DNA from: Thermoanaerobacterales bacterium
GTDB taxonomy: Bacteria > Bacillota > Desulfotomaculia > Desulfotomaculales > JASEER01
Length of the DNA stretch: 64,000 bases
Direction: 5' to 3'
NCBI GenBank assembly: GCA_030019475.1
Contig: JASEER010000006.1
Location: 1-64,000, forward strand
Shown here: piece by piece, positions 1 to 64,000 of the stretch
Layout of the letters: each line of letters begins with the position of its first letter
How positions within the stretch are numbered: the stretch's first letter is position 1
Translations under genes and position numbers: made by a program
Notes under the pieces: generated by a model
Seen by the model: only the letters and a program-made list of their open reading frames with translations
Databases searched by the model: none
Told to the model about the DNA's origin: nothing

Positions 1-549
1 CTCTGGCAAACCCTCGACCCGGTGCTGGTCGTCCTCTACAGGGTTACGGGCCACCCGGTGGCCGACTTCTTCCTGGGCACCATGCTCGTCGCCTTCCTGA
101 CGGTTGTCGTGGGCGAGTTTACGGCTTCCATCGTCTACCGGTTGAACGACAGGCACCTCAAGACCCTGAACGCCCGGATGGTGCAGATGCACAACCGCTC
201 GCTGCAGGCCCTGCGGGAAGGGGAAAAGGAGCGGTACAAGAGCGCCAACCGGGAGGCGAACGACGCCTTTGGGCGAGTGTTCTTTAACGCCGTGGCCCTT
301 TCCGCCGCCTACCTGTGGCCCTGTTTCTTCATCCTGGGATGGATGCAGCTGCGGTTTATGGGCATCAACATTCCCGTGCCCTACACCGGCCTGGCGGCCA
401 ACTACGTGGTCGTCTTCCTGGTGTGCTACGTCCTGGGACGGATGCTTTTCAATGTCCTGCGTCCCCGGCTGCCCTACTTCAGCGGGGTGCAAAAGTTGCT
501 GGACGAACAGAACAGGGCGGCGCAGGGACTCGATAGTTTCGTTCATTAA
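1..549 (+). CDS. Membrane protein, possible EMC3/TMCO1 (DUF106)-like, 5' partial
   Basis: The reading frame is open from base 1, so the true start probably lies outside the window; the first candidate start, GTG at 22, has no visible ribosome binding site. The protein has an N-terminal membrane segment (FLGTMLVAFLTVVVGEF), a long charged amphipathic helix (about residues 40-80) and two C-terminal hydrophobic segments. This layout resembles the EMC3/TMCO1 branch of the YidC/Oxa1 superfamily, but the match is by architecture only. It lies 105 bases upstream of echA on the same strand and may belong to the hydrogenase operon, perhaps as an assembly or membrane-anchoring factor. That role is inference. 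Confidence 0.5.
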   Translation, partial: LWQTLDPVLVVLYRVTGHPVADFFLGTMLVAFLTVVVGEFTASIVYRLNDRHLKTLNARMVQMHNRSLQALREGEKERYKSANREANDAFGRVFFNAVALSAAYLWPCFFILGWMQLRFMGINIPVPYTGLAANYVVVFLVCYVLGRMLFNVLRPRLPYFSGVQKLLDEQNRAAQGLDSFVH

Positions 550-654
550 CTCAACCCCCCTTAAGTTCCCATAGCCTTTCCCGGGCCCGCGGGCGGGACT
601 CGATTCCGGGTCCTGCCCGGGCCGGGAGGGGAATCAAGCGCAGGAGGTGCAAAG

Positions 655-2595
655 ATGGCGAGCGCCGAGACTCTGGTTTGGGCCCTGGTCCTGCTGCCCG
701 TTGCGGCCGGGCTGATCGCCCTTCTCCCCCTGGGCGGCGCGGGGCGGAAGGCGCTGTTCGTCCCGGTGGCGCTGGTGATGGCCGGCGCTTCGGTCTACCT
801 CACCGCCGGGGTGGCCGCGGGCGGGCCGATAGCGATAGGCTTGCCCCACTCCTGGGATACGGTCCTGACGGTCCTCGACTTTGCGCTGCTGGCCTACTTC
901 ATCTATGCCGGCCTTGCCGCCCGCCACAGCCTGGTGACCGGCCTGGCGGCGGCCGGCGCCCTCGGCCTGGCGTATTTGAAGTTCGCCCGGCTGAGCGGAT
1001 ATACCCCGGCCGAACCCGTTTTCTACATTGACATGCTCTCGGCCGTGATGTGCCTGGTGATCTCCATCGTGGGCTCCCTGATCGTGCTCTACGCGCTCGA
1101 CTACATGCCGCGGCACGAGGAGCACCTGGGGTTGGAGAAGAGCAGGCAGCCGCAGTTCTTCCTCTTCCTGGCGGGCTTCCTGGGCGTGATGAACGGGCTC
1201 GCCTTCGCCGACAACCTGCTCTGGCTTTACTTCTTCTGGGAACTGACCACGCTCTGCTGCTTCCAGCTCATCCGGCACGACCTGACCGGCGAGGCCAAGG
1301 ACAACGCCCTGCGGGCGCTGTGGATGAACCTGCTGGGCGCCGTGGCCCTTCTGGCCGGCACCGGCCTCGCCTTCCAGCAGACCGGCTCGGTGTCGGTGCA
1401 GAAGCTGATCGACATCGGGGGGGCTGGTTCGGGCATTCTTCTGGCTCTTGCCCTGCTATGCTTCACCGGATTCACCAAGGCCGCCCAGGTGCCCTTCCAG
1501 AGCTGGCTGCTGGGGGCGATGGTCGCGCCCACGCCGGTTTCCGCGCTGCTCCACTCGAGCACCATGGTCAAAGCCGGCGTGTACCTCGTTCTGCGACTGG
1601 CTCCGGCCTACTGCGGCACCACCCTCTCCGATATGATCGGCCTGTTCGGCGGCTTCGTGTTTATGGTGACCTCCATCCTGGCCGTCAGCCAGCCGGTGTC
1701 CAAGCGGGTGCTGGCTTACTCCACCATCGCCAACCTGGGGCTGATCGTCTGCTGCGCCGGGATCAACACCGACCTGGCCATCGCGGCGGGCATCGCGCTC
1801 ATCGTCTTCCACGCCGTGTCCAAGGGCGCCCTGTTCATGGCCGTCGGGATGGTCGAACAGCACATCGGCAGCCGGAACATCGAGGATATGGAAGGGCTGC
1901 GCTTCCGGACGCCGGTCGTGGGAGCGGCCATGGTCGTGGGCATGCTCTCCATGCTCTTCCTGCCCTTCGGCGTGGCCTTCTCCAAGTGGGCGGCCATTGA
2001 AGCCGCGGGCCTGGAGGAAGGGTGCTTCCTGGTCATCACCGCCTTCCTGGCGGTCGGCAGCGCGGCCACCCTGCTCTTCTGGGCGAAGTGGACCGGGCGG
2101 CTGCTGACCGCCGGGGCCGGGCCGCGGGAACGCCGGGAGGACGCGCCGGGCCTGGCCTACCTGGCCGTCACCGGCCTGGTCGCGGGCGCTGTCGTGCTGA
2201 GCGTTTTTATCGCGCCCCTGATGAAGCGGCTGGTCATCCCCGCCCAGGTGGGGATGGGCTACGCCAATCCCTTTGACCTGACGGCCTGGAACCTGGTCAC
2301 CGCGAACGGCTCCTTCACCCCGTGGGCCCTCTTCATCGCCTGCGCGGTCGCGGTCCTGCTCCCGGCGCTCTGGGTCAAGGACCCGGAGGCCGACGGGACG
2401 GCTCCCGGTTACCTCTGCGGCGTTAACGTCGACGGCGGCGACGAGAAGTTCTGGTCCGCCGGCGGTGCCGCGGTCCCGGTGGCCACCGGGGGCAGCTACT
2501 GGGCCTCGGCCTTCGGCGAGGAGAAGCTGACGCCGGTCTTCAACTGGGCGGCGCTGGCCGGCCTGGCGGCCGTCTTTCTGGGGGTGATCCTATGA
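655..2595 (+). CDS. echA: Ech-type hydrogenase membrane subunit A (NuoL/antiporter-like)
   Basis: 646-residue polytopic membrane protein of the proton-conducting NuoL/MrpA family, in the range of EchA proteins. The typical antiporter-like core is visible: residues near 150-180 carry the charged loop before FFWELTTLC, and the segment around TKAAQVPFQSWLLGAM with the following PTPVSALLHSSTMVKAG is the family hallmark with the channel lysine and histidine. It should couple ferredoxin oxidation and H2 formation (or the reverse) to ion movement across the membrane. ATG follows AGGAGG with 8 bases between. The stop overlaps the start of echB by 4 bases, indicating translational coupling. Confidence 0.9.
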   Translation: MASAETLVWALVLLPVAAGLIALLPLGGAGRKALFVPVALVMAGASVYLTAGVAAGGPIAIGLPHSWDTVLTVLDFALLAYFIYAGLAARHSLVTGLAAAGALGLAYLKFARLSGYTPAEPVFYIDMLSAVMCLVISIVGSLIVLYALDYMPRHEEHLGLEKSRQPQFFLFLAGFLGVMNGLAFADNLLWLYFFWELTTLCCFQLIRHDLTGEAKDNALRALWMNLLGAVALLAGTGLAFQQTGSVSVQKLIDIGGAGSGILLALALLCFTGFTKAAQVPFQSWLLGAMVAPTPVSALLHSSTMVKAGVYLVLRLAPAYCGTTLSDMIGLFGGFVFMVTSILAVSQPVSKRVLAYSTIANLGLIVCCAGINTDLAIAAGIALIVFHAVSKGALFMAVGMVEQHIGSRNIEDMEGLRFRTPVVGAAMVVGMLSMLFLPFGVAFSKWAAIEAAGLEEGCFLVITAFLAVGSAATLLFWAKWTGRLLTAGAGPRERREDAPGLAYLAVTGLVAGAVVLSVFIAPLMKRLVIPAQVGMGYANPFDLTAWNLVTANGSFTPWALFIACAVAVLLPALWVKDPEADGTAPGYLCGVNVDGGDEKFWSAGGAAVPVATGGSYWASAFGEEKLTPVFNWAALAGLAAVFLGVIL

Positions 2596-3449
2596 CCCTG
2601 ACGACGGTACTGACCGCGCTCGGCGCCCTGGTCCTCGCGCCCCTGGCCGGCGGGCTGCTGTACGGCATCGACCGCAAGGTAACGGCGCGCCTGCAGGGCC
2701 GGATGGGGCCGCCCGTCGTCCAGCCGTTCTATGACTTCTTCAAGCTGGCGGCCAAGAAACGTATGATGACCTCCCGCGGCAGCGGCGTCTGGGCCTGGGC
2801 CTATCTCCTGCTCACCATGACGGCCTTCGCCCTCTTCTTCCTCGGGCAGGACCTGCTGGTCGTGGTGCTGGTGCTGGCCTTCGCCGGCGGCGCCCTGGCT
2901 TACGGCGCCTTCGCCGTGCGCTCGCCCTACGCGCACCTCGGCGCGCACCGCGAGCTTTTACAGATGGCGGCCTACGAGCCCATCCTGCTGCTGACCGTGG
3001 TGATGTTCGCGATGGAGACGGGGAGCTTCACGGTTTGCGGGGTCCTGGCCGCCGCGGGCCCCCTGCTCCCGGCCCTGCCCCTGACCTTCCTCGCGGTGCT
3101 CATCGCCCTGGGGATCAAAATGCGGAAGTCGCCGTTCGACATCGCCGCCTGCGAGCACGCCCACCAGGAAATCGTGCGCGGCGTCTATACCGAGTACTCC
3201 GGGAGGTACCTGGCCCTCATCGAACTGGCGCACTGGTACGAACTGGTGCTGGTGCTGGCCGTCGTCGCCCTCTTCTGGGCGCAGCCGCTGTGGGTCGGGG
3301 CCCTGATCGCCGCCGGCGTCTTCCTGCTGGAGCTGTTCGTCGACAACCTCGCCGCCCGCTTGCGCTGGTCGTGGATGGTCACCGCCGGCTGGGGGCTGGG
3401 GATCGGTTTCATCATGATCAACATGGTCCTTCTGCGCTGGCTGGCTTAG
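2592..3449 (+). CDS. echB: Ech-type hydrogenase membrane subunit B (NuoH-like)
   Basis: 285-residue protein of the NuoH/EchB/HycD family, the membrane anchor linking the hydrophilic hydrogenase module to the ion-pumping arm. Hallmarks are the early GRMGPPVVQPFYDFFKL segment (about residues 36-52), where NuoH contacts the quinone-like pocket and the NuoB-type subunit, and the charged loop KMRKSPFDIAACEHAHQE (about 176-193). Multiple hydrophobic helices span the rest. It starts inside the last codons of echA (ATGA overlap) and precedes echC, the canonical Ech order. Confidence 0.92.
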   Translation: MTLTTVLTALGALVLAPLAGGLLYGIDRKVTARLQGRMGPPVVQPFYDFFKLAAKKRMMTSRGSGVWAWAYLLLTMTAFALFFLGQDLLVVVLVLAFAGGALAYGAFAVRSPYAHLGAHRELLQMAAYEPILLLTVVMFAMETGSFTVCGVLAAAGPLLPALPLTFLAVLIALGIKMRKSPFDIAACEHAHQEIVRGVYTEYSGRYLALIELAHWYELVLVLAVVALFWAQPLWVGALIAAGVFLLELFVDNLAARLRWSWMVTAGWGLGIGFIMINMVLLRWLA

Positions 3450-3486
3450 CGCTGCAGGGGGGAGAGAGAGAGGAGGTGTGTCGCCG

Positions 3487-3924
3487 GTGGGTTTGGTCGC
3501 CACGTCTCGGGTTAAGTCCCCGTGGATCCTCCATTACTGCACGGGCGGCTGCAACGGGTGCGATATCGAAATCCTGGCCTGCCTGACGCCCCTGTACGAC
3601 GTGGAGCGTTTCGGCATCCTCAATATCGGCAACCCCAAGCACGCCGACCTGCTGGTCGTCACCGGACCCGTCAACTGGAAGAATGCCGACGTGTTGAAGA
3701 ACCTGTACGAGCAGATGCCGGCCCCCAAAATGGTCATGGCCGTCGGGGCGTGCGCCTGCGGCGGCGGGGTCTTCCACAACTGCTACAACACCCTGGGCGG
3801 CGTGGACAAGGTCATCCCGGTGGATGTCTACGTCCGGGGCTGCGCCGCGCGGCCGGAGGCCGTCATCGACGGCGTCGTGGCCGCGCTGGATAAGCTGGCC
3901 GGGCTCGGCCGGGGGGAGGGGTAA
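3487..3924 (+). CDS. echC: Ech-type hydrogenase small subunit (NuoB-like, [4Fe-4S])
   Basis: About 145 residues, homologous to the small subunit of group 4 [NiFe] hydrogenases and NuoB. Cysteines for the single proximal [4Fe-4S] cluster are seen in CTGGCNGCDIE near the N-terminus, GACACGGG in the middle and RGCAARPEA near the C-terminus. In the complex it passes electrons from the EchF ferredoxin domain to the NiFe site in EchE. GTG at 3478 sits almost on top of AGGAGG, so GTG at 3487 (10-base spacing) is preferred; the start is not certain. The next gene begins 3 bases after the stop. Confidence 0.9.
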   Translation: MGLVATSRVKSPWILHYCTGGCNGCDIEILACLTPLYDVERFGILNIGNPKHADLLVVTGPVNWKNADVLKNLYEQMPAPKMVMAVGACACGGGVFHNCYNTLGGVDKVIPVDVYVRGCAARPEAVIDGVVAALDKLAGLGRGEG

Positions 3925-3927
3925 GGT

Positions 3928-4281
3928 TTGGAAGAGGTCATTGCCTCCAAGGACCGGATACAGGACGAAGCCAGGAAACTGCTGGACCGGGGCGCCCGGC
4001 TGGCGAACCTGGTGTGCATCGACGACGGGGAGACGTTTGAGCTGATTTACGTTTTCCAGGAGGGGCTGGACCTGGTCGACGTCCGGGTACGCGTGGCCAA
4101 GGATGAGGAAGTGCCCAGCCTCTCGGGGCTGCAGCTCAGCGCCGCCCTGATCGAGAACGAGGTCAAGGAGTTCTTCGGCCTCAACATCACCGGGCTCGCC
4201 ATCGACTTCCAGTGCCGCATGCTCCTCGGCGCCAAAAGCCCCCGGACGCCGATGCTGAAGCAGTTGCCGGTCGTACAGTGA
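3928..4281 (+). CDS. echD: Ech-type hydrogenase subunit D (NuoC-like)
   Basis: 117-residue protein in the EchD/NuoC position between the small and large subunits. The C-terminal half carries the NuoC-like pattern: SAALIENEVKEFFGLNITGLAIDF, compare the ERE-x-YDxFGI region of NuoC, followed by a short tail. It has no cofactor motif; family members stabilise the small/large subunit interface. TTG at 3928 follows a GGAGGGG sequence at suitable distance and lies only 3 bases after the echC stop. Confidence 0.85.
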   Translation: MEEVIASKDRIQDEARKLLDRGARLANLVCIDDGETFELIYVFQEGLDLVDVRVRVAKDEEVPSLSGLQLSAALIENEVKEFFGLNITGLAIDFQCRMLLGAKSPRTPMLKQLPVVQ

Positions 4282-4293
4282 GGAGGGCGCCTT

Positions 4294-5370
4294 ATGGGAC
4301 GAGTTACTTTTCCCTTCGGTCCGCAGCACCCGGTCCTGCCCGAGGCCATCCAGCTGCAGCTTACCTGCGAGGACGAGCGGGTCATCGAGGTGATGCCGGT
4401 CATCGGGTACATGCACCGGGGCATCGAAAAGGCGGCCGAGAAGAACCCTTTCGTCAACAACGTTTTCCTGTGTGAGCGGATCTGCGGCATCTGCAGCTTC
4501 ATTCACGCCCACTGCTACTGCGAACTCATTGAGAATGTAATGCGCATCAAGGCGCCCCCGCGCGCCGCCTACCTGCGGGTCTTCTGGGGCGAGCTTTCCC
4601 GCATCCACAGCCATCTCCTGTGGATGGGGCTTCTGGCCGACTCCTTCGGCTTTGAGAGCCTGTTCATGCAGTGCTGGCGGGCGCGGGAGATCGTCCTCGA
4701 CATCCTGGAGATGACCACCGGGCAGCGCGTCATCCAGTCCTCGTCGGTCATCGGCGGGGTGCGCCGGGACATCAACGGCGAGACGGCCTGCCGGATAAGG
4801 AAGATGCTGGAGCGGTTCGGGAAGGAGTACGACGCCTGCTTCGGCGTCTTCAAGAACGACTACACGGTCAAGCAGCGCACCGTCGGGAAAGGTGTGCTGT
4901 CCAGGGAACAGGCCTGGGCGCTGGGGGCGGTCGGTCCCACGCTGCGCGGCAGCGGTGTCGCCTATGACGCGCGGATGCTGCGCTACGGCGCCTACGGGGA
5001 ACTGGGGTTCGAGCCCGTGGTGGAGACCGCCGGCGACAGCTACGCCCGCATGATGGTCCGGGCGCGGGAGATCCACCAGTCGCTGGAGTTGGCCTTCCAG
5101 GCCCTCGACAGCCTGCCCGAGTCCGAGCTGGCCGTAAAGGTGGCCGGGTTCCCGGAGGGGGAGGGCATGATCCGCGTCGAGCAGCCGCGCGGCGAGCTGT
5201 TCGAGTACGTCAGGGGCAACGGCACCGCCCGCCTCGAACGGCTGAAGGTCCGCACCCCGACCTTCGCCAACATCCCGACCCTGCTGGCGATGCTCCCGGG
5301 CTGCGAGCTGGCCGATGTGCCGGTCATCGTGATGTCCATCGACCCGTGCATCGCCTGCACGGAACGCTGA
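4294..5370 (+). CDS. echE: Ech-type [NiFe] hydrogenase large subunit (NuoD-like)
   Basis: 358-residue catalytic subunit. Both NiFe-binding cysteine pairs are present: L1 as RICGIC (residues 62-67, Cys64 and Cys67) and L2 as DPCIACTER at the extreme C-terminus (Cys352 and Cys355), so this is a true hydrogenase and not a NuoD-type subunit that has lost nickel. The protein ends exactly at the arginine of the L2 motif, so there is no C-terminal extension for a maturation endopeptidase, as in some Ech enzymes. It catalyses reversible proton reduction with ferredoxin as electron partner. ATG at 4294 follows GGAGGGC. Confidence 0.95.
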   Translation: MGRVTFPFGPQHPVLPEAIQLQLTCEDERVIEVMPVIGYMHRGIEKAAEKNPFVNNVFLCERICGICSFIHAHCYCELIENVMRIKAPPRAAYLRVFWGELSRIHSHLLWMGLLADSFGFESLFMQCWRAREIVLDILEMTTGQRVIQSSSVIGGVRRDINGETACRIRKMLERFGKEYDACFGVFKNDYTVKQRTVGKGVLSREQAWALGAVGPTLRGSGVAYDARMLRYGAYGELGFEPVVETAGDSYARMMVRAREIHQSLELAFQALDSLPESELAVKVAGFPEGEGMIRVEQPRGELFEYVRGNGTARLERLKVRTPTFANIPTLLAMLPGCELADVPVIVMSIDPCIACTER

Positions 5371-5396
5371 CCGCTTAAAAAGGAGGGGTTGCCGGC

Positions 5397-5744
5397 ATGC
5401 CTGTGATGAGCCCGCAGTTGATCAAGAACTTCTTTTCCGGTCCCGCTACGCGGGCCTACCCGGCCGTCAAGCGCGCGCCTTTCCCCGAGGGGCGGGGTCA
5501 TATCGTTTACGACGCCGAACGCTGTGCCTACTGCGGGATCTGTGCCGGTATCTGCCCGGCCGACGCCGTCCGTATGCAGGAGGATCGGGAGAACCTGGTC
5601 ATCAGGCGGACCTTTGACTCCTTCAAGTGCATCTACTGCAACAGATGCGTCGAACTCTGCCCCAACGGCGCCCTGAAAATGGAGGCGCAGCATCCGGAAT
5701 CGGCCACGGCCAGGTCGGTGAGGGTGACGGCGGCCGGCAGGTAG
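5397..5744 (+). CDS. echF: Ech-type hydrogenase ferredoxin-like subunit (NuoI-like)
   Basis: 115-residue polyferredoxin subunit with two 4Fe-4S motifs, CAYCGICAGICP (about residues 42-53) and CIYCNRCVELCP (about 78-89), the NuoI/EchF signature. It receives electrons from soluble ferredoxin and hands them to EchC. The start ATG at 5397 follows AAGGAGGGG. It is the last gene of the ech cluster. A perfect GC palindrome (5745-5762) begins right after the stop but has no T-run, so termination there is uncertain. Confidence 0.93.
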   Translation: MPVMSPQLIKNFFSGPATRAYPAVKRAPFPEGRGHIVYDAERCAYCGICAGICPADAVRMQEDRENLVIRRTFDSFKCIYCNRCVELCPNGALKMEAQHPESATARSVRVTAAGR

Positions 5745-5998
5745 GCCGCTCCCGGGAGCGGCGGCGGCCGGCAATCGGAGTCGCCCACTCCGTTTGGCCC
5801 AAAATTCTTACAAACAGCACAGATCGATTACAAGTGAAGGCCACCGGCAGCGGCATCAACCGCGCCCCGCGGTGGCCTGAAGCCGTTGAAGCACAATTAT
5901 TTGACACATGTCAGAAAACTTGGTCCCCATTAGAAGGGGAAAGATCATGCGGGGACGAATACAATATTGATGCGGAGGCGAGGGAGGTGATCCAGGCT
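5745..5998. other. Intergenic region after ech with candidate regulatory dyad
   Basis: Perfect 18-base GC palindrome (GCCGCTCCC/GGGAGCGGC) at 5745-5762. An AT-richer patch at 5901-5913 reads TTGACACATGTCA, a dyad of TGACA and TGTCA two bases apart that overlaps a TTGACA -35-like hexamer (5901-5906). No convincing -10 box is found at standard spacing. The dyad could be an operator for one of the neighbouring Crp/Fnr regulators; this is inference. Confidence 0.3.
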
Positions 5999-6679
5999 AT
6001 GTCGGGGGACGTTTTGTCGCACGAGGAGGACGCTCTGGTCGTCAACGAACGTGAACACGAGATGCTCTGTAAAACCGGGATTAAAGTGCACTACCCCAAG
6101 GGCCAGATCATTTTCTCGGCGGATGAATACGCCGACCGGGTGTACCTGGTCGAGGAAGGGTACGTCAAGATCTACCGCCTTAACCCGGACGGGCGCGAGG
6201 TGACGGTGGGCAGCATCAGAAACCCGGGCGAGATGATGGGGCTGGCCGAGACCCTCTATCACGGCACGCGCACCTGTTTCGCCGGAGCCATCACCGATGT
6301 TACGCTTGTCATCCTCACCAAGGCGCAGTTCCTGGACGTTCTGACCACCGAACACCGCCTCGCCCTGAAGGTCGCGTCCCTGCTGGGGGCGCGGATGAGG
6401 GCCGCCGAAGCGATGGTCTACGACCTGATGTGCTGGCAGGCCCCCGGGCGTCTGGCTCTCATGCTGCTGAAGATCGGTGAGCGTTGCGGGGTGAAGACCA
6501 ACGAAGGCATCCGCATCAAGCTCAAACTAACGCACAACGAGATCGCCTCCATGATCGGTTCGACGAGGCAGACCGTCACTTCTTTAATGAACACCTTCCG
6601 GGACGAGAACTGCATCGCCGTCGACGGGCGGGAAATCGTCATCAAGGACTCCAAGAAGCTGGCCGAGTGGGTGGTTTAG
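5999..6679 (+). CDS. Crp/Fnr-family transcriptional regulator, paralogue 1
   Basis: About 226 residues: an N-terminal cyclic-nucleotide-binding-like beta-roll (from HYPKGQIIFSADEYADRVYLV through the NPGEMMGLAETLY cassette), a dimerisation helix, and a C-terminal winged helix (LTHNEIASMIGSTRQTVTSL recognition region). The effector is not identifiable. The cassette TRTCFAGA has a cysteine but no four-cysteine Fnr iron-sulfur pattern, and the CooA haem ligands are not evident. The frame is open far upstream; ATG at 5999 behind GGGAGG is chosen because it matches where the paralogues begin. It lies directly downstream of the ech genes. Confidence 0.85.
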   Translation: MSGDVLSHEEDALVVNEREHEMLCKTGIKVHYPKGQIIFSADEYADRVYLVEEGYVKIYRLNPDGREVTVGSIRNPGEMMGLAETLYHGTRTCFAGAITDVTLVILTKAQFLDVLTTEHRLALKVASLLGARMRAAEAMVYDLMCWQAPGRLALMLLKIGERCGVKTNEGIRIKLKLTHNEIASMIGSTRQTVTSLMNTFRDENCIAVDGREIVIKDSKKLAEWVV

Positions 6680-6717
6680 GCCCGGACTTATCTCAGGGTA
6701 TTCTGCTTTTTATTTCG

Positions 6718-6751
6718 GGCCGGCCGTTGTTAGCGCCGGCCTTCAATATTT
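6718..6751 (+). terminator. Putative rho-independent terminator after crp paralogue 1
   Basis: Stem GGCCGGC (6718-6724) pairs with GCCGGCC (6735-6741) over a 10-base loop, followed by TTCAATATTTT. Placed 38 bases after the stop of the upstream regulator. Confidence 0.55.
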
Positions 6752-6815
6752 TCAGGGGCGTCGGCTTCTTGACAGTTGCCCCGGCCGATGTAAGACTGAA
6801 AAAGGGGCGGTGCTG

Positions 6816-7469
6816 ATGACCGATCTCACCCTGAATGACTATGAGCGCCGGGTGCTCCGCGAGGCCGGGGTCAGGGTGCACTATCCCAGGGGCCAGATCA
6901 TCTGGTCGGCGGAAGAGGTTGCCGACCGCGTTTACCTGGTCGAGGAGGGATATGTCAAGGTCTACCGCATTGATCCGCAGGGGCGCGAGTTGGCGGTAGA
7001 GACCATGCGCAACCCGGGCGAGCTCATGGGGGTCGCGGAGACCCTTTACGGCGGCAAACGCACCTGCTTCGCCCGTGCCGTCACGAATGTGACCCTTGTC
7101 GTCCTGACCGGGCGGGAGTTCCTCGCCGTCCTGAACACCGAGCACCGGTTCGCCTTAAAAGTCGCGTCCCTGCTCGGCTCCCGGATGCGGGAAGCGGAGG
7201 AGCAGGCCTATAGGCTGGTCTGCTGGCAGGTACCGGGCCGGCTGGCTTTGATGCTCCTTAAACTCGCCCGGGATTACGGGATAGAGACCGGGCGGGGCAC
7301 CAGGATCGGCATTCAGCTGACTTACAGCGAGATAGCGTCCATGATCGGTTCCACCCGCCAGACCGTGACCTCGCTGATGAACACCTTCCGGGACGAGGGG
7401 TGCATCACCGTGGAGGGCAGGGCGATCATCATCAAGGACGCCGAGAAGCTGGCCGAGTGGGTCGTATAA
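6816..7469 (+). CDS. Crp/Fnr-family transcriptional regulator, paralogue 2
   Basis: 217 residues, collinear with the two other Crp/Fnr proteins in this window and near-identical to paralogue 1 in the helix-turn-helix (EIASMIGSTRQTVTSLMNTFRDE), so the three probably read related operators. The N-terminal beta-roll begins at HYPRGQIIWSAEEVADRVYLV. ATG at 6816 is chosen because AAGGGG lies 8 bases upstream; GTG at 6810 is too close to it. A TTGACA hexamer at 6769 with a TAAGAC 16 bases on is a weak promoter candidate. The convergent hdrA-mvhD gene ends 56 bases downstream. Confidence 0.87.
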   Translation: MTDLTLNDYERRVLREAGVRVHYPRGQIIWSAEEVADRVYLVEEGYVKVYRIDPQGRELAVETMRNPGELMGVAETLYGGKRTCFARAVTNVTLVVLTGREFLAVLNTEHRFALKVASLLGSRMREAEEQAYRLVCWQVPGRLALMLLKLARDYGIETGRGTRIGIQLTYSEIASMIGSTRQTVTSLMNTFRDEGCITVEGRAIIIKDAEKLAEWVV

Positions 7470-7493
7470 GGACCCCCGGATTACCGGGGGTCC
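7470..7493. terminator. Shared hairpin between convergent genes
   Basis: Perfect 10-bp stem GGACCCCCGG / CCGGGGGTCC with loop ATTA, located between the stop of the plus-strand regulator and the stop of the minus-strand hdrA-mvhD gene. No strong T-run on either side, so it is probably a bidirectional terminator or mRNA 3'-end stabiliser. Confidence 0.6.
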
Positions 7494-7524
7494 TCGTCTG
7501 CCTGCCGGCCTTTGAAGGGAATCC

Positions 7525-9993
7525 CTAGGATATCTGCGCCTCAGGCCGGTCCTTTTCGGCGCCGGCCTTCAGCTTCTTCAGGTGGTCGTGCATCTCCCGG
7601 ACGGTGTTGATCCACTCCTTGTAACCGGCGGAGCCGATAATCCGGGAGGCGAACCGCGCCTTATCGATCTCCACCGTGGGCAGCATCTTCTCCCACATCG
7701 CCATCCTCCTGGCCGTCAGCTCGTTCCCGTGGTGATGGTGGCAGTTATGATCCGGGCAGCGGCCCACGACCACTCCGTCGGCGCCCATCGACAGGGCCAT
7801 CAGGACATGGACCGGGCTGACGCTGCCTCCGCACCTGACCCGGATGATGCGCGTCCCCACCGGGTACTCCAGGCGGTTGATGCCCGCAAAGTCGGCGCCC
7901 GAGTAAGAGCACCAGTAGCAGAGGTAGCCCAGGATCTTCGGCTCCCCCGGCGGCACGTGGCGGAAGGCGACCTTGAGCTGTTCCTCCAGGTGCTTCTCGG
8001 TGTAGTTCGTAAGCTGGACGGCGCCGCTCGGGCAGGCGGCGAGACAGAGGCCGCAGGCCTGGCAGAAGGCCGGGTCGGTGCTGTAGTAGCCGTCCTCGTC
8101 CTTCTGGATCGCCCCGTGCGGGCAGACGTTCTGGCAGAAGCCGCAGCCGTTGCAGCGGTCCTTGTCGACCAGCGCGTAGTAGTCGAGCAGCTCGGTGTAC
8201 CCCCTGTGGTGGTAAGGCAGGGCCCGCGCCACCGCTGAACCGGCCGCCGCCGCGCTCTCATGCACCGATGCCGGCCCGGCCGCGCCGCCCACGACGTAGA
8301 CCCGGTGGACCGTCGATTCGGTGGGCCGCAGAATGCGGCAGCCCGGCGAGTCGCCGAAGGGGCCCTGGTTGACGGCCGCGAAGCCGTACTTGTCGGGCTG
8401 CATCCCGAAGAGCATCCGCAGGTGCGAAGAGTCGCGGTGCGGGTTGAAGGCGGTGGCCAGGACCACCAGGTCGGTCTCCAGCATTTCCGCCGGCCCGGGG
8501 AGGGCGGCGTTTCCCGCCGGCAGCGGCTGGCAGCGCAGGGTGACACTCTCGGCGCCGGCCTTCTTCTCGACGGCCGCCAGCCGCCCGCGGATGAAGTTGA
8601 CCCCTTTCCGCTGCGCCTCGCGGTAGTATTCCTCGGGCGCCCGGTCCACGGTGCGGATGTCGGTGTAGACGACATTGATCTCGACTTCGGGCAGGGCCTT
8701 CTTGACCAGCAGGACCTGCTTCAGCGTGTACTCGCAGCAGATCTTGGAACAGTACGGCCTGGGCCCGTCGAGCGGCCGGTCCTTCCGGCCGCCGTCGGCC
8801 TCCCGCGAGCCGGCGCACAGGACAAAGGTGATCGACCGCGGTTTCTTTTGCATCCGGTCCAAGTACTGGCCGTACTGCTCGAACTCCAGGCTGCTGAGCA
8901 CCTGCTCGAGCCGGCCGGCGGACTCCGGCATAGCCTTCTGCACGTCCAGCTCCTCGAAGCCGGTGGCCACCACCACGCTGCCGGCGCGGACCGTCTTTTC
9001 GCGCGGCCGGGCGTCGAGGGCGATGGCGCCCGCCGGGCAGGCCGGGACGCACCGGCCGCACCCCGTGCAGGCCCCGGCGTCGATGACGAAGGCGTCCGGG
9101 TGGGTGAAGCGGTACGGCTTGTAGATGGCCTTCCGGGTCGAGAGCCCGAAGGCGAACTCGCTGGGGAGCGTTACCGGGCAGACCGCGGCGCACCGGCCGC
9201 ACTCCACGCACTTGCGGCTGTCGACGTACCGGGGCTTCTGGCGGATGGTGACCTCGAAGTTCCCGTCCACCTTCCGGATGCCGGTCACTTCGGCGGAGGT
9301 CAGGAGTTCGATGGCCGGGCCGTGCAGCGCGATGAGCTTGGTGATGTTCGGGAGGATGCAGGAGGTGGAGCAGGTGGAGGGCCAGTTGGGCGTCTGGTAG
9401 AGCCTCTCGACCCGCGCCGTCTGTCCGCCGAGGTGGGTGCTCTTTTCCACCAGGGTCACCTTCACCCCGTTGCGGGCATAGTCGAGCGCGGCCTGCATCC
9501 CGGCCGGGCCGCCGCCGATGACCAGGGCGCGGTTCTCCAACCGCAGCCGGGCGGGGCGGCGCTCCCTGTTTAGCAGCACCCGCGCGTGGGCCATGGTCAG
9601 GATGTCCATCGCCTTGCCGGTCGCCGCCTCCCTGGCGCCCGGGTGCACCCAGGCGCACTGCTCCCGGATGTTGGCGATCTCCACCGCCGCCGTGTCCAGG
9701 CCGGTCTCGGCCGCCGCCCGCTTGAAGCGCTGCTCGGGCGCCGCCAGGCTCGTCCGCGGAGAGCACCCGGCGACGATGACCCGGTTGAGGCCGTGCTCCG
9801 CGATGTCCTTCCGGAAGGCGGCCAGCCCTTCCTCGCAGAAGTGGCCGTGCCGGCGCACGAAGGCGACGTACGGGAGCGATCCCGCGTACCTGGCGAGGCG
9901 GGCAATATCGAGGGCCTCGTCGAGGGTTGATTCGCAGTCGCAGACGAAAACGCCGATGCGCAAGCCGGATTCACACACGGTTGATTCTGGCAT
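7525..9993 (-). CDS. HdrA-MvhD fusion: heterodisulfide-reductase-like FAD/FeS protein
   Basis: 822-residue protein. Residues 1-150 are the HdrA N-terminal domain, then an FAD-binding VIGGGPAGMQAAL motif near 158-170. Four ferredoxin-type clusters follow (CVECGRCAAVCP, CTGCGRCVPACP, CNGCGFCQNVCP, CQACGLCLAACP), the last two after the FAD domain. From about residue 690 an MvhD/FlpD-like [2Fe-2S] domain follows (CYWCSYSGADFAG, RVRCGGSVSPVHVL, CPDHNCHHHHGN). HdrA-MvhD fusions route electrons from a hydrogenase, formate dehydrogenase or NADH module into flavin-based bifurcation. No hdrB or hdrC lies next to it, so its partners are elsewhere. It is divergent from the third Crp paralogue. Confidence 0.9.
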   Translation of the reverse strand: MPESTVCESGLRIGVFVCDCESTLDEALDIARLARYAGSLPYVAFVRRHGHFCEEGLAAFRKDIAEHGLNRVIVAGCSPRTSLAAPEQRFKRAAAETGLDTAAVEIANIREQCAWVHPGAREAATGKAMDILTMAHARVLLNRERRPARLRLENRALVIGGGPAGMQAALDYARNGVKVTLVEKSTHLGGQTARVERLYQTPNWPSTCSTSCILPNITKLIALHGPAIELLTSAEVTGIRKVDGNFEVTIRQKPRYVDSRKCVECGRCAAVCPVTLPSEFAFGLSTRKAIYKPYRFTHPDAFVIDAGACTGCGRCVPACPAGAIALDARPREKTVRAGSVVVATGFEELDVQKAMPESAGRLEQVLSSLEFEQYGQYLDRMQKKPRSITFVLCAGSREADGGRKDRPLDGPRPYCSKICCEYTLKQVLLVKKALPEVEINVVYTDIRTVDRAPEEYYREAQRKGVNFIRGRLAAVEKKAGAESVTLRCQPLPAGNAALPGPAEMLETDLVVLATAFNPHRDSSHLRMLFGMQPDKYGFAAVNQGPFGDSPGCRILRPTESTVHRVYVVGGAAGPASVHESAAAAGSAVARALPYHHRGYTELLDYYALVDKDRCNGCGFCQNVCPHGAIQKDEDGYYSTDPAFCQACGLCLAACPSGAVQLTNYTEKHLEEQLKVAFRHVPPGEPKILGYLCYWCSYSGADFAGINRLEYPVGTRIIRVRCGGSVSPVHVLMALSMGADGVVVGRCPDHNCHHHHGNELTARRMAMWEKMLPTVEIDKARFASRIIGSAGYKEWINTVREMHDHLKKLKAGAEKDRPEAQIS

Positions 9994-10207
9994 GATTCGA
10001 CAACCCTTCTTTCATATGTTCCTTTCGCCACGAACCCTTTTGCCCACCATTTTAAGGGAGCCTCGCCGCCTGCGCCGTCGCGCCTGTGAACGCCGGGGCG
10101 TCGTCTACGCGACAGTACAAGCGTGAGGAGGAAGACGGGCAACAGCGTCCGGGGGGGGGTAGAATAGGAGTTATCCGAGGCAATTGCCGGATCGGGGGGA
10201 TGGTCTG

Positions 10208-10864
10208 ATGGTTGTCCTAAGTGAGCGCGAGCGCGAGGTCCTGCGCCGGGCCGGCGTCGGGGTGCGCTACCCGAAGGGCCAGATCATTTTCAGCGCCGGG
10301 GAATACGCCGACCGTGTCTACCTCATCGAAGACGGGGCCGTCAAGATCTATCGCCTGGACCCCCGGGGGCGGGAGATAACGGTCGGCGGCATCAGGAACC
10401 CGGGCGAGATAATGGGGCTTGCGGAAACCCTTTACCGGGCGACGCGGACGTGCTCGGCCCGGGCGATCGCCCCCGTGAAGCTCGTGGTCCTCACCAAGGC
10501 CGAGTTCCTCGGTATCCTGGCCGCCGAGCATCATCTGGCCCTCAAGGTCGCATCGGTGCTCGGGGCGCGCCTGCGGGCGACCGAAGGCCTGGTCTACGCC
10601 CTGATGTGCCGGCAGGTTTCCGCCCGGCTGGCGCAGTTGCTCCTCAAGATCGGCGAGCGTTACGGGGTCCGGACCGCCCGGGGCGTCAAGATCAAGCTCC
10701 CCCTCACCTACGGCGAGATCGCGTCCATGATCGGCTCCAGCCGGCAGACCGTGACCACGCTGATGAGCGCCTTCCGGGAGGACGGCTCGATCGCGATGGA
10801 GGGAAAGGGCATCATCATCAGGGACGCCGAGAAGCTGGCGGGGTGGGTGATGAAAGAGGCCTAG
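10208..10864 (+). CDS. Crp/Fnr-family transcriptional regulator, paralogue 3
   Basis: 218 residues with the same beta-roll (RYPKGQIIFSAGEYADRVYLI) and winged helix (YGEIASMIGSSRQTVTTLMSAF) as the two copies upstream. ATG at 10208 behind GGGGGGA is preferred over TTG at 10184, which lacks a binding site. It is divergently transcribed from hdrA-mvhD, with about 215 bases between the starts, a typical place for a regulator controlling its neighbour. Its stop shares the palindrome CTAG (10861-10864) with the stop of the convergent minus-strand gene. Confidence 0.87.
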   Translation: MVVLSEREREVLRRAGVGVRYPKGQIIFSAGEYADRVYLIEDGAVKIYRLDPRGREITVGGIRNPGEIMGLAETLYRATRTCSARAIAPVKLVVLTKAEFLGILAAEHHLALKVASVLGARLRATEGLVYALMCRQVSARLAQLLLKIGERYGVRTARGVKIKLPLTYGEIASMIGSSRQTVTTLMSAFREDGSIAMEGKGIIIRDAEKLAGWVMKEA

Positions 10865-11190
10865 TCCGGGAAGCGGCCGTTACAATGCCGGATGACATGA
10901 TAGGTGGCGATCGCCCCGAGGGTGACCGGGAAGGCGTTGACGGCTGACATTCCGAGAACCGCGACCCACTGTCCCGGCCCGCCCGCGAAGCGGCCGTCGG
11001 CGTAGGCGACGAAGGTCAGCAGCGCGAAGGCCCAGAACCAGGCGTAAGGCCGCACCGCCAGGTCGCCGAAGACCGCCTTCACCCAGCCCTTCGAGAACTG
11101 CACGATCAGGTTCACCGCGGCCACCATCCCGGCGAAGGTCCGCAGGTAGTCAAGTGTCAGAAAGTCATGGAACTCCGTCACGCCCTCCAC
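10861..11190 (-). CDS. Small integral membrane protein, function unknown
   Basis: 109 residues with about three hydrophobic segments (FAGMVAAVNLIVQF, AWFWAFALLTFVAYA, WVAVLGMSAVNAFPVTLGA). Size and topology recall phage-holin-like or small accessory membrane proteins, but no family is recognised. It overlaps the convergent Crp gene by 4 bases at the shared CTAG. Confidence 0.6.
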   Translation of the reverse strand: MEGVTEFHDFLTLDYLRTFAGMVAAVNLIVQFSKGWVKAVFGDLAVRPYAWFWAFALLTFVAYADGRFAGGPGQWVAVLGMSAVNAFPVTLGAIATYHVIRHCNGRFPD

Positions 11191-11310
11191 CCCTCGTTTT
11201 TGCTGTCACTGTATGCCCGCCCGGCGGCGGAGGTGACGCAGGAGCTTACAGGGGGAGTGATAAAAAGCTAAAATAATGGTTAGCATGTAAGCATAGGGAG
11301 CGTGAGGGGC

Positions 11311-11559
11311 ATGCTGCGCACCCAGGTCCAGCTCACCGAGCAACAGTTCGCGGCCCTGAAAGCGATGGCGGCGGCCGAAGGGGTTTCCATGGCCGAGTTG
11401 ATTCGCCGGGGCGTCGATCTCGTCCTGCGCTCCCCCGGTCCGGTTGACCGGGAGGTACGGGTGCGCCGGGCCGTTGCCGCCGCCGGAAGGTTCCGGTCCG
11501 GTCTCGGGGACCTGGCGGCCCGGCACGACGACTATCTCATCGAGGCCTTTGAGAAGTGA
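11311..11559 (+). CDS. Ribbon-helix-helix antitoxin (VapB-type)
   Basis: 82 residues. The N-terminus (MLRTQVQLTEQQFAALKAMA) followed by GVSMAELIRRGVDLVL is a ribbon-helix-helix DNA-binding fold; the C-terminal part (DDYLIEAFEK) would bind the toxin. ATG at 11311 is chosen because AGGGAG lies 10 bases upstream; GTG at 11302 is too close. Its stop overlaps the start of the PIN-domain gene by 4 bases (GTGA), the standard coupling in type II toxin-antitoxin operons. The pair probably represses its own promoter. Confidence 0.8.
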   Translation: MLRTQVQLTEQQFAALKAMAAAEGVSMAELIRRGVDLVLRSPGPVDREVRVRRAVAAAGRFRSGLGDLAARHDDYLIEAFEK

Positions 11560-11957
11560 AGGTCTGGGTCGATACCTCCGCCCTTCTGGCCGTCCTGGAC
11601 GGCGACGACAGGCACCATGACCGGGCGCGCACGGTGTGGGTTGAACTCCTGCAATCCGGGGCGGTACTGGTTCTGTCCAGCTACATGCTCGTAGAGACCT
11701 GCGCGCTGGTGCAGCGCCGCCTCGGCCTTGACGCCTTGCGGGTGTTGCACGAGGACATCCTGCCCTTGGTCCGGGTGATTTGGGTCGATGAAGAAGCGCA
11801 CCGCCTGGGCGCGACGGCCCTGCTGACCGCGAACCGCCGGCGGCTTTCCCTGGTGGATTGCGTCAGCTTCGCCCTCATGCGCCGGGCGGGGATCAATGAG
11901 GCCTTTGCTTTCGACGTACACTTCCGTGAACAGGGCTTCCGCTACCTGGCGGACTAG
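11556..11957 (+). CDS. PIN-domain ribonuclease toxin (VapC-type)
   Basis: 133 residues. PIN-domain acidic residues are visible: VDTSALLAVLD at the N-terminus, VETCAL (Glu) in the middle, LVDCVSFALM and FDVHF near the C-terminus, matching the Mg2+-binding set of VapC RNases. Starts with GTG overlapping the antitoxin stop. The likely role is RNA cleavage when the antitoxin is degraded; the target is not known. Confidence 0.83.
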   Translation: MKVWVDTSALLAVLDGDDRHHDRARTVWVELLQSGAVLVLSSYMLVETCALVQRRLGLDALRVLHEDILPLVRVIWVDEEAHRLGATALLTANRRRLSLVDCVSFALMRRAGINEAFAFDVHFREQGFRYLAD

Positions 11958-12030
11958 CATCCATCCGCCGGGCCGGCCTCCGGCCGGTTACCGGGGGTTG
12001 AGGCGGCGGCAGCCGGCCGGGAAACATTTC

Positions 12031-12059
12031 TTGCCGCGGGTGGCGCGGCGTGCTATAAT
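12031..12059 (+). promoter_or_regulatory. Sigma-A-type promoter for rpmE
   Basis: TTGCCG (12031-12036), a 17-base spacer and a perfect TATAAT (12054-12059). The first base of the transcript would fall near 12066, about 45 bases before the rpmE start. Confidence 0.7.
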
Positions 12060-12109
12060 ATTTGCGGTTTGATTCCCGGCTGCGGATAGAGAGAGCGAGG
12101 TGCTTAGGG

Positions 12110-12316
12110 TTGAAGAAGGATATCCATCCGAAGTACGAAAAGAAGGCGAAAATCACCTGCGTGTGCGGGGCGACTTTCGAGACCGGCTCGACCAGGAAGG
12201 AGATGAAGGTCGACATCTGCTCCCGGTGTCATCCCTTCTACACAGGTACGCAGCGCACGATCGAGACCGGCGGGCGCGCCGAAAAGTTCCGCAAGAAGTA
12301 CGGCCTGAACAAGTAA
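12110..12316 (+). CDS. rpmE: 50S ribosomal protein L31 (zinc-binding form)
   Basis: 68 residues, [20 protein letters not shown] onward, the usual L31 length. It contains CVC and CSRC cysteine pairs, so this is the zinc-binding type and not the cysteine-free paralogue made under zinc limitation. TTG at 12110 is used because it aligns with the conserved MKKDIHP start; a longer in-frame extension exists but is not conserved in the family. It has its own promoter and is followed by a DUF1385 gene, prfA and prmC, a common clostridial order. Confidence 0.95.
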
Positions 12317-12369
12317 CGGGGGTGGATGGCAGAGCGGCAGACGGGCTCTGCCATTAATTTATAATACTT

Positions 12370-13251
12370 ATGAAACAGAGAGAGATTACTTACGGCGGGC
12401 AGGCGGTCATCGAGGGGGTCATGATGCGCGGGCCGGCCAGTTGGGCGGTGGCCGTGCGGCTGCCGGACCGGTCGGTCGCCGTTGAGCGCCGCCCCGTGGA
12501 AACGGTCACGCGGCGCTTCCCGTTTCTAAAGTGGCCCTTCCTGCGCGGCACCGTGGTCCTCATCGAGTCCATGGTCATCGGCCTGCAGGCCTTAAGCTAC
12601 TCCGCGGCGCAGGCCACGGGGGAGGAGGAGCGCCCCCTGACGCCCTGGGAGATCGGGGGGACGATGGTCGTCGCCCTGGCCCTGGCCGTCGCCCTCTTCG
12701 TACTCCTGCCGGTGGGGGTGGCCCACCTGGCCCTGCCCTACGTCCGGGGGACGGTGGGGACCAACATCCTCGAGGGCGTCGTGCGCGTCCTGGTGTTCCT
12801 GGCCTACGTCTACCTGATCGGCCTGATGCCGGACATCCGGCGCGTTTTCGCCTACCACGGGGCGGAGCACAAGACGATCAACGCCCTGGAAGCCGGGGCG
12901 CCCCTGGAAGTGCGCCACGTGCAGCGGTTCTCGACCCGCCACCCGCGCTGCGGGACCAGCTTCCTGTTGATCGTCCTGGTGGTCAGCATCGCGGTCTTTT
13001 CCTTCCTGGCCACCGAGCCGCTCTGGTGGAGGTTTGTCTCACGGCTTCTAATGCTGCCGGTCGTGGCCGGCATTTCCTACGAATTCGTCAAAGCCGGCGC
13101 CTGCCGGCTGCAGAGCCCCCTGTGGCGGTTGTTGGTGGCGCCGGGGCTCTGGCTGCAGGCGCTGACCACCAGGGAGCCGGACGACGGGATGGTCGAGGTC
13201 GCTATTGCCTCCCTGGACGCGGTCATGGAGCGTGAAGAAGGTGAACGGTAG
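12370..13251 (+). CDS. DUF1385 family membrane protein
   Basis: 293 residues, with the family-defining N-terminus [15 protein letters not shown], several membrane helices and the conserved [16 protein letters not shown] segment (about residues 161-176) followed by [12 protein letters not shown]. The function of DUF1385 is unknown; it is regularly found between rpmE and prfA in Firmicutes, as here. The stop codon overlaps the GTG start of prfA by one base. Confidence 0.9.
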
Positions 13252-14324
13252 TGTTTGCGAAGCTGGATAGCCTCGAAGCCAAGTACGAAGAACTGACGGC
13301 ACAGATCGCCGACCCCGCGGTCATCCAGGACCAGGACCGCTGGCGTCAGTACGTCAAGGCCCACGCCGACCTGGAGGAGGTCGTCGGGGTTTACCGCGCC
13401 TACAAGAAACTCGTCGCCGAGACCGCCGACACCGAGGCGCTCCTGGAGGAGGAGAAGGACCCCGAGATGCGCGCCCTGGCCGAGAGCGAGCTGGAGGCGC
13501 TGCGCGCCCGCCGGGAGGAGACCGAGCAGCGCCTGCGGGTGCTGCTCCTGCCCAAGGACCCCAACGACGAGAAGAACGTCATCATGGAGATCCGGGCCGG
13601 CACCGGCGGGGAGGAGGCCGCCCTCTTCGCGGGGGACCTCCTGCGCATGTACCTGCGCTACGCCGAGCGGCAGGGCTGGAAGGCCGAGATGCTGGACGCC
13701 AACATGACCGACCTGGGCGGCGTGAAGGAAGCGGTCGTCAACATCACCGGGCGGGGGGCCTACAGCCGCCTCAAGTTCGAGAGCGGCGTGCACCGTGTGC
13801 AGCGCGTGCCGGCGACCGAGTCCGGCGGCCGCATCCACACCTCGGCGGCCACCGTCGCCGTACTGCCGGAGGCCGGGGAGGTCGACATCGAGATCAAGCC
13901 GGAGGAGATCCGGGTCGACGTCTTCTGCTCCAGCGGCCCGGGCGGCCAGTCGGTGAACACCACCCAGTCCGCGGTGCGCATCACCCACCTGCCCACGGGC
14001 ATCGTCGTCTCCTGCCAGGACGAGAAGTCCCAGCATAAGAACCGGGACAAGGCGATGAAGGTCCTGCGCGCCCGCCTCCTCGACCGGGCCGTCCGGGAGC
14101 GCGAGGCCCAGATCGCCTCCACCAGGCGCAGCATGGTGGGGAGCGGCGACCGCAGCGAGCGCATCCGGACCTACAACTTTCCGCAGAACCGGGTCACCGA
14201 CCACCGTCTGAACCTGACCCTCTACCGTCTTGAGACCGTGCTCGAGGGCGACCTGGACGAGCTGGTCGAGGCGCTCATCACCGCCGACCAGGCCGAGCGC
14301 CTCAAATCCATCAGCCAGTTTTAA
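13251..14324 (+). CDS. prfA: Peptide chain release factor 1
   Basis: 357 residues. The catalytic GGQ loop is in [17 protein letters not shown] (about residues 229-245), and the PxT anticodon-like motif that reads UAA/UAG appears as [10 protein letters not shown]. Both are typical of RF1 and not RF2. GTG at 13251 overlaps the DUF1385 stop. The last Phe codon and the TAA stop lie inside a 33-bp palindromic repeat (14319-14351), so this repeat now forms the 3' end of the gene. Confidence 0.97.
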
Positions 14325-14351
14325 GTAAGGGGTCAGGCCCCTTACTTAAAA
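14319..14351. repeat. Palindromic repeat R1 (33 bp), overlapping the prfA stop
   Basis: Perfect 14-base inverted arms, TTTTAAGTAAGGGG (14319-14332) and CCCCTTACTTAAAA (14338-14351), around TCAGG. The left arm supplies the last codon and the stop of prfA. Same family at 18329, 18365, 31256, 31858, 35427 and 42535, with decayed copies at 31761, 34339 and 38228. Confidence 0.95.
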
Positions 14352-14378
14352 CGCCTGGACGTCACTGTGCATTGTAAT

Positions 14379-15281
14379 ATGGGTAACCAGTCTAAAGCCT
14401 GCCAACTTACACTTACCGCGCCCGACCCTCCGGTGGCCGAGGCCCTCGCCTGGGCGCGCGGGCTCCTGCGGGGGGCCGGGGTCGAAACGGCGGCCCTCGA
14501 CGCCGAGGTCCTGCTGGCGGCGGCACTCAACGGCGACCGCGTTACGCTGTACCGCGCTCCCGAGCGCCGGCTGACCCCGGCCGAGCGGGAGCGTTTCGTT
14601 TTTCTGGTGGGGGAGCGCGCCCGGCGCCGGCCGGTGGCCTACCTGACCGGCCGCAAGGAGTTCATGGGCCTGGAGTTCCGCGTCACCCCGGACGTGCTCA
14701 TCCCCCGGCCCGAGACCGAAATCCTGGTCGGGCTGGCCCTGGAGCACCTCCGCGGCCGCCCGGACCCCGTGGCCCTCGACGTCGGTACCGGCAGCGGGGC
14801 CGTCGCCGTCAGCCTGGCCGTCCTCGAGCCGCGGGCGCGGGTCTGGGCGACCGACGTTTCGCCGGCCGCCCTCGCCGTGGCGCGCGGGAACGCGGCGCGG
14901 CACGGCGTGTCCGACCGTGTGACCTTCCTGGAGGGCGACCTCCTGGACCCCGTCCCGGAGGACACCGTCCGGCGCGCCGACCTGCTGGCGGCCAACCTGC
15001 CGTACGTCCCGGCGGCGGAGATCCGCGGGCTCGCGCCGGAGGTCCGCGCCGAGCCGCGCCTGGCCCTCGACGGCGGCCCGGACGGCCTCGACCTCTACCG
15101 CCGGCTCGTGCCGCGGGCGGCGCGCCTTTTGCCCGCCGGGGCGCTGGCCCTGCTGGAGATCGCGCCTTACCAGGCGCCCGCGGCCCGGGCCCTGTTCCGC
15201 CCGGCGGACTGGTCCGCGGTACGGTGCCACCGGGACCTGGCGGGCCGGGAGCGGGTGATCGCCGCGATAAGGAGGGGATAG
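14379..15281 (+). CDS. prmC: Release factor glutamine methyltransferase
   Basis: About 300 residues. An N-terminal helical domain is followed by a Rossmann methyltransferase with the SAM motif ALDVGTGSGAVAVSLAV (about residues 135-150) and the substrate-binding motif as NLPYVPAAEI, where most PrmC/HemK proteins have NPPY. It methylates the GGQ glutamine of RF1, encoded next door. ATG at 14379 or GTG at 14367 could be the start; neither has a strong binding site, perhaps because repeat R1 sits in the leader. Confidence 0.92.
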   Translation: MGNQSKACQLTLTAPDPPVAEALAWARGLLRGAGVETAALDAEVLLAAALNGDRVTLYRAPERRLTPAERERFVFLVGERARRRPVAYLTGRKEFMGLEFRVTPDVLIPRPETEILVGLALEHLRGRPDPVALDVGTGSGAVAVSLAVLEPRARVWATDVSPAALAVARGNAARHGVSDRVTFLEGDLLDPVPEDTVRRADLLAANLPYVPAAEIRGLAPEVRAEPRLALDGGPDGLDLYRRLVPRAARLLPAGALALLEIAPYQAPAARALFRPADWSAVRCHRDLAGRERVIAAIRRG

Positions 15282-15283
15282 CC

Positions 15284-16567
15284 TTGGAAGGCAACCAGGC
15301 CGCCCTGGCCCTGACCGTCTTCGCCGTCACCTACGCCCTGGTCGTCTCCGAGCGCCTGCACCGCGCCGTGGCGGCCATGGGCGGGGCGGCGGTCGTCGTC
15401 TTCACCGGCCTCCTGGACCAGGACGAGGCCGTCGCCGCCATCGACTTCAACACCCTGGGCCTGCTCATCGGCATGATGGTCATCGTCACCATCACCCGGG
15501 AGACCGGCCTCTTCGAATACCTGGCCGTCCGGGCCGCCCGCGTCGCCCGGGGCGAGCCCGTGCGGATACTGGTGGGCCTCGGCCTGGTGACGGCCGTCCT
15601 CTCGGCCTTCCTGGACAACGTCACCGCCGTCTTCCTGATCGTGCCGGTCACCTTCGCCCTGACCCGCCGGCTCCAGCTCAGCGCCATCCCCTTTCTAATC
15701 ACCGAGATCCTGGCCTCCAACATCGGCGGCACGGCCACCCTCATCGGCGACCCCCCGAACATCATGATCAGCGCGCCCGCGGGTCTCGGCTTCGTCGACT
15801 TCCTGGCCAACCTCGCCCCGATCGCCACCGTGGTGCTAATCGTCACGACGGCTATCCTTTACTTCCTTTTCCGTCCCCAACTGCACACCGAACCGGAACT
15901 AAAAAAGAAAATCCTGGCCATTGAGCCGCGCGATTACCTCCACGACCGCCGCCTCTTGCGGCAGTCGCTGCTGGTTCTCGGGCTTACCCTGGCCGGGTTC
16001 ATCCTGCACCAATATATCCACCTGCCCGCGGCGAGCATCGCCCTGGGCGGCGCCACGGTCCTCCTGATTGTCACCCGCAAGGACCCCGAAAAGCCCTTCC
16101 GGGGCATCGAATGGCCGACCCTCTTCTTCTTCGCCGGGCTTTTCGTCATCGTCGGCGCCCTGGAGGCCACCGGCGTCATGGAACGGGCGGCCCGGGCGGC
16201 CCTCGACCTTACCGGGGGACGCCTCCTGGCGACCGGGATGGCCCTGCTGTGGGTTTCGGCGCTGGCCTCGGGCCTCGTGGACAACATCCCCTTCGTCGCC
16301 GCCATGATCCCCCTGTTGCAAGAGATGGGCCGCCTCGGCGCCGTCGTCGACCTCGATCCCTGGTGGTGGTCCCTGGCCCTGGGGGCCTGCCTGGGCGGCA
16401 ACGGGACCCTGGTGGGGGCGGCGGCCAACGTCATCGTCGCCGGCCTCGCCGAGAAGAACGGCACCCCCATCGGCTTCTGGGACTTCTTCCGCTACGGCTT
16501 TCCGCTCATGCTCCTCTCGGTGGCGCTCGCCGCCGTATACCTGATAATTTTTCACCTGCGGGGCTGA
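15284..16567 (+). CDS. ArsB/NhaD-type anion or Na+/H+ transporter
   Basis: About 427 residues with 11-12 hydrophobic helices, a member of the ion transporter superfamily that includes ArsB, NhaD and SLC13 permeases. Two repeat-like motifs typical of the family are visible: SAFLDNVTAVFLIVPVTFAL with NIGGTATLIGDPPNIMI, and ASGLVDNIPFVAAMIPLL with GGNGTLVGAAANVIVAG. The ion cannot be read from the sequence, and no arsR or arsA lies nearby. TTG at 15284 behind GGAGGGG (6-base spacing) and 3 bases after the prmC stop is the likely start. Confidence 0.85.
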   Translation: MEGNQAALALTVFAVTYALVVSERLHRAVAAMGGAAVVVFTGLLDQDEAVAAIDFNTLGLLIGMMVIVTITRETGLFEYLAVRAARVARGEPVRILVGLGLVTAVLSAFLDNVTAVFLIVPVTFALTRRLQLSAIPFLITEILASNIGGTATLIGDPPNIMISAPAGLGFVDFLANLAPIATVVLIVTTAILYFLFRPQLHTEPELKKKILAIEPRDYLHDRRLLRQSLLVLGLTLAGFILHQYIHLPAASIALGGATVLLIVTRKDPEKPFRGIEWPTLFFFAGLFVIVGALEATGVMERAARAALDLTGGRLLATGMALLWVSALASGLVDNIPFVAAMIPLLQEMGRLGAVVDLDPWWWSLALGACLGGNGTLVGAAANVIVAGLAEKNGTPIGFWDFFRYGFPLMLLSVALAAVYLIIFHLRG

Positions 16568-16592
16568 GCCGGGCGGGGCCGGCAACAACAAA

Positions 16593-16613
16593 GGGCGGCG
16601 CCGCCGCCGCCCC
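16593..16613. terminator. GC-rich hairpin between convergent genes
   Basis: GGGCGGCG (16593-16600) pairs with a following CCGCCGCC run. It lies between the transporter gene and the convergent membrane gene. There is no T-run, so its role as terminator is tentative. Confidence 0.35.
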
Positions 16614-16643
16614 CGCCGTAGGTTCCCGTCCATCGCCATGCCA

Positions 16644-17093
16644 TTACACCTTGACCCTCTCGTCCATCCACCGCAACGTGCAGGCCAGCACCAGGCCGTA
16701 AACCGACGCCCCTACGAAATCCGAGGCCGCCGTGGCCAGGTCTATCCCAACCAGCCTATTAACCTTGAACAAAAGAATGACGCCGTACAGGCCGAACCAA
16801 ACGGCGGCCCCGAAAAGCCATCCCTTCAAAAGGCAATTGCGGCTTGTCACCGCGGGGATCAGGTAGGCGAAAACGATGCCCAGGAGGCCTACGAAAAGGA
16901 TTTGCGCCACCTGGGCGAAGGCCGCCTCCCAGAAGACATTGGTCCTGGAACCAAAAATAATAACCGCCGCCCAGTCCAGGAACCGCAGTTCACCCCAATT
17001 GATGTAAAACGAGATGTTCGCCACGATGTTCATCGCCACGCCGCCCGCCACCCCGGCGATGAAGCCCCTCGTCGACCTGTCCTGTATAACCAT
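16644..17093 (-). CDS. Conserved integral membrane protein, YqhR-like size and topology
   Basis: 149 residues with about four membrane helices (GFIAGVAGGVAMNIVANISF, VAQILFVGLLGIVFAYLI, GWLFGAAVWFGLYGVILLF, ASVYGLVLACTLRWM). The layout recalls the YqhR membrane proteins of spore-formers, but this is not certain and no catalytic motif is visible. Flanked by the convergent transporter gene and the divergent Sua5 gene. Confidence 0.6.
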   Translation of the reverse strand: MVIQDRSTRGFIAGVAGGVAMNIVANISFYINWGELRFLDWAAVIIFGSRTNVFWEAAFAQVAQILFVGLLGIVFAYLIPAVTSRNCLLKGWLFGAAVWFGLYGVILLFKVNRLVGIDLATAASDFVGASVYGLVLACTLRWMDERVKV

Positions 17094-17241
17094 CGGCCCA
17101 TCCCCCCTCCATATACCTAATACCTAAAGCTGTCCAGCGGGAACCCCGCTTATGCGTCGCCCGCGCTCAAACCGCCGATGCCGGGGAGGCAAAGTGTGGT
17201 ATACTACCGGATGTGGAAAAGTATGCGGGAGGAAACCTTAT

Positions 17242-18354
17242 TTGGAACGGCAACAGGGCTTCCGCCGGGTGTGCCCGCCCGCTGACCGGGAAACGGTCCG
17301 GGGGACTTTCTACTGGCGCGTCGATCCGCAAGACCCCGACCCCGCCGTCATCGCCGCCGCGGCCGCGGTCATCCGCCGCGGCGGGCTGGTGGCCTTCCCG
17401 ACCGAGACCGTCTACGGCCTGGGCGCCGACGCCACGAACGGGGCCGCCGTGCGGCGCATCTTCGCGGCGAAGGGCCGCCCGGCGGACAACCCCCTGATCG
17501 TGCACATCTCCGCCATGGATGAGCTGCGCCCCCTGGTCCGGGATGTCCCGGACGTGGCCCGGGCCCTGGCAGGCGCCTTCTGGCCGGGTCCGCTGACCCT
17601 GGTCCTCCCGGCGGCGCCGTCGCTGCCCCGGGAGGTCACCGCCGGCCTGGACACCGTGGGGGTGCGGATGCCCGACCACCCCGTGGCCCTGGCGCTCATC
17701 CGCGCCGCCGGGGTGCCGCTCGCCGCCCCCAGCGCCAACGCCTCCGGGCGCCCCAGCCCCACCACGGCCGCCCACGTGCTGGACGACCTGGGGGGGCGGA
17801 TCGACGCCGTCCTCGACGGTGGGCCGGCGCCCGTGGGGGTGGAGTCCACAGTGCTCGACCTGACGGCCACGCCGCCCGCGGTCCTGCGGCCGGGCGGGGT
17901 CACCGTCGAACAGCTGGAGGCCGTCCTGGGCCGCGCGGCCGTCGCGGACCGCAAGGGGGAGAACGGCGGACCGCCCCGCTCCCCGGGGATGAAATACCGC
18001 CACTACGCCCCGCGGACGCCCCTGGTCCTCTTCGAGGGCCCGCCGCCCGCCGTGGCGGAGGCCATACGGCGGCGGGCGGCCGAAGCCCGGGCCGCCGGGC
18101 GGCGTGCGGTCGTCCTGGCCGCCCCCGAGACGGCCGGCCTCTACGCCCCGGAGCCCGTGGTCGTCACCGGCCCCCGGGACCGGCCGGACAAGGTCGCCGC
18201 CGCCCTGTACGACGCCCTGCGCCGCGCCGACGCTGCCGGCGCCGATGTCATCCTGGCCGAGGGCCCGGCGCCCGGCGGCCTCGGAGGTACCGTCCTGGAG
18301 CGCCTGCGCCGCGCCGCGACCGAAATAGTTTTAAGTAAGGGGCCAGGCCCCTAA
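17242..18354 (+). CDS. Threonylcarbamoyl-AMP synthase (Sua5/YwlC type)
   Basis: About 370 residues, the long Sua5 form: a YrdC domain (GLVAFPTETVYGLGADA, KGRPADNPLIVHI, APSANASGRPSPT), the SPGMKYRHYAP linker and a C-terminal Sua5 domain. It makes threonylcarbamoyl-AMP for tRNA t6A37. TTG at 17242, 8 bases after GGGAGG, fits the conserved N-terminus better than the longer frame. A TATACT at 17200-17205 may be the -10 box. The last residues, VLSKGPGP, and the stop are encoded by a palindromic repeat (R2) and are not family sequence. Confidence 0.93.
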   Translation: MERQQGFRRVCPPADRETVRGTFYWRVDPQDPDPAVIAAAAAVIRRGGLVAFPTETVYGLGADATNGAAVRRIFAAKGRPADNPLIVHISAMDELRPLVRDVPDVARALAGAFWPGPLTLVLPAAPSLPREVTAGLDTVGVRMPDHPVALALIRAAGVPLAAPSANASGRPSPTTAAHVLDDLGGRIDAVLDGGPAPVGVESTVLDLTATPPAVLRPGGVTVEQLEAVLGRAAVADRKGENGGPPRSPGMKYRHYAPRTPLVLFEGPPPAVAEAIRRRAAEARAAGRRAVVLAAPETAGLYAPEPVVVTGPRDRPDKVAAALYDALRRADAAGADVILAEGPAPGGLGGTVLERLRRAATEIVLSKGPGP

Positions 18355-18361
18355 CTTAAAA
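18329..18361. repeat. Palindromic repeat R2, fused to the Sua5 3' end
   Basis: Left arm TTTTAAGTAAGGGG (18329-18342), centre CCAGG, right arm CCCCTAACTTAAAA (18348-18361), which has one change from the consensus. That change (TTA to TAA) creates the stop codon used by the Sua5 frame. Confidence 0.92.
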
Positions 18362-18364
18362 ATC

Positions 18365-18396
18365 TTTTAAGTAAAGTGCCTGACCCCTTACTTAAA
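18365..18396. repeat. Palindromic repeat R3, in tandem with R2
   Basis: TTTTAAGTAAAGTG (18365-18378), centre CCTGA, CCCCTTACTTAAA (18384-18396). The centre is the reverse complement of the R1 centre, so this copy is inserted in the opposite orientation, 3 bases from R2. Confidence 0.9.
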
Positions 18397-18413
18397 GCTG
18401 GAGGCGGCCTTTC

Positions 18414-18950
18414 ATGGAACTGGTGACCCTGTTGCTTCTGGCCGTGGCCCTGGGGACCGACGCCTTTTCGCTGTGCATCGGGCTGGCGCTGGCCGGTATC
18501 GACCGCCGCCAGGCCGTCACCCTGGTGCTGGTGGTGCTGGTCTTCCACATCGTGATGCCCATCGCCGGCTGGTGGGTCGGCGGCCTCGTGAGCGGCTTCG
18601 CCGGGCGGGCGGCGGCCTACATCGGCGCCGCCATCCTGGTCTACCTGGGAGTCCGCATGGTCTGGGGAACCCTGCGCCGCTCCCGTTCCGAGATCGTCGT
18701 GGTCAACGGGCTGTTCAGCATTATCGTTCTGGCCGCCAGCGTCAGCATGGACGCCCTGAGCGTCGGTTTCACCCTGGGCGCGGTGGGACAGGCCCTGCTC
18801 CTGACCGCCTTAACGATCGGCCTGGTCGCCGGCGCCATGACCGCGGCCGGCCTCTTCCTGGGCCGCTCCATCTACCGTTGGGTCGGCAACCGGGCGCAGC
18901 TCGTGGGCGGCCTGATCCTTTTCGGCGTGGGCGTGAAATTAGTAGTGTGA
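18414..18950 (+). CDS. mntP: Manganese efflux pump MntP-like
   Basis: 178 residues with six predicted membrane helices in two DUF204 repeats. Each begins with the conserved acidic motif: GTDAFSLCIGLAL (about residues 15-27) and SMDALSVGFTLGA (about 110-122), where the aspartates are needed for Mn2+ export. ATG at 18414 follows GGAGGCGG. The gene follows Sua5 with the R2/R3 repeat pair between them. A yybP-ykoY Mn riboswitch, often found upstream of mntP, is not seen. Confidence 0.9.
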   Translation: MELVTLLLLAVALGTDAFSLCIGLALAGIDRRQAVTLVLVVLVFHIVMPIAGWWVGGLVSGFAGRAAAYIGAAILVYLGVRMVWGTLRRSRSEIVVVNGLFSIIVLAASVSMDALSVGFTLGAVGQALLLTALTIGLVAGAMTAAGLFLGRSIYRWVGNRAQLVGGLILFGVGVKLVV

Positions 18951-18983
18951 AATTAAGTGGAAATTTGGTCCCGAGGTGATCCG

Positions 18984-19475
18984 ATGGCCAAGAAAATCCT
19001 CTTCGTCTGCAGCGGGAACACCTGCCGCTCGCCGATGGCCGAGGGCCTGGCGCGCCACCTGCTGCCGCGCCCCGGCGAGTGGGCCGCGGGGGAGGAAGAG
19101 ATCCTCGTCTTCTCGGCCGGCGTCCATGCCCTGCCGGGCGACCCGGCGACCGAGAACGCCGTCGAGGCTCTGGCCGAAGACGGCATCGACCTGCGCCGCC
19201 ACCGCGCGGCCCTGCTGACCCGCGAGATGATCCACGAGGCCGACCTGGTGCTGACCATGACCGCCGGCCACCGCCGCCTGGTGCGGGAGATGGCCCCGGA
19301 CCAGGCGGGGAAGGTCTTTACCCTGGCCGAGTACGCCGGCGTCGGGGGCGACCTGCCCGACCCCTTCGGACAGCCCCCGGCGGTCTACCGCCGCTACGCC
19401 GGTGAACTGCGGCACATGGTCCGCCTGGCCCTGGAGCGCTTCCGCCGTGAAAACGCCGGGGCCGGAAGGAAATAA
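18984..19475 (+). CDS. Low-molecular-weight protein arginine phosphatase (YwlE-like)
   Basis: 163 residues. The P-loop CSGNTCRSPM (Cys9 to Arg15) carries a threonine in the position that gives YwlE its phosphoarginine preference over phosphotyrosine, and the general-acid loop DLPDPFGQPP is present. It would reverse McsB-type arginine phosphorylation. ATG at 18984 is chosen because it starts the conserved KKILFVC strand and follows GAGGTGAT. Next to Sua5/mntP and rpiB, as in the ywl cluster of Bacillus. Confidence 0.92.
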   Translation: MAKKILFVCSGNTCRSPMAEGLARHLLPRPGEWAAGEEEILVFSAGVHALPGDPATENAVEALAEDGIDLRRHRAALLTREMIHEADLVLTMTAGHRRLVREMAPDQAGKVFTLAEYAGVGGDLPDPFGQPPAVYRRYAGELRHMVRLALERFRRENAGAGRK

Positions 19476-19527
19476 TACGACCGGTGTCGAAAACCTGCCG
19501 GGTTACGGGAGCTGAAGGGAGGTCCCC

Positions 19528-19986
19528 GTGTTGCGCATCGCCGTCGCCAGTGACCACGGCGGCTTCCGGCTGAAACAGGAGGTCATCAACTACCTCGGCC
19601 TTGCCGGCTACGAATTCAAAGACCTCGGCACCTACAGCGCCGAGTCCGTCGACTACCCCGACTTCGCCCGGGCCGTGGCCGAGGCCGTCCGGTCGGGCGA
19701 GTTCGACCGGGGAATCATCCTCTGCGGGACCGGCATCGGCGTCTGCATCGCCGCCAACAAGGTCCCCGGCATCCGCGCCGCCCTCTGCCACGACACCTTC
19801 TCCGCCCGGGCGGCCCGGGAGCACAACGACGCCAACGTCCTGACCCTCGGCGAGCGGGTCATCGGCCCCGGTCTGGCCCGCGACATCGTCGCCGCCTGGC
19901 TGACCTCCGAGTTCCAGGGCGGCCGCCACGCCCGGCGGGTGGCCAAGATCACCGCCATCGAAGAAAAATACTCCAAGGGGGAATAA
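19528..19986 (+). CDS. rpiB: Ribose-5-phosphate isomerase B
   Basis: 152 residues, the standard RpiB/LacAB length. Conserved elements are VASDHGGFRLK (substrate-phosphate loop), CGTGIGVCIAANKVPGIRAA with the catalytic cysteine, and CHDTFSAR-EHNDANVLTLG. It interconverts ribose-5-phosphate and ribulose-5-phosphate. GTG at 19528 follows GGGAGG. glyA starts 3 bases after the stop, indicating co-transcription. Confidence 0.95.
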   Translation: MLRIAVASDHGGFRLKQEVINYLGLAGYEFKDLGTYSAESVDYPDFARAVAEAVRSGEFDRGIILCGTGIGVCIAANKVPGIRAALCHDTFSARAAREHNDANVLTLGERVIGPGLARDIVAAWLTSEFQGGRHARRVAKITAIEEKYSKGE

Positions 19987-19989
19987 GAG

Positions 19990-21237
19990 TTGAATATGAT
20001 GCGCCCGCTGGCCGAGGTCGACCCGGAGATCGCCCGCGCCATCGCCCTGGAGACCGAGCGGCAGCGTTCCAAGCTGGAGCTGATCGCCTCCGAGAACTTC
20101 GTCAGCCGCGCCGTGCTCGAGGCGCAGGGCTCGGTCCTTACCAACAAATACGCCGAGGGCTACCCCGGCAAGCGCTATTACGGGGGCTGCGAGTTCGTCG
20201 ACATCGCCGAGCGGCTGGCCATCGACCGCGCGAAGCAGCTCTTCGGCGCCGACCACGCCAACGTCCAGCCCCACTCCGGCGCGCAGGCCAACATGGCCGC
20301 CTACTTCACCGTCCTGGAGCCCGGGGACACCATCATGGGCATGAGCCTCGCCCACGGCGGGCACCTGACCCACGGCGCGAAGGTCAACTTCTCCGGGCGC
20401 TTCTTCCGCATCGTCTCCTACGGCGTCAACGCCGAGACCGGGCGCATCGACTACGACGAGGTGCGGCGCCTGGCCGAGGAGCACCGGCCGAAGCTGATCG
20501 TCACCGGCGCCAGCGCCTACCCGCGGGCCATCGACTTCGCGCGCTTCCGGCAGATCGCCGACAGCGTCGGCGCCAGGCTGATGGTCGACATGGCCCACAT
20601 CGCCGGCCTGTGCGCCGTGGGCCTGCACCAGAACCCCGTCCCCTACTCCGAGATCGTAACCACCACCACCCACAAGACGCTGCGCGGCCCGCGCGGCGGG
20701 ATGATCCTCTGCCGCGGGGAGTACGCGGCGGGCATCAACAAGAGCGTCTTCCCGGGCGTGCAGGGCGGCCCGCTGATGCACGTCATCGCTGCCAAGGCCG
20801 TGGCCCTGGGCGAGGCCCTGCAGCCGTCGTTCAAGGAATACCAGGCCCAGATCGTCAAGAACGCCGCCGCCCTGGCCGACGCTCTCCTGCAGCACGGCTT
20901 CGACCTCGTGTCCGGCGGGACCGACAACCACCTGATGCTCGTCGACCTGCGCCCCAAGGGCCTGACCGGCAAGGAGGCCGAGGAGCGCCTCGACGCCGTC
21001 GGGGTGACGGTCAACAAGAACGCCATCCCGTACGACCCGCAGCCCCCGCGCGTCACCAGCGGCATCCGCATCGGCACCCCGGCCGTCACCACCCGCGGGA
21101 TGAAGGAGGACGACATGCGGGTCATCGCCGACATCATCGCCCTGGCGCTGGAGGACATCCACGACGGGGCCCGGGCCGAGCGCGCCCGCAGGATGGTGGC
21201 CGACCTCTGCAACGCCTATCCGTTGTATGTGGTATAG
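19990..21237 (+). CDS. glyA: Serine hydroxymethyltransferase
   Basis: 415 residues, full length. The PLP lysine lies in [14 protein letters not shown] (about residues 223-236); the N-terminal [11 protein letters not shown] and the middle [10 protein letters not shown] segments are intact. It makes glycine and methylene-THF from serine. TTG at 19990 (or the ATGs just after) follows an AAGGGGG site. The next original neighbour is probably wecB, now separated by an AT-richer two-gene insert. Confidence 0.97.
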
Positions 21238-21303
21238 ACTATATCTAGGCCGTGGCGGAAAAAATGCAAAGGGAGAAAGATTGTGTGAGGGAGGTGACTC
21301 CTA

Positions 21304-22470
21304 GTGGCTCGTATTGAGGAATTGCGTATCAAAAACTATCGTGTGCTTCGTAATATAGTGATCAAAGATCTCCATCCGTTGACCGTAGTCCTGGGTCCGA
21401 ACGGGTGTGGCAAGTCTACCCTTTTCGATGTTTTCGGCTTTCTTTCTGACTGTCTGCAAACTAACGTTCGTAAGGCCTTAGAGGCCCGTGGTAAATTGGT
21501 AGAAGTACGTTCGCGAGGTGCCGCCGGCCCCATTGAGATCGAAGTTGTCTATCGTGAAGGCCGTAAAGAACCCAAGATTACTTACCATCTTTCTATCGAA
21601 GAGGTAGATGGTAAACCGATCGTGGCCAGGGAATTCTTGAAGTGGAGACGTGGAAGAAGGGGTCAGCCGTTCTATTTCCTTAACTTTGAATATGGTAAAG
21701 GGTACATCATCAGCGGGGAGCGGCCCGAGGCGGAAGACCGCCGCATTGAAGCGGCAACCGACAGCCCTGATATCTTGGCCATCAAGGGATTTGGTCAGCT
21801 AGCTGATAATCCGCGGGTCGCCAGTTTCCGCCGGTTTATTGAAGGGTGGTTCTTATCCTATTTTGTTCCCGACCAGGCGCGCCAGGTGCCTCAATCGGGG
21901 CCAATGGAGCATTTGTCTCGGACAGGCGACAACCTTCCTAACGTCATACAACACCTTTCTGAGCAGTATCCGGGGGTCCTGCAACACATACTTGGTCGGG
22001 TAGCGGAAAGGATCCCCGCCTTGGAGACAGTTACGGCCGAGACGACCATTGATGGGCGGGTAGCCTTGCGGTTCAAGGACGGGCCTTTTCAGGATCCGTT
22101 TCTGGCTCGTTACGTCTCCGACGGGACCATTAAGATGTTTGCATACTTGGTTCTATTGAACGACCCGGATCCTCCTCCGCTCCTGTGCATTGAGGAGCCG
22201 GAAAACGGACTCCATCCCAGGCTTTTGACCACTTTAGCCGAGGAGTTCCGCAAGCACTCCAATCAAACACAGACATTTGTTTCTTCCCACTCACCTTTCT
22301 TTATTGATGCTGTTCGCCCGGAGGAATTGTGGGTCATGAGCCGTAACCAAGACGGCTATGCAGTCATTGAAAGGGCGGATAGAGTTCGTGGTGTAACCGA
22401 ATTCATAGCCGAGGGCGCCACCCTGGGAAGTTTGTGGTACGAGGGTTTTTTGCAAGGGGGTAACCCCTGA
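21304..22470 (+). CDS. AAA-family (RecF/OLD-like) ATPase, putative defence ATPase
   Basis: 388 residues. N-terminal IKNYRVLRNIVI then the P-loop GPNGCGKSTL (about residues 31-40); the C-terminal half holds the signature-like YVSDGTIKMFAYLVLL, Walker B LLCIEEPENGLHP and a downstream SSHSPFFID switch. This is the split-ATPase arrangement of RecF/OLD-type proteins (COG4637-like). GTG at 21304 follows GGGAGG. Its stop overlaps the next gene by one base. Codon use is visibly AT-richer than the flanking glyA and wecB, which suggests horizontal acquisition. The partner gene suggests an anti-phage nuclease module; this is inference. Confidence 0.85.
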   Translation: MARIEELRIKNYRVLRNIVIKDLHPLTVVLGPNGCGKSTLFDVFGFLSDCLQTNVRKALEARGKLVEVRSRGAAGPIEIEVVYREGRKEPKITYHLSIEEVDGKPIVAREFLKWRRGRRGQPFYFLNFEYGKGYIISGERPEAEDRRIEAATDSPDILAIKGFGQLADNPRVASFRRFIEGWFLSYFVPDQARQVPQSGPMEHLSRTGDNLPNVIQHLSEQYPGVLQHILGRVAERIPALETVTAETTIDGRVALRFKDGPFQDPFLARYVSDGTIKMFAYLVLLNDPDPPPLLCIEEPENGLHPRLLTTLAEEFRKHSNQTQTFVSSHSPFFIDAVRPEELWVMSRNQDGYAVIERADRVRGVTEFIAEGATLGSLWYEGFLQGGNP

Positions 22471-23075
22471 TGCACTTCGAGGTTTTGGTGGAGGAGTTGT
22501 CCGCCAAATGCGTCTTGGACACGCTGTTGCCCAAGATTATTGGTGAGGATCACGGATTTTCGGTCCACAGTTTCAGAGGGAAACAAGACTTGCTGTCGAA
22601 GCTGCCCAGTCGCCTCAAGGGGTATTCCCGTTGGCTACCTCCGGACTACAGAATTGTTATCTTGGTCGACCGGGATAATGACGACTGCCGAGAGCTTAAG
22701 CAAAGAATCGTCGACGTGGTGCGTGAAACAGGTCTTGAGACCCGGTCGCTGGTTCGGATTGCTTTGGAGGAATTGGAGGCGTGGTTTTTTGGTGACGTCC
22801 CGGCCTTGCGTACAGTATACCCTCGTATTTCGCTTCATCTTGAACGCCGAACGGGGTTCCGTGATCCTGATGCCATCCAGGGTGGGACGTGGGAGGCCTT
22901 GGATAGGATTCTAAAGCAGGCGGGGTATGCTGAGGGGCTGGCATCAAAAACCGAAGCTGCCAAGAACGTGTCACGCCATATGGATCCGGGCAGCAACAGA
23001 TCCTACAGTTTTCAGGTGTTTTGTAGGGGAATTCACACACTTCTTGCCGGCCGCGATAATGTCGGTGGCCGATAA
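22470..23075 (+). CDS. DUF4276 family, TOPRIM-like partner of the AAA ATPase
   Basis: 201 residues. The N-terminal LVEELSAKCVLDTLLPKI has the acidic residue expected of a TOPRIM-like fold, IVILVDRDNDDC gives the DxD motif, and EELEAWFFGD is the conserved DUF4276 segment. DUF4276 proteins are usually encoded directly after an AAA ATPase of the preceding type, like the ATPase/TOPRIM pairs of OLD and PARIS-like defence systems. The ATG overlaps the upstream stop by one base, so the two are translationally coupled. Nuclease activity is an inference from the fold. Confidence 0.8.
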   Translation: MHFEVLVEELSAKCVLDTLLPKIIGEDHGFSVHSFRGKQDLLSKLPSRLKGYSRWLPPDYRIVILVDRDNDDCRELKQRIVDVVRETGLETRSLVRIALEELEAWFFGDVPALRTVYPRISLHLERRTGFRDPDAIQGGTWEALDRILKQAGYAEGLASKTEAAKNVSRHMDPGSNRSYSFQVFCRGIHTLLAGRDNVGGR

Positions 23076-23141
23076 CCCCCCTTTCTCGCCTCCTTCGGTT
23101 CGTGACTCCGTACATGCTAAGAACGCCTTACTAAAGGTACG

Positions 23142-24269
23142 GTGGATGTGAAAAAGATACTCGTCGTCTTCGGCACCCGGCCCGAGGCCATCAAGATGGC
23201 CCCGGTGGTCCTGGCTCTCAAGCAAGCGCCCCACTTCGACTGCCGGGTCGCCGTCACCGCCCAGCACCGTGAGATGCTCGACCAGGTCCTCGACCTCTTC
23301 GGCATCGTCCCCGACCACGACCTGGACATCATGCGCGACCGGCAGAGCCTCTTCGACATCACGACCCGCGCCCTGGACGGGCTGCGGCGCGTCCTGGAGC
23401 TGGAGAACCCCGACATGGTCCTGGTGCACGGGGACACCACGACCACCTTCTGCGGCGCCCTGGCCGCCTTCTACCGGCAGATCCCCGTCGGCCATGTCGA
23501 GGCCGGGCTGCGCACCCGGAACAAGTTCTCCCCCTTCCCGGAGGAGATCAACCGTCACCTGACCGGGGTGCTGGCCGACCTGCACTTCGCCCCCACCCCC
23601 CGCGCGCGGGAGAACCTGCGCCGCGAGGGGGTGGACGAATCCGCCATCCTGGTCACCGGGAACACCGTCATCGACGCCCTGCTGGCCACCGTGGCCCGCC
23701 TCGGGCCCGACCCCGAGCCGGCCCCGCCCGGCCGTACCCTGCTCGTCACCACCCACCGGCGCGAGAACCTGGGCGCGCCCCTGCGCGCAGTCTACCGCGC
23801 CCTGGCCGCCCTGGTCCGGCGCTACCCCGACGTACGGGTCGTCTTCCCCGTCCACCGCAACCCAGCCGTCCGCGAGGCGGTACAGGCCGAACTCGGAGGA
23901 TTGCCCCGGGTCACCCTCACCGAGCCCATGGCCTACCTCGACTTCGTACGCGAACTCCGCCGCTGCCACATAGTCCTCACCGACTCCGGCGGCCTGCAGG
24001 AGGAGGCGCCGTCCCTGGGCAAGCCGGTGCTGGTCCTGCGGGGCACGACCGAGCGCCCCGAGGCCGTCGAGGCCGGGACGGTGCGGCTGGTGGGCACGGC
24101 CTACGACGCCGTCTACGGCGCGGCGGCCGAGCTGCTCGAGGACGATGCCGCCTACCGGCGCATGGCCGAGGCCGTCAACCCTTACGGGGACGGACGGGCC
24201 GCGGGACGCATCGTGGCGGCGCTGGAGAAATTTTTGTCGGTTCAAGGCGGTACCAGGCTAAATCCGTGA
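23142..24269 (+). CDS. wecB: UDP-N-acetylglucosamine 2-epimerase (non-hydrolysing)
   Basis: 375 residues. The N-terminal VVFGTRPEAIKMAPV, VHGDTTTTFCGALAAFY, GHVEAGLRT and FPEEINR signatures and the C-terminal LTDSGGLQEEAPSLGKPVLVLR motif are all intact. It makes UDP-ManNAc for cell-wall polymers. GTG at 23142 or 23148 could be the start. In related clostridia this gene lies just upstream of the atp operon, as here. Confidence 0.95.
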   Translation: MDVKKILVVFGTRPEAIKMAPVVLALKQAPHFDCRVAVTAQHREMLDQVLDLFGIVPDHDLDIMRDRQSLFDITTRALDGLRRVLELENPDMVLVHGDTTTTFCGALAAFYRQIPVGHVEAGLRTRNKFSPFPEEINRHLTGVLADLHFAPTPRARENLRREGVDESAILVTGNTVIDALLATVARLGPDPEPAPPGRTLLVTTHRRENLGAPLRAVYRALAALVRRYPDVRVVFPVHRNPAVREAVQAELGGLPRVTLTEPMAYLDFVRELRRCHIVLTDSGGLQEEAPSLGKPVLVLRGTTERPEAVEAGTVRLVGTAYDAVYGAAAELLEDDAAYRRMAEAVNPYGDGRAAGRIVAALEKFLSVQGGTRLNP

Positions 24270-24481
24270 CCAACTTCACAAAGAGGAGCATGCCAAAAAT
24301 TTTTCTCCCGGAGAGGCGTCAAAAACTTTTCCGCCTGGAAGGAATAATCCCGAGGCTGTAGAAACTCTATCCTTGAAAACAAAGGTAATAGTCGAACGGC
24401 GGCAGGCCGGCCTGATGTTACCAGGCCTGACTGTAAGGTTATGGCTGATTAAGTTACGGCGGGCGCAAGGGGAGGGAGCCG

Positions 24482-24706
24482 GTGAACGGGAAGGGCAACG
24501 GCTTCTCGAAGGGGATGAAGGCCTTCGCGCTCGGTTCCACGATCGCCGTCCAGTTCGCCGCCAGTGTCTTCCTGGGCCTGTGGGGCGGGCGCTGGCTGGA
24601 TGAACGGTTCGGCACCGCGCCGTGGCTGATGGTCTTGGGGCTCCTGGCGGGACTGGGTGCCGGGACGCTGGGCGTCTACCGCACGGTGTCGCGCATCTTC
24701 AAATAG
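24482..24706 (+). CDS. AtpZ/AtpI-like small membrane protein
   Basis: 74 residues with two hydrophobic segments (ALGSTIAVQFAASVFLGLWGG and PWLMVLGLLAGLGAGTLGVY), matching the F0F1-ATPase gene-1 family (AtpZ). These proteins precede atp operons and have been linked to ion supply or assembly of the c-ring. GTG at 24482 follows GGGAGCCG. First gene of the atp cluster. Confidence 0.8.
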   Translation: MNGKGNGFSKGMKAFALGSTIAVQFAASVFLGLWGGRWLDERFGTAPWLMVLGLLAGLGAGTLGVYRTVSRIFK

Positions 24707-24754
24707 GGGCCGGTTGAGTTGAGCTGAGTCCTGAATAGTCTGTGGGAGTGCAGG

Positions 24755-25171
24755 TTGTTGTCGGACATCGCCCTTGAATTCGACATCCACATCCAAAAGG
24801 CCCTCCGCTGGTCGGCCTGCGTGCTGGCGGCGGTCCTCGTGCTTCTTCTCGGCGGGGTGCGGCACCCCGTCTTCCTGGGCTTCACCGTGGGCGTCGCCGT
24901 CAGCGTGGTCAACGGGTACCTGCTCGCGTTGCGCGTCAAGGGGCTGACCGACTTCGCCCTCCTGACGCGGGGCCGCGCCGAGGGCGTCGACAAAGTCCGC
25001 ACCGTCTTCCGCGCCGGCCTGGTGGTCGTGCGCTGGGTGATCCTCTTTGCCGTGCTTTTCCTCGGCCTGAAGACAGGGTGGTTTGACCTGCTGGGCTTGC
25101 TGGCGGGACTCTTCGTCCTGCCGGCCTTCTCGCTCGGCAGTGCATTTCGACTCGCTAAAGAAAGGAGGTGA
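24755..25171 (+). CDS. atpI: ATP synthase protein I
   Basis: 138 residues with four predicted membrane helices, in the AtpI position directly before the a subunit. AtpI helps assemble the c-ring. TTG at 24755 (7 bases after GGGAG) is the likely start. The C-terminal codons contain the AAAGGAGG ribosome binding site of atpB. Together with the preceding gene this gives two AtpI-type proteins in one operon. Confidence 0.82.
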   Translation: MLSDIALEFDIHIQKALRWSACVLAAVLVLLLGGVRHPVFLGFTVGVAVSVVNGYLLALRVKGLTDFALLTRGRAEGVDKVRTVFRAGLVVVRWVILFAVLFLGLKTGWFDLLGLLAGLFVLPAFSLGSAFRLAKERR

Positions 25172-25179
25172 ATAGGGCG

Positions 25180-25926
25180 GTGGCGGCGGAAGGTTTCAGC
25201 ATCGAACACATAGAGCATCAGATCGACATCTGGGGGATCGAGCCGACCTGGCATCTTGGACAGCTGGCCGGCTACCCCATCGACCTCAACGGGAAGACCA
25301 TCGTCTTCACCTGGGTCGCCATGGGATTGGTATTGTTGCTGGGTTGGGTCTGCGCCCGAGGGACGAGCCTTCGCAAACCGTCGAAGATGGCCTCGCTTAT
25401 GGAAATGATCCTGGAGTTCCTGCGCGGGCTGATGAACGACAACATGTCGTGGCAGAAGGGCGCTGCGGTATTCCCCATCATCATCACCTACTTCCTGTTC
25501 ATCAGCGCGATGAACATTCTGGGACTGGTGCCTACGGCCATGGCCCCCACTTCGGATGTGAACACGACCTTCGGCCTGGCCCTGATTACCTTTGTCCTGA
25601 TCTACGTCTGGGGCATCCGGTACAAGGGACTCGGCTACTTTAAGCATTATCTCCAACCATTCCCGTTCTTCCTACCCATTACCATCCTGGAGGACTTGGC
25701 CAAACCCGTTACCCTGGCCTTCCGACTTTTCGGCAACATGAAGGGTAAAGAGATCATGGTACTGGCCCTGCTGGGCCTGATCACCGGCGTGGCCGAGGTA
25801 GCCGGCGGCTTCACGGCCTCCGTGGTCTGGCTTGGATTCGGACTCTTCGTGTCCTTCATCCAGGCCTTCATCTTTACCATGTTATCTATTGCCTACATCG
25901 GCATGGCGGTAGCGGATGACCACTAA
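25180..25926 (+). CDS. atpB: F1Fo ATP synthase subunit a
   Basis: About 248 residues, with the essential arginine in KPVTLAFRLFGNM (helix 4) and the C-terminal helix ending FIQAFIFTMLSIAYIGMAV. GTG at 25180 (12 bases after AAGGAGG) is preferred; GTG at 25168 overlaps the binding site. Forms the ion half-channels against the c-ring. Confidence 0.95.
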   Translation: MAAEGFSIEHIEHQIDIWGIEPTWHLGQLAGYPIDLNGKTIVFTWVAMGLVLLLGWVCARGTSLRKPSKMASLMEMILEFLRGLMNDNMSWQKGAAVFPIIITYFLFISAMNILGLVPTAMAPTSDVNTTFGLALITFVLIYVWGIRYKGLGYFKHYLQPFPFFLPITILEDLAKPVTLAFRLFGNMKGKEIMVLALLGLITGVAEVAGGFTASVVWLGFGLFVSFIQAFIFTMLSIAYIGMAVADDH

Positions 25927-25975
25927 GGACAAAAACTTAATATCAGGTAATTATCATTGAGGAGGGAACTACATA

Positions 25976-26212
25976 ATGGATCTCGCTGCTGGTGCTGCTC
26001 TTGGTATGGGTATCGCTGCTGGTGTCGGAGCTATGGGCGCTGCTATCGGTGACGGTATCGTGACCGGTAAGCTCCTCGAGGGCGTAGCCCGTCAGCCGGA
26101 AGCCCGCGGCTCCCTGATGACCCTGATGTTCATCTCCGTCGGTCTGATCGAGTCCCTGCCGATTATCGCCATCGTTATCGCCTTCATCCTGATGGGCAAG
26201 CTTGGCGGCTGA
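25976..26212 (+). CDS. atpE: F1Fo ATP synthase subunit c
   Basis: 78 residues, two helices with the polar loop VARQPEARG. The ion-binding carboxylate is the glutamate of [11 protein letters not shown] in helix 2. At the helix-1 position where Na+-dependent c subunits carry glutamine there is an aspartate (IGDGIVTG), while the Ser after the Glu is kept. Ion specificity therefore cannot be assigned confidently; H+ is more likely. Confidence 0.96.
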
Positions 26213-26224
26213 TGCACAAACCGG

Positions 26225-26265
26225 GTAGCAGGTTTTAGGTTCGACGCCAGACCGAAACCTGCTAC
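26225..26265 (+). other. Intercistronic hairpin between atpE and atpF
   Basis: An 11-bp perfect stem GTAGCAGGTTT (26225-26235) / AAACCTGCTAC (26255-26265) with a 19-base loop, 12 bases after the atpE stop and followed by GTGTTTCCTTTC. It probably stabilises or partly terminates the mRNA, which would raise c-subunit output over the distal genes. Confidence 0.6.
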
Positions 26266-26318
26266 GTGTTTCCTTTCAGAATCCGTCGTAATCGTGAAGG
26301 AAGGGGGCAGGTTGCCAG

Positions 26319-26807
26319 GTGCTGGAATTTAACGCGACACTATTAGCACAGATCTTCCACTTCTTCCTTCTGCTGGTGTTGTTGCGCTTAGTGGCCTACA
26401 AGCCGTTGCTCAAGGTGCTCGAGGACCGGCAAAAGTTCGTCGCCGATAACATTGCGCAGGCCGAACAGCAGCGGCTGGACGCCGAGAAGGTCAAGGCCGA
26501 CCTGGAGGCCGAGCTGCGCAAGGCCCGCGAGCAGGCGCAGGAGATGATCGAGCGGGCGGCCAAGGCGGGCGAGGAGCAGGCGCAGGCCATCATCGAGGCG
26601 GCCAAGAACGAGGCGGTCCGCCTGAAGGAAAGCGCGATGCAGGACATCCAGCGGGAGAAGGATAAAGCGGTCGCCGAACTACGCGACCAGGCGGCTTCCC
26701 TGGCGGTGCTTGTGGCGGCCAAGGTGGTGAAGAAGGGCCTGGACGTCGATGCGCAGAGCGCCCTGGTGCAGGACGCCATTAAAGAGGTGAGCAGCCTGCC
26801 ATGTTAA
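26319..26807 (+). CDS. atpF: F1Fo ATP synthase subunit b
   Basis: 162 residues: one N-terminal membrane helix ([27 protein letters not shown]) and a long charged coiled coil, the peripheral stalk. GTG at 26319 is the start. The last 7 bases overlap atpH. Confidence 0.94.
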
Positions 26808-27349
26808 AAGGGGCTGTGGCGCAACGTTACGCGCAGGCGCTTTTCGACATCGCCGGCGAGCAGAACCTGATCGACAGGCTGGAGAACGACCTCAGGGGGG
26901 TGCTCGGGGCCCTGGATGGTTCGCGCGACCTGGCGCGTGTTCTCTATCACCCCCAGGTGCCGACCGACGTCAAGAAGAGCGTCCTCAAAGAAATCTTCGC
27001 CGATCAGGTTTCTCCGGTGATACTCAACTTTCTCGGGGTCGTCCTTGACGCCCGCCGGGAGTTCTTCCTGAAGGCCATCGCCGAGGAGTACTTCCGGATG
27101 GCGAACCAGACCCGCAACATCGCGGAGGTCACCGTCACTTCGGCGGTACCGATCTCGATCGTGCAAAAAGTCAACCTTATGGACGCCCTGGCGAAGATGA
27201 CGGGTAAGGAAATCCGTGTGCATTACCAGGAGGATCCCGAGATCCTGGGCGGCCTGGTCATCCGCATCGGCGACCGGATCATCGACGCCAGCGTGAAGCG
27301 CCAGCTCGAGCGGATCCGGGAGCAGATCCGCGAAACTCAAGTAGGATAG
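26801..27349 (+). CDS. atpH: F1Fo ATP synthase subunit delta
   Basis: 182 residues, typical delta/OSCP length. N-terminal [15 protein letters not shown] and C-terminal [23 protein letters not shown] are the family signatures. ATG at 26801 overlaps the end of atpF, indicating translational coupling. Confidence 0.95.
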
Positions 27350-27355
27350 GGGTGA

Positions 27356-28897
<1,542 letters not shown>

Positions 28898-28935
28898 GAC
28901 GCCGGGCGGATCTCCGGGGAAAGTGAGGTGTAAGG

Positions 28936-31244
<2,309 letters not shown>

Positions 31245-31255
31245 GCTAGGTGCCG

Positions 31256-31288
31256 TTTTAAGTAAGGGGTCAGGCCCTTTACTTAAAA
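31256..31288. repeat. Palindromic repeat R4 between atpD and atpC
   Basis: TTTTAAGTAAGGGG (31256-31269), TCAGG, CCCTTTACTTAAAA (31275-31288, one change). Inserted within the ATP synthase operon, 12 bases after the atpD stop. Confidence 0.93.
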
Positions 31289-31337
31289 ATGATGCGCCCC
31301 CCGCGGGGAAACGGAAACGAGGGGAGTGCCTGATAAC

Positions 31338-31754
31338 ATGGCAGAAAAAACACAAAAGCTGACAGTGGTCACCCCGGCGCGGATCGTCTACACCGACGAC
31401 GTGCGGATGGTGCACGCCGTCGGCACCGACGGTGACCTGGGTGTCCTGCCCGAGCACGCCCCGCTGATCACCAGCCTTAAGATCAGTATCCTCCGTGTAC
31501 AGAAGGAAGGCAAGTGGACGAAGCTGGCGGTGAGCGGCGGCTTCATGGAGGTCAAGGACTCGAACGCGGTTATCCTGGCCAACGCCGCTGAGCTGGCCGA
31601 GGAGATCGACGTCGCCCGCGCGCAGCGGGCCAAGGAGCGGGCCGAGCAGCGGCTCGCCTCCAAGAGCCCCGAGATCGACATCGCGCGCGCCGAGGCCGCC
31701 CTGGCCCGGGCCCTGGCCCGGCTCAAAGCGGCCCAGCCCGACTCCATGCACTAG
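31338..31754 (+). CDS. atpC: F1Fo ATP synthase subunit epsilon
   Basis: About 138 residues: N-terminal beta-sandwich (LTVVTPARIVYTDDVRMVHAVG, GDLGVLPEHAPLITSLK) and a C-terminal two-helix domain rich in Ala/Arg/Glu, which inhibits ATP hydrolysis. ATG at 31338 is preferred over GTG at 31326, which sits on the GAGGGGAG binding site. Last gene of the atp operon. Confidence 0.95.
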   Translation: MAEKTQKLTVVTPARIVYTDDVRMVHAVGTDGDLGVLPEHAPLITSLKISILRVQKEGKWTKLAVSGGFMEVKDSNAVILANAAELAEEIDVARAQRAKERAEQRLASKSPEIDIARAEAALARALARLKAAQPDSMH

Positions 31755-31760
31755 GGGTGC

Positions 31761-31785
31761 ACTAGGGGTCAGGCCCCCAACTTAT
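31761..31785. repeat. Decayed palindromic repeat R5
   Basis: AGGGGTCAGGCCCCC core followed by CAACTTATA, a degraded right arm of the same family, 7 bases after the atpC stop. Confidence 0.6.
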
Positions 31786-31823
31786 ATCTTGACTCAAAAA
31801 AGGGTGCAAATCCCGTACAGGGC

Positions 31824-31850
31824 TAGGGGCGGACCTCCGTGTCCGCCCTG
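31824..31850. repeat. GGGCGGAC hairpin repeat S1
   Basis: GGGCGGAC (31827-31834) and GTCCGCCC (31841-31848) with a CTCCGT loop, followed by TTTCTTTTTT. In this position it could also act as the atp operon terminator. Related copies lie at 37063, 37130 and 37434. Confidence 0.8.
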
Positions 31851-31857
31851 TTTCTTT

Positions 31858-31890
31858 TTTTAAGTAAGGGGTCAGGCCCCTTACTTAAAA
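31858..31890. repeat. Palindromic repeat R6 (perfect copy)
   Basis: TTTTAAGTAAGGGG (31858-31871), TCAGG, CCCCTTACTTAAAA (31877-31890); flanking T and A bases extend the stem by 2 bp. Lies directly after S1, between the atp operon and the GntR promoter. Confidence 0.95.
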
Positions 31891-31906
31891 AAGTACAACC
31901 TAACTC

Positions 31907-31935
31907 TTGCCGGCATTGCCCCAATCTTCTATAAT
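31907..31935 (+). promoter_or_regulatory. Sigma-A-type promoter of the GntR gene
   Basis: TTGCCG (31907-31912), 17-base spacer, perfect TATAAT (31930-31935). Same -35 and spacing as the rpmE promoter. The transcript would start just before the operator below. Confidence 0.75.
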
Positions 31936-31948
31936 ACTTCCAACCGGA

Positions 31949-31965
31949 TGGTATACCGTATACCA
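31949..31965. promoter_or_regulatory. GntR-type operator (17-bp perfect palindrome)
   Basis: TGGTATAC-C-GTATACCA, the TGGTnnACCA-like shape bound by FadR-subfamily GntR regulators. It lies about 14 bases after the -10 box and 17 bases before the regulator start, so binding would block transcription start or early elongation. Autorepression is the natural reading. Confidence 0.8.
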
Positions 31966-31981
31966 AAGAGGTGAAGGTAGA

Positions 31982-32680
31982 ATGCCCCACACGGTGTCCC
32001 TGAGACCCATTGAAACCGAACTGGAATCGCACATCCGTGACAAGGTTCACAGGAAGCTGCGCGAGGCCATCCTGAAAGGCGAACTCCAGGCGGGCGAACG
32101 CCTGATAGAACGCAGGCTGGCGGAACAGCTCGGCGTCAGCCGGACCCCCGTCCGCGAGGCCCTGCGCCTCCTGGAGCAGGAAGGCCTGGTATCCCATCTG
32201 CCTCGCGTTGGCGCGTTGGTGACCCAGGTAAACGACATGGAGGTCTACGAGGTATACCGCATCCGCGAGGTCCTGGAGGGCCTCGCCGCCCGCATGGCCG
32301 CCGAGAAGATCGAAGCTGAGCAACTGGCCCGCTTGTTCGAACTCCTGCGTTCCACCGAGGAGACGGCCTCCCACGGCGACCTGGACGCTATGGAAAGGGC
32401 CCACCGCGAGTTCAACGACACCATCTACCGGGCGGCCGGGAGCCCGCGCCTGTATGCCATGATCAACTCCCTGGTGGACTGCATCGCCCGCTACGCCAGG
32501 GCGGGGTGGCACTTCCAGCCGGGACGCGTCGCCGAGGCCACGCGGGAGCACCGCCGGCTGGCGGATGCCATCCGTCTCCGCGACGGCGACCTGGCCGAGC
32601 GGGTAGCCCGGGAGCACATCAACAACTCCCGGCACGCCTACTTCAAAAGGATGGCGGACCGTCCGGAAGAAGCGTATTGA
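31982..32680 (+). CDS. GntR-family regulator, FadR subfamily (FCD domain)
   Basis: 232 residues. The N-terminal winged helix (IRDKVHRKLREAILKGELQAGERL then RRLAEQLGVSRTPVREALRLLEQEGLV) is followed by an FCD ligand-binding domain of six helices with metal/ligand residues (HREFNDTIYRAAG, EHRRLADAI, REHINNSR). FCD regulators usually sense carboxylic acids. ATG at 31982 is chosen over an upstream in-frame frame because GAGGTGAAGG precedes it and the operator lies in the leader. It is followed by a TauE/SafE permease, the likely target. Confidence 0.9.
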   Translation: MPHTVSLRPIETELESHIRDKVHRKLREAILKGELQAGERLIERRLAEQLGVSRTPVREALRLLEQEGLVSHLPRVGALVTQVNDMEVYEVYRIREVLEGLAARMAAEKIEAEQLARLFELLRSTEETASHGDLDAMERAHREFNDTIYRAAGSPRLYAMINSLVDCIARYARAGWHFQPGRVAEATREHRRLADAIRLRDGDLAERVAREHINNSRHAYFKRMADRPEEAY

Positions 32681-32744
32681 TTCCCGCCGCATAAACAGAA
32701 CCTGAACGCCCAAAACGCGATACTTCGGAGAGGAGAGTCTAACA

Positions 32745-33515
32745 GTGTCGCCAACGGATGTCGCCCTCATCCTGGTCACGGGCATTGTCTGCGGGTTTGT
32801 CAACATCGTCGGGGGCGGGGGCTCCCTGATCTCGATGCCCGTGCTGATTTTCCTGGGCCTGCCCTCGGCCGTGGCCAACGGCACCAACCGCGTGGCCCTG
32901 ATGGTCCAGAGCCTGGTGGCCATCGGGTACTTCCGCCGGAAAGGCTTCTTCTACCCCAAGCTGAGCGTCATGCTCGGCATTCCCGCCGTCCTGGGCTCCA
33001 TCGCCGGGGCAAGGTTCGCCATCTCCCTTTCCGACGAGATGTTCAACAAGGTCCTGGCCATCGTCATGTTGACGGTGATGGTCCTCATCATCTGGCGCCC
33101 CGAGAAGAGATTCCTGCAGCAGGAGCGCGAGGACTTCAGCCGCCTGCGCCTCGCCGCCGCGGCCCTGGTCTTCTTCGGCGTCGGTTTCTACGGGGGGTTC
33201 ATCCAGGCCGGCGTGGGGTTCATCATCATCGCCGCCCTGGCCCTCATCACCGGCTTGTCGCTGGTCAAGATCAACAGCCTGAAGGTCCTGATCACCCTCA
33301 TCTACATGACCTCATCGCTCCTGGTCTTCGTCCTCAGCGGCAAGGTCGACTGGCTGCTGGGCTTCGCCCTGGCCGCGGGCAACGCCGTGGGCGCCTACCT
33401 GGGCAGCGCCTTCTCCGTGCACAAGGGCGACAGATGGATCCGCGCGTTCCTCGTCGTCTCCGTGGTCCTGATGTCCGCCAGGCTGCTCAACGTCCACAAA
33501 CTGCTGGGCCTGTAG
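32745..33515 (+). CDS. TauE/SafE-family permease (COG0730)
   Basis: 256 residues, about eight helices in two halves; N-terminal GFVNIVGGGGSLISMPVL and ANGTNRVAL are the family signature, and GFYGGFIQAGVGFIIIAAL is the second-half repeat. Family members export sulfite, sulfoacetate or related organo-anions. With an FCD-type GntR regulator directly upstream, an acid-inducible export or uptake function is likely; the substrate cannot be read from sequence. GTG at 32745 follows GGAGAGG. Confidence 0.85.
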   Translation: MSPTDVALILVTGIVCGFVNIVGGGGSLISMPVLIFLGLPSAVANGTNRVALMVQSLVAIGYFRRKGFFYPKLSVMLGIPAVLGSIAGARFAISLSDEMFNKVLAIVMLTVMVLIIWRPEKRFLQQEREDFSRLRLAAAALVFFGVGFYGGFIQAGVGFIIIAALALITGLSLVKINSLKVLITLIYMTSSLLVFVLSGKVDWLLGFALAAGNAVGAYLGSAFSVHKGDRWIRAFLVVSVVLMSARLLNVHKLLGL

Positions 33516-33637
33516 CCGCTGAAAGCCCCGTTTCTCTCCTGTTGAAAAAAACCGTCCCCCAAAGGCCCACCCAAAATGTGGCTTCTCCTCCGAATAAGTC
33601 GTATAAAAGAACTCTCGTCAAGTAAGGAGGAGATAGC

Positions 33638-34237
33638 ATGAATCGATTGTGGGTAGCGGCAATGGCAACGGCGTTTGTCCTTGTTTCCGCTTTTCCCGCG
33701 CTGGCAATCCAGGGCGAGTCGCCCGCCGGAAAAGGCAACGGAGTCATGCTGCAAGACCAGCAGCGCCTGCAGTTGCAGGATCAGACCTGCCTGAGCGGCG
33801 ACGCCGCGCAGGCGCAGACCAGGACGATGCTGCAGACTGAGCAGCGGGCCACGCAGGGCAAGGGCGCCGGGTGCCGGCTGGTGGTCAACAACCGTGAGTG
33901 CGTCTTCGGTGATGTGCAGCCCCTCGTGAAGTCCGGCCGCGTACTGGTCCCGGTGCGGGCGGTCACCGAAGCCCTCGGGGCCACGGTGCAGTGGAACCAG
34001 CAGACCCGGACGGCGACCATCTCCACGGGTGACAAAATGCTGACGCTGAGGCTTGAAGAGAGGATCGCCCTGGTCAACGGCAAGGAGATCACCCTTGACG
34101 TTCCCGCGAAGTCGGAGCGGGGGCGGGTGGTTGTTCCCCTCCGCTTCATCGCCCAGGCCCTCGGGTATAACGTCGGTTACGATATTGCTACAGGAACGGT
34201 CACGGTGGAATCGCCCCAACCCACAGAAGTTAATTAA
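33638..34237 (+). CDS. Secreted copper-amine-oxidase-N-type stalk-domain protein
   Basis: 199 residues with a clear signal peptide (VAAMATAFVLVSAFPALA). A Gln-rich linker is followed by a stalk domain: VVNNRECVFGDVQPLVKSGRVLVPVRAVTEALGA, then VNGKEITLDVPAK and GRVVVPLRFIAQALGYNV. These domains are common on clostridial cell-surface proteins and are not catalytic oxidases. ATG at 33638 follows AAGGAGGAG. Ends at a rho-independent terminator. Confidence 0.85.
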   Translation: MNRLWVAAMATAFVLVSAFPALAIQGESPAGKGNGVMLQDQQRLQLQDQTCLSGDAAQAQTRTMLQTEQRATQGKGAGCRLVVNNRECVFGDVQPLVKSGRVLVPVRAVTEALGATVQWNQQTRTATISTGDKMLTLRLEERIALVNGKEITLDVPAKSERGRVVVPLRFIAQALGYNVGYDIATGTVTVESPQPTEVN

Positions 34238-34299
34238 CGGTCAGTCACCGAATTGACTAAACCTGCCACAGCCGACCGGTAACTCCCATACCCCATCCG

Positions 34300-34326
34300 G
34301 CCCCGTGCATCGGGGCTTTCTTCTTT
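34300..34326 (+). terminator. Rho-independent terminator
   Basis: GCCCCG (34300-34305), TGCAT loop, CGGGGC (34311-34316), then TTTCTTCTTT. Terminates the stalk-domain protein gene. Confidence 0.8.
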
Positions 34327-34338
34327 AACCCCCTCATC

Positions 34339-34366
34339 TTTTAAGTAAAGGGCCCGACCCCCGTTT
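34339..34366. repeat. Decayed palindromic repeat R7
   Basis: TTTTAAGTAAAGGG left arm is kept; the right side has decayed to CCCCCGTTTA. Lies just after the terminator at 34300, upstream of spoIID. Confidence 0.7.
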
Positions 34367-34450
34367 AGCCCATGGAAGCCATGGGAAAAATATGCATAGA
34401 AGCCAACCGCTTCGCATAGCCATGGGACAACGGTGAGGGAGGGGTGACGT

Positions 34451-35425
34451 GTGCGCCGGCTTATCCTGGGACTGATCATCATTCTGGGGGTGCTCTGGCT
34501 GGCCTACCCGGACGGCCAGCGGCAGGCCTACCAGGACCTCGCCCGGGACGTCCGGCCGGAACCGAAGCCCCACGTCGCCGACAAGGTCCGCGTCTACCTG
34601 CACGGGGAAGACCGCGTGGTCACCCTCTCCATGGAGGAGTACCTTGCCGGCGTGGTGGCCGCCGAGATGCCGGCCGACTTCCCGCCCGAGGCCCTCAAGG
34701 CGCAGGCCGTCTGCGCCCGCACCTACATCGTCAAGCGCCTGGCAGGCGGCGGCGCCGTCAACAACCCTCACCCCGGGTCCGACATCTGCGACGACCCGCG
34801 CCACGGCCAGGCCTGGCTCTCCCGCGACCAGCTCAAGGCCCGCTGGGGAATGCTGGAGTACTACCGCCACTACTACAAGATCCGTAAGGCCGTGGATGAG
34901 ACCCGGGGCGTGGTCATCACCTACCAGGGGCAACTCATCGACCCCGTCTACCACTCGTCCTGCGGCGGCCGTACCGAGAGCGCCGAGGACGTCTGGCAGG
35001 TCGACGCCCCCTATCTCCGGAGCGTCGAGTGCCCCTACGACCGCGACCCGCACCCCAACGAGCGCAAGACCTACACCCTGGCCGAAGTGGACGCCGCCCT
35101 CGGCACCGACCTGCGCGTCTTGCCGGCCGCCGGCGGGCGCCCCCCGGTCCACGTCCTGGAGACCACCTCCACCGGCCGGCCCAAGGTGCTCGCCGTCGGC
35201 AGCGAGCGCGTCTCGGCCACCGCTGTCCGCGACCGCCTCGACCTGCGCTCAACCAACTTCAAGATCGAGTACGCCGACGGCGAGCTGACCTTCGTCACCC
35301 GCGGCTACGGCCACGGCGTGGGCCTGTGCCAGTACGGGGCGGCCGGCCTGGCCGAGCACGGCCGCGACTACCGCACCATCCTGCGCCACTACTACCGGGG
35401 CATAGAACTCGCCAAACTCCCCTAA
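34451..35425 (+). CDS. spoIID: Stage II sporulation protein D (lytic transglycosylase)
   Basis: 324 residues: an N-terminal membrane anchor (LILGLIIILGVLWLAYP), then the SpoIID/LytB domain with MEEYLAGVVAAEMPADFPPEALKAQAVCARTY (catalytic Glu region), YHSSCGGRTESAEDVW and the C-terminal GYGHGVGLCQYGAAGLA. It degrades septal peptidoglycan for engulfment. GTG at 34451 follows GAGGGAGGGG. Followed by repeat R8, spoIIID and mbl; no spoIIQ-type M23 peptidase gene lies in the gap. Confidence 0.95.
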   Translation: MRRLILGLIIILGVLWLAYPDGQRQAYQDLARDVRPEPKPHVADKVRVYLHGEDRVVTLSMEEYLAGVVAAEMPADFPPEALKAQAVCARTYIVKRLAGGGAVNNPHPGSDICDDPRHGQAWLSRDQLKARWGMLEYYRHYYKIRKAVDETRGVVITYQGQLIDPVYHSSCGGRTESAEDVWQVDAPYLRSVECPYDRDPHPNERKTYTLAEVDAALGTDLRVLPAAGGRPPVHVLETTSTGRPKVLAVGSERVSATAVRDRLDLRSTNFKIEYADGELTFVTRGYGHGVGLCQYGAAGLAEHGRDYRTILRHYYRGIELAKLP

Positions 35426-35426
35426 G

Positions 35427-35459
35427 TTTTAAGTAAGGGGCCTGGCCCCTTACTTAAAA
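35427..35459. repeat. Palindromic repeat R8 (perfect arms)
   Basis: TTTTAAGTAAGGGG (35427-35440), CCTGG, CCCCTTACTTAAAA (35446-35459). Starts 2 bases after the spoIID stop. Confidence 0.95.
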
Positions 35460-35589
35460 GCGGTGCCGCAGGTAACGCCAGGGGGCAAAAAACTGCCACA
35501 TGCGGTGCCTTTTTCTATTTGTGGGCCAAGCATCAGCCCTCCCGCCCGCGCATATAAATCAGCAAATGCCTGGACCGGGAGGTAGGGGG

Positions 35590-35841
35590 ATGCAGGAGTA
35601 CATTCAGAAACGGGTACTCGACGTCTGCAACTATATCCTGGAAACCAACGCCACGGTCCGCCAGGCCGCGGTCGTTTTCAAAGTCAGCAAGAGTACGGTC
35701 CACAAGGATATGACCGAGCGGCTCCCCTCACTCAACAAAAAGCTCGCCCAGAAGATCCGCATGGTCCTCGAATTCAACAAGGCCGAGCGCCACCTCCGCG
35801 GCGGCGAGGCCACCCGCCGTAAATATAAAGAAAACGGGTAA
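35590..35841 (+). CDS. spoIIID: Stage III sporulation transcriptional regulator
   Basis: 83 residues, MQEYIQKRVLDVCNYILETN then the helix-turn-helix VRQAAVVFKVSKSTVHKDMTERL, near-canonical for SpoIIID. It modulates mother-cell gene expression under SigE. A longer in-frame extension exists, but ATG at 35590 behind GGTAGGGGG matches the family start. Confidence 0.97.
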   Translation: MQEYIQKRVLDVCNYILETNATVRQAAVVFKVSKSTVHKDMTERLPSLNKKLAQKIRMVLEFNKAERHLRGGEATRRKYKENG

Positions 35842-36003
35842 AATCCTGGCGGCTGTAGAGGAATACCCCCGAATCGTGTAGAATATACCTGGTTGATAAA
35901 ACTCTGCCTGGCTAGAGGCAGGCGTGACCGCGCCGGTCCCACGGGGCACCCCTCCCTCCCGGGACAAGCCCTCGGCCTGTAAGCGGAAGACGGAGGGTTA
36001 ACC

Positions 36004-37038
36004 GTGTTCAACTGGGCCCCCGACATCGGCATCGACCTCGGTACCGCGACGGTGCTCGTCTACGTCAAGGGCAAGGGCATCGTCCTGCGGGAGCCCTCGG
36101 TGGTGGCCATCAACAAGGACTCCGGACAGATCATCGCCGTCGGCCAGGAGGCCCGGCGGATGCTCGGCCGCACCCCGGGCAACATTGTCGCCACCCGCCC
36201 CCTGCGCGACGGCGTCATCGCTGATTTCGACGTCACCGAAAGGATGCTCCGCTACTTCATCAATAAAGCCGGCTGCCGCCGTATGTTCCTCCGCCCGCGG
36301 GTCATGATCTGCATCCCGGCGGAGGTCACCGGCGTCGAAGAGCGCGCCGTGCGCCAGGCCGCCCTGCAGGCCGGCGCCCGACAGGCGCACGTCATCGAGG
36401 AGCCCATGGCCGCCGCCCTCGGGGCCGGGGTGGACGTCTCCCAGGCCAGCGGGTCCATGATCGTCGACATCGGCGGCGGCACCACCGATGTCGCCGTCAT
36501 CTCCCTCGGCGGTATCGTCGCCGCGACTTCGATTAAGGTCGGCGGGGACAAGTTCGACGAGGCCATCGTCCGCTACGCCCGCCGGGAGTTCAGCCTCATG
36601 ATCGGCGAGCGTTCGGCCGAGGAGCTCAAGATCGATGTCGGTACCGCCTACCCGTCCCGCACCGAGGATCGCCGGATGCCGGTCCGGGGCCGCGACGTCG
36701 TCAGCGGGCTGCCGAAGGCGGTTGAGGTCAGCTCCCGCCAGATCTGGGAGGCCATCCAGGAGCCCCTGCTGGCCGTCGTGGCCGCCGTCAAGGAGGTCCT
36801 GGAGAAGACCCCGCCGGAACTGGCCGCCGACCTGGTCCACAAGGGGATCATCATGACCGGCGGCGGTTCCCTGCTCAACGGACTCGACAACCTAATCAGC
36901 GAGGAGACAGGCCTGCCGGCCATGCTCGCCGACGACCCCGTCTCCTGCGTCGCCCTGGGCACCGGCCGCGCCCTGTCAATGATCGGCGTCCTGCCCGGCT
37001 CCCCCAAGCAGCCGAACATCTTCCGCCGCGTGGTCTAA
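36004..37038 (+). CDS. mbl: MreB-family cell-shape protein (Mbl-like)
   Basis: 344 residues, actin fold: phosphate-1 IGIDLGTATVLVYVKGKGI, phosphate-2 VDIGGGTTDVAVISLGG, adenosine motif MTGGGSLLNGLD. Its place right after spoIIID is that of mbl in Bacillus and clostridia. The mreC and mreD genes do not follow, consistent with Mbl and not the mreBCD copy. GTG at 36004 is the start. Confidence 0.95.
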   Translation: MFNWAPDIGIDLGTATVLVYVKGKGIVLREPSVVAINKDSGQIIAVGQEARRMLGRTPGNIVATRPLRDGVIADFDVTERMLRYFINKAGCRRMFLRPRVMICIPAEVTGVEERAVRQAALQAGARQAHVIEEPMAAALGAGVDVSQASGSMIVDIGGGTTDVAVISLGGIVAATSIKVGGDKFDEAIVRYARREFSLMIGERSAEELKIDVGTAYPSRTEDRRMPVRGRDVVSGLPKAVEVSSRQIWEAIQEPLLAVVAAVKEVLEKTPPELAADLVHKGIIMTGGGSLLNGLDNLISEETGLPAMLADDPVSCVALGTGRALSMIGVLPGSPKQPNIFRRVV

Positions 37039-37062
37039 AGATATAGGCTTCCTTAGAAAGGC

Positions 37063-37087
37063 AGGGGCCGACCTCCGCGTCGGCCCG
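37063..37087. repeat. GGGCGGAC-type hairpin repeat S2, with compensatory change
   Basis: GGGCCGAC (37065-37072) and GTCGGCCC (37079-37086). Compared with S1, one G-C pair is flipped to C-G on both arms, so pairing is kept. Confidence 0.8.
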
Positions 37088-37129
37088 TGATCCATAGCCC
37101 TACGCCAACGAAGGCTCCCCTTAGTATCA

Positions 37130-37154
37130 TAGGGGCGGCCTCTGCGTCCGCCCG
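37130..37154. repeat. GGGCGGAC-type hairpin repeat S3
   Basis: GGGCGG (37133-37138) and CCGCCC (37148-37153) in the frame TAGGGG...CCCG, 40 bases downstream of S2. Confidence 0.75.
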
Positions 37155-37200
37155 TAATCCGTATAAGTTTTAGGTATCGTGATACAGGGTGGGTAATCCG

Positions 37201-37410
37201 ATGCAAGAAGCAGCCGGTAAGGCAATCGAGGATTATCGTCGACGGCGCTTCCTTGAGGAAGCGAACAGGGCCTACGCCGCCTTGCGAGAAGCCCCGGAAG
37301 CTTGGGATGCCGAGCTTCGGGAACGACGTGCCTGGGACAACGCCCTCGGTGACGGGTTGGATGAGCGGTGTACAGACCCGGGCACAGGCGGAGCTGTGCC
37401 CCTGCGATAA
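37201..37410 (+). pseudogene. Orphan antitoxin-like protein, toxin partner missing
   Basis: About 69 residues. AIEDYRRRRFLEEANRAYAALREAPEAWDAELRERRAW followed by DNALGDGL is the C-terminal, toxin-binding half seen in many VapB/MazE-like antitoxins. The DNA-binding N-terminus is short or missing and no toxin gene follows. The last residues come from a GGGCACAG/CTGTGCCC hairpin (37380-37401), and S4 lies just beyond, so the locus looks degraded by small repeat insertions. Confidence 0.5.
37380..37401. repeat. GGGCACAG hairpin in the orphan antitoxin 3' end
   Basis: GGGCACAG (37380-37387), loop GCGGAG, CTGTGCCC (37394-37401). Another small GC inverted repeat in the repeat cluster 37063-37459. 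Confidence 0.7.
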
Positions 37411-37433
37411 CGAGAAGGCCGAATATAGAATCG

Positions 37434-37459
37434 TAGGGGCGGACCTCTGGTCCGCCCGT
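37434..37459. repeat. GGGCGGAC-type hairpin repeat S4
   Basis: GGGCGGACC (37437-37445) and GGTCCGCCC (37449-37457), 9-bp perfect stem with loop TCT. About 40 bases before the next start codon. Confidence 0.82.
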
Positions 37460-37496
37460 ACTTTGTATCCTAGATTTGTAGTCCGAGGTGATTCTT

Positions 37497-38048
37497 TTGT
37501 ACTTCCCCGCCAGAGGTCCCGCCAACACCGCCCAGACCCTGGAACTCGCCGTCCGGCGGGCGCGCGAACTGAACATCCCGCGCCTCGTGGTCGCCTCCTG
37601 CTCGGGCCGGACCGCTCTCGCCCTGGCCGACCTGGCCGGCGGCCTGGAGGTCGTCTGCGTCACCCACCAGGCGGGCTTCGCCAAGCCCGGCGAGGACGAA
37701 ATGGGCGAGGCCGCCCGCCGCGCCCTTACCGAACGAGGCGTCAAGCTCCTGACCACTACCCACCTCATGGCCGGCCTCGACCGCGCCCTGCGCTTCAAGT
37801 TCGGCGGCGTCTACCCGGCCGAGATCATCGCCACCACCCTGCGCATGTTCGGCCAGGGGCTGAAGGTCTGCGTCGAGATCTGCGGCATGGCCTGCGACGC
37901 CGGGCTCGTCCCGCCCGGCGAGGACGTCGTCGCCGTCGGCGGCTCAGGCAGCGGCGCCGACACCGCGGCCGTCATCAGCCCGGCCCACTCCCAGCACTTC
38001 TTCGACACCCGCGTGCGGGAGATAGTCTGCAAGCCCCGCGACTTCTAG
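37497..38048 (+). CDS. Stand-alone pyruvate kinase alpha/beta (C-terminal) domain protein
   Basis: About 183 residues: YFPARGPANTAQTLELAVRRARELNIPRLVVASCSGRTA, GLEVVCVTHQAGFAKPG and VVAVGGSGSGADTAAVI match the PK C-terminal, allosteric-type domain without the catalytic barrel. Such proteins are widespread in clostridia and archaea; their function is unknown, possibly effector binding. TTG at 37497, 7-8 bases after GAGGT, is preferred over GTG at 37488, which overlaps the binding site. Confidence 0.8.
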   Translation: MYFPARGPANTAQTLELAVRRARELNIPRLVVASCSGRTALALADLAGGLEVVCVTHQAGFAKPGEDEMGEAARRALTERGVKLLTTTHLMAGLDRALRFKFGGVYPAEIIATTLRMFGQGLKVCVEICGMACDAGLVPPGEDVVAVGGSGSGADTAAVISPAHSQHFFDTRVREIVCKPRDF

Positions 38049-38073
38049 CTATACCGGCCGGCGTCCGTAAAAA

Positions 38074-38108
38074 GGCCCCGTCCCTTCACCCGGGACGGAG
38101 GCTTTCCC
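38074..38108 (+). terminator. Rho-independent-type terminator
   Basis: CCGTCCC (38078-38084), loop TTCACCC, GGGACGG (38092-38098), with AAAGGC before and AGGCTTTCCC after, so the stem can extend. Confidence 0.6.
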
Positions 38109-38227
38109 ACCCTGCGGTCCTGCTCGACATTGAAGGCAACGCCTGCCACCTATTACACTTATTAGTTGTCCAACGTTTTTCCGCCACGTGATAAAATGGG
38201 GGCGAATACCTAAATTTGTCTGCTGCG

Positions 38228-38240
38228 CCCCTAACTTAAA
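38228..38240. repeat. Solitary half of the R repeat (R9)
   Basis: CCCCTAACTTAAA, the variant right arm also seen in R2, without a recognisable left arm. In the leader of the subtilase gene. Confidence 0.6.
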
Positions 38241-38286
38241 TGTCACATTTGCGTCCCCCGGCGGGTTTTACGATTAGGGTGGAAGA

Positions 38287-41200
38287 ATGCGTCAGAACAG
38301 GAAGCTCATCCTCGCCCTCGGCGTAACAATACTGCTTCTCGCCGCCGCAAGCCTCGGCGGCCGCCTCTACCTGTCCTCCCGGCCGGACGCCCTGCCGGGC
38401 TCCCTCCGCGCCGCCCTCGGCCTGCCCGCCCCCGCGGACCAGGCCCGGGGCGGCGCTGGCAGCGCCGAAGACCTCCGCCTCTACCGCGTCCCCGCCCCGG
38501 CGGCCGCCGCCCGCGCCGCCCTAAGCAAAAAACTGGCCGCCCTCGGGGCCCGGCTCGGCGACCCCCTCGGCGACGGCACCTGTCTCGTCCGCGTCCCGGC
38601 GGCGCGGGAGCGGGACGCCGCGCGCCTCCTCGGCGCTGCGCTCGTCCCCCATGCCCCCGAGGACCGCCTCGACCCGTCACTGCGTTCAGCCGCCGCCCGG
38701 GAACCGGCGCCCGGCGCCCCGCAAAGCGGATCGCCGCCCCGCGACCCTTCGGCTCCGGCGTCCGGCGCCCGGCGTCCGGCGCCCTTATCCGTCAACGTCG
38801 TCGCCTTTGCCCCCGAGGACCGCCCCGCCCTGGCGCAGGCCGTCAAAGAGGCCGGCGGCGCCGTCCTCGCCGGCCTGGACGACGACGACGGGCGCATCCT
38901 GCGCGCGGAACTCCCGGCCGCCCGCCTGCGCGACATCGCGGCCTCGCCGCACGTCGTCTACATCGAGCCCTACGCCCCGGCCGCCCTGCTCAACGACCGC
39001 GCCGCCGACGTCGTCGGCGCCGCGCCCCTGGCCGTCGCCGGGTTCGCCGGCCGCCTCGGCCTGACCGGCGCCGGAGAGACCGTAGGCGTCGCCGACAGCG
39101 GCCTCGACCGCGGCTCCATGTCCGACCTGCCGCCCGACTTCGTCAATCCCCCGGGCGTGCGCCCGAAAGTCATCATGCTCCGCTCCCTGACCGGCGGCCA
39201 TCCCGCCGACCGCGACGGCCACGGCACCCACGTCGCCGGCACCATCGCCGGCAACGGCGCCGCCTCCGGCGGGCGCTTCCGCGGCCTGGCCCCCGGCGCC
39301 GGCCTGTACGTGCAGGCCATCGCCGACCGCCAGGGGCAGCCGCAGCCGCCGCCGGACCTGGTGAGCCTCTTCCGCCCGGCCTACGAGGGCGGCGTCCGCG
39401 TCCACGTCAACGGCTGGGGCGCCGGCAAAAGCTACTATAACAGCAGCGCGTCCCAGGTCGACCGCTTCGTCTTCTGGTACCCCGACTTCCTGCCGGTCTT
39501 CGGCGCCGGCAACGAAGGCCCCGGGAGCGGCACCCTGACCGGCGAGGCCAACGCCAAGAACGCCCTGGTCGTCGGCGCCTCGTCCAACCCGCGCCCGCTC
39601 CTCAGTCCGGAGACCGCCGGCGCCTCCCGGGTGGCGTCCTTCTCCAGCCGCGGCCCGGCCGCCGACGGGCGCATACGGCCGGACCTCGTCGTCCCGGGCG
39701 CCGGCATCATCTCCAACCGCTCCCGTTTGGCGCCGGCCGAAGGCGGCGGGGACCCCGCCTACGTCGCCCGGCAGGGCACCAGCATGGCCGCCGCCGTGGC
39801 CGGCGGCGCCGCCGCCCTGCTCCGCGAGGAACTGAGGAAGGGCTTCGGCCTGAAGTCCCCCTCGGCCGCCCTGGTCAAGGCCGTCCTTGTCAACGGCGCC
39901 CGCCCCCTGACCGGCGACACCGCCGCCGAGGGCTTCGGCCGGCTCGACCTGGCCTCCGCCGTGCTGGCCCTGGAGGAGCGTTCCTTCCTCTTTGAAGAAC
40001 CCCGCCGCGGTATCGGCGAGGGCGGTGAGCTGACCTACACCTACGAGGTGGAGAGCCCCGGCCAGCCGCTCTGCGTCACCCTGGCCTGGACCGATCCCCC
40101 GGCGGCGCCCGGGGCGGCGCGCGCCCTGGTCAACGACCTGGATCTCATCGTCACCGGCCCGGGGGGGAGAACCTGGCGCGGCAACGACACCGAAAACCGC
40201 GGCCGCCGGGACGACGTCAACAACGTCGAGCGTGTGCGGATCGAACGCCCCGCGCCCGGCACCTACAAGATCACCGTCCGCGGGGCGCGCGTCACCGAGC
40301 CCGCCGTCTACGCCCCCGCGGCGGCCCAGGACTTCGCCCTGGTCTACGGCCAATTGCCGTCCCGCGGCGTCCTCTCCGCCCGCGCGGCGAATGGACGGGC
40401 CCTGCTCAGTGACGGCACGCCCCTCAGCCTGGCCGGCGCGCCGCCGGCCGTGGCCGCCGACGGTCGCCTGCTCTCCGGTTCCCGCGGCCTTCCCGCCGGG
40501 GCCGACGTCTACTACCTGGGCTCCGCCGAAAACCCCCGCGCCGTGCGCGCCGCCTACCGCACCTGGCGGGAGAACGGCGTCCGCCGCCTGGGCGGCGGCG
40601 AAGACGGCGGCGTCATCCTGGCCTCCCTCCGCGCCGAGCTGCGCGAGGGCGGCCGGCGCATCGACCCCGGGGCGGGCCCGCCCCTCGTCAACGGCGCGCC
40701 GGCCGCGCCGGCGCGGCTCCTCGACGGGGCCGAGGTCACCGCGGTGATCAACCCGTCCGCCCAGACCCTCTGGGAGGTCTCGGCCTCCTACCGCACCGCC
40801 GAGGGCATCCTGGCCGCCCATACCGGCCCGGGCGGCGAACTCCGGCTCCTCGACGGGCAGCGCTACCCCCTGGCCGCCGACGCCGACCTGGCCTTCGTCG
40901 ACCGCATCGTCAACGGGAGCTGGGCCGACCTCCCCTTCGGCGCCACCGCGACGGACGACCTCGACGCGCTGCTGCCGGGCATGGCCGTCAGCCTGGTCAT
41001 CGCCCCCTCCACCGGGAAGGTGGAGCGGGTGGTCGTCAGCCGCCACCTGGCCCTCGGCGCCCTGCGCGCGGTCTCCCCCGGCGACGGCGCCCTGACCCTG
41101 GAGACCGGCGCCGCCTTCCGCCTTTTCCCCGGCGCGCCGGTGCGGCGGGACGGGCAGGCGGCCGGCCTGGCGGACCTGGCTCCGGGCGACCGCGTGCAGG

Positions 41201-42528
41201 GCGTGCTCCTGCCCGGCGACGACGCCGTCCTCGCCCTGGAGGCCTTCTCCCGCGTCCTCTACGGACAGGTCCTGTACGTCAGCGAGGGCCGGGGCACCCT
41301 TTACCTCAACGATGTCCACGGCGGCTTCCACCGCTTCGACCTCACGCCCCGGACCGCCGTCTTCCGCTGGGGCTTCGCCGCCGGTGCCGGCGCCCTCTCG
41401 TCCGGGCAATGGGTGCGCCTCACCCTCGACCCCCGGACCTCGGAGGTGGAGCGCATCGACGTCGCCGAGACCGCCGGGGAGGGGGAGGGCCGCGTCGCCG
41501 CCTACGACGGGGAGACCCTGCGCCTCGAGCTGGAAGACGGCCGGACCGTGCAGCTCTCCCCGCGCTCCCGCGTCACCAAGGACGGCTATCCGGTCCTACC
41601 GCGGGACCTCCAGCCCGCGGAGGAGGTCCGCTTTACCGAACTCGTCGGCCTGCCGTCCACCGGCCCGGTGGCGGCCGCCGTCGCCGCGCGCAGCCTGCCC
41701 GGCACCGCCCCGCCGAAGCTCTCCGCCCGCGGCCTGCCGATGCTCGACTACCTGTTCCTCGACGGCCGTACCGACGCCGACCGTGTCTACCTCTACCGTG
41801 AGGACGGCAGCCGGCAGACGCTGCAGGTCAAGGACGGGCGCTTCATCGCCCCCGTCAGCCGGCTGGCCGGAGAGAACGCCCTGCGCCTCGTCGCCGTCGA
41901 CGGCCGCACCGGCGGCGTGGCCGCGGTGACGGTACCATTCCCCCTGAGCATCAGCGAGCCCGCGCGCGACGCCGGCGACGTTGCCGCCTCCTGGGCCGCC
42001 GACGCCATCCGCGAGGCCCGCTCGCGCGGCCTGATGGCCGGCTACCCCGACGGCCGCTTCCGCCCGGACGCGGCCGTCAACCGTGCCGAGTTAACGGCCG
42101 TCCTGGCGCGCCTGCTGGGCCTGCATCCCGATCCGGACGCCGTCCCGTCCTTCGCCGACGCCGACCGCATCCCGGCCTGGGTTCGCCCCGCCGTGGCCGA
42201 GACCGTGGAGCGCGGCGTGGTCAGCGGCTTCCCCGACGGCACCTTCCGCGCCTCCGCGCCGGTCACCCGCGCCGAGGCCGCCGCCCTGCTGGTCGCCGCC
42301 CTGGACGACATGGCGCTGCTCCCGGCCGAGACCGGTGACCCGTTGCCCGCGCCGCCGTACCGCGACTGGGACGCCGTCCCGGAATGGGCGCGCCCGGCGG
42401 TGGCCCGCGCCTACGCCGCCGGCATCCTCACCGGCCGCGAAGGCGGCGTCTTCATGCCCGCCGCCCGCCTGACCCGCGCCGAGGTCGCCGTCATCCTCGG
42501 CCGCATCAACGTCCCGTTAGAATCATAG
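38287..42528 (+). CDS. S8 subtilisin-like protease with C-terminal SLH motifs
   Basis: 1413 residues. N-terminal signal/anchor (LILALGVTILLLAAASLGG), an inhibitor-like propeptide, then the S8 domain with Asp270 (VADSGLD), His312 (DGHGTHVAG), Asn409 (GAGNEG) and Ser499 (GTSMAA), all intact. A pre-peptidase-C-like beta domain follows (ALVNDLDLIVTGP). The long middle part (about 700-1220) has no recognised domain. Three SLH motifs end the protein (AGYPDGRFRPDAAVNRAE, SGFPDGTFRASAPVTRAE, LTGREGGVFMPAARLTRAE) and would bind it to the cell-wall polymer. Very GC-rich. Repeat R10 follows 6 bases after the stop. Confidence 0.93.
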   Translation: MRQNRKLILALGVTILLLAAASLGGRLYLSSRPDALPGSLRAALGLPAPADQARGGAGSAEDLRLYRVPAPAAAARAALSKKLAALGARLGDPLGDGTCLVRVPAARERDAARLLGAALVPHAPEDRLDPSLRSAAAREPAPGAPQSGSPPRDPSAPASGARRPAPLSVNVVAFAPEDRPALAQAVKEAGGAVLAGLDDDDGRILRAELPAARLRDIAASPHVVYIEPYAPAALLNDRAADVVGAAPLAVAGFAGRLGLTGAGETVGVADSGLDRGSMSDLPPDFVNPPGVRPKVIMLRSLTGGHPADRDGHGTHVAGTIAGNGAASGGRFRGLAPGAGLYVQAIADRQGQPQPPPDLVSLFRPAYEGGVRVHVNGWGAGKSYYNSSASQVDRFVFWYPDFLPVFGAGNEGPGSGTLTGEANAKNALVVGASSNPRPLLSPETAGASRVASFSSRGPAADGRIRPDLVVPGAGIISNRSRLAPAEGGGDPAYVARQGTSMAAAVAGGAAALLREELRKGFGLKSPSAALVKAVLVNGARPLTGDTAAEGFGRLDLASAVLALEERSFLFEEPRRGIGEGGELTYTYEVESPGQPLCVTLAWTDPPAAPGAARALVNDLDLIVTGPGGRTWRGNDTENRGRRDDVNNVERVRIERPAPGTYKITVRGARVTEPAVYAPAAAQDFALVYGQLPSRGVLSARAANGRALLSDGTPLSLAGAPPAVAADGRLLSGSRGLPAGADVYYLGSAENPRAVRAAYRTWRENGVRRLGGGEDGGVILASLRAELREGGRRIDPGAGPPLVNGAPAAPARLLDGAEVTAVINPSAQTLWEVSASYRTAEGILAAHTGPGGELRLLDGQRYPLAADADLAFVDRIVNGSWADLPFGATATDDLDALLPGMAVSLVIAPSTGKVERVVVSRHLALGALRAVSPGDGALTLETGAAFRLFPGAPVRRDGQAAGLADLAPGDRVQGVLLPGDDAVLALEAFSRVLYGQVLYVSEGRGTLYLNDVHGGFHRFDLTPRTAVFRWGFAAGAGALSSGQWVRLTLDPRTSEVERIDVAETAGEGEGRVAAYDGETLRLELEDGRTVQLSPRSRVTKDGYPVLPRDLQPAEEVRFTELVGLPSTGPVAAAVAARSLPGTAPPKLSARGLPMLDYLFLDGRTDADRVYLYREDGSRQTLQVKDGRFIAPVSRLAGENALRLVAVDGRTGGVAAVTVPFPLSISEPARDAGDVAASWAADAIREARSRGLMAGYPDGRFRPDAAVNRAELTAVLARLLGLHPDPDAVPSFADADRIPAWVRPAVAETVERGVVSGFPDGTFRASAPVTRAEAAALLVAALDDMALLPAETGDPLPAPPYRDWDAVPEWARPAVARAYAAGILTGREGGVFMPAARLTRAEVAVILGRINVPLES

Positions 42529-42534
42529 GGGGCG

Positions 42535-42565
42535 TTAAGTAAGGGGTCAGGCCCTTTACTTAAAA
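42535..42565. repeat. Palindromic repeat R10 after the subtilase gene
   Basis: TTAAGTAAGGGG (42535-42546), TCAGG, CCCTTTACTTAAAA (42552-42565). The left arm lacks the first two T of the consensus. Confidence 0.92.
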
Positions 42566-42859
42566 AACCGGCCTTGACAACATTGAGCCCCCGGCGACCC
42601 TCCGTTCATCCATCGAGGACTTTTTTTGCCCGTCTGGATGCGGCCATCCCAAAAATCACCTTTGCAACATCCTCCGACATACGCTAGATTATTAACTGAG
42701 TTAACCTTTCACGGCTAAAAATGGTCGACCCCCGCGGCCCGGGGAAACCCTCCGGGCGTTTCGCGCGTCATTATAGAGAGAAGTTCTCAAATTTCACTCC
42801 CGGGGCCGGAACATTTAACCAGGCATTCGTGTCTAAAGGGTAAACCGGCAGCCGGAGAA
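42566..42859 (+). promoter_or_regulatory. Intergenic leader with candidate ECF-type promoter
   Basis: No gene is seen. A GGAAC (42808-42812) followed 15 bases later by CGTGTC (42828-42833) resembles ECF sigma promoters, with the sigma start at 42860. This would give autoregulation. A TTGACA near 42574 has no good -10 box. Confidence 0.45.
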
Positions 42860-43453
42860 GTGGAGGCCCACCCTCCCTTGGACAGAGTCAGGCTGCTCGT
42901 GCAAAAATCGCAGGACGGGGACACCGGCGCCTTCGAGGAACTGGTGACTCTCTACCAGGACCGGGTCTACGCCCTGAGCTACCGGCTCACCGGCAACGGC
43001 GCCGACGCCCAGGACCTGGCGCAGGAGACGTTTGTCAAGGCCTATACGGGCCTCAAGGGTTTCCGCAACCAGGCCGACTTCGGTACCTGGCTGCACCGCA
43101 TCACCGTCAACCTCTGGATCAACGCCCGTCGCCGGGAGCGGCCGTCCGTCTCGCTGGACGCGCCGGTCCAGACCGCGGACGGCGAGGTACAGCGCGTGGT
43201 GGCGGCGACCGCCGAGGAAGACCCGGCGGAACTGGCCGAGCGGGCCGAGTTCCGGCAGGCCGTACAGGCCGCCCTGCGGGACCTGTCCCGCGAACACCGG
43301 GCGGTCCTGGTGTTGCGCGAGATGCAGGGCTACAACTACGACGAGATCGCGCGGGTGATGGACTGCTCCCTGGGCACCGTGAAATCGCGTTTGAACCGGG
43401 CCCGCCAGGCCCTGAAAGACAAACTGGCACATATGCTGACAACAAAAACTTAA
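42860..43453 (+). CDS. ECF-family RNA polymerase sigma factor (SigW/RpoE-like)
   Basis: 197 residues. Region 2 (FEELVTLYQDRVYALSYRLTGNGADAQDLAQETFVKAYTGL, then FGTWLHRITVNLWIN) and region 4 (HRAVLVLREMQGYNYDEIARVMDCSLGTVKSRLNRAR) are complete. GTG at 42860 or TTG at 42878 may be the start. The anti-sigma gene follows 59 bases later, so the pair probably responds to cell-envelope signals. Confidence 0.93.
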   Translation: MEAHPPLDRVRLLVQKSQDGDTGAFEELVTLYQDRVYALSYRLTGNGADAQDLAQETFVKAYTGLKGFRNQADFGTWLHRITVNLWINARRRERPSVSLDAPVQTADGEVQRVVAATAEEDPAELAERAEFRQAVQAALRDLSREHRAVLVLREMQGYNYDEIARVMDCSLGTVKSRLNRARQALKDKLAHMLTTKT

Positions 43454-43512
43454 TCCAGAAGCACATTCACGGGGACCGGCGAAACGGCCTCCGGAAGCCG
43501 GAGTGGTTACCG

Positions 43513-44493
43513 ATGAGAGACTGCGCGAAGGTCGCACAACTTTTCTCCCCCTACCTAGACGGGGAACTGGCCGCAAACGAGGCCGCCCGGGTGCGCGAGC
43601 ACTGCGCGGCCTGCGCCTCCTGCCGCGCCGCGCTGGCCGAGTGGGATGCCGCCGCGCTGGCCCTGCGTGACACCGGGCCCGCCCCGGTGGCGCCCGCCGG
43701 GTTCGCCTCCGGGGTCATGGCCCGCATCGCCGCCGAAAAGCCGGCGCGCCGCGCCTGGTGGCCGGTTGGCTGGACCAAGGGCCTGGCCGCGGCCGCCGCG
43801 GCCGCCATGATCTTCGCCGGTTCCTGGGGCCTGTGGGGCGGCCAGCTTGGATCCCGCGTCCCGGTGGCCCATAACGACCCGGGCCGGAACGGCCCGGCGG
43901 TCCCGCACGTCGTCAGCCCCGACAACCCGGCCCCGGATAACCCGGATGTCACCGCGCCGGGACCGGGCCCCGCGCCGGACAGCAGCACCCCCGGCGCGAC
44001 GGGTGACGCCGACACCGTAAAGCCGAATGGGCGAACCAGCTCACCCGGTGACAACGCCCAACCCCGTGATACGGCGGCCGTCTTCACAAGCAAGCCGCGG
44101 GCCGTCACCACCACCCTGCTGAAGGTGCGCGTCGCCGACCCCGCCGCCGCCCGGGAAGAGGCCCTCGCCCTGGCGAAGGAGGCCGGCGCCGCCTGCCGCG
44201 ACAGCGCGGACGTCCTGGAGATCACCGCCCCGGCCGCCAAAGCCCCGGCCCTCGCCGACCGCCTGGCCGCGCTGGGCAGCGCCGAGGTGCGCGAGACCGA
44301 CAGGCGGGACATCACCGCCGACTTCACCGCCGCCCTGGAGCGCTACCAGGCCCTTGAAGCCCAACTCGCGGGGACGGAAGACCCCGAGCAGCGGGCCCAG
44401 ATCGAGGCCACCATGGCCTCCCTGGAAAAGCAACTCAAAGACTGGGACGTTAAGTCCAGCCTCCACGTCATCACCCTCTGGCTGGCGGAGTAA
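43513..44493 (+). CDS. Zinc-dependent anti-sigma factor with DUF4349-like domain
   Basis: 326 residues. N-terminal ZAS domain with HCAACASC (HxxxCxxC) after CAKVAQLFSPYLDGEL; one membrane helix (GLAAAAAAAMIFAGSWGLW, about residues 95-114); a Pro/Gly/Asp-rich linker; and an extracytoplasmic C-terminal domain like DUF4349 (TTTLLKVRVADPAAAREEALALA and a coiled coil ending SSLHVITLWLAE). It should hold the sigma factor inactive and sense an outer signal. The 3' end overlaps a minus-strand PIN gene by 23 bases. Confidence 0.9.
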   Translation: MRDCAKVAQLFSPYLDGELAANEAARVREHCAACASCRAALAEWDAAALALRDTGPAPVAPAGFASGVMARIAAEKPARRAWWPVGWTKGLAAAAAAAMIFAGSWGLWGGQLGSRVPVAHNDPGRNGPAVPHVVSPDNPAPDNPDVTAPGPGPAPDSSTPGATGDADTVKPNGRTSSPGDNAQPRDTAAVFTSKPRAVTTTLLKVRVADPAAAREEALALAKEAGAACRDSADVLEITAPAAKAPALADRLAALGSAEVRETDRRDITADFTAALERYQALEAQLAGTEDPEQRAQIEATMASLEKQLKDWDVKSSLHVITLWLAE

Positions 44494-44872
44494 GTAGAAG
44501 CTTAATTCCGAACTGCTTAAAGTGGCGGTCGAAGGAGAAGGCGTATTCCAGTTGCATGCGTTCCATTACCGCAAAAGTTGTTGCATCGGTATACGAGAAT
44601 TCTTTATCCGTAAAGGTGAGGATGATCGCCCGGGCACGGTCTTCATCGACAGCGGAAACCCGTTCGACCGGCCAACGCAGGCTTTGGAGCCAGGAGCGGG
44701 CCAGGTCGGCGCCCAAACGGGCGAGGATAAGCGCATGTGTTTCAGCGACAATATAATTTGTCAGTAAAACGCCTTCCTTTTTCTTGGCCAGGCGCTGCAA
44801 TATGCGGACCGCCTGCCGGTGGTTATTGTCGGACCGGTCCAGGAGCGCAAAGACCGCACTCGTATCGACCAT
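44471..44872 (-). CDS. PIN-domain toxin (VapC-type), pair 2
   Basis: About 133 residues. Acidic PIN residues in MVDTSAVFALLD, IVAETHAL, YTDATTFAVM and FDRHFKQFG are intact. ATG at 44872 forms a TAATG overlap with the antitoxin stop. Transcribed against the anti-sigma gene and overlapping its end. Confidence 0.83.
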   Translation of the reverse strand: MVDTSAVFALLDRSDNNHRQAVRILQRLAKKKEGVLLTNYIVAETHALILARLGADLARSWLQSLRWPVERVSAVDEDRARAIILTFTDKEFSYTDATTFAVMERMQLEYAFSFDRHFKQFGIKLLLTPPARG

Positions 44873-45144
44873 TACGGCCGCCAACGATTGATTTCCTCCT
44901 CCGCCAGGTAGCGGTCGTGGTTCTCAGCGACGTTTCCCAACCCGCTTTCACCAATGCCGATAAGCTTCCATATGGGGTCGTTCTCGTCCAACGGACGAAC
45001 CGGCTCCAGCTTCTGCAGGCGGATGGCGTTTCCTTCCACCGTTACTACCAGCTTATCTCCGTCTTTGAGGTTCAGTTGCCGGCGAATACTGACGGGGAGG
45101 GTCATCTGGCCCTTCGACGTCAGGCGCACGATTCCGTAACTCAT
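44872..45144 (-). CDS. AbrB/SpoVT-type antitoxin, pair 2
   Basis: 90 residues. MSYGIVRLTSKGQMTLPVSIRRQLNLKDGDKLVV is the swapped-hairpin AbrB DNA-binding domain; the C-terminal part ends with YLAEEEINRWRP, probably the toxin-binding tail. ATG at 45144 follows GGAGAGG; the longer in-frame extension upstream is not part of the fold. Confidence 0.85.
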   Translation of the reverse strand: MSYGIVRLTSKGQMTLPVSIRRQLNLKDGDKLVVTVEGNAIRLQKLEPVRPLDENDPIWKLIGIGESGLGNVAENHDRYLAEEEINRWRP

Positions 45145-45238
45145 AATTCCTCTCCTTACTCCAGGTAAGAATTCCTTACCACGAGTATAACCACTCGGGT
45201 GCCTTCCGTCAATCTGCAAAACCAGGCTGGGTTTGGCC

Positions 45239-45691
45239 TTATAAACAGCCCCCGAGATAAATGTAGGGTATCCCCAGGTCCTTTTTGGCAAATGCCGAGT
45301 CATTGCCGACCATGGCGCACCCGTGAACGGCGGCGGTGGCGATGAGGATGGCGTCGGGTACTCTCAGATTGGTGGCGGCGCGGACCTCAGCCGCCCTGGC
45401 GGCGATCTCCCGGGTCACATCCAGCACTTCCAGGTTGGGAAAGTAATCGAGAAACAGGTCAATCTTCCCCCGGAGTTCAAGATTCTTATCCCTGATCGGC
45501 TTGACCAGCAACTCCGTAATCGTGATCACCGAGAGATAACCCTTCATCTCACCGGCCTCAACCAGGCCGAAAAGCTTTTCCATCGCCTTCCCGAAAAAGG
45601 CCGTGCCTTCCAGCAAATAGATGACCACATTGGTATCGGCCAGCACCTTCCGATGACTCCCAACGGCGTTCAGGAAGCTGTCTAATCCCAC
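45239..45691 (-). CDS. PIN-domain toxin (VapC-type), pair 3
   Basis: 150 residues. PIN motifs LADTNVVIYLLEG, ITITELLVKP, VPDAILIATA and VGNDSAFAKKD carry the four acidic positions. Its start overlaps the upstream antitoxin by 10 bases. It is a different subtype from pair 2, so the two modules are not a recent duplication. Confidence 0.83.
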   Translation of the reverse strand: MGLDSFLNAVGSHRKVLADTNVVIYLLEGTAFFGKAMEKLFGLVEAGEMKGYLSVITITELLVKPIRDKNLELRGKIDLFLDYFPNLEVLDVTREIAARAAEVRAATNLRVPDAILIATAAVHGCAMVGNDSAFAKKDLGIPYIYLGGCL

Positions 45692-45921
45692 GTTTCCCGT
45701 TCCTTTCGCACATACTCGTCGATTTCCCCGGGGGTACGGCCGTAGGCGCCTCTTGCCGAGCCTTTGAGAAAACCGGCGAAGTCCTTCGGGAGCCGGGTGA
45801 AGGTAATCTGGTCACCCTTTCTTTCGATAACCAACCGGTCACCGGCCTGCAGGCCCAGTTCACGGCATAATTTCGCGGGAAGGGTAAGCTGACGCTTGCT
45901 GGACAACTTTACGATAGCCAT
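45682..45921 (-). CDS. AbrB-type antitoxin, pair 3
   Basis: 79 residues. MAIVKLSSKRQLTLPAKLCRELGLQAGDRLVIER is the AbrB fold, with a short C-terminal tail (GEIDEYVRKERETWD) for toxin binding. ATG at 45921 follows AGGTAAAG. Confidence 0.85.
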   Translation of the reverse strand: MAIVKLSSKRQLTLPAKLCRELGLQAGDRLVIERKGDQITFTRLPKDFAGFLKGSARGAYGRTPGEIDEYVRKERETWD

Positions 45922-46007
45922 ATTGCTTTACCTCCCACATATAGTCTTTACTTTATTGTAGGTTTCCTTACTAACCCCGTCAATAAAAATCGGCCCTCCA
46001 TAGAATA

Positions 46008-46033
46008 ACCCCGTCCCTTTCACGGGACGGGGT
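46008..46033 (-). terminator. Terminator of the amidase gene
   Basis: ACCCCGTCCC (46008-46017), loop TTTCAC, GGGACGGGGT (46024-46033): 10-bp perfect stem just after the minus-strand amidase stop, with TATTCTA beyond it on that strand. Confidence 0.75.
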
Positions 46034-46036
46034 CTC

Positions 46037-46627
46037 TTAATCCCGCCGCACCCACGCCTCGTACCCCAGCGACTCCAGCTCCGCCGCCACCGCGGCCGCC
46101 GCCTCGGGCCGCTCGTAGGCCCCGACCTGCACCCGGTAGACCACCGCCGTCCGCTCCGCGCCGGCCTCCTCCCGACCACCGTCGTCCGACGCCTGACGCC
46201 CGACGCCAGACGACTGACGACCGTCCAGTTCCCGCCGCAGCGCCGCCATATCGGTGTGCCGCCCCGGGCAGGCCGTGGCCGCGCCGGGCACCTCCCCGTG
46301 CCCCAGGACGTTCGTCACCGGGACGCGGTGCTCGGCCGCCAGACGGCGCACCAGCCCTACCAGCGACTCCCACTGCGCCGGCGTCGGCGGGTGGTTCTCC
46401 ATATTGCCGATAAGGCAGATACCCAGGGCCTTCCGGTTCATATTGCCGGCCACGCAGTGCGCGCCGCGCATCGTCGGGGGCCGCCCGTTGACCACCCGGC
46501 CGTCCCGCTCGATCAGGTAGTGGTAGCCCACGTCGCGCCAGCCCAGGCTTTTGTGGTAGGCGCGGATCCGCGCGGCATTGGCCTCCTCGGCCCCCGAGTG
46601 GTGGACCAGGATGTGCGTCCACGGCAC
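46037..46627 (-). CDS. N-acetylmuramoyl-L-alanine amidase (PGRP type) with SPOR domain
   Basis: 196 residues. Amidase_2/PGRP zinc ligands are visible as ILVHHSG and in GHGEVPGAATACPGRH, with GYHYLIERDG and GNMNRKALGICLIGN between them. A Ser/Gly/Glu linker leads to a C-terminal SPOR domain (VYRVQVGAYERPEAAAAVAAELESLGYEA) that binds peptidoglycan. GTG at 46627, behind GGAGGTGG, is chosen; the upstream frame belongs to the YvrJ gene region. It forms a lysis-like pair with the holin-like gene upstream. Confidence 0.88.
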   Translation of the reverse strand: MPWTHILVHHSGAEEANAARIRAYHKSLGWRDVGYHYLIERDGRVVNGRPPTMRGAHCVAGNMNRKALGICLIGNMENHPPTPAQWESLVGLVRRLAAEHRVPVTNVLGHGEVPGAATACPGRHTDMAALRRELDGRQSSGVGRQASDDGGREEAGAERTAVVYRVQVGAYERPEAAAAVAAELESLGYEAWVRRD

Positions 46628-46628
46628 C

Positions 46629-47069
46629 CTACACCACCTCCCGCGCCCCGCCGCACAGGGCTGCCTCGTGGAAGGCGCGGGGGCGCAGTTCCGCCTGCGC
46701 CCGCAGTACACCGGCGGCCGGACCGTCGTTCGCCCCTGTTTCCGCCTCCGGACCGCCGGCATACAGAACCGGCCCCGGCCCCGGCGCCTCGTCATCATCC
46801 CGACCCCCGGCGCCCGACGCCTGACGACCGTCCAGCACCAGCGGCCACCCCGCCGTCCCGGCCGCCGGGACACTTCCCGTCCCCCCGCCGGGCGGCTCCT
46901 CCGGCCGGCACCCGCACTGCCGCTCGATCACCGCCGTCAGCACCGCCACCGAGCGGTCCAGGCTGCGGATCAGCGGCTCCAGCCGCACCAGCAGGTAGCC
47001 CGCCACGACCATCGGAAAGCCGATGCGGACGTATCTTCTATAGGCGGAGATGCCTGTCTTTTCTGACAA
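46629..47069 (-). CDS. YvrJ-family holin-like membrane protein with long C-terminal extension
   Basis: 146 residues. Residues about 8-45 (YVRIGFPMVVAGYLLVRLE, then LIRSLDRSVAVLTAVI) match the small YvrJ family, normally about 50 residues. The remaining 100 residues are Gly/Pro/Ala-rich and look unstructured. TTG at 47069 follows GAGGAGG with 8-base spacing. Directly precedes the amidase on the minus strand. Confidence 0.7.
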   Translation of the reverse strand: MSEKTGISAYRRYVRIGFPMVVAGYLLVRLEPLIRSLDRSVAVLTAVIERQCGCRPEEPPGGGTGSVPAAGTAGWPLVLDGRQASGAGGRDDDEAPGPGPVLYAGGPEAETGANDGPAAGVLRAQAELRPRAFHEAALCGGAREVV

Positions 47070-47185
47070 GCACCAAACCTCCTCATAACCGAATTCCAAC
47101 TACAGTAGGCTTCACAGTAATTTACCGCGTGATAAAAACACGCGGTTTTCTCTTGTCTTATGTCTTATAAGGAGTGAGTGAAAAA

Positions 47186-47410
47186 ATGAAGAAGAAAGCG
47201 ATGGCCAGAGACGGTGCAATAGCGTGTGACATTGAAAAGATGGCGGCCTCAATACCCATTGAGGTTAGGGCTCTTGAAAAGGGGTCCGGCGTGTTTTACC
47301 GTGGAAGACTGGTTCTGACGGCCAAAAAGAAGGCCTGGGCCGATCAGTACGCGGAAGCCAACAAGATGTCTCTCGGCAGAGTATTCAGCAGTTCTCCTGA
47401 AGAGGTTTGA
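47186..47410 (+). CDS. Small hypothetical protein
   Basis: About 74 residues, no family recognised; LEKGSGVFYRGRLVLTAKKKAWADQYAEANKMSLGRVF looks like a compact basic domain. ATG at 47186 follows AAGGAG at 11 bases; a GTG at 47174 is also in frame. It is less GC-rich than the chromosome-like genes and starts the accessory stretch, 6 bases before the Cys-rich gene. Confidence 0.5.
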   Translation: MKKKAMARDGAIACDIEKMAASIPIEVRALEKGSGVFYRGRLVLTAKKKAWADQYAEANKMSLGRVFSSSPEEV

Positions 47411-47416
47411 AAAAGG

Positions 47417-47893
47417 ATGGCGACTAAGATGGATGAACTGGAAGTTCTGCGCCGCTTCGAAGTGCCGCGCAAGATTCTGGAGATGGCGAAGATGTTTCCG
47501 GGTGTGGTTGATAGGGCAACTCGAATTGCTCGCGTGGTGGGCCTAAAGTACCCGGACAACACCGTCTTTGAAATGGCCGTAATCGAAGAGGCGGCTAAGG
47601 CTGGGCACATACCAAAGTGCTATCGCTATGAACTCCGTTGGGATGAGGCCGGCTTGGCAGGCGACTGTAAGGACTGGGGCCTGCCGATGCTGAATCCCGG
47701 TGAGTCCTGGAGTCATACTCGGTGCCCAGTCATGCTGTGCTGTGTGCATTGTGCTCAGAGGTGTCCTCGCTTCTTCGAGGCCTGCACGAAGCGATGCCTG
47801 GTGTACCAACGGTGGGCTGATCGAAGAGCCAAAAGTGCTTTTGATGGGCCAGCCACGTTTAGGCCGGTCAAATGCCACAGGAGGGTGCCATGA
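47417..47893 (+). CDS. Cys-rich hypothetical protein upstream of druA-like gene
   Basis: 158 residues. N-terminal helical part (MDELEVLRRFEVPRKILEMAKMF), then a cysteine cluster (CPVMLCCVHCAQRCPRFFEACTKRC, about residues 104-128) that could bind zinc or an iron-sulfur cluster. No family recognised. Its stop overlaps the DruA-like start (ATGA), so the two proteins are made together. Confidence 0.6.
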   Translation: MATKMDELEVLRRFEVPRKILEMAKMFPGVVDRATRIARVVGLKYPDNTVFEMAVIEEAAKAGHIPKCYRYELRWDEAGLAGDCKDWGLPMLNPGESWSHTRCPVMLCCVHCAQRCPRFFEACTKRCLVYQRWADRRAKSAFDGPATFRPVKCHRRVP

Positions 47894-49062
47894 CTACCGA
47901 AGTACTAAAGGAGCTGATCATCCACTCGCTTGAGCATCAGGGCTTCATTATCGACGGTCACCGTATCCTCCTGCCGCCCCAGCTCGATAAGCAGGGGATA
48001 CGCAGACTTCACGCTGCAGCGGTGGCCCACCGCGTGGACCGTGCTCGCCGAGCGTTGAAGCGCCACGAGGACCACCTGCTCCAGCGGATTGCAGCCGGGG
48101 CAGATGTCGTACCGGAGCGCATTTCCCCTCGCCTGGTAGAAGTGCAGGCAGGGACGGATGACGAACTCCTCTTCCGGTATGCATCGCTCCACTGGAGCAT
48201 CCCGGTTTCGTCGGGGTACGGGCGGCGGCTCCGTTTCCTTGTTGTCGACGAGCAGAATGACAAGTTGATCGGACTTATTGGCCTGGGTGACCCAGTCTTC
48301 GCCTTGGGCGCGCGGGACAGGTGGATCGGCTGGGATGCCGAGGCGCGAAAAGAGCGCCTGCACCACGTGATGGATGCCTTTGTCCTCGGCGCTGTTCCGC
48401 CGTACTCGTTTCTGCTTTGCGGCAAACTGGTGGCCATGCTGGTGGCCAGCAATGAGATCAAAAAGGCTTTCATGCGCAAGTACTCCAAGAAGCGCTTATC
48501 GTTCATTCGGGGCCGACCCCTGGACGCGCGGCTCGTTCTCGTGACGACCACCTCGGCCCTGGGCCGGTCGTCCCTTTACAACCGGGTGACCTATGATGGC
48601 CGCTTGCTCTACCACAGCGTAGGCTTTACCCGCGGCTCCGGGGAATTCCACTTCTCCAACGGTCTGTATAGGGCCATCTCCGACTACGCCATGCAGTTCT
48701 GTCAGCCCACGGCCAAGAACGAAAAGTGGGGGAACGGCTTCCGAAACCGCCGCGAGATTGTCAAGAAATGCCTGGTGGACCTCGGCCTATCCCAAGACTT
48801 ACTCTACCACGGCATCCGCCGCGAGGTTTTCGTCGTTCCCCTGGCCCACAACGCGCGGGAGTTCCTCCAGGGGAAGCACTCCAAGGTCCGCTGGCTCGAT
48901 CAGTCTGTGGAGGACCTTTTCCGCTCGTTCCGCAAACGCTGGCTCCTGCTCCGGGCCGAACGCAACCAGCGCTATCGAGACTTCAACCCGGAGTCCTGGC
49001 GCCTCTGGGGACGGAAGGCGGGAGAGGTCCTGCAGAGCAGCGGGAGAGGAGAGGATTTGTGA
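47890..49062 (+). CDS. DruA-like (DUF4338) protein, putative phage-defence component
   Basis: 390 residues. The DUF4338 core is RLRFLVVDEQNDKLIGLIGL, then GARDRWIGWDAEARKERLHHVMDAFVLG and TTTSALGRSSLYNRV with a later GFTRGSGEFHF. DUF4338 defines DruA of the Druantia anti-phage systems, but no druE helicase is present here. It may act with the preceding Cys-rich protein. ATG at 47890 follows GGAGGG. The stop is fused (TGATG) to a short interrupted frame. Confidence 0.75.
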   Translation: MTTEVLKELIIHSLEHQGFIIDGHRILLPPQLDKQGIRRLHAAAVAHRVDRARRALKRHEDHLLQRIAAGADVVPERISPRLVEVQAGTDDELLFRYASLHWSIPVSSGYGRRLRFLVVDEQNDKLIGLIGLGDPVFALGARDRWIGWDAEARKERLHHVMDAFVLGAVPPYSFLLCGKLVAMLVASNEIKKAFMRKYSKKRLSFIRGRPLDARLVLVTTTSALGRSSLYNRVTYDGRLLYHSVGFTRGSGEFHFSNGLYRAISDYAMQFCQPTAKNEKWGNGFRNRREIVKKCLVDLGLSQDLLYHGIRREVFVVPLAHNAREFLQGKHSKVRWLDQSVEDLFRSFRKRWLLLRAERNQRYRDFNPESWRLWGRKAGEVLQSSGRGEDL

Positions 49063-49301
49063 TGGCGAGTAAGGAGCGAGCAGGAGTGAGGCGGCATGAG
49101 ATGCTGTTGGTACAAGAAGAGTTAGGTTGTAAACGTGACGGAGTGTTGTGTAGGTAGGCTCATGTTCGCGCGTTTCATAAGCTGAGGCCGTGGTGCGTGA
49201 TTAGACGGTATAAGGATGATATTGACAGTAATGGACAGTGCTTGCGGTATGAGCGGGGATTTCGGTTGCGGTATGTCCGGTGCAGGGGAACCGACGGGTA
49301 G
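49062..49301 (+). pseudogene. Small basic reading frame interrupted by an in-frame UAG
   Basis: From ATG at 49062, overlapping the druA-like stop, 31 codons run to a TAG (49155-49157). The same frame then continues 47 codons (AHVRAFHKLRPWCVIRRYKD onward) to a TAG at 49299. The second half is basic and Cys-containing, so this may be a broken small gene. Coding status is uncertain. Confidence 0.3.
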
Positions 49302-49390
49302 TATACAAAATGCTCCTTTTGTGTACGCCTTACCGCAAGAACGGCGCAAAAGGCCGGGCAAAGCAGGATGCTAAGCCCGGTTTTTTAGTT
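49301..49390 (+). terminator. Two hairpins ending the druA-like operon
   Basis: GTATACAAAA (49301-49310) pairs with TTTTGTGTAC (49317-49326), with one G-U pair. It is followed by CCGGGC (49353-49358) / GCCCGG (49375-49380) and TTTTTT, a good rho-independent terminator. Confidence 0.7.
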
Positions 49391-49439
49391 CGCAAAAGGT
49401 GAAGGGAGATTGCGAAAAGGAGGGAAAGGAGTCTTGGGA

Positions 49440-49673
49440 ATGTGGTGGATGATCGCGGAGTGGCAGCAGGCGGACTTCGTGGACTGCAACGGGTGTAACC
49501 GAGTGACCAGGGTTTTGGTGCCGCTGACGGGTAGCCGGGATGAGGCCGAGATGCGAGCGGAGTTGGAGCGGCGACGGGCCGCCGGCCGTCCGGTGGTGCT
49601 TCTCACGCCGGAGCAGATGGGGGACGCCGATGCAGATGTTTTCTCGCTGCCGCGCCTCGAAGAAGGGATGTGA
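49440..49673 (+). CDS. Small hypothetical protein upstream of the integrase
   Basis: About 77 residues, MWWMIAEWQQADFVDCNGCN onward, with one CNGC pair and a charged C-terminal helix. No family recognised. ATG at 49440 is chosen because AAAGGAG lies 7 bases upstream. It ends 3 bases before the recombinase start, so it may be an excisionase-like or coupling factor; this is inference. Confidence 0.5.
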   Translation: MWWMIAEWQQADFVDCNGCNRVTRVLVPLTGSRDEAEMRAELERRRAAGRPVVLLTPEQMGDADADVFSLPRLEEGM

Positions 49674-49676
49674 TCG

Positions 49677-50537
49677 GTGTTCGCCGCGAAGGATGTGACC
49701 CGTTTTGCAGACTACCTGCTGGGCCGGGGGCTTTCCCTGGGCACGGTAGACATCTACGTGGGGCACGTGCGCCGGTTCCTGTCCTGGGTTGAGGGGACCT
49801 ACGGTGATTGCGACCTGACTGTGGTCACGCCCTTGGACGTGGCCGACTATCGGCGCCACCTGCAGGACCGGAACAGGAAGCCATCCACGGTAAACAACGC
49901 CCTCGACGCCATCGGGGCTTTTTTTTCCTGGGCCAGGGACACGGGCTTGGTCCAGGCCGACCCGACGGAAGGTGTGCGGCGGGCGCCCGAGGAAAGGAGT
50001 GCACCCAGGTGGCTGACCCGCCGGGAGGTAGGGGCCGTAGTGCGGGCGGCGCAGAAGTACGGGAGCAAGAGGGATCAGGCCCTGGTTACGCTTCTCCTGC
50101 ACACCGGCCTGCGGGTGTCAGAGGCCGTGGCCCTGCGCGTGGAGGACGTAACGATCAGGGAGAGGAGCGGTCACGTCGTGGTCCGACGCGGCAAGGGCGA
50201 TAAGTACCGGGAGGTCCCGCTGAACGCTACGGTGCGGCGCGTCCTGGCCGAATACGTGGCGGGGCTGGGTGGCGAATGGCTCTTCCCCGGAAGGGGCGGC
50301 CACATGACCAGGAGGGCAGCGGAGAAGATGCTGACCAGGCTGGGCCGGCTGGCGGGCCTGGAGGTGACGCCCCACCGGCTACGGCACACCTTCTGCAAGA
50401 TGCTGGTGGACGCAGGGGAAAGCCTCGACCGCGTGGCGGCCCTGGCCGGGCACGGGAACCTGAATACCACGGCCAGGTACACCAGGCCGGGGATTGAGGA
50501 CCTGGAGCGGGCAGTCGAGAAGCTGGCGTGGGAGTGA
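49677..50537 (+). CDS. Tyrosine recombinase (XerC/D-like integrase)
   Basis: 286 residues. N-terminal SAM-like DNA-binding domain (FADYLLGRGLSLGTVDIYVGH) and a catalytic domain with Arg in LLHTGLRVSEAVAL, Lys in RRGKGDKYREVPL, HRLRHTF, HGNLNT and the nucleophile in ARYTRP. All catalytic residues are present. GTG at 49677 is the start. Size and form fit integrases of mobile elements as well as Xer proteins; here it marks accessory DNA. Confidence 0.88.
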   Translation: MFAAKDVTRFADYLLGRGLSLGTVDIYVGHVRRFLSWVEGTYGDCDLTVVTPLDVADYRRHLQDRNRKPSTVNNALDAIGAFFSWARDTGLVQADPTEGVRRAPEERSAPRWLTRREVGAVVRAAQKYGSKRDQALVTLLLHTGLRVSEAVALRVEDVTIRERSGHVVVRRGKGDKYREVPLNATVRRVLAEYVAGLGGEWLFPGRGGHMTRRAAEKMLTRLGRLAGLEVTPHRLRHTFCKMLVDAGESLDRVAALAGHGNLNTTARYTRPGIEDLERAVEKLAWE

Positions 50538-50968
50538 CGCGGCGGCGGGATATAGCTGAGATGCCAGTCGGCGCGGCCCACGGAATAAGTGATATAACTG
50601 GGGGGTTGTAGATGGGTGGGCGTGGGCACGTAGCGGTTACGCTGCCGTTTGAGACATGTGGTGTCGGTGATGGTTATGCCTGCCCCGGTCCGGTTTTTTC
50701 AAGCAGTGGGGTGGCGTACGCAGGACCCGCGCCGGCCGTATACTTGACGGGAAGACGTGGAGCCAAATGCCTTTTGGCGGTCCTTGGACAGACCATTACC
50801 AAGCCCATCTATGACACCGGACCGGGCTTTTGCCCGGTCCGTCTTGTATTTTGACAGGAAGCCGCCACACGGGGGAGCGGTGGCGGTGGCGGAAGCAGCT
50901 CCCCGCCCGGGCAGGGTAACAGCCCGGGCTTCTTTTTTGGAACAACCTGCCCCAGGGAGGTGCCTGAC
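50538..50968 (+). other. Gene-free leader of the parB-like gene with several hairpins
   Basis: No coding region is supported. It contains GCCAAA/TTTGGC (50762-50778), a terminator-like GGACCGGGC-TTTT-GCCCGGTCC hairpin (50819-50840, then TCTTGTATTTT), and GCCCGGGC...GCCCGGGC (50905-50929) followed by TTCTTTTTT. Two terminators in tandem just before a gene suggest an attenuated leader or a small RNA. Confidence 0.5.
50905..50938 (+). terminator. Rho-independent terminator just upstream of the parB-like gene
   Basis: GCCCGGGC (50905-50912) and GCCCGGGC (50922-50929) with a 9-base loop, then TTCTTTTTT. It lies only 31 bases before the ATG at 50969. Confidence 0.7.
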
Positions 50969-52930
50969 ATGACCGGACTGGCTGAACCCAGGAGCGTTCG
51001 CTTTGAAGAATTGAGTGTTGACGTGATATCCCCTAATCCGAACAACCCCCGGCGCAAGTTTGACGAAGACGCCCTCGCCGAACTGGCGGCGACCATCCGC
51101 CAGGTGGGGCTGATCCAGCCGGTGGTTGTCACCCCCGATGATACCGGCCGGTACCGACTGGTGGCGGGTGAGCGGCGATGGCGCGCTGCCCGGCTGGCTG
51201 GATGGACCACCATCCCGGCAATCGTCCGGATGTTTTCGAGCGAAGAAGAAGCCCAGGCCGCCCTCATCGAAAACTTGCAGCGCCGGGACCTGGATCCTTT
51301 GGAGGAGGCACAGGCCTTCAAGAAGCTCATTCAGGATCACGGATGGACGCAGGATCGGTTGGGGGAAAAACTGGGGTTTTCCCAAGCACATATCGCGAAC
51401 CGTATCCGTCTGCTGGATCTGCCGGACGACGTGCGGGAGCACATCTCCACCGGGCGGCTTACGGCGGCCCACGGCCGTGCCTTGTTGTTTATCAAGGCGG
51501 CGCCAAAGTTTGTCCGGGAGATGGCCGACGAAGCGATACGGCAGAGTTGGTCCGTGCGTCAACTGGATGAATGGATAAGAGGCGCGCTCTACTTCGGACG
51601 CCGGCGTTTCTCCCGGCAGCTCTTCAAGGACGGGTGGGGTGGGGATCAGGGGGCAGAGTTCGACACGAGCGCATGCCGTGGCTGCGATGCCATGGTGGAG
51701 GCCAGCTACCACGATGATAAAAAAAGGCCCTACTGCATTAGGCCGAGTTGCTGGGAGAAGAAACAGGCCGAAGCCAAGAAGCAACAGCGGCTGGAACAAT
51801 CGGAAAAGGCGAAGAGCGTCGCGGCCGGGGGCGGGATGAAGCATATCCGCGATCTGCCCACGGATAGCTACCGCCGCTTGAATCCGCCGCCGGCCGACGT
51901 GGAACTGAACAAATGCCGGGAGTGCGAAAAGCGACTTACCGTTCTTGACTACGGAGATGAGGCTGTTGATGTCTGCCTGGACCCCGGCTGCATCGAGGAA
52001 CAGCAGGCTGCGGCGGCCCGGAACAGGGCGGCGGCTACCCGGGCGAAGACCGAGAAAGAGGTGCAAACGCTGTCTGACGCGGCGGCCGCGATCGGCGGGG
52101 ATATGACGGAGTGCAACGACCTGATAGCTGCGGCGCGAACGGTCTGGGATACCGTAGAGCGGCCCACGTGGTTCGACCTCGCTACGCCGCTTCTTGAGAA
52201 GGAAAGCTTGTTACCCATTGATCTTCTGCTTCGTTACTTTGCCACTAAGAACGATGTCTGTAAGGACGCCACGAACATGCCCCCGCAGCTCGGCAACGTG
52301 CGGATTCTCATCCCGGACCAGGGCATAGAGTTTCGCGGATCCGAGGAGACAATGGGAAGTCAGAAGTACCCCGCATTGACAGTTGCCGAGGGCGAGGGGG
52401 CTCTCACTCTTCAGCACGATCACGGGTCGGTCAAGGACGTTGTGCCGACGATGCCGGTGTTTTATAAGGTGCAGGTCCGGCAAAGCGGGGGCCAGCGCTA
52501 CCTGCGCCAACTGGTGGCCATCAAGACGGCGTCGCGGACCATCTTTGTGGTCGGGCACGCCGGCACGACGATGAGGAAAGAAATCTGGGCGCGCTGGCAA
52601 CGCCTCATCGAGGCGCTGCCGCCAGCGGAGGCGGGACCATCTCCGGAGCTATCGGCCACGCCGGGTGAGGCGGCCGTGGAAGCGAGGGCTTACAAGCTGC
52701 CCGACGGCCAGGTGGTGTTCGTCCACGCGGGCCTGGGCGAATCGGGGTACGGCACCTTCTTCCGGTCCCTCAGGGGCGGGTTGCGCCGCGTGAAGTCACC
52801 CCAAATGCCGATGGTCCCTTCGCGCGAGGTTGCTCAGCAGAACCTCGACGCCTGGGCGATGGAGCACAACCTGCCGCCGGCGGAGGCACCGGCGGATGTT
52901 ATTTCACGCGAAATGACCCGCGCGCAGTAA
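50969..52930 (+). CDS. Large ParB/Spo0J-like protein with cysteine clusters
   Basis: 653 residues. N-terminal ParB domain (ISPNPNNPRRKFDEDALAELA and LVAGERRWRAARLAG, the CTP-binding GERRWRA motif) and the helix-turn-helix WTQDRLGEKLGFSQAHIANRIRLL. From about residue 230 come putative metal-binding cysteine groups (ACRGCDAM and CIRPSCW; then KCRECEKRL and CLDPGC), a second region and a long C-terminal part of unknown fold. Chromosomal ParB is about 290 residues; this long form is typical of plasmids and integrative elements. ATG at 50969 follows GGGAGG. It is followed by the TadZ-like gene. Confidence 0.85.
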   Translation: MTGLAEPRSVRFEELSVDVISPNPNNPRRKFDEDALAELAATIRQVGLIQPVVVTPDDTGRYRLVAGERRWRAARLAGWTTIPAIVRMFSSEEEAQAALIENLQRRDLDPLEEAQAFKKLIQDHGWTQDRLGEKLGFSQAHIANRIRLLDLPDDVREHISTGRLTAAHGRALLFIKAAPKFVREMADEAIRQSWSVRQLDEWIRGALYFGRRRFSRQLFKDGWGGDQGAEFDTSACRGCDAMVEASYHDDKKRPYCIRPSCWEKKQAEAKKQQRLEQSEKAKSVAAGGGMKHIRDLPTDSYRRLNPPPADVELNKCRECEKRLTVLDYGDEAVDVCLDPGCIEEQQAAAARNRAAATRAKTEKEVQTLSDAAAAIGGDMTECNDLIAAARTVWDTVERPTWFDLATPLLEKESLLPIDLLLRYFATKNDVCKDATNMPPQLGNVRILIPDQGIEFRGSEETMGSQKYPALTVAEGEGALTLQHDHGSVKDVVPTMPVFYKVQVRQSGGQRYLRQLVAIKTASRTIFVVGHAGTTMRKEIWARWQRLIEALPPAEAGPSPELSATPGEAAVEARAYKLPDGQVVFVHAGLGESGYGTFFRSLRGGLRRVKSPQMPMVPSREVAQQNLDAWAMEHNLPPAEAPADVISREMTRAQ

Positions 52931-52943
52931 GGGGGGTGGCTGA

Positions 52944-54287
52944 GTGCGCTTACTGATCGTCTCATCGTCACCCGAGGTTCTGAGCAACTACCTGCGCAGC
53001 GCAGGGCACGAGACGAAGGACTGCATCTCGACCGACCTGGCGGCGCGGATGGCCGAGGGCTGGGCGGACGTGATCCTTTTCAATGCTGATGCTGTGCAGG
53101 TCCAGTCCGTCAGCCATATGGACGCCTTGAAGACCTTGGTGCCGCTGGCCCGCGTGGTCTTGCTCGCGGACAAGACCAGCGAGCTGGTACCTTACGCCGC
53201 GGCCCTGGGGGTGCGGGACTTCGTGTTCATGCCCGCGGCGCCGGCGGAGGTCCTGCATCGTGTGGAGAACCCGGCCCGGGCCGAAGAGGCTGCGGACGCC
53301 CTGCGGGGCCTTGCACTGCCACGGGTCGAGCCGGAGGCGCCGGACAGGAGGGAACGGAAGCCTGGGATCGCTGCGACACCCACCGAGCAGAAACCATCGA
53401 GGATTGCGGCGCACACCGAAGGCGTTTTCGGCAACCTATTCCGGAAGCGGCGCGGCAATGAAAGATCTGCCCAGCCGGTTGTCGAGGCGCCACCGGACAT
53501 CGGATCGAGGGAACTGCCAGAGGACGGTGACGATGAACCCTGTACTGAGTCACAATTCCATTCTGTCCTTACGGTCTGGAACCCTTCGGGGGTATGCAAA
53601 ACATGCACGGCGCTGAACCTGGCCGCGGCCGCGGCGCGGGGCGGATACGATGTCGCCCTGGTGAACCTGGACCTGGTGTGTCCCGAACTGGACATCTGGT
53701 TCGGGATTCAACAGACTACCGTGGAACGCCGGAAAGGAAACCTTACGCACGGCGTCGGGTTGATGACCTTCGGCGAGGCCCTGCCGGTAGAGGTAGTGCC
53801 GAAGATGCTTCAGGAGTACGGTTGGGGGATCAAGTACCTGCCCGCCGGCAACAAGCTGGGCAACATCGGCACACCGGATTTCGAGTTGGGCACCATCGAG
53901 AGAGCTATTGAGGCGGTTGCCGGCCGGGATGCTTCGCGGCCTGCCCTGACCATCCTCAACGCCGCCGCATGTTTTGAGTTGCCCTGTTCCTACGGCGCGC
54001 TCAAGGCCGCCGATGTGATCCTGATCCCCACCACTGATGCTCCCCAGGAAGCGGAGGTGGTAACACAGCAGATTTCGGAGCTTCGGCGGGTAGGGGTTGA
54101 CAGTAAGATCATCGAGGTCCTGTGGACCCTGGGTAACGGGAAGAGAGAACCGGTCTGGCCGGGAATCGAGCGGATCGTTGTGCCAAGGGACGATGCCGGT
54201 TACCTGGCCGCCGCGGCACAGAGAAACCCATATGCCGCAACGGAGGACGGCCGGAGCCTATGGGAGAAGGTCCTTACGGGGATATAG
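52944..54287 (+). CDS. TadZ/CpaE-like ATPase
   Basis: 447 residues. An N-terminal receiver-like domain without a clear phospho-site (RLLIVSSSPEVLSNYL, then ADVILFNADAV, PLARVVLLADK), a disordered linker, then a ParA/MinD-like ATPase domain whose P-loop is degenerate, SGVCKTCTALN in place of KGGxGKT, with a lysine still at the core. TadZ proteins place the Tad pilus machine at the cell pole. GTG at 52944 follows GGGGGG. It lies between parB-like and toxin-antitoxin genes, 6 kb from tadA. Confidence 0.8.
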   Translation: MRLLIVSSSPEVLSNYLRSAGHETKDCISTDLAARMAEGWADVILFNADAVQVQSVSHMDALKTLVPLARVVLLADKTSELVPYAAALGVRDFVFMPAAPAEVLHRVENPARAEEAADALRGLALPRVEPEAPDRRERKPGIAATPTEQKPSRIAAHTEGVFGNLFRKRRGNERSAQPVVEAPPDIGSRELPEDGDDEPCTESQFHSVLTVWNPSGVCKTCTALNLAAAAARGGYDVALVNLDLVCPELDIWFGIQQTTVERRKGNLTHGVGLMTFGEALPVEVVPKMLQEYGWGIKYLPAGNKLGNIGTPDFELGTIERAIEAVAGRDASRPALTILNAAACFELPCSYGALKAADVILIPTTDAPQEAEVVTQQISELRRVGVDSKIIEVLWTLGNGKREPVWPGIERIVVPRDDAGYLAAAAQRNPYAATEDGRSLWEKVLTGI

Positions 54288-54290
54288 AAA

Positions 54291-54851
54291 GTGGGTGATT
54301 CCGGGACTATGTCGCGCACGTCAAGCGGTCGGGATTTGGACTACATCCACCTGCAGTTGGCGGACACAACAATGCGCCTGCTTCGGGGGAAGGTAGTAAC
54401 CACCTTTGGACGGCTTACCCATCGCTTGGCCGTTGTCGTATCAGAAGAGTTGGCTGTCCAAACGGTCAATTTGCTCAGGCGGGAACTGACCCGTGCGGCG
54501 CGTCTGTTGCAAGTGCCCTTGTTTGAAACCGTAGAGCGCGGCGGTTTCGCTTTTCTGGAGTCGGAAGGGCGGGGCTGTGCGTCCATTGACGAACTGATAG
54601 AGGAAATGGAGGCGATGATGGAAACCACCGGATGCGCACCGTGTGTACCGTATCCTTTTCAAGGCAGCATTGCTTTATATCATCCCGAAGCGTGGCGGGA
54701 CATGCGCTCTGCCGTAGGCGCCTTGCGTTGGCTGAGGCGCTCGCGTGTTCTGGGCGTCGCCTCGGTAGTTGTAATCGTGTTGAATCAAGCAGTCCCGCTG
54801 GTAATGAACAATCTGGAACAAGGTTTAGCACGGGAAACGGTTTTCATTTAA
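54291..54851 (+). CDS. Hypothetical protein with C-terminal hydrophobic helix
   Basis: 186 residues. Two-part layout: an N-terminal helical region (LQLADTTMRLLRGKVVTTFGRLTHRLAVVVSEEL) and a C-terminal membrane-like helix (VLGVASVVVIVLNQAVPLVM). Start GTG at 54291 (ATG at 54309 is possible). No family recognised; it starts 3 bases after the TadZ-like stop and is probably co-transcribed. Confidence 0.55.
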   Translation: MGDSGTMSRTSSGRDLDYIHLQLADTTMRLLRGKVVTTFGRLTHRLAVVVSEELAVQTVNLLRRELTRAARLLQVPLFETVERGGFAFLESEGRGCASIDELIEEMEAMMETTGCAPCVPYPFQGSIALYHPEAWRDMRSAVGALRWLRRSRVLGVASVVVIVLNQAVPLVMNNLEQGLARETVFI

Positions 54852-54932
54852 TCGTTTTGCAAAGGGGGTGATGCCTGCCGGTGTGAACTTGTCCCTCGGC
54901 TGCCGATCCTCGTCTCGCATAAACCCCAAGGA

Positions 54933-54986
54933 CCCAGCATAGCATAAATATGTATGTACATCTTGTACACATTGTGCTATGCTGGG
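54933..54986. promoter_or_regulatory. Large dyad upstream of the toxin-antitoxin pair
   Basis: CCCAGCATAGCA (54933-54944) and TGCTATGCTGGG (54975-54986) are perfect 12-base inverted arms, enclosing TGTACA-TCT-TGTACA (54955-54969). It ends 14 bases before the antitoxin ATG at 55001. Likely autoregulatory operator or cruciform. Confidence 0.75.
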
Positions 54987-55000
54987 AGGTGAAGGGGGTT

Positions 55001-55426
55001 ATGAGCATGCTGATGGAGATGACTTTCAGCTCCGCGCGCAAGTCTTTTACTGAGCTTTTCGATGGGGTGTGGCATCGTTTCCTTCCGGCCCTGGTCAGGC
55101 GGCGTCAGACCGAAGAGGTCCTGCTGGTACGCCGGGACCTGCAGCAGGATATCCTGAAAGCCTACACATTGAAGCCCGAAGTCTTGCGGGAAGAGGACGG
55201 CTCCATTACTATGGCCCTTGATGTGCTCGACATAGCCGTCAACGCGCCCACCTTTGGGGAAGCCGTTGACCGGTTGGTGGAGGAGCTTAAGATCTACGCG
55301 GAGGACTACTTTAACCGCTCACAGTTGTACCTTAACGCGCCGAACAGGCGGGGCCATTTCCCCTTCGTCCTGCGCGTCTGGCTCTGCGATGACGACAAGC
55401 AGATTCGGTCCCTGCTGGAGCTGTAG
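55001..55426 (+). CDS. Phd/HicB-like antitoxin
   Basis: 141 residues. The N-terminus (MTFSSARKSFTELFDGV) looks like a Phd/YefM DNA-binding domain, and the C-terminal part (ITMALDVLDIAVNAPTFGEAVDRLVEELKIYAEDY) like the HicB antitoxin fold. ATG at 55001 is chosen because it follows GAAGGGGG and lies just after the dyad. The toxin-like gene starts 3 bases after the stop. Confidence 0.65.
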   Translation: MSMLMEMTFSSARKSFTELFDGVWHRFLPALVRRRQTEEVLLVRRDLQQDILKAYTLKPEVLREEDGSITMALDVLDIAVNAPTFGEAVDRLVEELKIYAEDYFNRSQLYLNAPNRRGHFPFVLRVWLCDDDKQIRSLLEL

Positions 55427-55429
55427 CAC

Positions 55430-55651
55430 ATGCCGCCAACCTTCGGGCAATTGAAGAAATTCTGCGAAAAGAACGGTTGGTACCTGATCCGCAACACCGA
55501 CCATTGGTACTATGAGAAGGTACTGTCCAACGGGATCGTTCTCCGGACCAGGGTCAGCCATTCGGTGGGCAAAGAAATTCCCGGTCACTTATGGCGGAAG
55601 ATCCTTAAACAATTGCAGGTTACCGAAGATGAGTTCTACAGAAATCTCTAA
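55430..55651 (+). CDS. HicA-like small toxin
   Basis: 73 residues. FGQLKKFCEKNGWYLIRNTDHWYYEKVL then VLRTRVSHSVGKEIPGHLWRKILKQLQVTEDEFYRNL matches the HicA/YcfA double-stranded-RNA-binding-like fold, with the histidine of TDHWYY in the catalytic place. Would cleave mRNA when free of the antitoxin. Confidence 0.7.
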   Translation: MPPTFGQLKKFCEKNGWYLIRNTDHWYYEKVLSNGIVLRTRVSHSVGKEIPGHLWRKILKQLQVTEDEFYRNL

Positions 55652-55692
55652 TCGGATTCTCTTTTCGGATTCTCTTTAGGAGGTGCAAAGTC

Positions 55693-56643
55693 GTGCGTAA
55701 ATGGTTTACCAGCATTCTGGCCCTGGTCTTCATCCTGGCCCCGGCCCTGCCGGCGCTGGCCGGGCCGCCGAGCCATAGCGCGGTGTTTGTGCTCAACGAG
55801 AAGACCTACACGGTGGATGGTCAGATGAAGACGATGGACGCCGTGACCTTCGCGGAGAACGGTCGTACTTACGTCCCGGTGCGCTACCTGGCCCTGGCCT
55901 GCGGCGTCCCGCAAGACAAGATCGGCTACGCAAACGGGCAGGTCACGCTGACCATGCCGGACAGCGTGATCGGGGACACCGTGGTCAAGCTCTGGGTCGG
56001 CAAGCGCGACCTCAAGATCAACAACGAGGCCAAGACCATGGACGTAACCGTCCTGGCCCGTAACGGGCGGACCTATCTCCCGGCGCGGTGGGTGGCCCAG
56101 GACGGGTTCGGCTACAAGGTGGACTGGGTGGCCACGAAGAATGCGGTGCTCATCTACCCGCCGGGTGCCGAGCCGCCGGCGGTGATCGAGCCGGTGCCCG
56201 AGCCGCCGGGGGAGGTCAAGGAGTTCGAGGCTGAGGGCAGCCTCAAGGACAGGTACCCGAACGACCCGTATGTTAAGAGCGGCTCCCTGTCCCGGGCCGA
56301 CTACATGGTGGCCGACCTGTCCGATTTGCCGATCAAGGTCGGTTCGACCACCGTCTACAAGCTGAGCTTCGCCGGGCCGGAGCCCCCGATTCCCGACGGC
56401 CGCTTCTACGTCGAGCAGTCCAATCCGGGCGCCAAAGAGGCCAGCTTGATGTTCGCCAAGGACGGTAAGATCGTGGAGTTCTCCGGCGACGATCTCCACA
56501 ATGGCGGGGAGACCCACTGGACGCAGAAGTACTTCATCACGGTGGACACCCTCCAGACCGCGGACGAGGTGTGGGTTGAGGGCATTGACGGGTATAACAG
56601 CTACATTCTAATCTTGCCCAACCCGGCGAAAGGGAGGATGTAA
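55693..56643 (+). CDS. Secreted stalk-domain protein
   Basis: 316 residues, signal peptide (SILALVFILAPALPALA), then a copper-amine-oxidase-N-type stalk domain (VDGQMKTMDAVTFAENGRTYVPVRYLALACGV, INNEAKTMDVTVLARNGRTYLPARWVAQ), a Pro/Glu linker and an unrecognised C-terminal beta-rich domain (about residues 190-310). GTG at 55693 follows TAGGAGGTGC. The next secreted gene starts 3 bases after the stop. The domain type is shared with the protein at 33638. Confidence 0.85.
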   Translation: MRKWFTSILALVFILAPALPALAGPPSHSAVFVLNEKTYTVDGQMKTMDAVTFAENGRTYVPVRYLALACGVPQDKIGYANGQVTLTMPDSVIGDTVVKLWVGKRDLKINNEAKTMDVTVLARNGRTYLPARWVAQDGFGYKVDWVATKNAVLIYPPGAEPPAVIEPVPEPPGEVKEFEAEGSLKDRYPNDPYVKSGSLSRADYMVADLSDLPIKVGSTTVYKLSFAGPEPPIPDGRFYVEQSNPGAKEASLMFAKDGKIVEFSGDDLHNGGETHWTQKYFITVDTLQTADEVWVEGIDGYNSYILILPNPAKGRM

Positions 56644-56646
56644 GCC

Positions 56647-58287
56647 GTGAGAAAACTGGCCTGGCTCTTAACTCTCCTGATGATCCTGACGGCCGTCCCC
56701 TGGGGGGCGGCCTTCGCTTCCCCCGAACAAACCCTGGCTGAAGAAGTCGTCGTCGGCAAGTTTATCTTCGAAGGCTACTGGGACATCTGGGGCGCAAACG
56801 GCAAATGGACCAACAACACCGGCCCAGGCAGCAAGAACCTGAGCGTCGATTCCCTGGTGGTGTATCCGTCAGGCTGGGCCGAGGGCAGCCGGGGACTCAA
56901 GGACCTCCTGCGGCGATACGAACTGACCCGCGCCGAGGTCAAGTACGTCTACCCCTTTGGCGAGGCGGAATACAACGACGCCGGCAAGCGCTACGACATG
57001 CCCTGGGTAGTTCTTGGCAAGAAAGAAGGCTATTACTGGGAGCACTACCGTACCATGCCCAACAACCCGCGGGCGGAGATCAAGAGCTTCGATCCCCAAA
57101 CCGGGGCAACGGTGGTTAAGTGGACCATCGACTATCCCGCGAAGCTGAACCCAGCCGACCCGAAGTCGGCCCCGAGAGGACCTGAAGACAAGGCTAAGAG
57201 CACCAAGGACTGGCTGAAAAACGGCGAGTGGGACAAGATCGACCTGCGGTTCGCCAGCAAGACGGACCTGGACAAGATCAGGACCAACAAAGCCCTGGAG
57301 GGCTGGCGGGTCTACTTCCCGGCCATCGTGGCCTGGTACGGCATCCCCAAACCCGAGGTCAACCTCATCGCGGTGGACATCGACCCGGGCGTGGACGAGC
57401 CGGAACCCGGCCAAAAGTACACCGGCACCGTCACCTTCTACAACGCCTCGGACATGCCCCTTGAGGACGTGCCGGTAGCCTTCTACAATGGCGCCTTCCG
57501 GGGATACCTGAAGGACGACGCCGGCAATACCGTCACCAGCGCCGACTTCGCGCCGGGCGAAGAGAAGACCTTTAACTTCACCTGGACGGCTCCGGGGACG
57601 GGCGAAGCGACACTTAAAGGCGTCATCGACACCCCGCCGTTGCCGGATAACTACGCGGAGACCGATGAGAGCGACAACATCGTCGAGGTCCGGCTCTCCG
57701 TGATCGGCCCGCCGCCGCCGAGCGGGCCGGGCTCCCTGACTTTCACCGCGGTCAGCCAGAGCGGCAAGTACACCCGTCCGCCGGGGACGGCCAAGTGGAC
57801 CGACTGGGTAACGGCCACGCTGACCGTGCCGGCGCCGACGCCGCCGAAGGGGACATTGAAGTCCTGGAGCATCACCTCGGCCAAGCTGACCTACCCCAAG
57901 AAGCACCCGTGGTTTACGTTTGGGTCACCCTGGCCGCCGCAGGGTACGAAGACGATCAACATGACGCCGCAGGGTCATACAGCGACAGCGAAGTTCCAGG
58001 AGGACTGGAGCCTGAACGGAGCCCCGGTCTACGCGCGGTACATCGACGGAGACGGTGAGCTGGTTGATGAGGGCGAGGTTCCCGGCGAAACCTATTACCC
58101 AATCACGGCCACGTACACGGTACATTACACCTACGAATACCAGGTGAGACACCGGAGTTGCAGCACTGACGCAAACGGCCACCGTTCCTGCGACACATGG
58201 TATGAAACCAAGACCGGCAGCGGCACCGACAGCGGTACGGTAAGCGGTAGGCTCTTGGTAGACGGATCGGGAGTCAACAGTCTGTAG
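56647..58287 (+). CDS. Secreted CARDB-domain protein
   Basis: 546 residues with a signal peptide (LAWLLTLLMILTAVPWGAAFA). The middle holds a CARDB-like adhesion domain (VNLIAVDIDPGVDEPEPGQKYTG, then PGEEKTFNFTW and DNYAETDESDNIVEV), followed by a Thr/Gly-rich C-terminal part with a CSTD...CDTW Cys pair. Likely exported and surface-exposed; it may be cargo or substrate of the downstream pilus, which is inference. GTG at 56647. Confidence 0.8.
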   Translation: MRKLAWLLTLLMILTAVPWGAAFASPEQTLAEEVVVGKFIFEGYWDIWGANGKWTNNTGPGSKNLSVDSLVVYPSGWAEGSRGLKDLLRRYELTRAEVKYVYPFGEAEYNDAGKRYDMPWVVLGKKEGYYWEHYRTMPNNPRAEIKSFDPQTGATVVKWTIDYPAKLNPADPKSAPRGPEDKAKSTKDWLKNGEWDKIDLRFASKTDLDKIRTNKALEGWRVYFPAIVAWYGIPKPEVNLIAVDIDPGVDEPEPGQKYTGTVTFYNASDMPLEDVPVAFYNGAFRGYLKDDAGNTVTSADFAPGEEKTFNFTWTAPGTGEATLKGVIDTPPLPDNYAETDESDNIVEVRLSVIGPPPPSGPGSLTFTAVSQSGKYTRPPGTAKWTDWVTATLTVPAPTPPKGTLKSWSITSAKLTYPKKHPWFTFGSPWPPQGTKTINMTPQGHTATAKFQEDWSLNGAPVYARYIDGDGELVDEGEVPGETYYPITATYTVHYTYEYQVRHRSCSTDANGHRSCDTWYETKTGSGTDSGTVSGRLLVDGSGVNSL

Positions 58288-58299
58288 CAGGCTGGAAAT

Positions 58300-58330
58300 A
58301 AGAGGGCCGGGCAAGCGCTCCGGCCCTCTT
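58300..58330 (+). terminator. Terminator after the CARDB gene
   Basis: AGAGGGCCGG (58301-58310), loop GCAAGCGCT, CCGGCCCTCT (58320-58329) then TTGATTCT. Confidence 0.7.
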
Positions 58331-58373
58331 GATTCTAAGCGAGCATTCTACAGAAAACGGAGGCTTGAGAAGA

Positions 58374-58583
58374 ATGAAGTTCATGATCATGAGAATCAAT
58401 AGCAACAGAGCGCTGGGCAGCGATAAGGATGAGATTATTCAGTCTTCCACTCAGTTGGCGGTCCAGGAATTATTTAGCTCCATAAGCCCGGACACGATTG
58501 TCTATGGTGCAGAATTGAAAAGGGGTGTGGTTGCACCCTTTACAGTGTATGAGACCAACAGGGGTGACTTAGAAACTAGTTGA
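58374..58583 (+). CDS. Small hypothetical protein overlapping an antisense gene
   Basis: About 69 residues, MKFMIMRINSNRALGSDKDE onward; no family recognised. ATG at 58374 is 10 bases after GGAGG. AT-richer than neighbours. Its last 82 bases run antisense to the minus-strand metallopeptidase-like gene. Confidence 0.5.
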   Translation: MKFMIMRINSNRALGSDKDEIIQSSTQLAVQELFSSISPDTIVYGAELKRGVVAPFTVYETNRGDLETS

Positions 58584-59362
58584 AACTTGAGGTTATCAAG
58601 TGTAAACCCGTGTATGCGAATCATCTCGTCAATATACTTGGTTGCTGATTCTGGGGTTAAGTCACTGGGGTATGTCGGCCATAGGCGCTCTTGCGCCAAT
58701 AATTCCTCAAAGGACGTTCTGTGACTGAATTTGAGAAGAATCTTCGTCCATTGCTGGGGGGTTAATCGTTGCCTAAGTTCAATAACTCGCAACAGTGTCC
58801 AGTTCAGTTGACTGTCGCTTGGGTTTCGAAGATGTTGCTTGATCACATCTTTACAGTCGGCATAAAGTCTCTCCCGGATACCAGTTAAGAGACCATAGTC
58901 TTCCACAACTTTATCTACCGTAGGATGTATGGCTACGTCACAAATCCTGGCTAAAAAGTTTCTCTTAGTCCAAGTTTCCCGGTCTACTCTTTCAGAACCT
59001 ATCTGATCCCATAACCATGGAAACCCCAAAGACCCGTGGACAAATAAATGAGCAAGTTCGTGAGCAATGTCGGAAGGCGTGTAGTCATCGGCAACAGCTA
59101 TTACTGCTGCATAGTTGCGATCGGTACGCAAGTTTTCTTTATCCTGAGCTGACAATGGTGTAATGATTAGTGCTGCATAACAAGTCCGAGCAAGATCAAT
59201 GCGGATGGCGCTTTGTATTTGTGCCATTTGGAGGATTACAAGGTGTGCGTTAGGAATTACATCCTGGGTATCCCGCCAGAGTCTAAGCAGAGGCTTGTTT
59301 CCCATGACTGCTTTGCGTAGTCTTGGATGTGAAGTGTTAAAGCTGAACTGCTCCATAAACAT
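58502..59362 (-). CDS. HExxH metallopeptidase-like protein
   Basis: 286 residues. YTPSDIAHELAHLFVHG (about residues 95-111) holds an HELAH zinc motif like that of ImmA/IrrE or other zincins; a third ligand is not clear. C-terminal part is helical and unrecognised. It lies in the AT-richest stretch of the region and is transcribed against the Tad operon, so it is probably part of acquired DNA. Function unknown; no repressor lies next to it. Confidence 0.65.
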   Translation of the reverse strand: MFMEQFSFNTSHPRLRKAVMGNKPLLRLWRDTQDVIPNAHLVILQMAQIQSAIRIDLARTCYAALIITPLSAQDKENLRTDRNYAAVIAVADDYTPSDIAHELAHLFVHGSLGFPWLWDQIGSERVDRETWTKRNFLARICDVAIHPTVDKVVEDYGLLTGIRERLYADCKDVIKQHLRNPSDSQLNWTLLRVIELRQRLTPQQWTKILLKFSHRTSFEELLAQERLWPTYPSDLTPESATKYIDEMIRIHGFTLDNLKFQLVSKSPLLVSYTVKGATTPLFNSAP

Positions 59363-59635
59363 ACCCTCCCACAGACCTCCGTTACGATTGAGTAGATTAT
59401 AACAAAATCAACCATTGGATTCTATAGGCATTGAAGAGAGCCATGCCAACCAAAGTGAAAGAGTTAGGTCTTTAGGAAATTAAACTCGTAATGCCGAGGA
59501 CGAACCCTGAGGGGGTACAAGCCTTGCGTGAAGGGGGTGAATGCCCTTCCTGATGAACGCCGGTGTCCGGTGTTACAGTAATTCCGTTTAGATGCCGTAA
59601 ATGAGGCCGGGAATCCCCGGCCTCAAGTGCTTTGT
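59363..59635 (+). other. Leader region of the Tad operon with hairpins
   Basis: No gene is supported. It holds GAAGGG/CCCTTC and the strong hairpin GAGGCCGGG-AATC-CCCGGCCTC (59603-59624), 12 bases before a full AGGAGGTGATC. No known riboswitch consensus was recognised. Confidence 0.4.
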
Positions 59636-59653
59636 AGGAGGTGATCTTCAATA
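59636..59653 (+). promoter_or_regulatory. Full-length Shine-Dalgarno followed by an in-frame AUA
   Basis: AGGAGGTGATC (59636-59646) matches the whole anti-SD region. Nine bases after its last G lies ATA (59651-59653), in frame with the pseudopilin at 59687 and giving the leader IRLFNIRDERGF. No ATG/GTG/TTG in that frame fits the site, so AUA may be the true start. Confidence 0.45.
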
Positions 59654-59686
59654 CGGCTCTTCAACATCCGTGACGAACGAGGCTTC

Positions 59687-60175
59687 ATGGCGACCTACTT
59701 TCTGGCTCTGCTGCTGGTGTTCCTCATCCTTATGTTTGGCATGGCCATCAGCGTGTCGTTCGGCGGGCACAAGGTGGCCTACGCAACGTACCAGTGGTTT
59801 GGCGAAGCCTTAAACTACGCGGCATGGGAAGCGAACCAAGACGGGGATCCGACCCAGGTAAGCCTGCGAACGAGCGCCGCAAAGAGGGCGTTCGCCGAGG
59901 TTTTCGCCGAAATGACCGGTACCACGTACAGTAATGATTCGTTTGTTCCGCGCGGGAGTACGAGCGTTTATCCGGGGCCGATTACCTTGGGCAGTTTTGT
60001 TCCCATCGAGCCGGGAGATCCCGTCCCTAACGGAACGGCTTCGCAGCCAGGGTACGTGGCAACAATCAGTGTTCCTGTATTCGGCGGGGCCTACCCTGTT
60101 GTGGGAGAGCAGTACGTGTCGATCCCCATGCGCTGTTTCGCCGTAGTGCAATCGGTCGAGGGCCAAGTCAACTAA
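59687..60175 (+). CDS. TadE-like pseudopilin
   Basis: 162 residues from ATG at 59687; probably longer. One long N-terminal hydrophobic helix (MATYFLALLLVFLILMFGMAISV) and an extracellular beta-rich part. The codons just upstream read IRLFNIRDERGF, a prepilin-like leader of the TadE type with a charged stretch before Gly, but would require an AUA start at 59651 (see that entry). The first gene of the Tad assembly operon. Confidence 0.75.
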   Translation: MATYFLALLLVFLILMFGMAISVSFGGHKVAYATYQWFGEALNYAAWEANQDGDPTQVSLRTSAAKRAFAEVFAEMTGTTYSNDSFVPRGSTSVYPGPITLGSFVPIEPGDPVPNGTASQPGYVATISVPVFGGAYPVVGEQYVSIPMRCFAVVQSVEGQVN

Positions 60176-60237
60176 CCGAGCAAAGAAAGGAGTGATCGGC
60201 CATATCTCTCGAAGTCGCGCGCGACTGGAGCGCACAC

Positions 60238-61536
60238 ATGAAGCTGGAGGAGGCGCGCATCGTCCAAGACTTATCCCGCCAGATCATGCGGGAGAGCAGG
60301 AACGCTATCGGCGGGCCTCTGCCGCTGGAGGCGCTTGAGCATCTAGTCCGGCAGGCGGTGGTATCCCGGCCCGACATTGCGCCGGTCGAGGAGCAGAGGT
60401 TTGTGGACATGATCATCGGCCAGGCCACCGGATACGGTCCCCTCAAGCCATTCTTTATCGGAGAAGCCGCCGAGGAAATCACCGAGGTTTTTATCAATCC
60501 TCCTTCGACGAGGGACCAGCCTCCGCGGGTATTCATCGCCAAACACGGCCGCATCCATCAGGTAAACGAAACCGTCTTTGCGAACGACGAGGAGGTAAGA
60601 CAGTTCTGCCAGCGCATCTGCGAGAGCGTGGGCCGGCCTTTCACGGCGGACGCGCCCATCGTGGACGCCTGGCTGCCCGATGGGTCACGCATCGCTGTTA
60701 TGGGCTATAAGGTCAGTCCTCTGGGCACCGTGGCCGCGATCCGCAAGTCACCTTTGAGGCGCCCGCCCATGCCCCTGGATAAGCTGGTGGCCTACGGTGC
60801 CTTCCCGCCGTTTGTTGCCGGGTTGATGGTTGACCTGCTCGTCAAGGGCCGGGCGAACCTCGGCATTTGGGGACGCACGGACAGCGGCAAGACGACGGTC
60901 ATGCGCAGCCTGGGGGCGTTTATCGACACCAGTGAGCGCGTGATAATCGCCGAACCCAGCTTTGAATTGGCCCTGCCGCATCTGCCCAACTGCGTTAACC
61001 TTGTTGAGGTCTACTACGGTCAGGATGCCATTGTCTCAATGACCCAGATATGCAAGGCCGTTAACCGCAACACTCCCGACCGCGGCATTGTGGCGGAAAT
61101 ACGTTCCCAGGAAGCTATTGATGCCAGCCAGATAGCTGCTTCGACTCCTTGCGGCTTCTGGACATCAGGGCATGCCGGCGGTGTCCCCGAGTTTCGCTCA
61201 CGCATCTACGGCATGTGGCTTAACGGCAAGGTCCAGTTACCCATGGAATTTCTTGATGAGATCATTAGGTCGATGTTCCACTTCCTCATCTTCCTTGATA
61301 AAGACAGCGCCGGCCAGAGGGCGTTGATGTCCATTGTCGAGGTCACTTCGGACGGTTATCGCCCCATCGTTGAGTTTGACGAACAGGAGTTCCTACGGAC
61401 CAAAGGCAAGGTGCGCCGTTGGTGTTACAGGCAGACGGTGACCCCCGAACGCCTGGCGAGGCTTGCTTTCCGAGGCGCCGAAATCAAGCCGGAATACCAG
61501 GCCGTGCACCGGGAGTTTCTGAACGAGGAGGTATAG
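60238..61536 (+). CDS. tadA: Tad secretion ATPase (TadA/CpaF, VirB11-like)
   Basis: 432 residues. N-terminal VirB11-like domain with ATGYGPLKPFF, Walker A GRTDSGKTTV (about residues 218-227), Asp-box/Walker B region as VAEIRSQEAIDA, and HAGGVPEFRSRI as the His box. It powers pilin assembly. ATG at 60238 has GGAG 7 bases upstream; an in-frame ATA at 60202 also follows AAAGGAGTGATC, as in the gene before. Confidence 0.9.
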   Translation: MKLEEARIVQDLSRQIMRESRNAIGGPLPLEALEHLVRQAVVSRPDIAPVEEQRFVDMIIGQATGYGPLKPFFIGEAAEEITEVFINPPSTRDQPPRVFIAKHGRIHQVNETVFANDEEVRQFCQRICESVGRPFTADAPIVDAWLPDGSRIAVMGYKVSPLGTVAAIRKSPLRRPPMPLDKLVAYGAFPPFVAGLMVDLLVKGRANLGIWGRTDSGKTTVMRSLGAFIDTSERVIIAEPSFELALPHLPNCVNLVEVYYGQDAIVSMTQICKAVNRNTPDRGIVAEIRSQEAIDASQIAASTPCGFWTSGHAGGVPEFRSRIYGMWLNGKVQLPMEFLDEIIRSMFHFLIFLDKDSAGQRALMSIVEVTSDGYRPIVEFDEQEFLRTKGKVRRWCYRQTVTPERLARLAFRGAEIKPEYQAVHREFLNEEV

Positions 61537-61539
61537 TGC

Positions 61540-62457
61540 TTGAGCGTCTTTGTTTTCTTGGGAGGGCTCTTCATGAGCCTGTTCTTGCTTTTCCGCACCC
61601 TGGCCACCGGGGAATCACCGGTCAAACAAGATCCCAGAAGCCTTGTGGCATCCCTCGTTTTGCGTGGAGGCACGTGTTTGGGAACCGCCGTGGCGCTGTT
61701 CTTTATAGGTACCACGTTTTTGGGAACACCGGTCTCTGGTCTGGCCCTCGGGCTGCTGGGATGGTTCCTTCCCCACTGGATTGAAGAAGTGATAGCGAGC
61801 AGAAGGCAGGCAAAGTTACGAGCCTTGGCCCGGGACTTCATTACCAGCGCCGCGGGGCTTTACTCGGGCAACCAGACAACCATTGAGGTCGTCCGACTGG
61901 CGGCGGAACGCTTCGGGCCGCCGTTCGGCCGGGAGTTTGAGGACATGGTGGCGCAGAACAAGTTCAACCGTGGTGCGTCTTTCAAACAGATGTTCGAGGC
62001 GATGGGCGAAAAGTACGGCCTTGACGAGCTGCGGGCCGTGGGACACATCATAGCCGCGTCCGAAATAGCCGGTGGGCCGCAGGCGGCCGCCAGGGGGCTC
62101 AAGCGGCTTGGCGAGGCTCTGCGGCAAAGAGACAAGCAGTTATCGGACAGGAAGAAAGGTCTGTTTGAACCTCTCGTCGCCGGGGTTGTAGCCCTGTTGG
62201 GAATCCTGGCCGGCCTGGTGCTGGATGTGACGATAGCCAGGCCGTATTTTGACGGCGCCGGGCGGTGGATTCTGACCGCCAGCACGGTGCTTATGGTGGG
62301 CATGGCCTTTGCGGTAATGCGCTTGTCGAGCGCAAAAGATCTTCTCCAGACCGCGCCCAGGGGCAAAAGCCCCGCCTCCCAGCCCGAGAAGCCGGACGCC
62401 CCGGCCGGGCGTCGTTTAACAGCCGGGATTCGTACATCAATTGTCAGGGGGGAGTGA
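61540..62457 (+). CDS. tadB: Tad inner-membrane platform protein TadB
   Basis: 305 residues, T2SSF/GspF-like: N-terminal membrane helices, cytoplasmic domain (RDFITSAAGLYSGNQTTIEVVRLAAE, FGREFEDMVAQNKFNRGASF), and a second helix pair near residues 205-270. TTG at 61540 follows GAGGAGG and lies 3 bases after tadA. Confidence 0.85.
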   Translation: MSVFVFLGGLFMSLFLLFRTLATGESPVKQDPRSLVASLVLRGGTCLGTAVALFFIGTTFLGTPVSGLALGLLGWFLPHWIEEVIASRRQAKLRALARDFITSAAGLYSGNQTTIEVVRLAAERFGPPFGREFEDMVAQNKFNRGASFKQMFEAMGEKYGLDELRAVGHIIAASEIAGGPQAAARGLKRLGEALRQRDKQLSDRKKGLFEPLVAGVVALLGILAGLVLDVTIARPYFDGAGRWILTASTVLMVGMAFAVMRLSSAKDLLQTAPRGKSPASQPEKPDAPAGRRLTAGIRTSIVRGE

Positions 62458-62460
62458 ACC

Positions 62461-63273
62461 GTGCTTCTCTATCTTGGTCTATTCTTAACGCTGCTGGCTA
62501 CCCTGATCGTCCTGACCGTGCCTTTCGATGATTATGAACCCAGCCCGGCACAGCTTACGGCCGACCGGGTGCGCCAAAAGCTCATCGAGCATTATACCCG
62601 CGGAACGAAAGAGGTCACTCTGAAGGTATTGGGAAGGTCGGTGGGACAGTTAATCAGGTTTTCAATGCTGTTCGGCGGCATCTTGGGCGGCCTTACTTTC
62701 CTGGCCTCGGTGCGCTTCATCGGCCTTTGGGCTTTACCCTTGGCCGTGCTGGTCGGACTGGGCGGCATCGGCGTCGTCGAGTTCGGCTTACGAAACGAGT
62801 TCCGGTCCTGGCAGGACCGGATGGTGGACGGTTTGCCGCAGCTTGTCGGCTTCGTGCCAGCCTTCCTAAGCGTCGGCAGCATCACCCCGAGCGAGGCGTT
62901 AAGACTCACCTTACCGTTCTTGCCCCAGCCCTTGCGGTCTGAAATGGCTGCGGTGGTGGACAAAATCACGGACACGGGGAAGGTGCGGGAAGCGCTCGAT
63001 GAACTGGCCTTGCGCGTGCGGCATCCATTGTTTGACGCAATCGCTTTCCGTCTGGCCGCGGCCTGGGACGTTAAAGTGACGCCCGATCTTTTTGACGACC
63101 TGGACGACCAGATTGCATACCGGCGGGCGGAGATGGCGGCCAGAACCACAACTACGAAAGCCGGCCTCCTGGGCTTGATTTGCGCCGGGGGTTTGGCCGG
63201 CGCGGGTCTGGTCTTCTTGTACCCGGGCGTAAAGTTTATGTTCAGTCAGGTCGGGAGGGGGTTTGGGATGTAG
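62461..63273 (+). CDS. tadC: Tad inner-membrane platform protein TadC
   Basis: 270 residues of the same T2SSF family as TadB, with helices at both ends and RMVDGLPQLVGFVPAFLSVGSITPSEAL in the cytoplasmic part. TadB and TadC normally work as a pair. GTG at 62461 lies 3 bases after tadB. Confidence 0.85.
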   Translation: MLLYLGLFLTLLATLIVLTVPFDDYEPSPAQLTADRVRQKLIEHYTRGTKEVTLKVLGRSVGQLIRFSMLFGGILGGLTFLASVRFIGLWALPLAVLVGLGGIGVVEFGLRNEFRSWQDRMVDGLPQLVGFVPAFLSVGSITPSEALRLTLPFLPQPLRSEMAAVVDKITDTGKVREALDELALRVRHPLFDAIAFRLAAAWDVKVTPDLFDDLDDQIAYRRAEMAARTTTTKAGLLGLICAGGLAGAGLVFLYPGVKFMFSQVGRGFGM

Positions 63274-63288
63274 GGAGGATGGTTGCTA

Positions 63289-63417
63289 ATGGGGAATCGT
63301 GGTCGACCGGCAGGGAAGGTGTTGTCGTTACTTATCCGTTTGGTGGCAATCGTGTTTGCCCTGTGGTTGGGGCATCTGTGCTTAAGAGCTGTCGCGTCAC
63401 TGGTTAAACCTAACTGA
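63289..63417 (+). CDS. Small single-helix membrane protein
   Basis: 42 residues: MGNRGRPAGKVLSLLIRLVA then IVFALWLGHLCLRAV, one membrane helix. ATG at 63289 is 10 bases after GGGAGG. It sits between tadC and the Flp-like pilin, in the same direction. Short, so confidence is limited. Confidence 0.45.
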   Translation: MGNRGRPAGKVLSLLIRLVAIVFALWLGHLCLRAVASLVKPN

Positions 63418-63440
63418 AACGTAAGGGGGTAAAACAACCT

Positions 63441-63647
63441 ATGATTAAGTGTCTTAAGGGAAAAGTGCGGATGGTTTCCGGCGTGCTGAAGGACGAGAAA
63501 GGCAACCTTGCCGAGTTAGGATGGTGGCTCGGCGGCGGGGCAGTGGCAGTGGCGATCATTCTCATACTCCTGGCCGTTGCTCCCGATACTATGCGGAACC
63601 TCTTCGTGGATTTTGTTGACTACATGCGTTCGAGTTTCGGCTTCTAA
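63441..63647 (+). CDS. Flp-like pilin
   Basis: 68 residues: a leader ending KDEKG, then NLAELGWWLGGGAVAVAIILILLAV, a hydrophobic helix with a glutamate four places after the Gly, the hallmark of type IV/Flp prepilins cut by a prepilin peptidase. Small size and place in the Tad operon fit the major pilin. ATG at 63441 follows AAGGGGG. Confidence 0.75.
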   Translation: MIKCLKGKVRMVSGVLKDEKGNLAELGWWLGGGAVAVAIILILLAVAPDTMRNLFVDFVDYMRSSFGF

Positions 63648-63668
63648 TCCGTTCCAGGAAGTGATGCT

Positions 63669-64000
63669 ATGTTAGGCAAAATCGGAATGGCCCTGGTAAC
63701 CATCTGGCTTCTGGTGGGTATCGGGGCCTGCCTGGCCATAACCCAGGGGATGATGACTCTCTGGCATGCGACCGAAAACCAGGCCCAGTTTCTCGCCATC
63801 AGCCAGGGACGATACGGGGGGTACACAACCGAGGCGGATGAAGCCATGAGGGACTTCTGCCACGATCTAAACCTTGATTGCTCTGAAATCGAAGTCGCAG
63901 TGTCGGCTCCCGGTGGTCCCGTACCTTGGGGAACAGTCGTCACGGCAAAAGTTACGGTCCCCTTTAAGTTCCAACTGGGCTCGTTCTTGGTGCCGTTCGA
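63669..64000 (+). CDS. Pseudopilin-like protein, 3' partial
   Basis: ATG at 63669 opens a frame that runs off the window end (at least 110 residues): MLGKIGMALVTIWLLVGIGA, a single N-terminal hydrophobic helix, then a part with FCHDLNLDC and a beta-rich region (VVTAKVTVPFKFQLGSFLV). It resembles TadE/TadG-like minor pilins. GGAAGTGATG lies just upstream. Confidence 0.6.
   Translation, partial: MLGKIGMALVTIWLLVGIGACLAITQGMMTLWHATENQAQFLAISQGRYGGYTTEADEAMRDFCHDLNLDCSEIEVAVSAPGGPVPWGTVVTAKVTVPFKFQLGSFLVPF

Follow-up and report, generated by a model that had tools for sequence, protein, structure and literature searches.

Gene content and extent of the island

The stretch of DNA analysed here (the window) comprises the first 64,000 nt of a contig (C6) of a Desulfotomaculales genome; genomes and contigs are designated below by G and C numbers, G000 being the window genome. 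An earlier note on this DNA described genes for integration, partition, toxin-antitoxin function and a Tad/Flp pilus from 47.2 kb onwards, lying on one strand with few exceptions. All of the named genes were found, and the block has a single minus-strand gene. The features of the block and its left flank are as follows.

44471-45921, minus strand: two VapBC-like toxin-antitoxin pairs in the left flank of the block (PIN 9e-17, MazE_antitoxin 5e-11)
47186-47893, plus strand: two small ORFs at the block's left edge; 47417-47893 has no Pfam match and neither has a PADLOC match
47890-49062, plus strand: DruA (DUF4338; Pfam DruA 3.8e-122; PADLOC DruA)
49677-50537, plus strand: tyrosine recombinase (Phage_integrase 1e-34)
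50969-52930, plus strand: large ParB (ParB_N 2e-33, HTH_ParB 5e-28)
52944-54287, plus strand: TadZ-like protein with a CheY-type receiver and a ParA/MinD-like domain whose Walker A is degenerate (NPSGVCKT)
54309-54851, plus strand: small protein with no assigned function, weakly similar to a G079 protein at the same place
55001-55426 and 55430-55651, plus strand: PHD_like antitoxin and HicA-like toxin
55693-56643, plus strand: secreted protein with a copper-amine-oxidase N-terminal-like domain, CuAO-N (Pfam Cu_amine_oxidN1 4e-29)
56647-58287, plus strand: secreted CARDB protein (64% identical in G001)
58502-59362, minus strand: HExxH (IrrE-like) protein, recognised from its sequence; no match in Pfam, PADLOC or NCBIfam
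59687-60175, plus strand: pseudopilin-like protein (63% identical in G001)
60238-61536, plus strand: TadA1 pilus ATPase (T2SSE 2e-14)
61540-62457 and 62461-63273, plus strand: TadB1 and TadC1 platform proteins (T2SSF for TadB1; conserved gene order)
63441-64000 and continuing beyond the window, plus strand: Flp1-like pilin and TadE-like pseudopilin
Beyond the window to 78052: SAF/RcpC, GGDEF, ParA2, ParA3, two prepilin peptidases, RcpC, TadA2, TadB2, TadC2, Flp2, Flp3 and TadE2

The PHD_like/HicA-like pair has a counterpart at the same place in G058 (66% and 85% identical). Of the defence genes that the earlier note had listed, DruA is present, but as a single gene without a visible Druantia partner; a Druantia system was rejected because DruA stands alone and the block holds no ORF of the size of the DruE helicase. 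Membership in a multi-copy transposon was likewise ruled out, since a search of its own genome returned no further copy of DruA.

The left edge of the island, at about 47.1-47.2 kb, is placed by synteny only. The conserved flank upstream of it (atp–mbl–protease–sigma) is syntenic in G058, G028, G045 and G032, where no Tad genes adjoin it; Tad genes occur at other places in 22 of the 113 genomes of the order. The block is thus not conserved at this position in all relatives and is an accessory chromosomal island, as had been proposed. To the right, the island goes on for 14 kb after the window, as far as position 78052, where the contig ends. This extension, which the earlier note had advised, yielded a second Tad module, giving the island two Tad/Flp modules in total, but not the conjugation genes or att repeats sought there: neither a relaxase or att repeat nor any T4SS gene came to light on C6. 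With these lacking, and with the assembly breaking off the contig on the right, the window element is undelimited and its present mobility unproven. The gene order recurs in G001, with a TadA1 60% identical to that of the window, and variants of it occur in about 20 further genomes; given this recurrence, the arrangement is not due to chance.

Together, the window and its extension contain the TadA, TadB/TadC, A24 prepilin peptidase and RcpC/CpaB components of a Tad locus (T2SSE, T2SSF, Peptidase_A24 and RcpC models). Three Flp-like ORFs (63441-63647, 75096-75290 and 75352-75543) were recognised solely by their size, N-terminus and position, and no secretin (RcpA)-like ORF was noticed within 59-78 kb, where part of the ORFs were run against Pfam. 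A further Tad locus, without a conjugation link, lies on contig C5 of the window genome. From these components we infer that the TadA ATPases would power the TadB/TadC platforms in the assembly of Flp pili, with pilins matured by the A24 peptidases and TadZ, a receiver domain joined to a degenerate ParA fold, acting as a positioning scaffold. The neighbouring GGDEF protein suggests control by c-di-GMP.

The pilus cassette in T4SS-bearing elements of relatives

In other members of the order, the cassette CuAO–CARDB–Tad1–ParA2–ParA3–Tad2, of which the secreted CuAO-N and CARDB proteins are constant members, usually lies within conjugative elements. It is found downstream of T4SS genes in G052, G043, G045, G051, G007, G028, G017, G016 and G029. 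TadZ there normally comes after a T4SS operon: the gene for the SLT/M23 wall hydrolase of the operon precedes it on the same strand within 4 kb at 18 of 22 loci (13 of 17 when only loci found through TadA1 are counted), and within 60 nt at 8 of the 18; the loci without it are three that have ParB just upstream of TadZ and one on contig C31 of G083. Furthermore, VirB4 is present in 16 of the 22 genomes with TadA1 as against 20 of the 91 others (Fisher p = 1.3e-5, related genomes being counted as independent). In six genomes, homologues of the window tyrosine recombinase (56-72% identical) precede VirB4 at a distance of 3-15 kb, which makes the recombinase a marker for this family of T4SS+Tad elements. 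These data lend good support to the earlier suggestion of a link to mobile elements.

The element of G052 has several attributes of an integrative and conjugative element (ICE): a recombinase, VirB4, VirD4 and a delimited insertion of about 78 kb at a site that is about 6 kb wide in the genus-mates G023 and G070, which lack the element. PrgI, VirB4, SLT+M23, TopIII and VirD4 were confirmed there by Pfam. Between its edges there is no direct repeat longer than 13 bp, which fits a serine recombinase and proves nothing. No TadA1 relative was found in IMG/VR, and plasmids gave generic matches only, at about 30% identity. In full elements, a serine and/or tyrosine recombinase leads into a Gram-positive-type T4SS operon (VirB2-like, PrgI, VirB4, VirB6-like and SLT/M23 hydrolase); next come TadZ, CuAO-N, CARDB, the first Tad module, the ATPase ParA2 in intact form, ParA3 and the second Tad module, and after these a ParM-like actin, a RepA-like protein, TopIII and VirD4. 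Culturable carriers of the full element include Desulfofundulus australicus and Desulfotruncus alcoholivorax. Since the fibre genes adjoin a DNA-export machine in the self-transferring elements of relatives, the fibres may help cells to hold together during transfer; the pili most likely create contact between cells or with surfaces and, in full elements, would assist DNA transfer by the T4SS.

Origin of the window copy

Taken together, the block is best read as the Tad/Flp half of a modular Desulfotomaculales ICE family, of which the window would hold a derivative inserted in the chromosome and devoid of the T4SS, a reading to which we give a probability of about 0.72. The window copy has the recombinase of such an element at 49677-50537, and the stretch between it and TadZ carries a phage-type large ParB instead of a T4SS. 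Two close relatives, G001 and G058, likewise lack the T4SS and have ParB before TadZ at the corresponding locus; contig C5 of G001 has the same cassette in the same order, with Int-ParB-TadZ. VirB4 and VirD4, which an ICE carries on the same element, are absent from C6. In the window genome, T4SS genes lie on other contigs (VirB4 on C68 and VirB6-SLT-VirD4 on C49); these may serve the window element, or could belong to another one.

An AtpD tree groups G000, G001 and G058, and since these genomes are close, the ParB-type islands may in part be vertically inherited. This grouping would also suit a Tad adhesion locus resident in the lineage and inherited vertically, with mobile genes (DruA, toxin-antitoxin, recombinase and ParB) gathered at its edges and a secondary T4SS link in relatives, as would the fact that chromosomes commonly carry Tad loci for adhesion, often without linkage to conjugation. 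However, the TadA1 tree joins G000 with G001 (0.99), whereas the TadA2 tree joins G000 with G058 (1.0) and G001 with G028 (1.0), so that the module trees disagree both with AtpD and with one another. The position of the cassette is not conserved; within one genus, three of nine genomes carry it, and their TadA1 proteins are of three separate types; and the recombinase matches those of T4SS-bearing elements. We therefore consider a resident locus unlikely.

Somewhat less likely still is a decayed remnant, an old element that has lost its T4SS together with expression or mobility. The missing T4SS and the toxin-antitoxin and DruA genes inserted around the block would agree with this, but the frames of the Tad genes, recombinase, ParB and prepilin peptidases are open, have the usual length and encode conserved motifs, and the recurrence of the T4SS-less ParB layout in G001 and G058 suggests that this layout is maintained.

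ParB and TadZ

The earlier note drew attention to a large ParB with cysteine groups directly before TadZ, and this description is accurate: the gap is 13 nt, and the protein has a CTPase/HTH core, two four-cysteine motifs (C236-X2-C239-X16-C256-X4-C261 and C316-X2-C319-X16-C336-X4-C341) and a C-terminal tail that moves separately. The order parB-tadZ-tad does recur at the corresponding locus of the closest relatives, with a gap of 0.8 kb in G001 and an overlap of 34 nt in G058, but most TadZ carriers have no ParB beside TadZ. The ParB types at this site also differ, that of G058 being of plasmid type and accompanied by a ParA of its own, and large ParBs of the window type are otherwise found in prophages, without TadZ. 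The cysteine-rich window ParB is thus of a phage or mobile-element type. A PRTRC-system ParB resembles it in being a large ParB that belongs to mobile elements; residues 25-373 match the PRTRC ParB model TIGR03734 at 1e-30, although the score of 106.8 bits lies below the family cut-off of 278.6, and no ThiF-like or other PRTRC gene is present among the annotated neighbours.

TadZ had been taken for a ParA-like ATPase, but its P-loop is not intact. The Walker A is degenerate, with no KGGxGKT, in all 21 homologues compared, whereas the ParA2 proteins of the same clusters keep the KGGxGKT box in 16 of 16 cases, one with Arg in place of the signature Lys; in the island of the window, such an intact ParA2 is encoded 13 kb further downstream. 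TadZ is thus not the ParA with a deviant Walker A that stands beside ParB in a ParABS system, although the CTP-binding and HTH domains of ParB are those of such a system. No canonical parS was found in the window at up to 3 mismatches; the recognition residues of this ParB differ (Q, R, D and A at the positions matching R173, T179, A184 and G201 of PMC7383237), and the canonical site may not apply. The inverted repeats seen at about 50.6-50.95 kb either resemble terminators or are weak. Despite the order shared by the three genomes, the absence of an ordinary ParA beside ParB in G000 and G001, and the retention in ParB of GERRWRA and ENLQR, which we take to be motifs of ParB-type CTPases, the decayed P-loop, mixed ParB types, mostly absent linkage, prophage setting of the large ParB and lack of a canonical parS make it very improbable that ParB and TadZ, acting as its ParA, form the proposed partition-like pair segregating the element or placing the pilus. 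ParB would most likely bind its own site on the element, with a role in maintenance or regulation rather than in the pilus.

Comparison with known systems

The flp-tad locus of A. actinomycetemcomitans, the 'widespread colonization island', encodes TadZ, TadA, TadB, TadC, Flp, TadE-type pseudopilins, RcpC and a prepilin peptidase. The cluster of the window and its extension shares this gene set of classical Tad/Flp loci, with Flp-like ORFs as candidate pilins, but differs in its two unequal Tad modules, its CuAO-N and CARDB genes, the lack of a noticed secretin and the T4SS linkage in relatives. Gram-positive ICEs of the Tn916/ICEBs1 kind combine VirB4, PrgI-type, VirB6-like, wall-hydrolase and coupling-protein genes with chromosomal integration. 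The relatives' elements have this transfer set in common with them, but carry a Tad double module in the transfer region, and T4SS genes are lacking from the window copy. The type IVb mating pili of IncI/R64 and PAPI-1 are likewise type IV-type pili encoded on conjugative elements beside a T4SS; those, however, are diderm systems of the PilV type rather than Tad pili, and experiments have proven that they act in mating, whereas here such a role is a prediction.

In the literature searched, we found no described element combining a T4SS with Tad genes beyond linear plasmids of Cutibacterium acnes. According to the available part of the report on two of these, p15.1.R1 and pIMPLE-HL096PA1, a tad locus lies beside conjugation genes including a VirB4-family ATPase, the pilin is at the cell surface and appendages were seen by microscopy (PMC5696575). 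These are thus also Gram-positive mobile elements that pair tad with conjugation genes. As described in that part of the report, the plasmids differ in being linear, in belonging to Actinobacteria and in having one tad locus with FtsK-like and TcpC-like proteins, and neither a TadZ abutting an SLT/M23 gene nor a double Tad cassette is described there (PMC5696575).

Implications

We speculate, as an improbable but specific extension of these observations, that the Tad double module could supply the mating pilus for a hybrid T4SS-Tad conjugation machine in which the receiver-domain TadZ adapts the wall-hydrolase end of the T4SS to the pilus base. In T4SS-less copies such as that of the window, element DNA bound by ParB might stand in for the T4SS at TadZ and so allow the element to be found even then, either by the pilus complex or by a trans-acting T4SS. 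A ParB adjoining TadZ need not signify partition.

The element family spans 13 families of Desulfotomaculales, and in most of these elements the pilus cassette comes immediately after the T4SS operon. To our knowledge, conjugation systems of monoderms are generally thought to lack mating pili. The T4SS+Tad family of Desulfotomaculales is a concrete candidate for a monoderm mating pilus, with testable genes and with culturable carriers in Desulfofundulus, Desulfotruncus, Ammonifex and Desulforadius.

Layout and chromosomal setting of the block

The genome (G000) comprises 2.28 Mb in 87 contigs, and the contig that carries the window is 78,052 b long. Left of 47 kb lies normal chromosome, with the atp operon, SpoIID-like and Mbl/MreB-like genes, a large protease gene and a sigma/anti-sigma pair. 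This atp-to-sigma flank is syntenic in four other genomes of the order (G058, G028, G045 and G032), none of which has a Tad block after it, as expected of the accessory block that the earlier note had proposed. The one-strand layout described there was also borne out, with a single minus-strand gene between 47.2 kb and the contig end; this end cuts the right side of the block. GC content is 0.69-0.76 at 38-44 kb versus 0.50-0.64 within the block.

Gene order of the block, left to right
Window, from 47.2 kb: two small ORFs, DruA, tyrosine recombinase, large ParB, TadZ
Window, after TadZ: toxin-antitoxin pair, copper-amine-oxidase N-like (CuAO) and CARDB secreted proteins, Tad module 1
Beyond the window, first part: SAF/RcpC, GGDEF, intact ParA-type ATPase (ParA2), a second one (ParA3)
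Beyond the window, rest: two A24-type prepilin peptidases, RcpC, Tad module 2, pilins/pseudopilins

Directly left of the block are two VapBC-like pairs (44471-45921, minus strand); an 82% identical fragment of one antitoxin adjoins the protease gene in G058 (L257:8769-8981). The PHD_like/HicA-like pair at 55001-55651 has a counterpart at the matching place in G058, with identities of 66% and 85%, far above those of the neighboring Tad1 genes, which suggests recent exchange. Elsewhere in the window, three similar CRP/FNR-type regulator genes flank a long iron-sulfur oxidoreductase gene (~5600-10900) beside a hydrogenase-like cluster.

Distribution of the cassette and its linkage to type IV secretion

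A search with the module 1 pilus ATPase, TadA1 (E <= 1e-60), covered 113 genomes of the order, many of them drafts or MAGs, and recovered the cassette (CuAO-CARDB-Tad1-ParA2-ParA3-Tad2) in 22 of them, across 13 families at 43-61% identity; genes outside the window were predicted by a simple script rather than a curated caller. Carriers include Desulfotruncus alcoholivorax, Ammonifex thiophilus, Desulforadius tongensis, Desulfofundulus australicus and D. thermobenzoicus. The gene order of the block recurs almost completely in G001, including the recombinase, ParB (43%) and TadZ (38%). In nine genomes (G052, G043, G045, G051, G007, G028, G017, G016 and G029) the cassette lies downstream of a type IV secretion (T4SS) operon.

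VirB4 of this family occurs in 16/22 TadA1 genomes versus 20/91 others (Fisher p = 1.3e-5, genomes treated as independent). The wall hydrolase gene of the operon (SLT/M23) lies on the same strand within 4 kb upstream of TadZ at 18 of 22 loci, and within 60 nt at eight; since five loci were found through VirB4 rather than TadA1, the fairer count is 13/17. The exceptions are the window, G001 (C5), G058 and G083 (C31); ParB stands 14, 819 and -34 nt from TadZ in the first three, respectively. Inspection of the surroundings of an ordinary Tad locus of G000 (contig C5) revealed neither T4SS nor ParB.

In G000, VirB4 is on the 5.7-kb contig C68 with two HU proteins, VirB2-like proteins and a PrgI-like protein, and contig C49 carries VirB6-SLT/M23-VirD4-S1. 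Because six genomes (G001-C16, G045, G007, G029, G028 and G058-C44) have homologues of the window recombinase (56-72% identical) 3-15 kb upstream of VirB4, the recombinase appears to link the block to this T4SS type, the two being on separate contigs of the draft assembly.

The G052 element runs from a large serine recombinase (972,871) to about position 1,051,431. Pfam confirmed PrgI, VirB4, SLT+M23, a ParM-like actin, TopIII and VirD4, and its VirB6-like protein has a T4SS_pilin match. Since the bordering genes are only ~6 kb apart in the genus-mates G023 and G070, the G052 cassette belongs, as cargo or as a component, to an inserted conjugative element of ~78 kb. The interval between a LUD gene and yqeG-aroE is an insertion hot spot in G052, G061, G010, G023 and G070 (L142-L145, L214-L216, L219), occupied in genus-mates by differing mobile elements; CuAO or VirD4-like genes are present in several of these.

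The trees disagree: G000, G001 and G058 cluster by AtpD, but TadA1 groups G000 with G001 (0.99) and places G058 elsewhere, TadA2 (module 2) pairs G000 with G058 (1.0) and G001 with G028 (1.0), and the genus-mates G052, G043 and G070 have TadA1 of separate types. These conflicts point to modules that were shuffled and moved horizontally. G000 has two AtpD genes, 78% identical (window 29829-31244; C29:4977-6350), as does G001.

ParB and TadZ as a possible partition pair

The earlier note had suggested that ParB and TadZ form a partition-like pair. Window TadZ has an N-terminal CheY-like domain followed by a ParA-like domain. The Walker A motif of this domain is degenerate in every one of the 21 homologues compared, whereas that of ParA2 from the same clusters is intact in 16/16 (one with Arg replacing the signature Lys). 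At the matching place G058 has a shorter ParB type, accompanied by a ParA of its own, so this ParB was a separate acquisition. Given the degenerate motif and the separately acquired ParB types, a partition pair is unlikely; an interaction that dispenses with ATP hydrolysis is conceivable.

Window ParB has a ParB/Noc core and two four-cysteine motifs, the first complete in all eight other large ParBs aligned. Several of these belong to prophages, with terminase and portal genes next to them. It resembles PRTRC ParB, scoring under the cut-off of that family. Four positions determine the difference in specificity between ParB and Noc (PMC7383237); window ParB carries Q, R, D and A there, matching neither, and the 64-kb window contains no canonical parS. 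The C-terminal tail (residues ~563-640 of the protein encoded at 50969-52930) is 47-58% identical to tails of ParB-like proteins in G059, G090, G066 and G045 that are otherwise only ~30% identical, which marks it as a separately moving module.

Some TadZ homologues are fused to a GGDEF domain (G083:C31:66926-68929, joined from L092/L093; L125:2311-4284, G104; L127:227-1960, G083; L094:17302-19128, G032), which suggests that c-di-GMP directly controls the Tad positioning protein there. In G007:C37 and L126:4812-6191 (G022:C39) the ParA-like part fails to align at the Walker box altogether, as if the ATPase fold had been lost or replaced.

Proposed role

Linear plasmids of C. acnes likewise join a tad locus to conjugation genes, VirB4 among them (PMC5696575); a literature search largely confined to papers outside subscription found none on a T4SS and double-Tad element of Desulfotomaculales. 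Anatomy, distribution, the G052 insertion and the decay of the TadZ motif are direct observations, from which the following functional steps are inferred. The cassette most likely encodes Flp pili that mediate contact, which in full elements would serve the adjoining T4SS. TadZ would position the pilus machine, and the GGDEF protein of the cluster, fused to TadZ in several relatives, suggests control by c-di-GMP. ParB would serve the maintenance or regulation of the element that lacks a T4SS.
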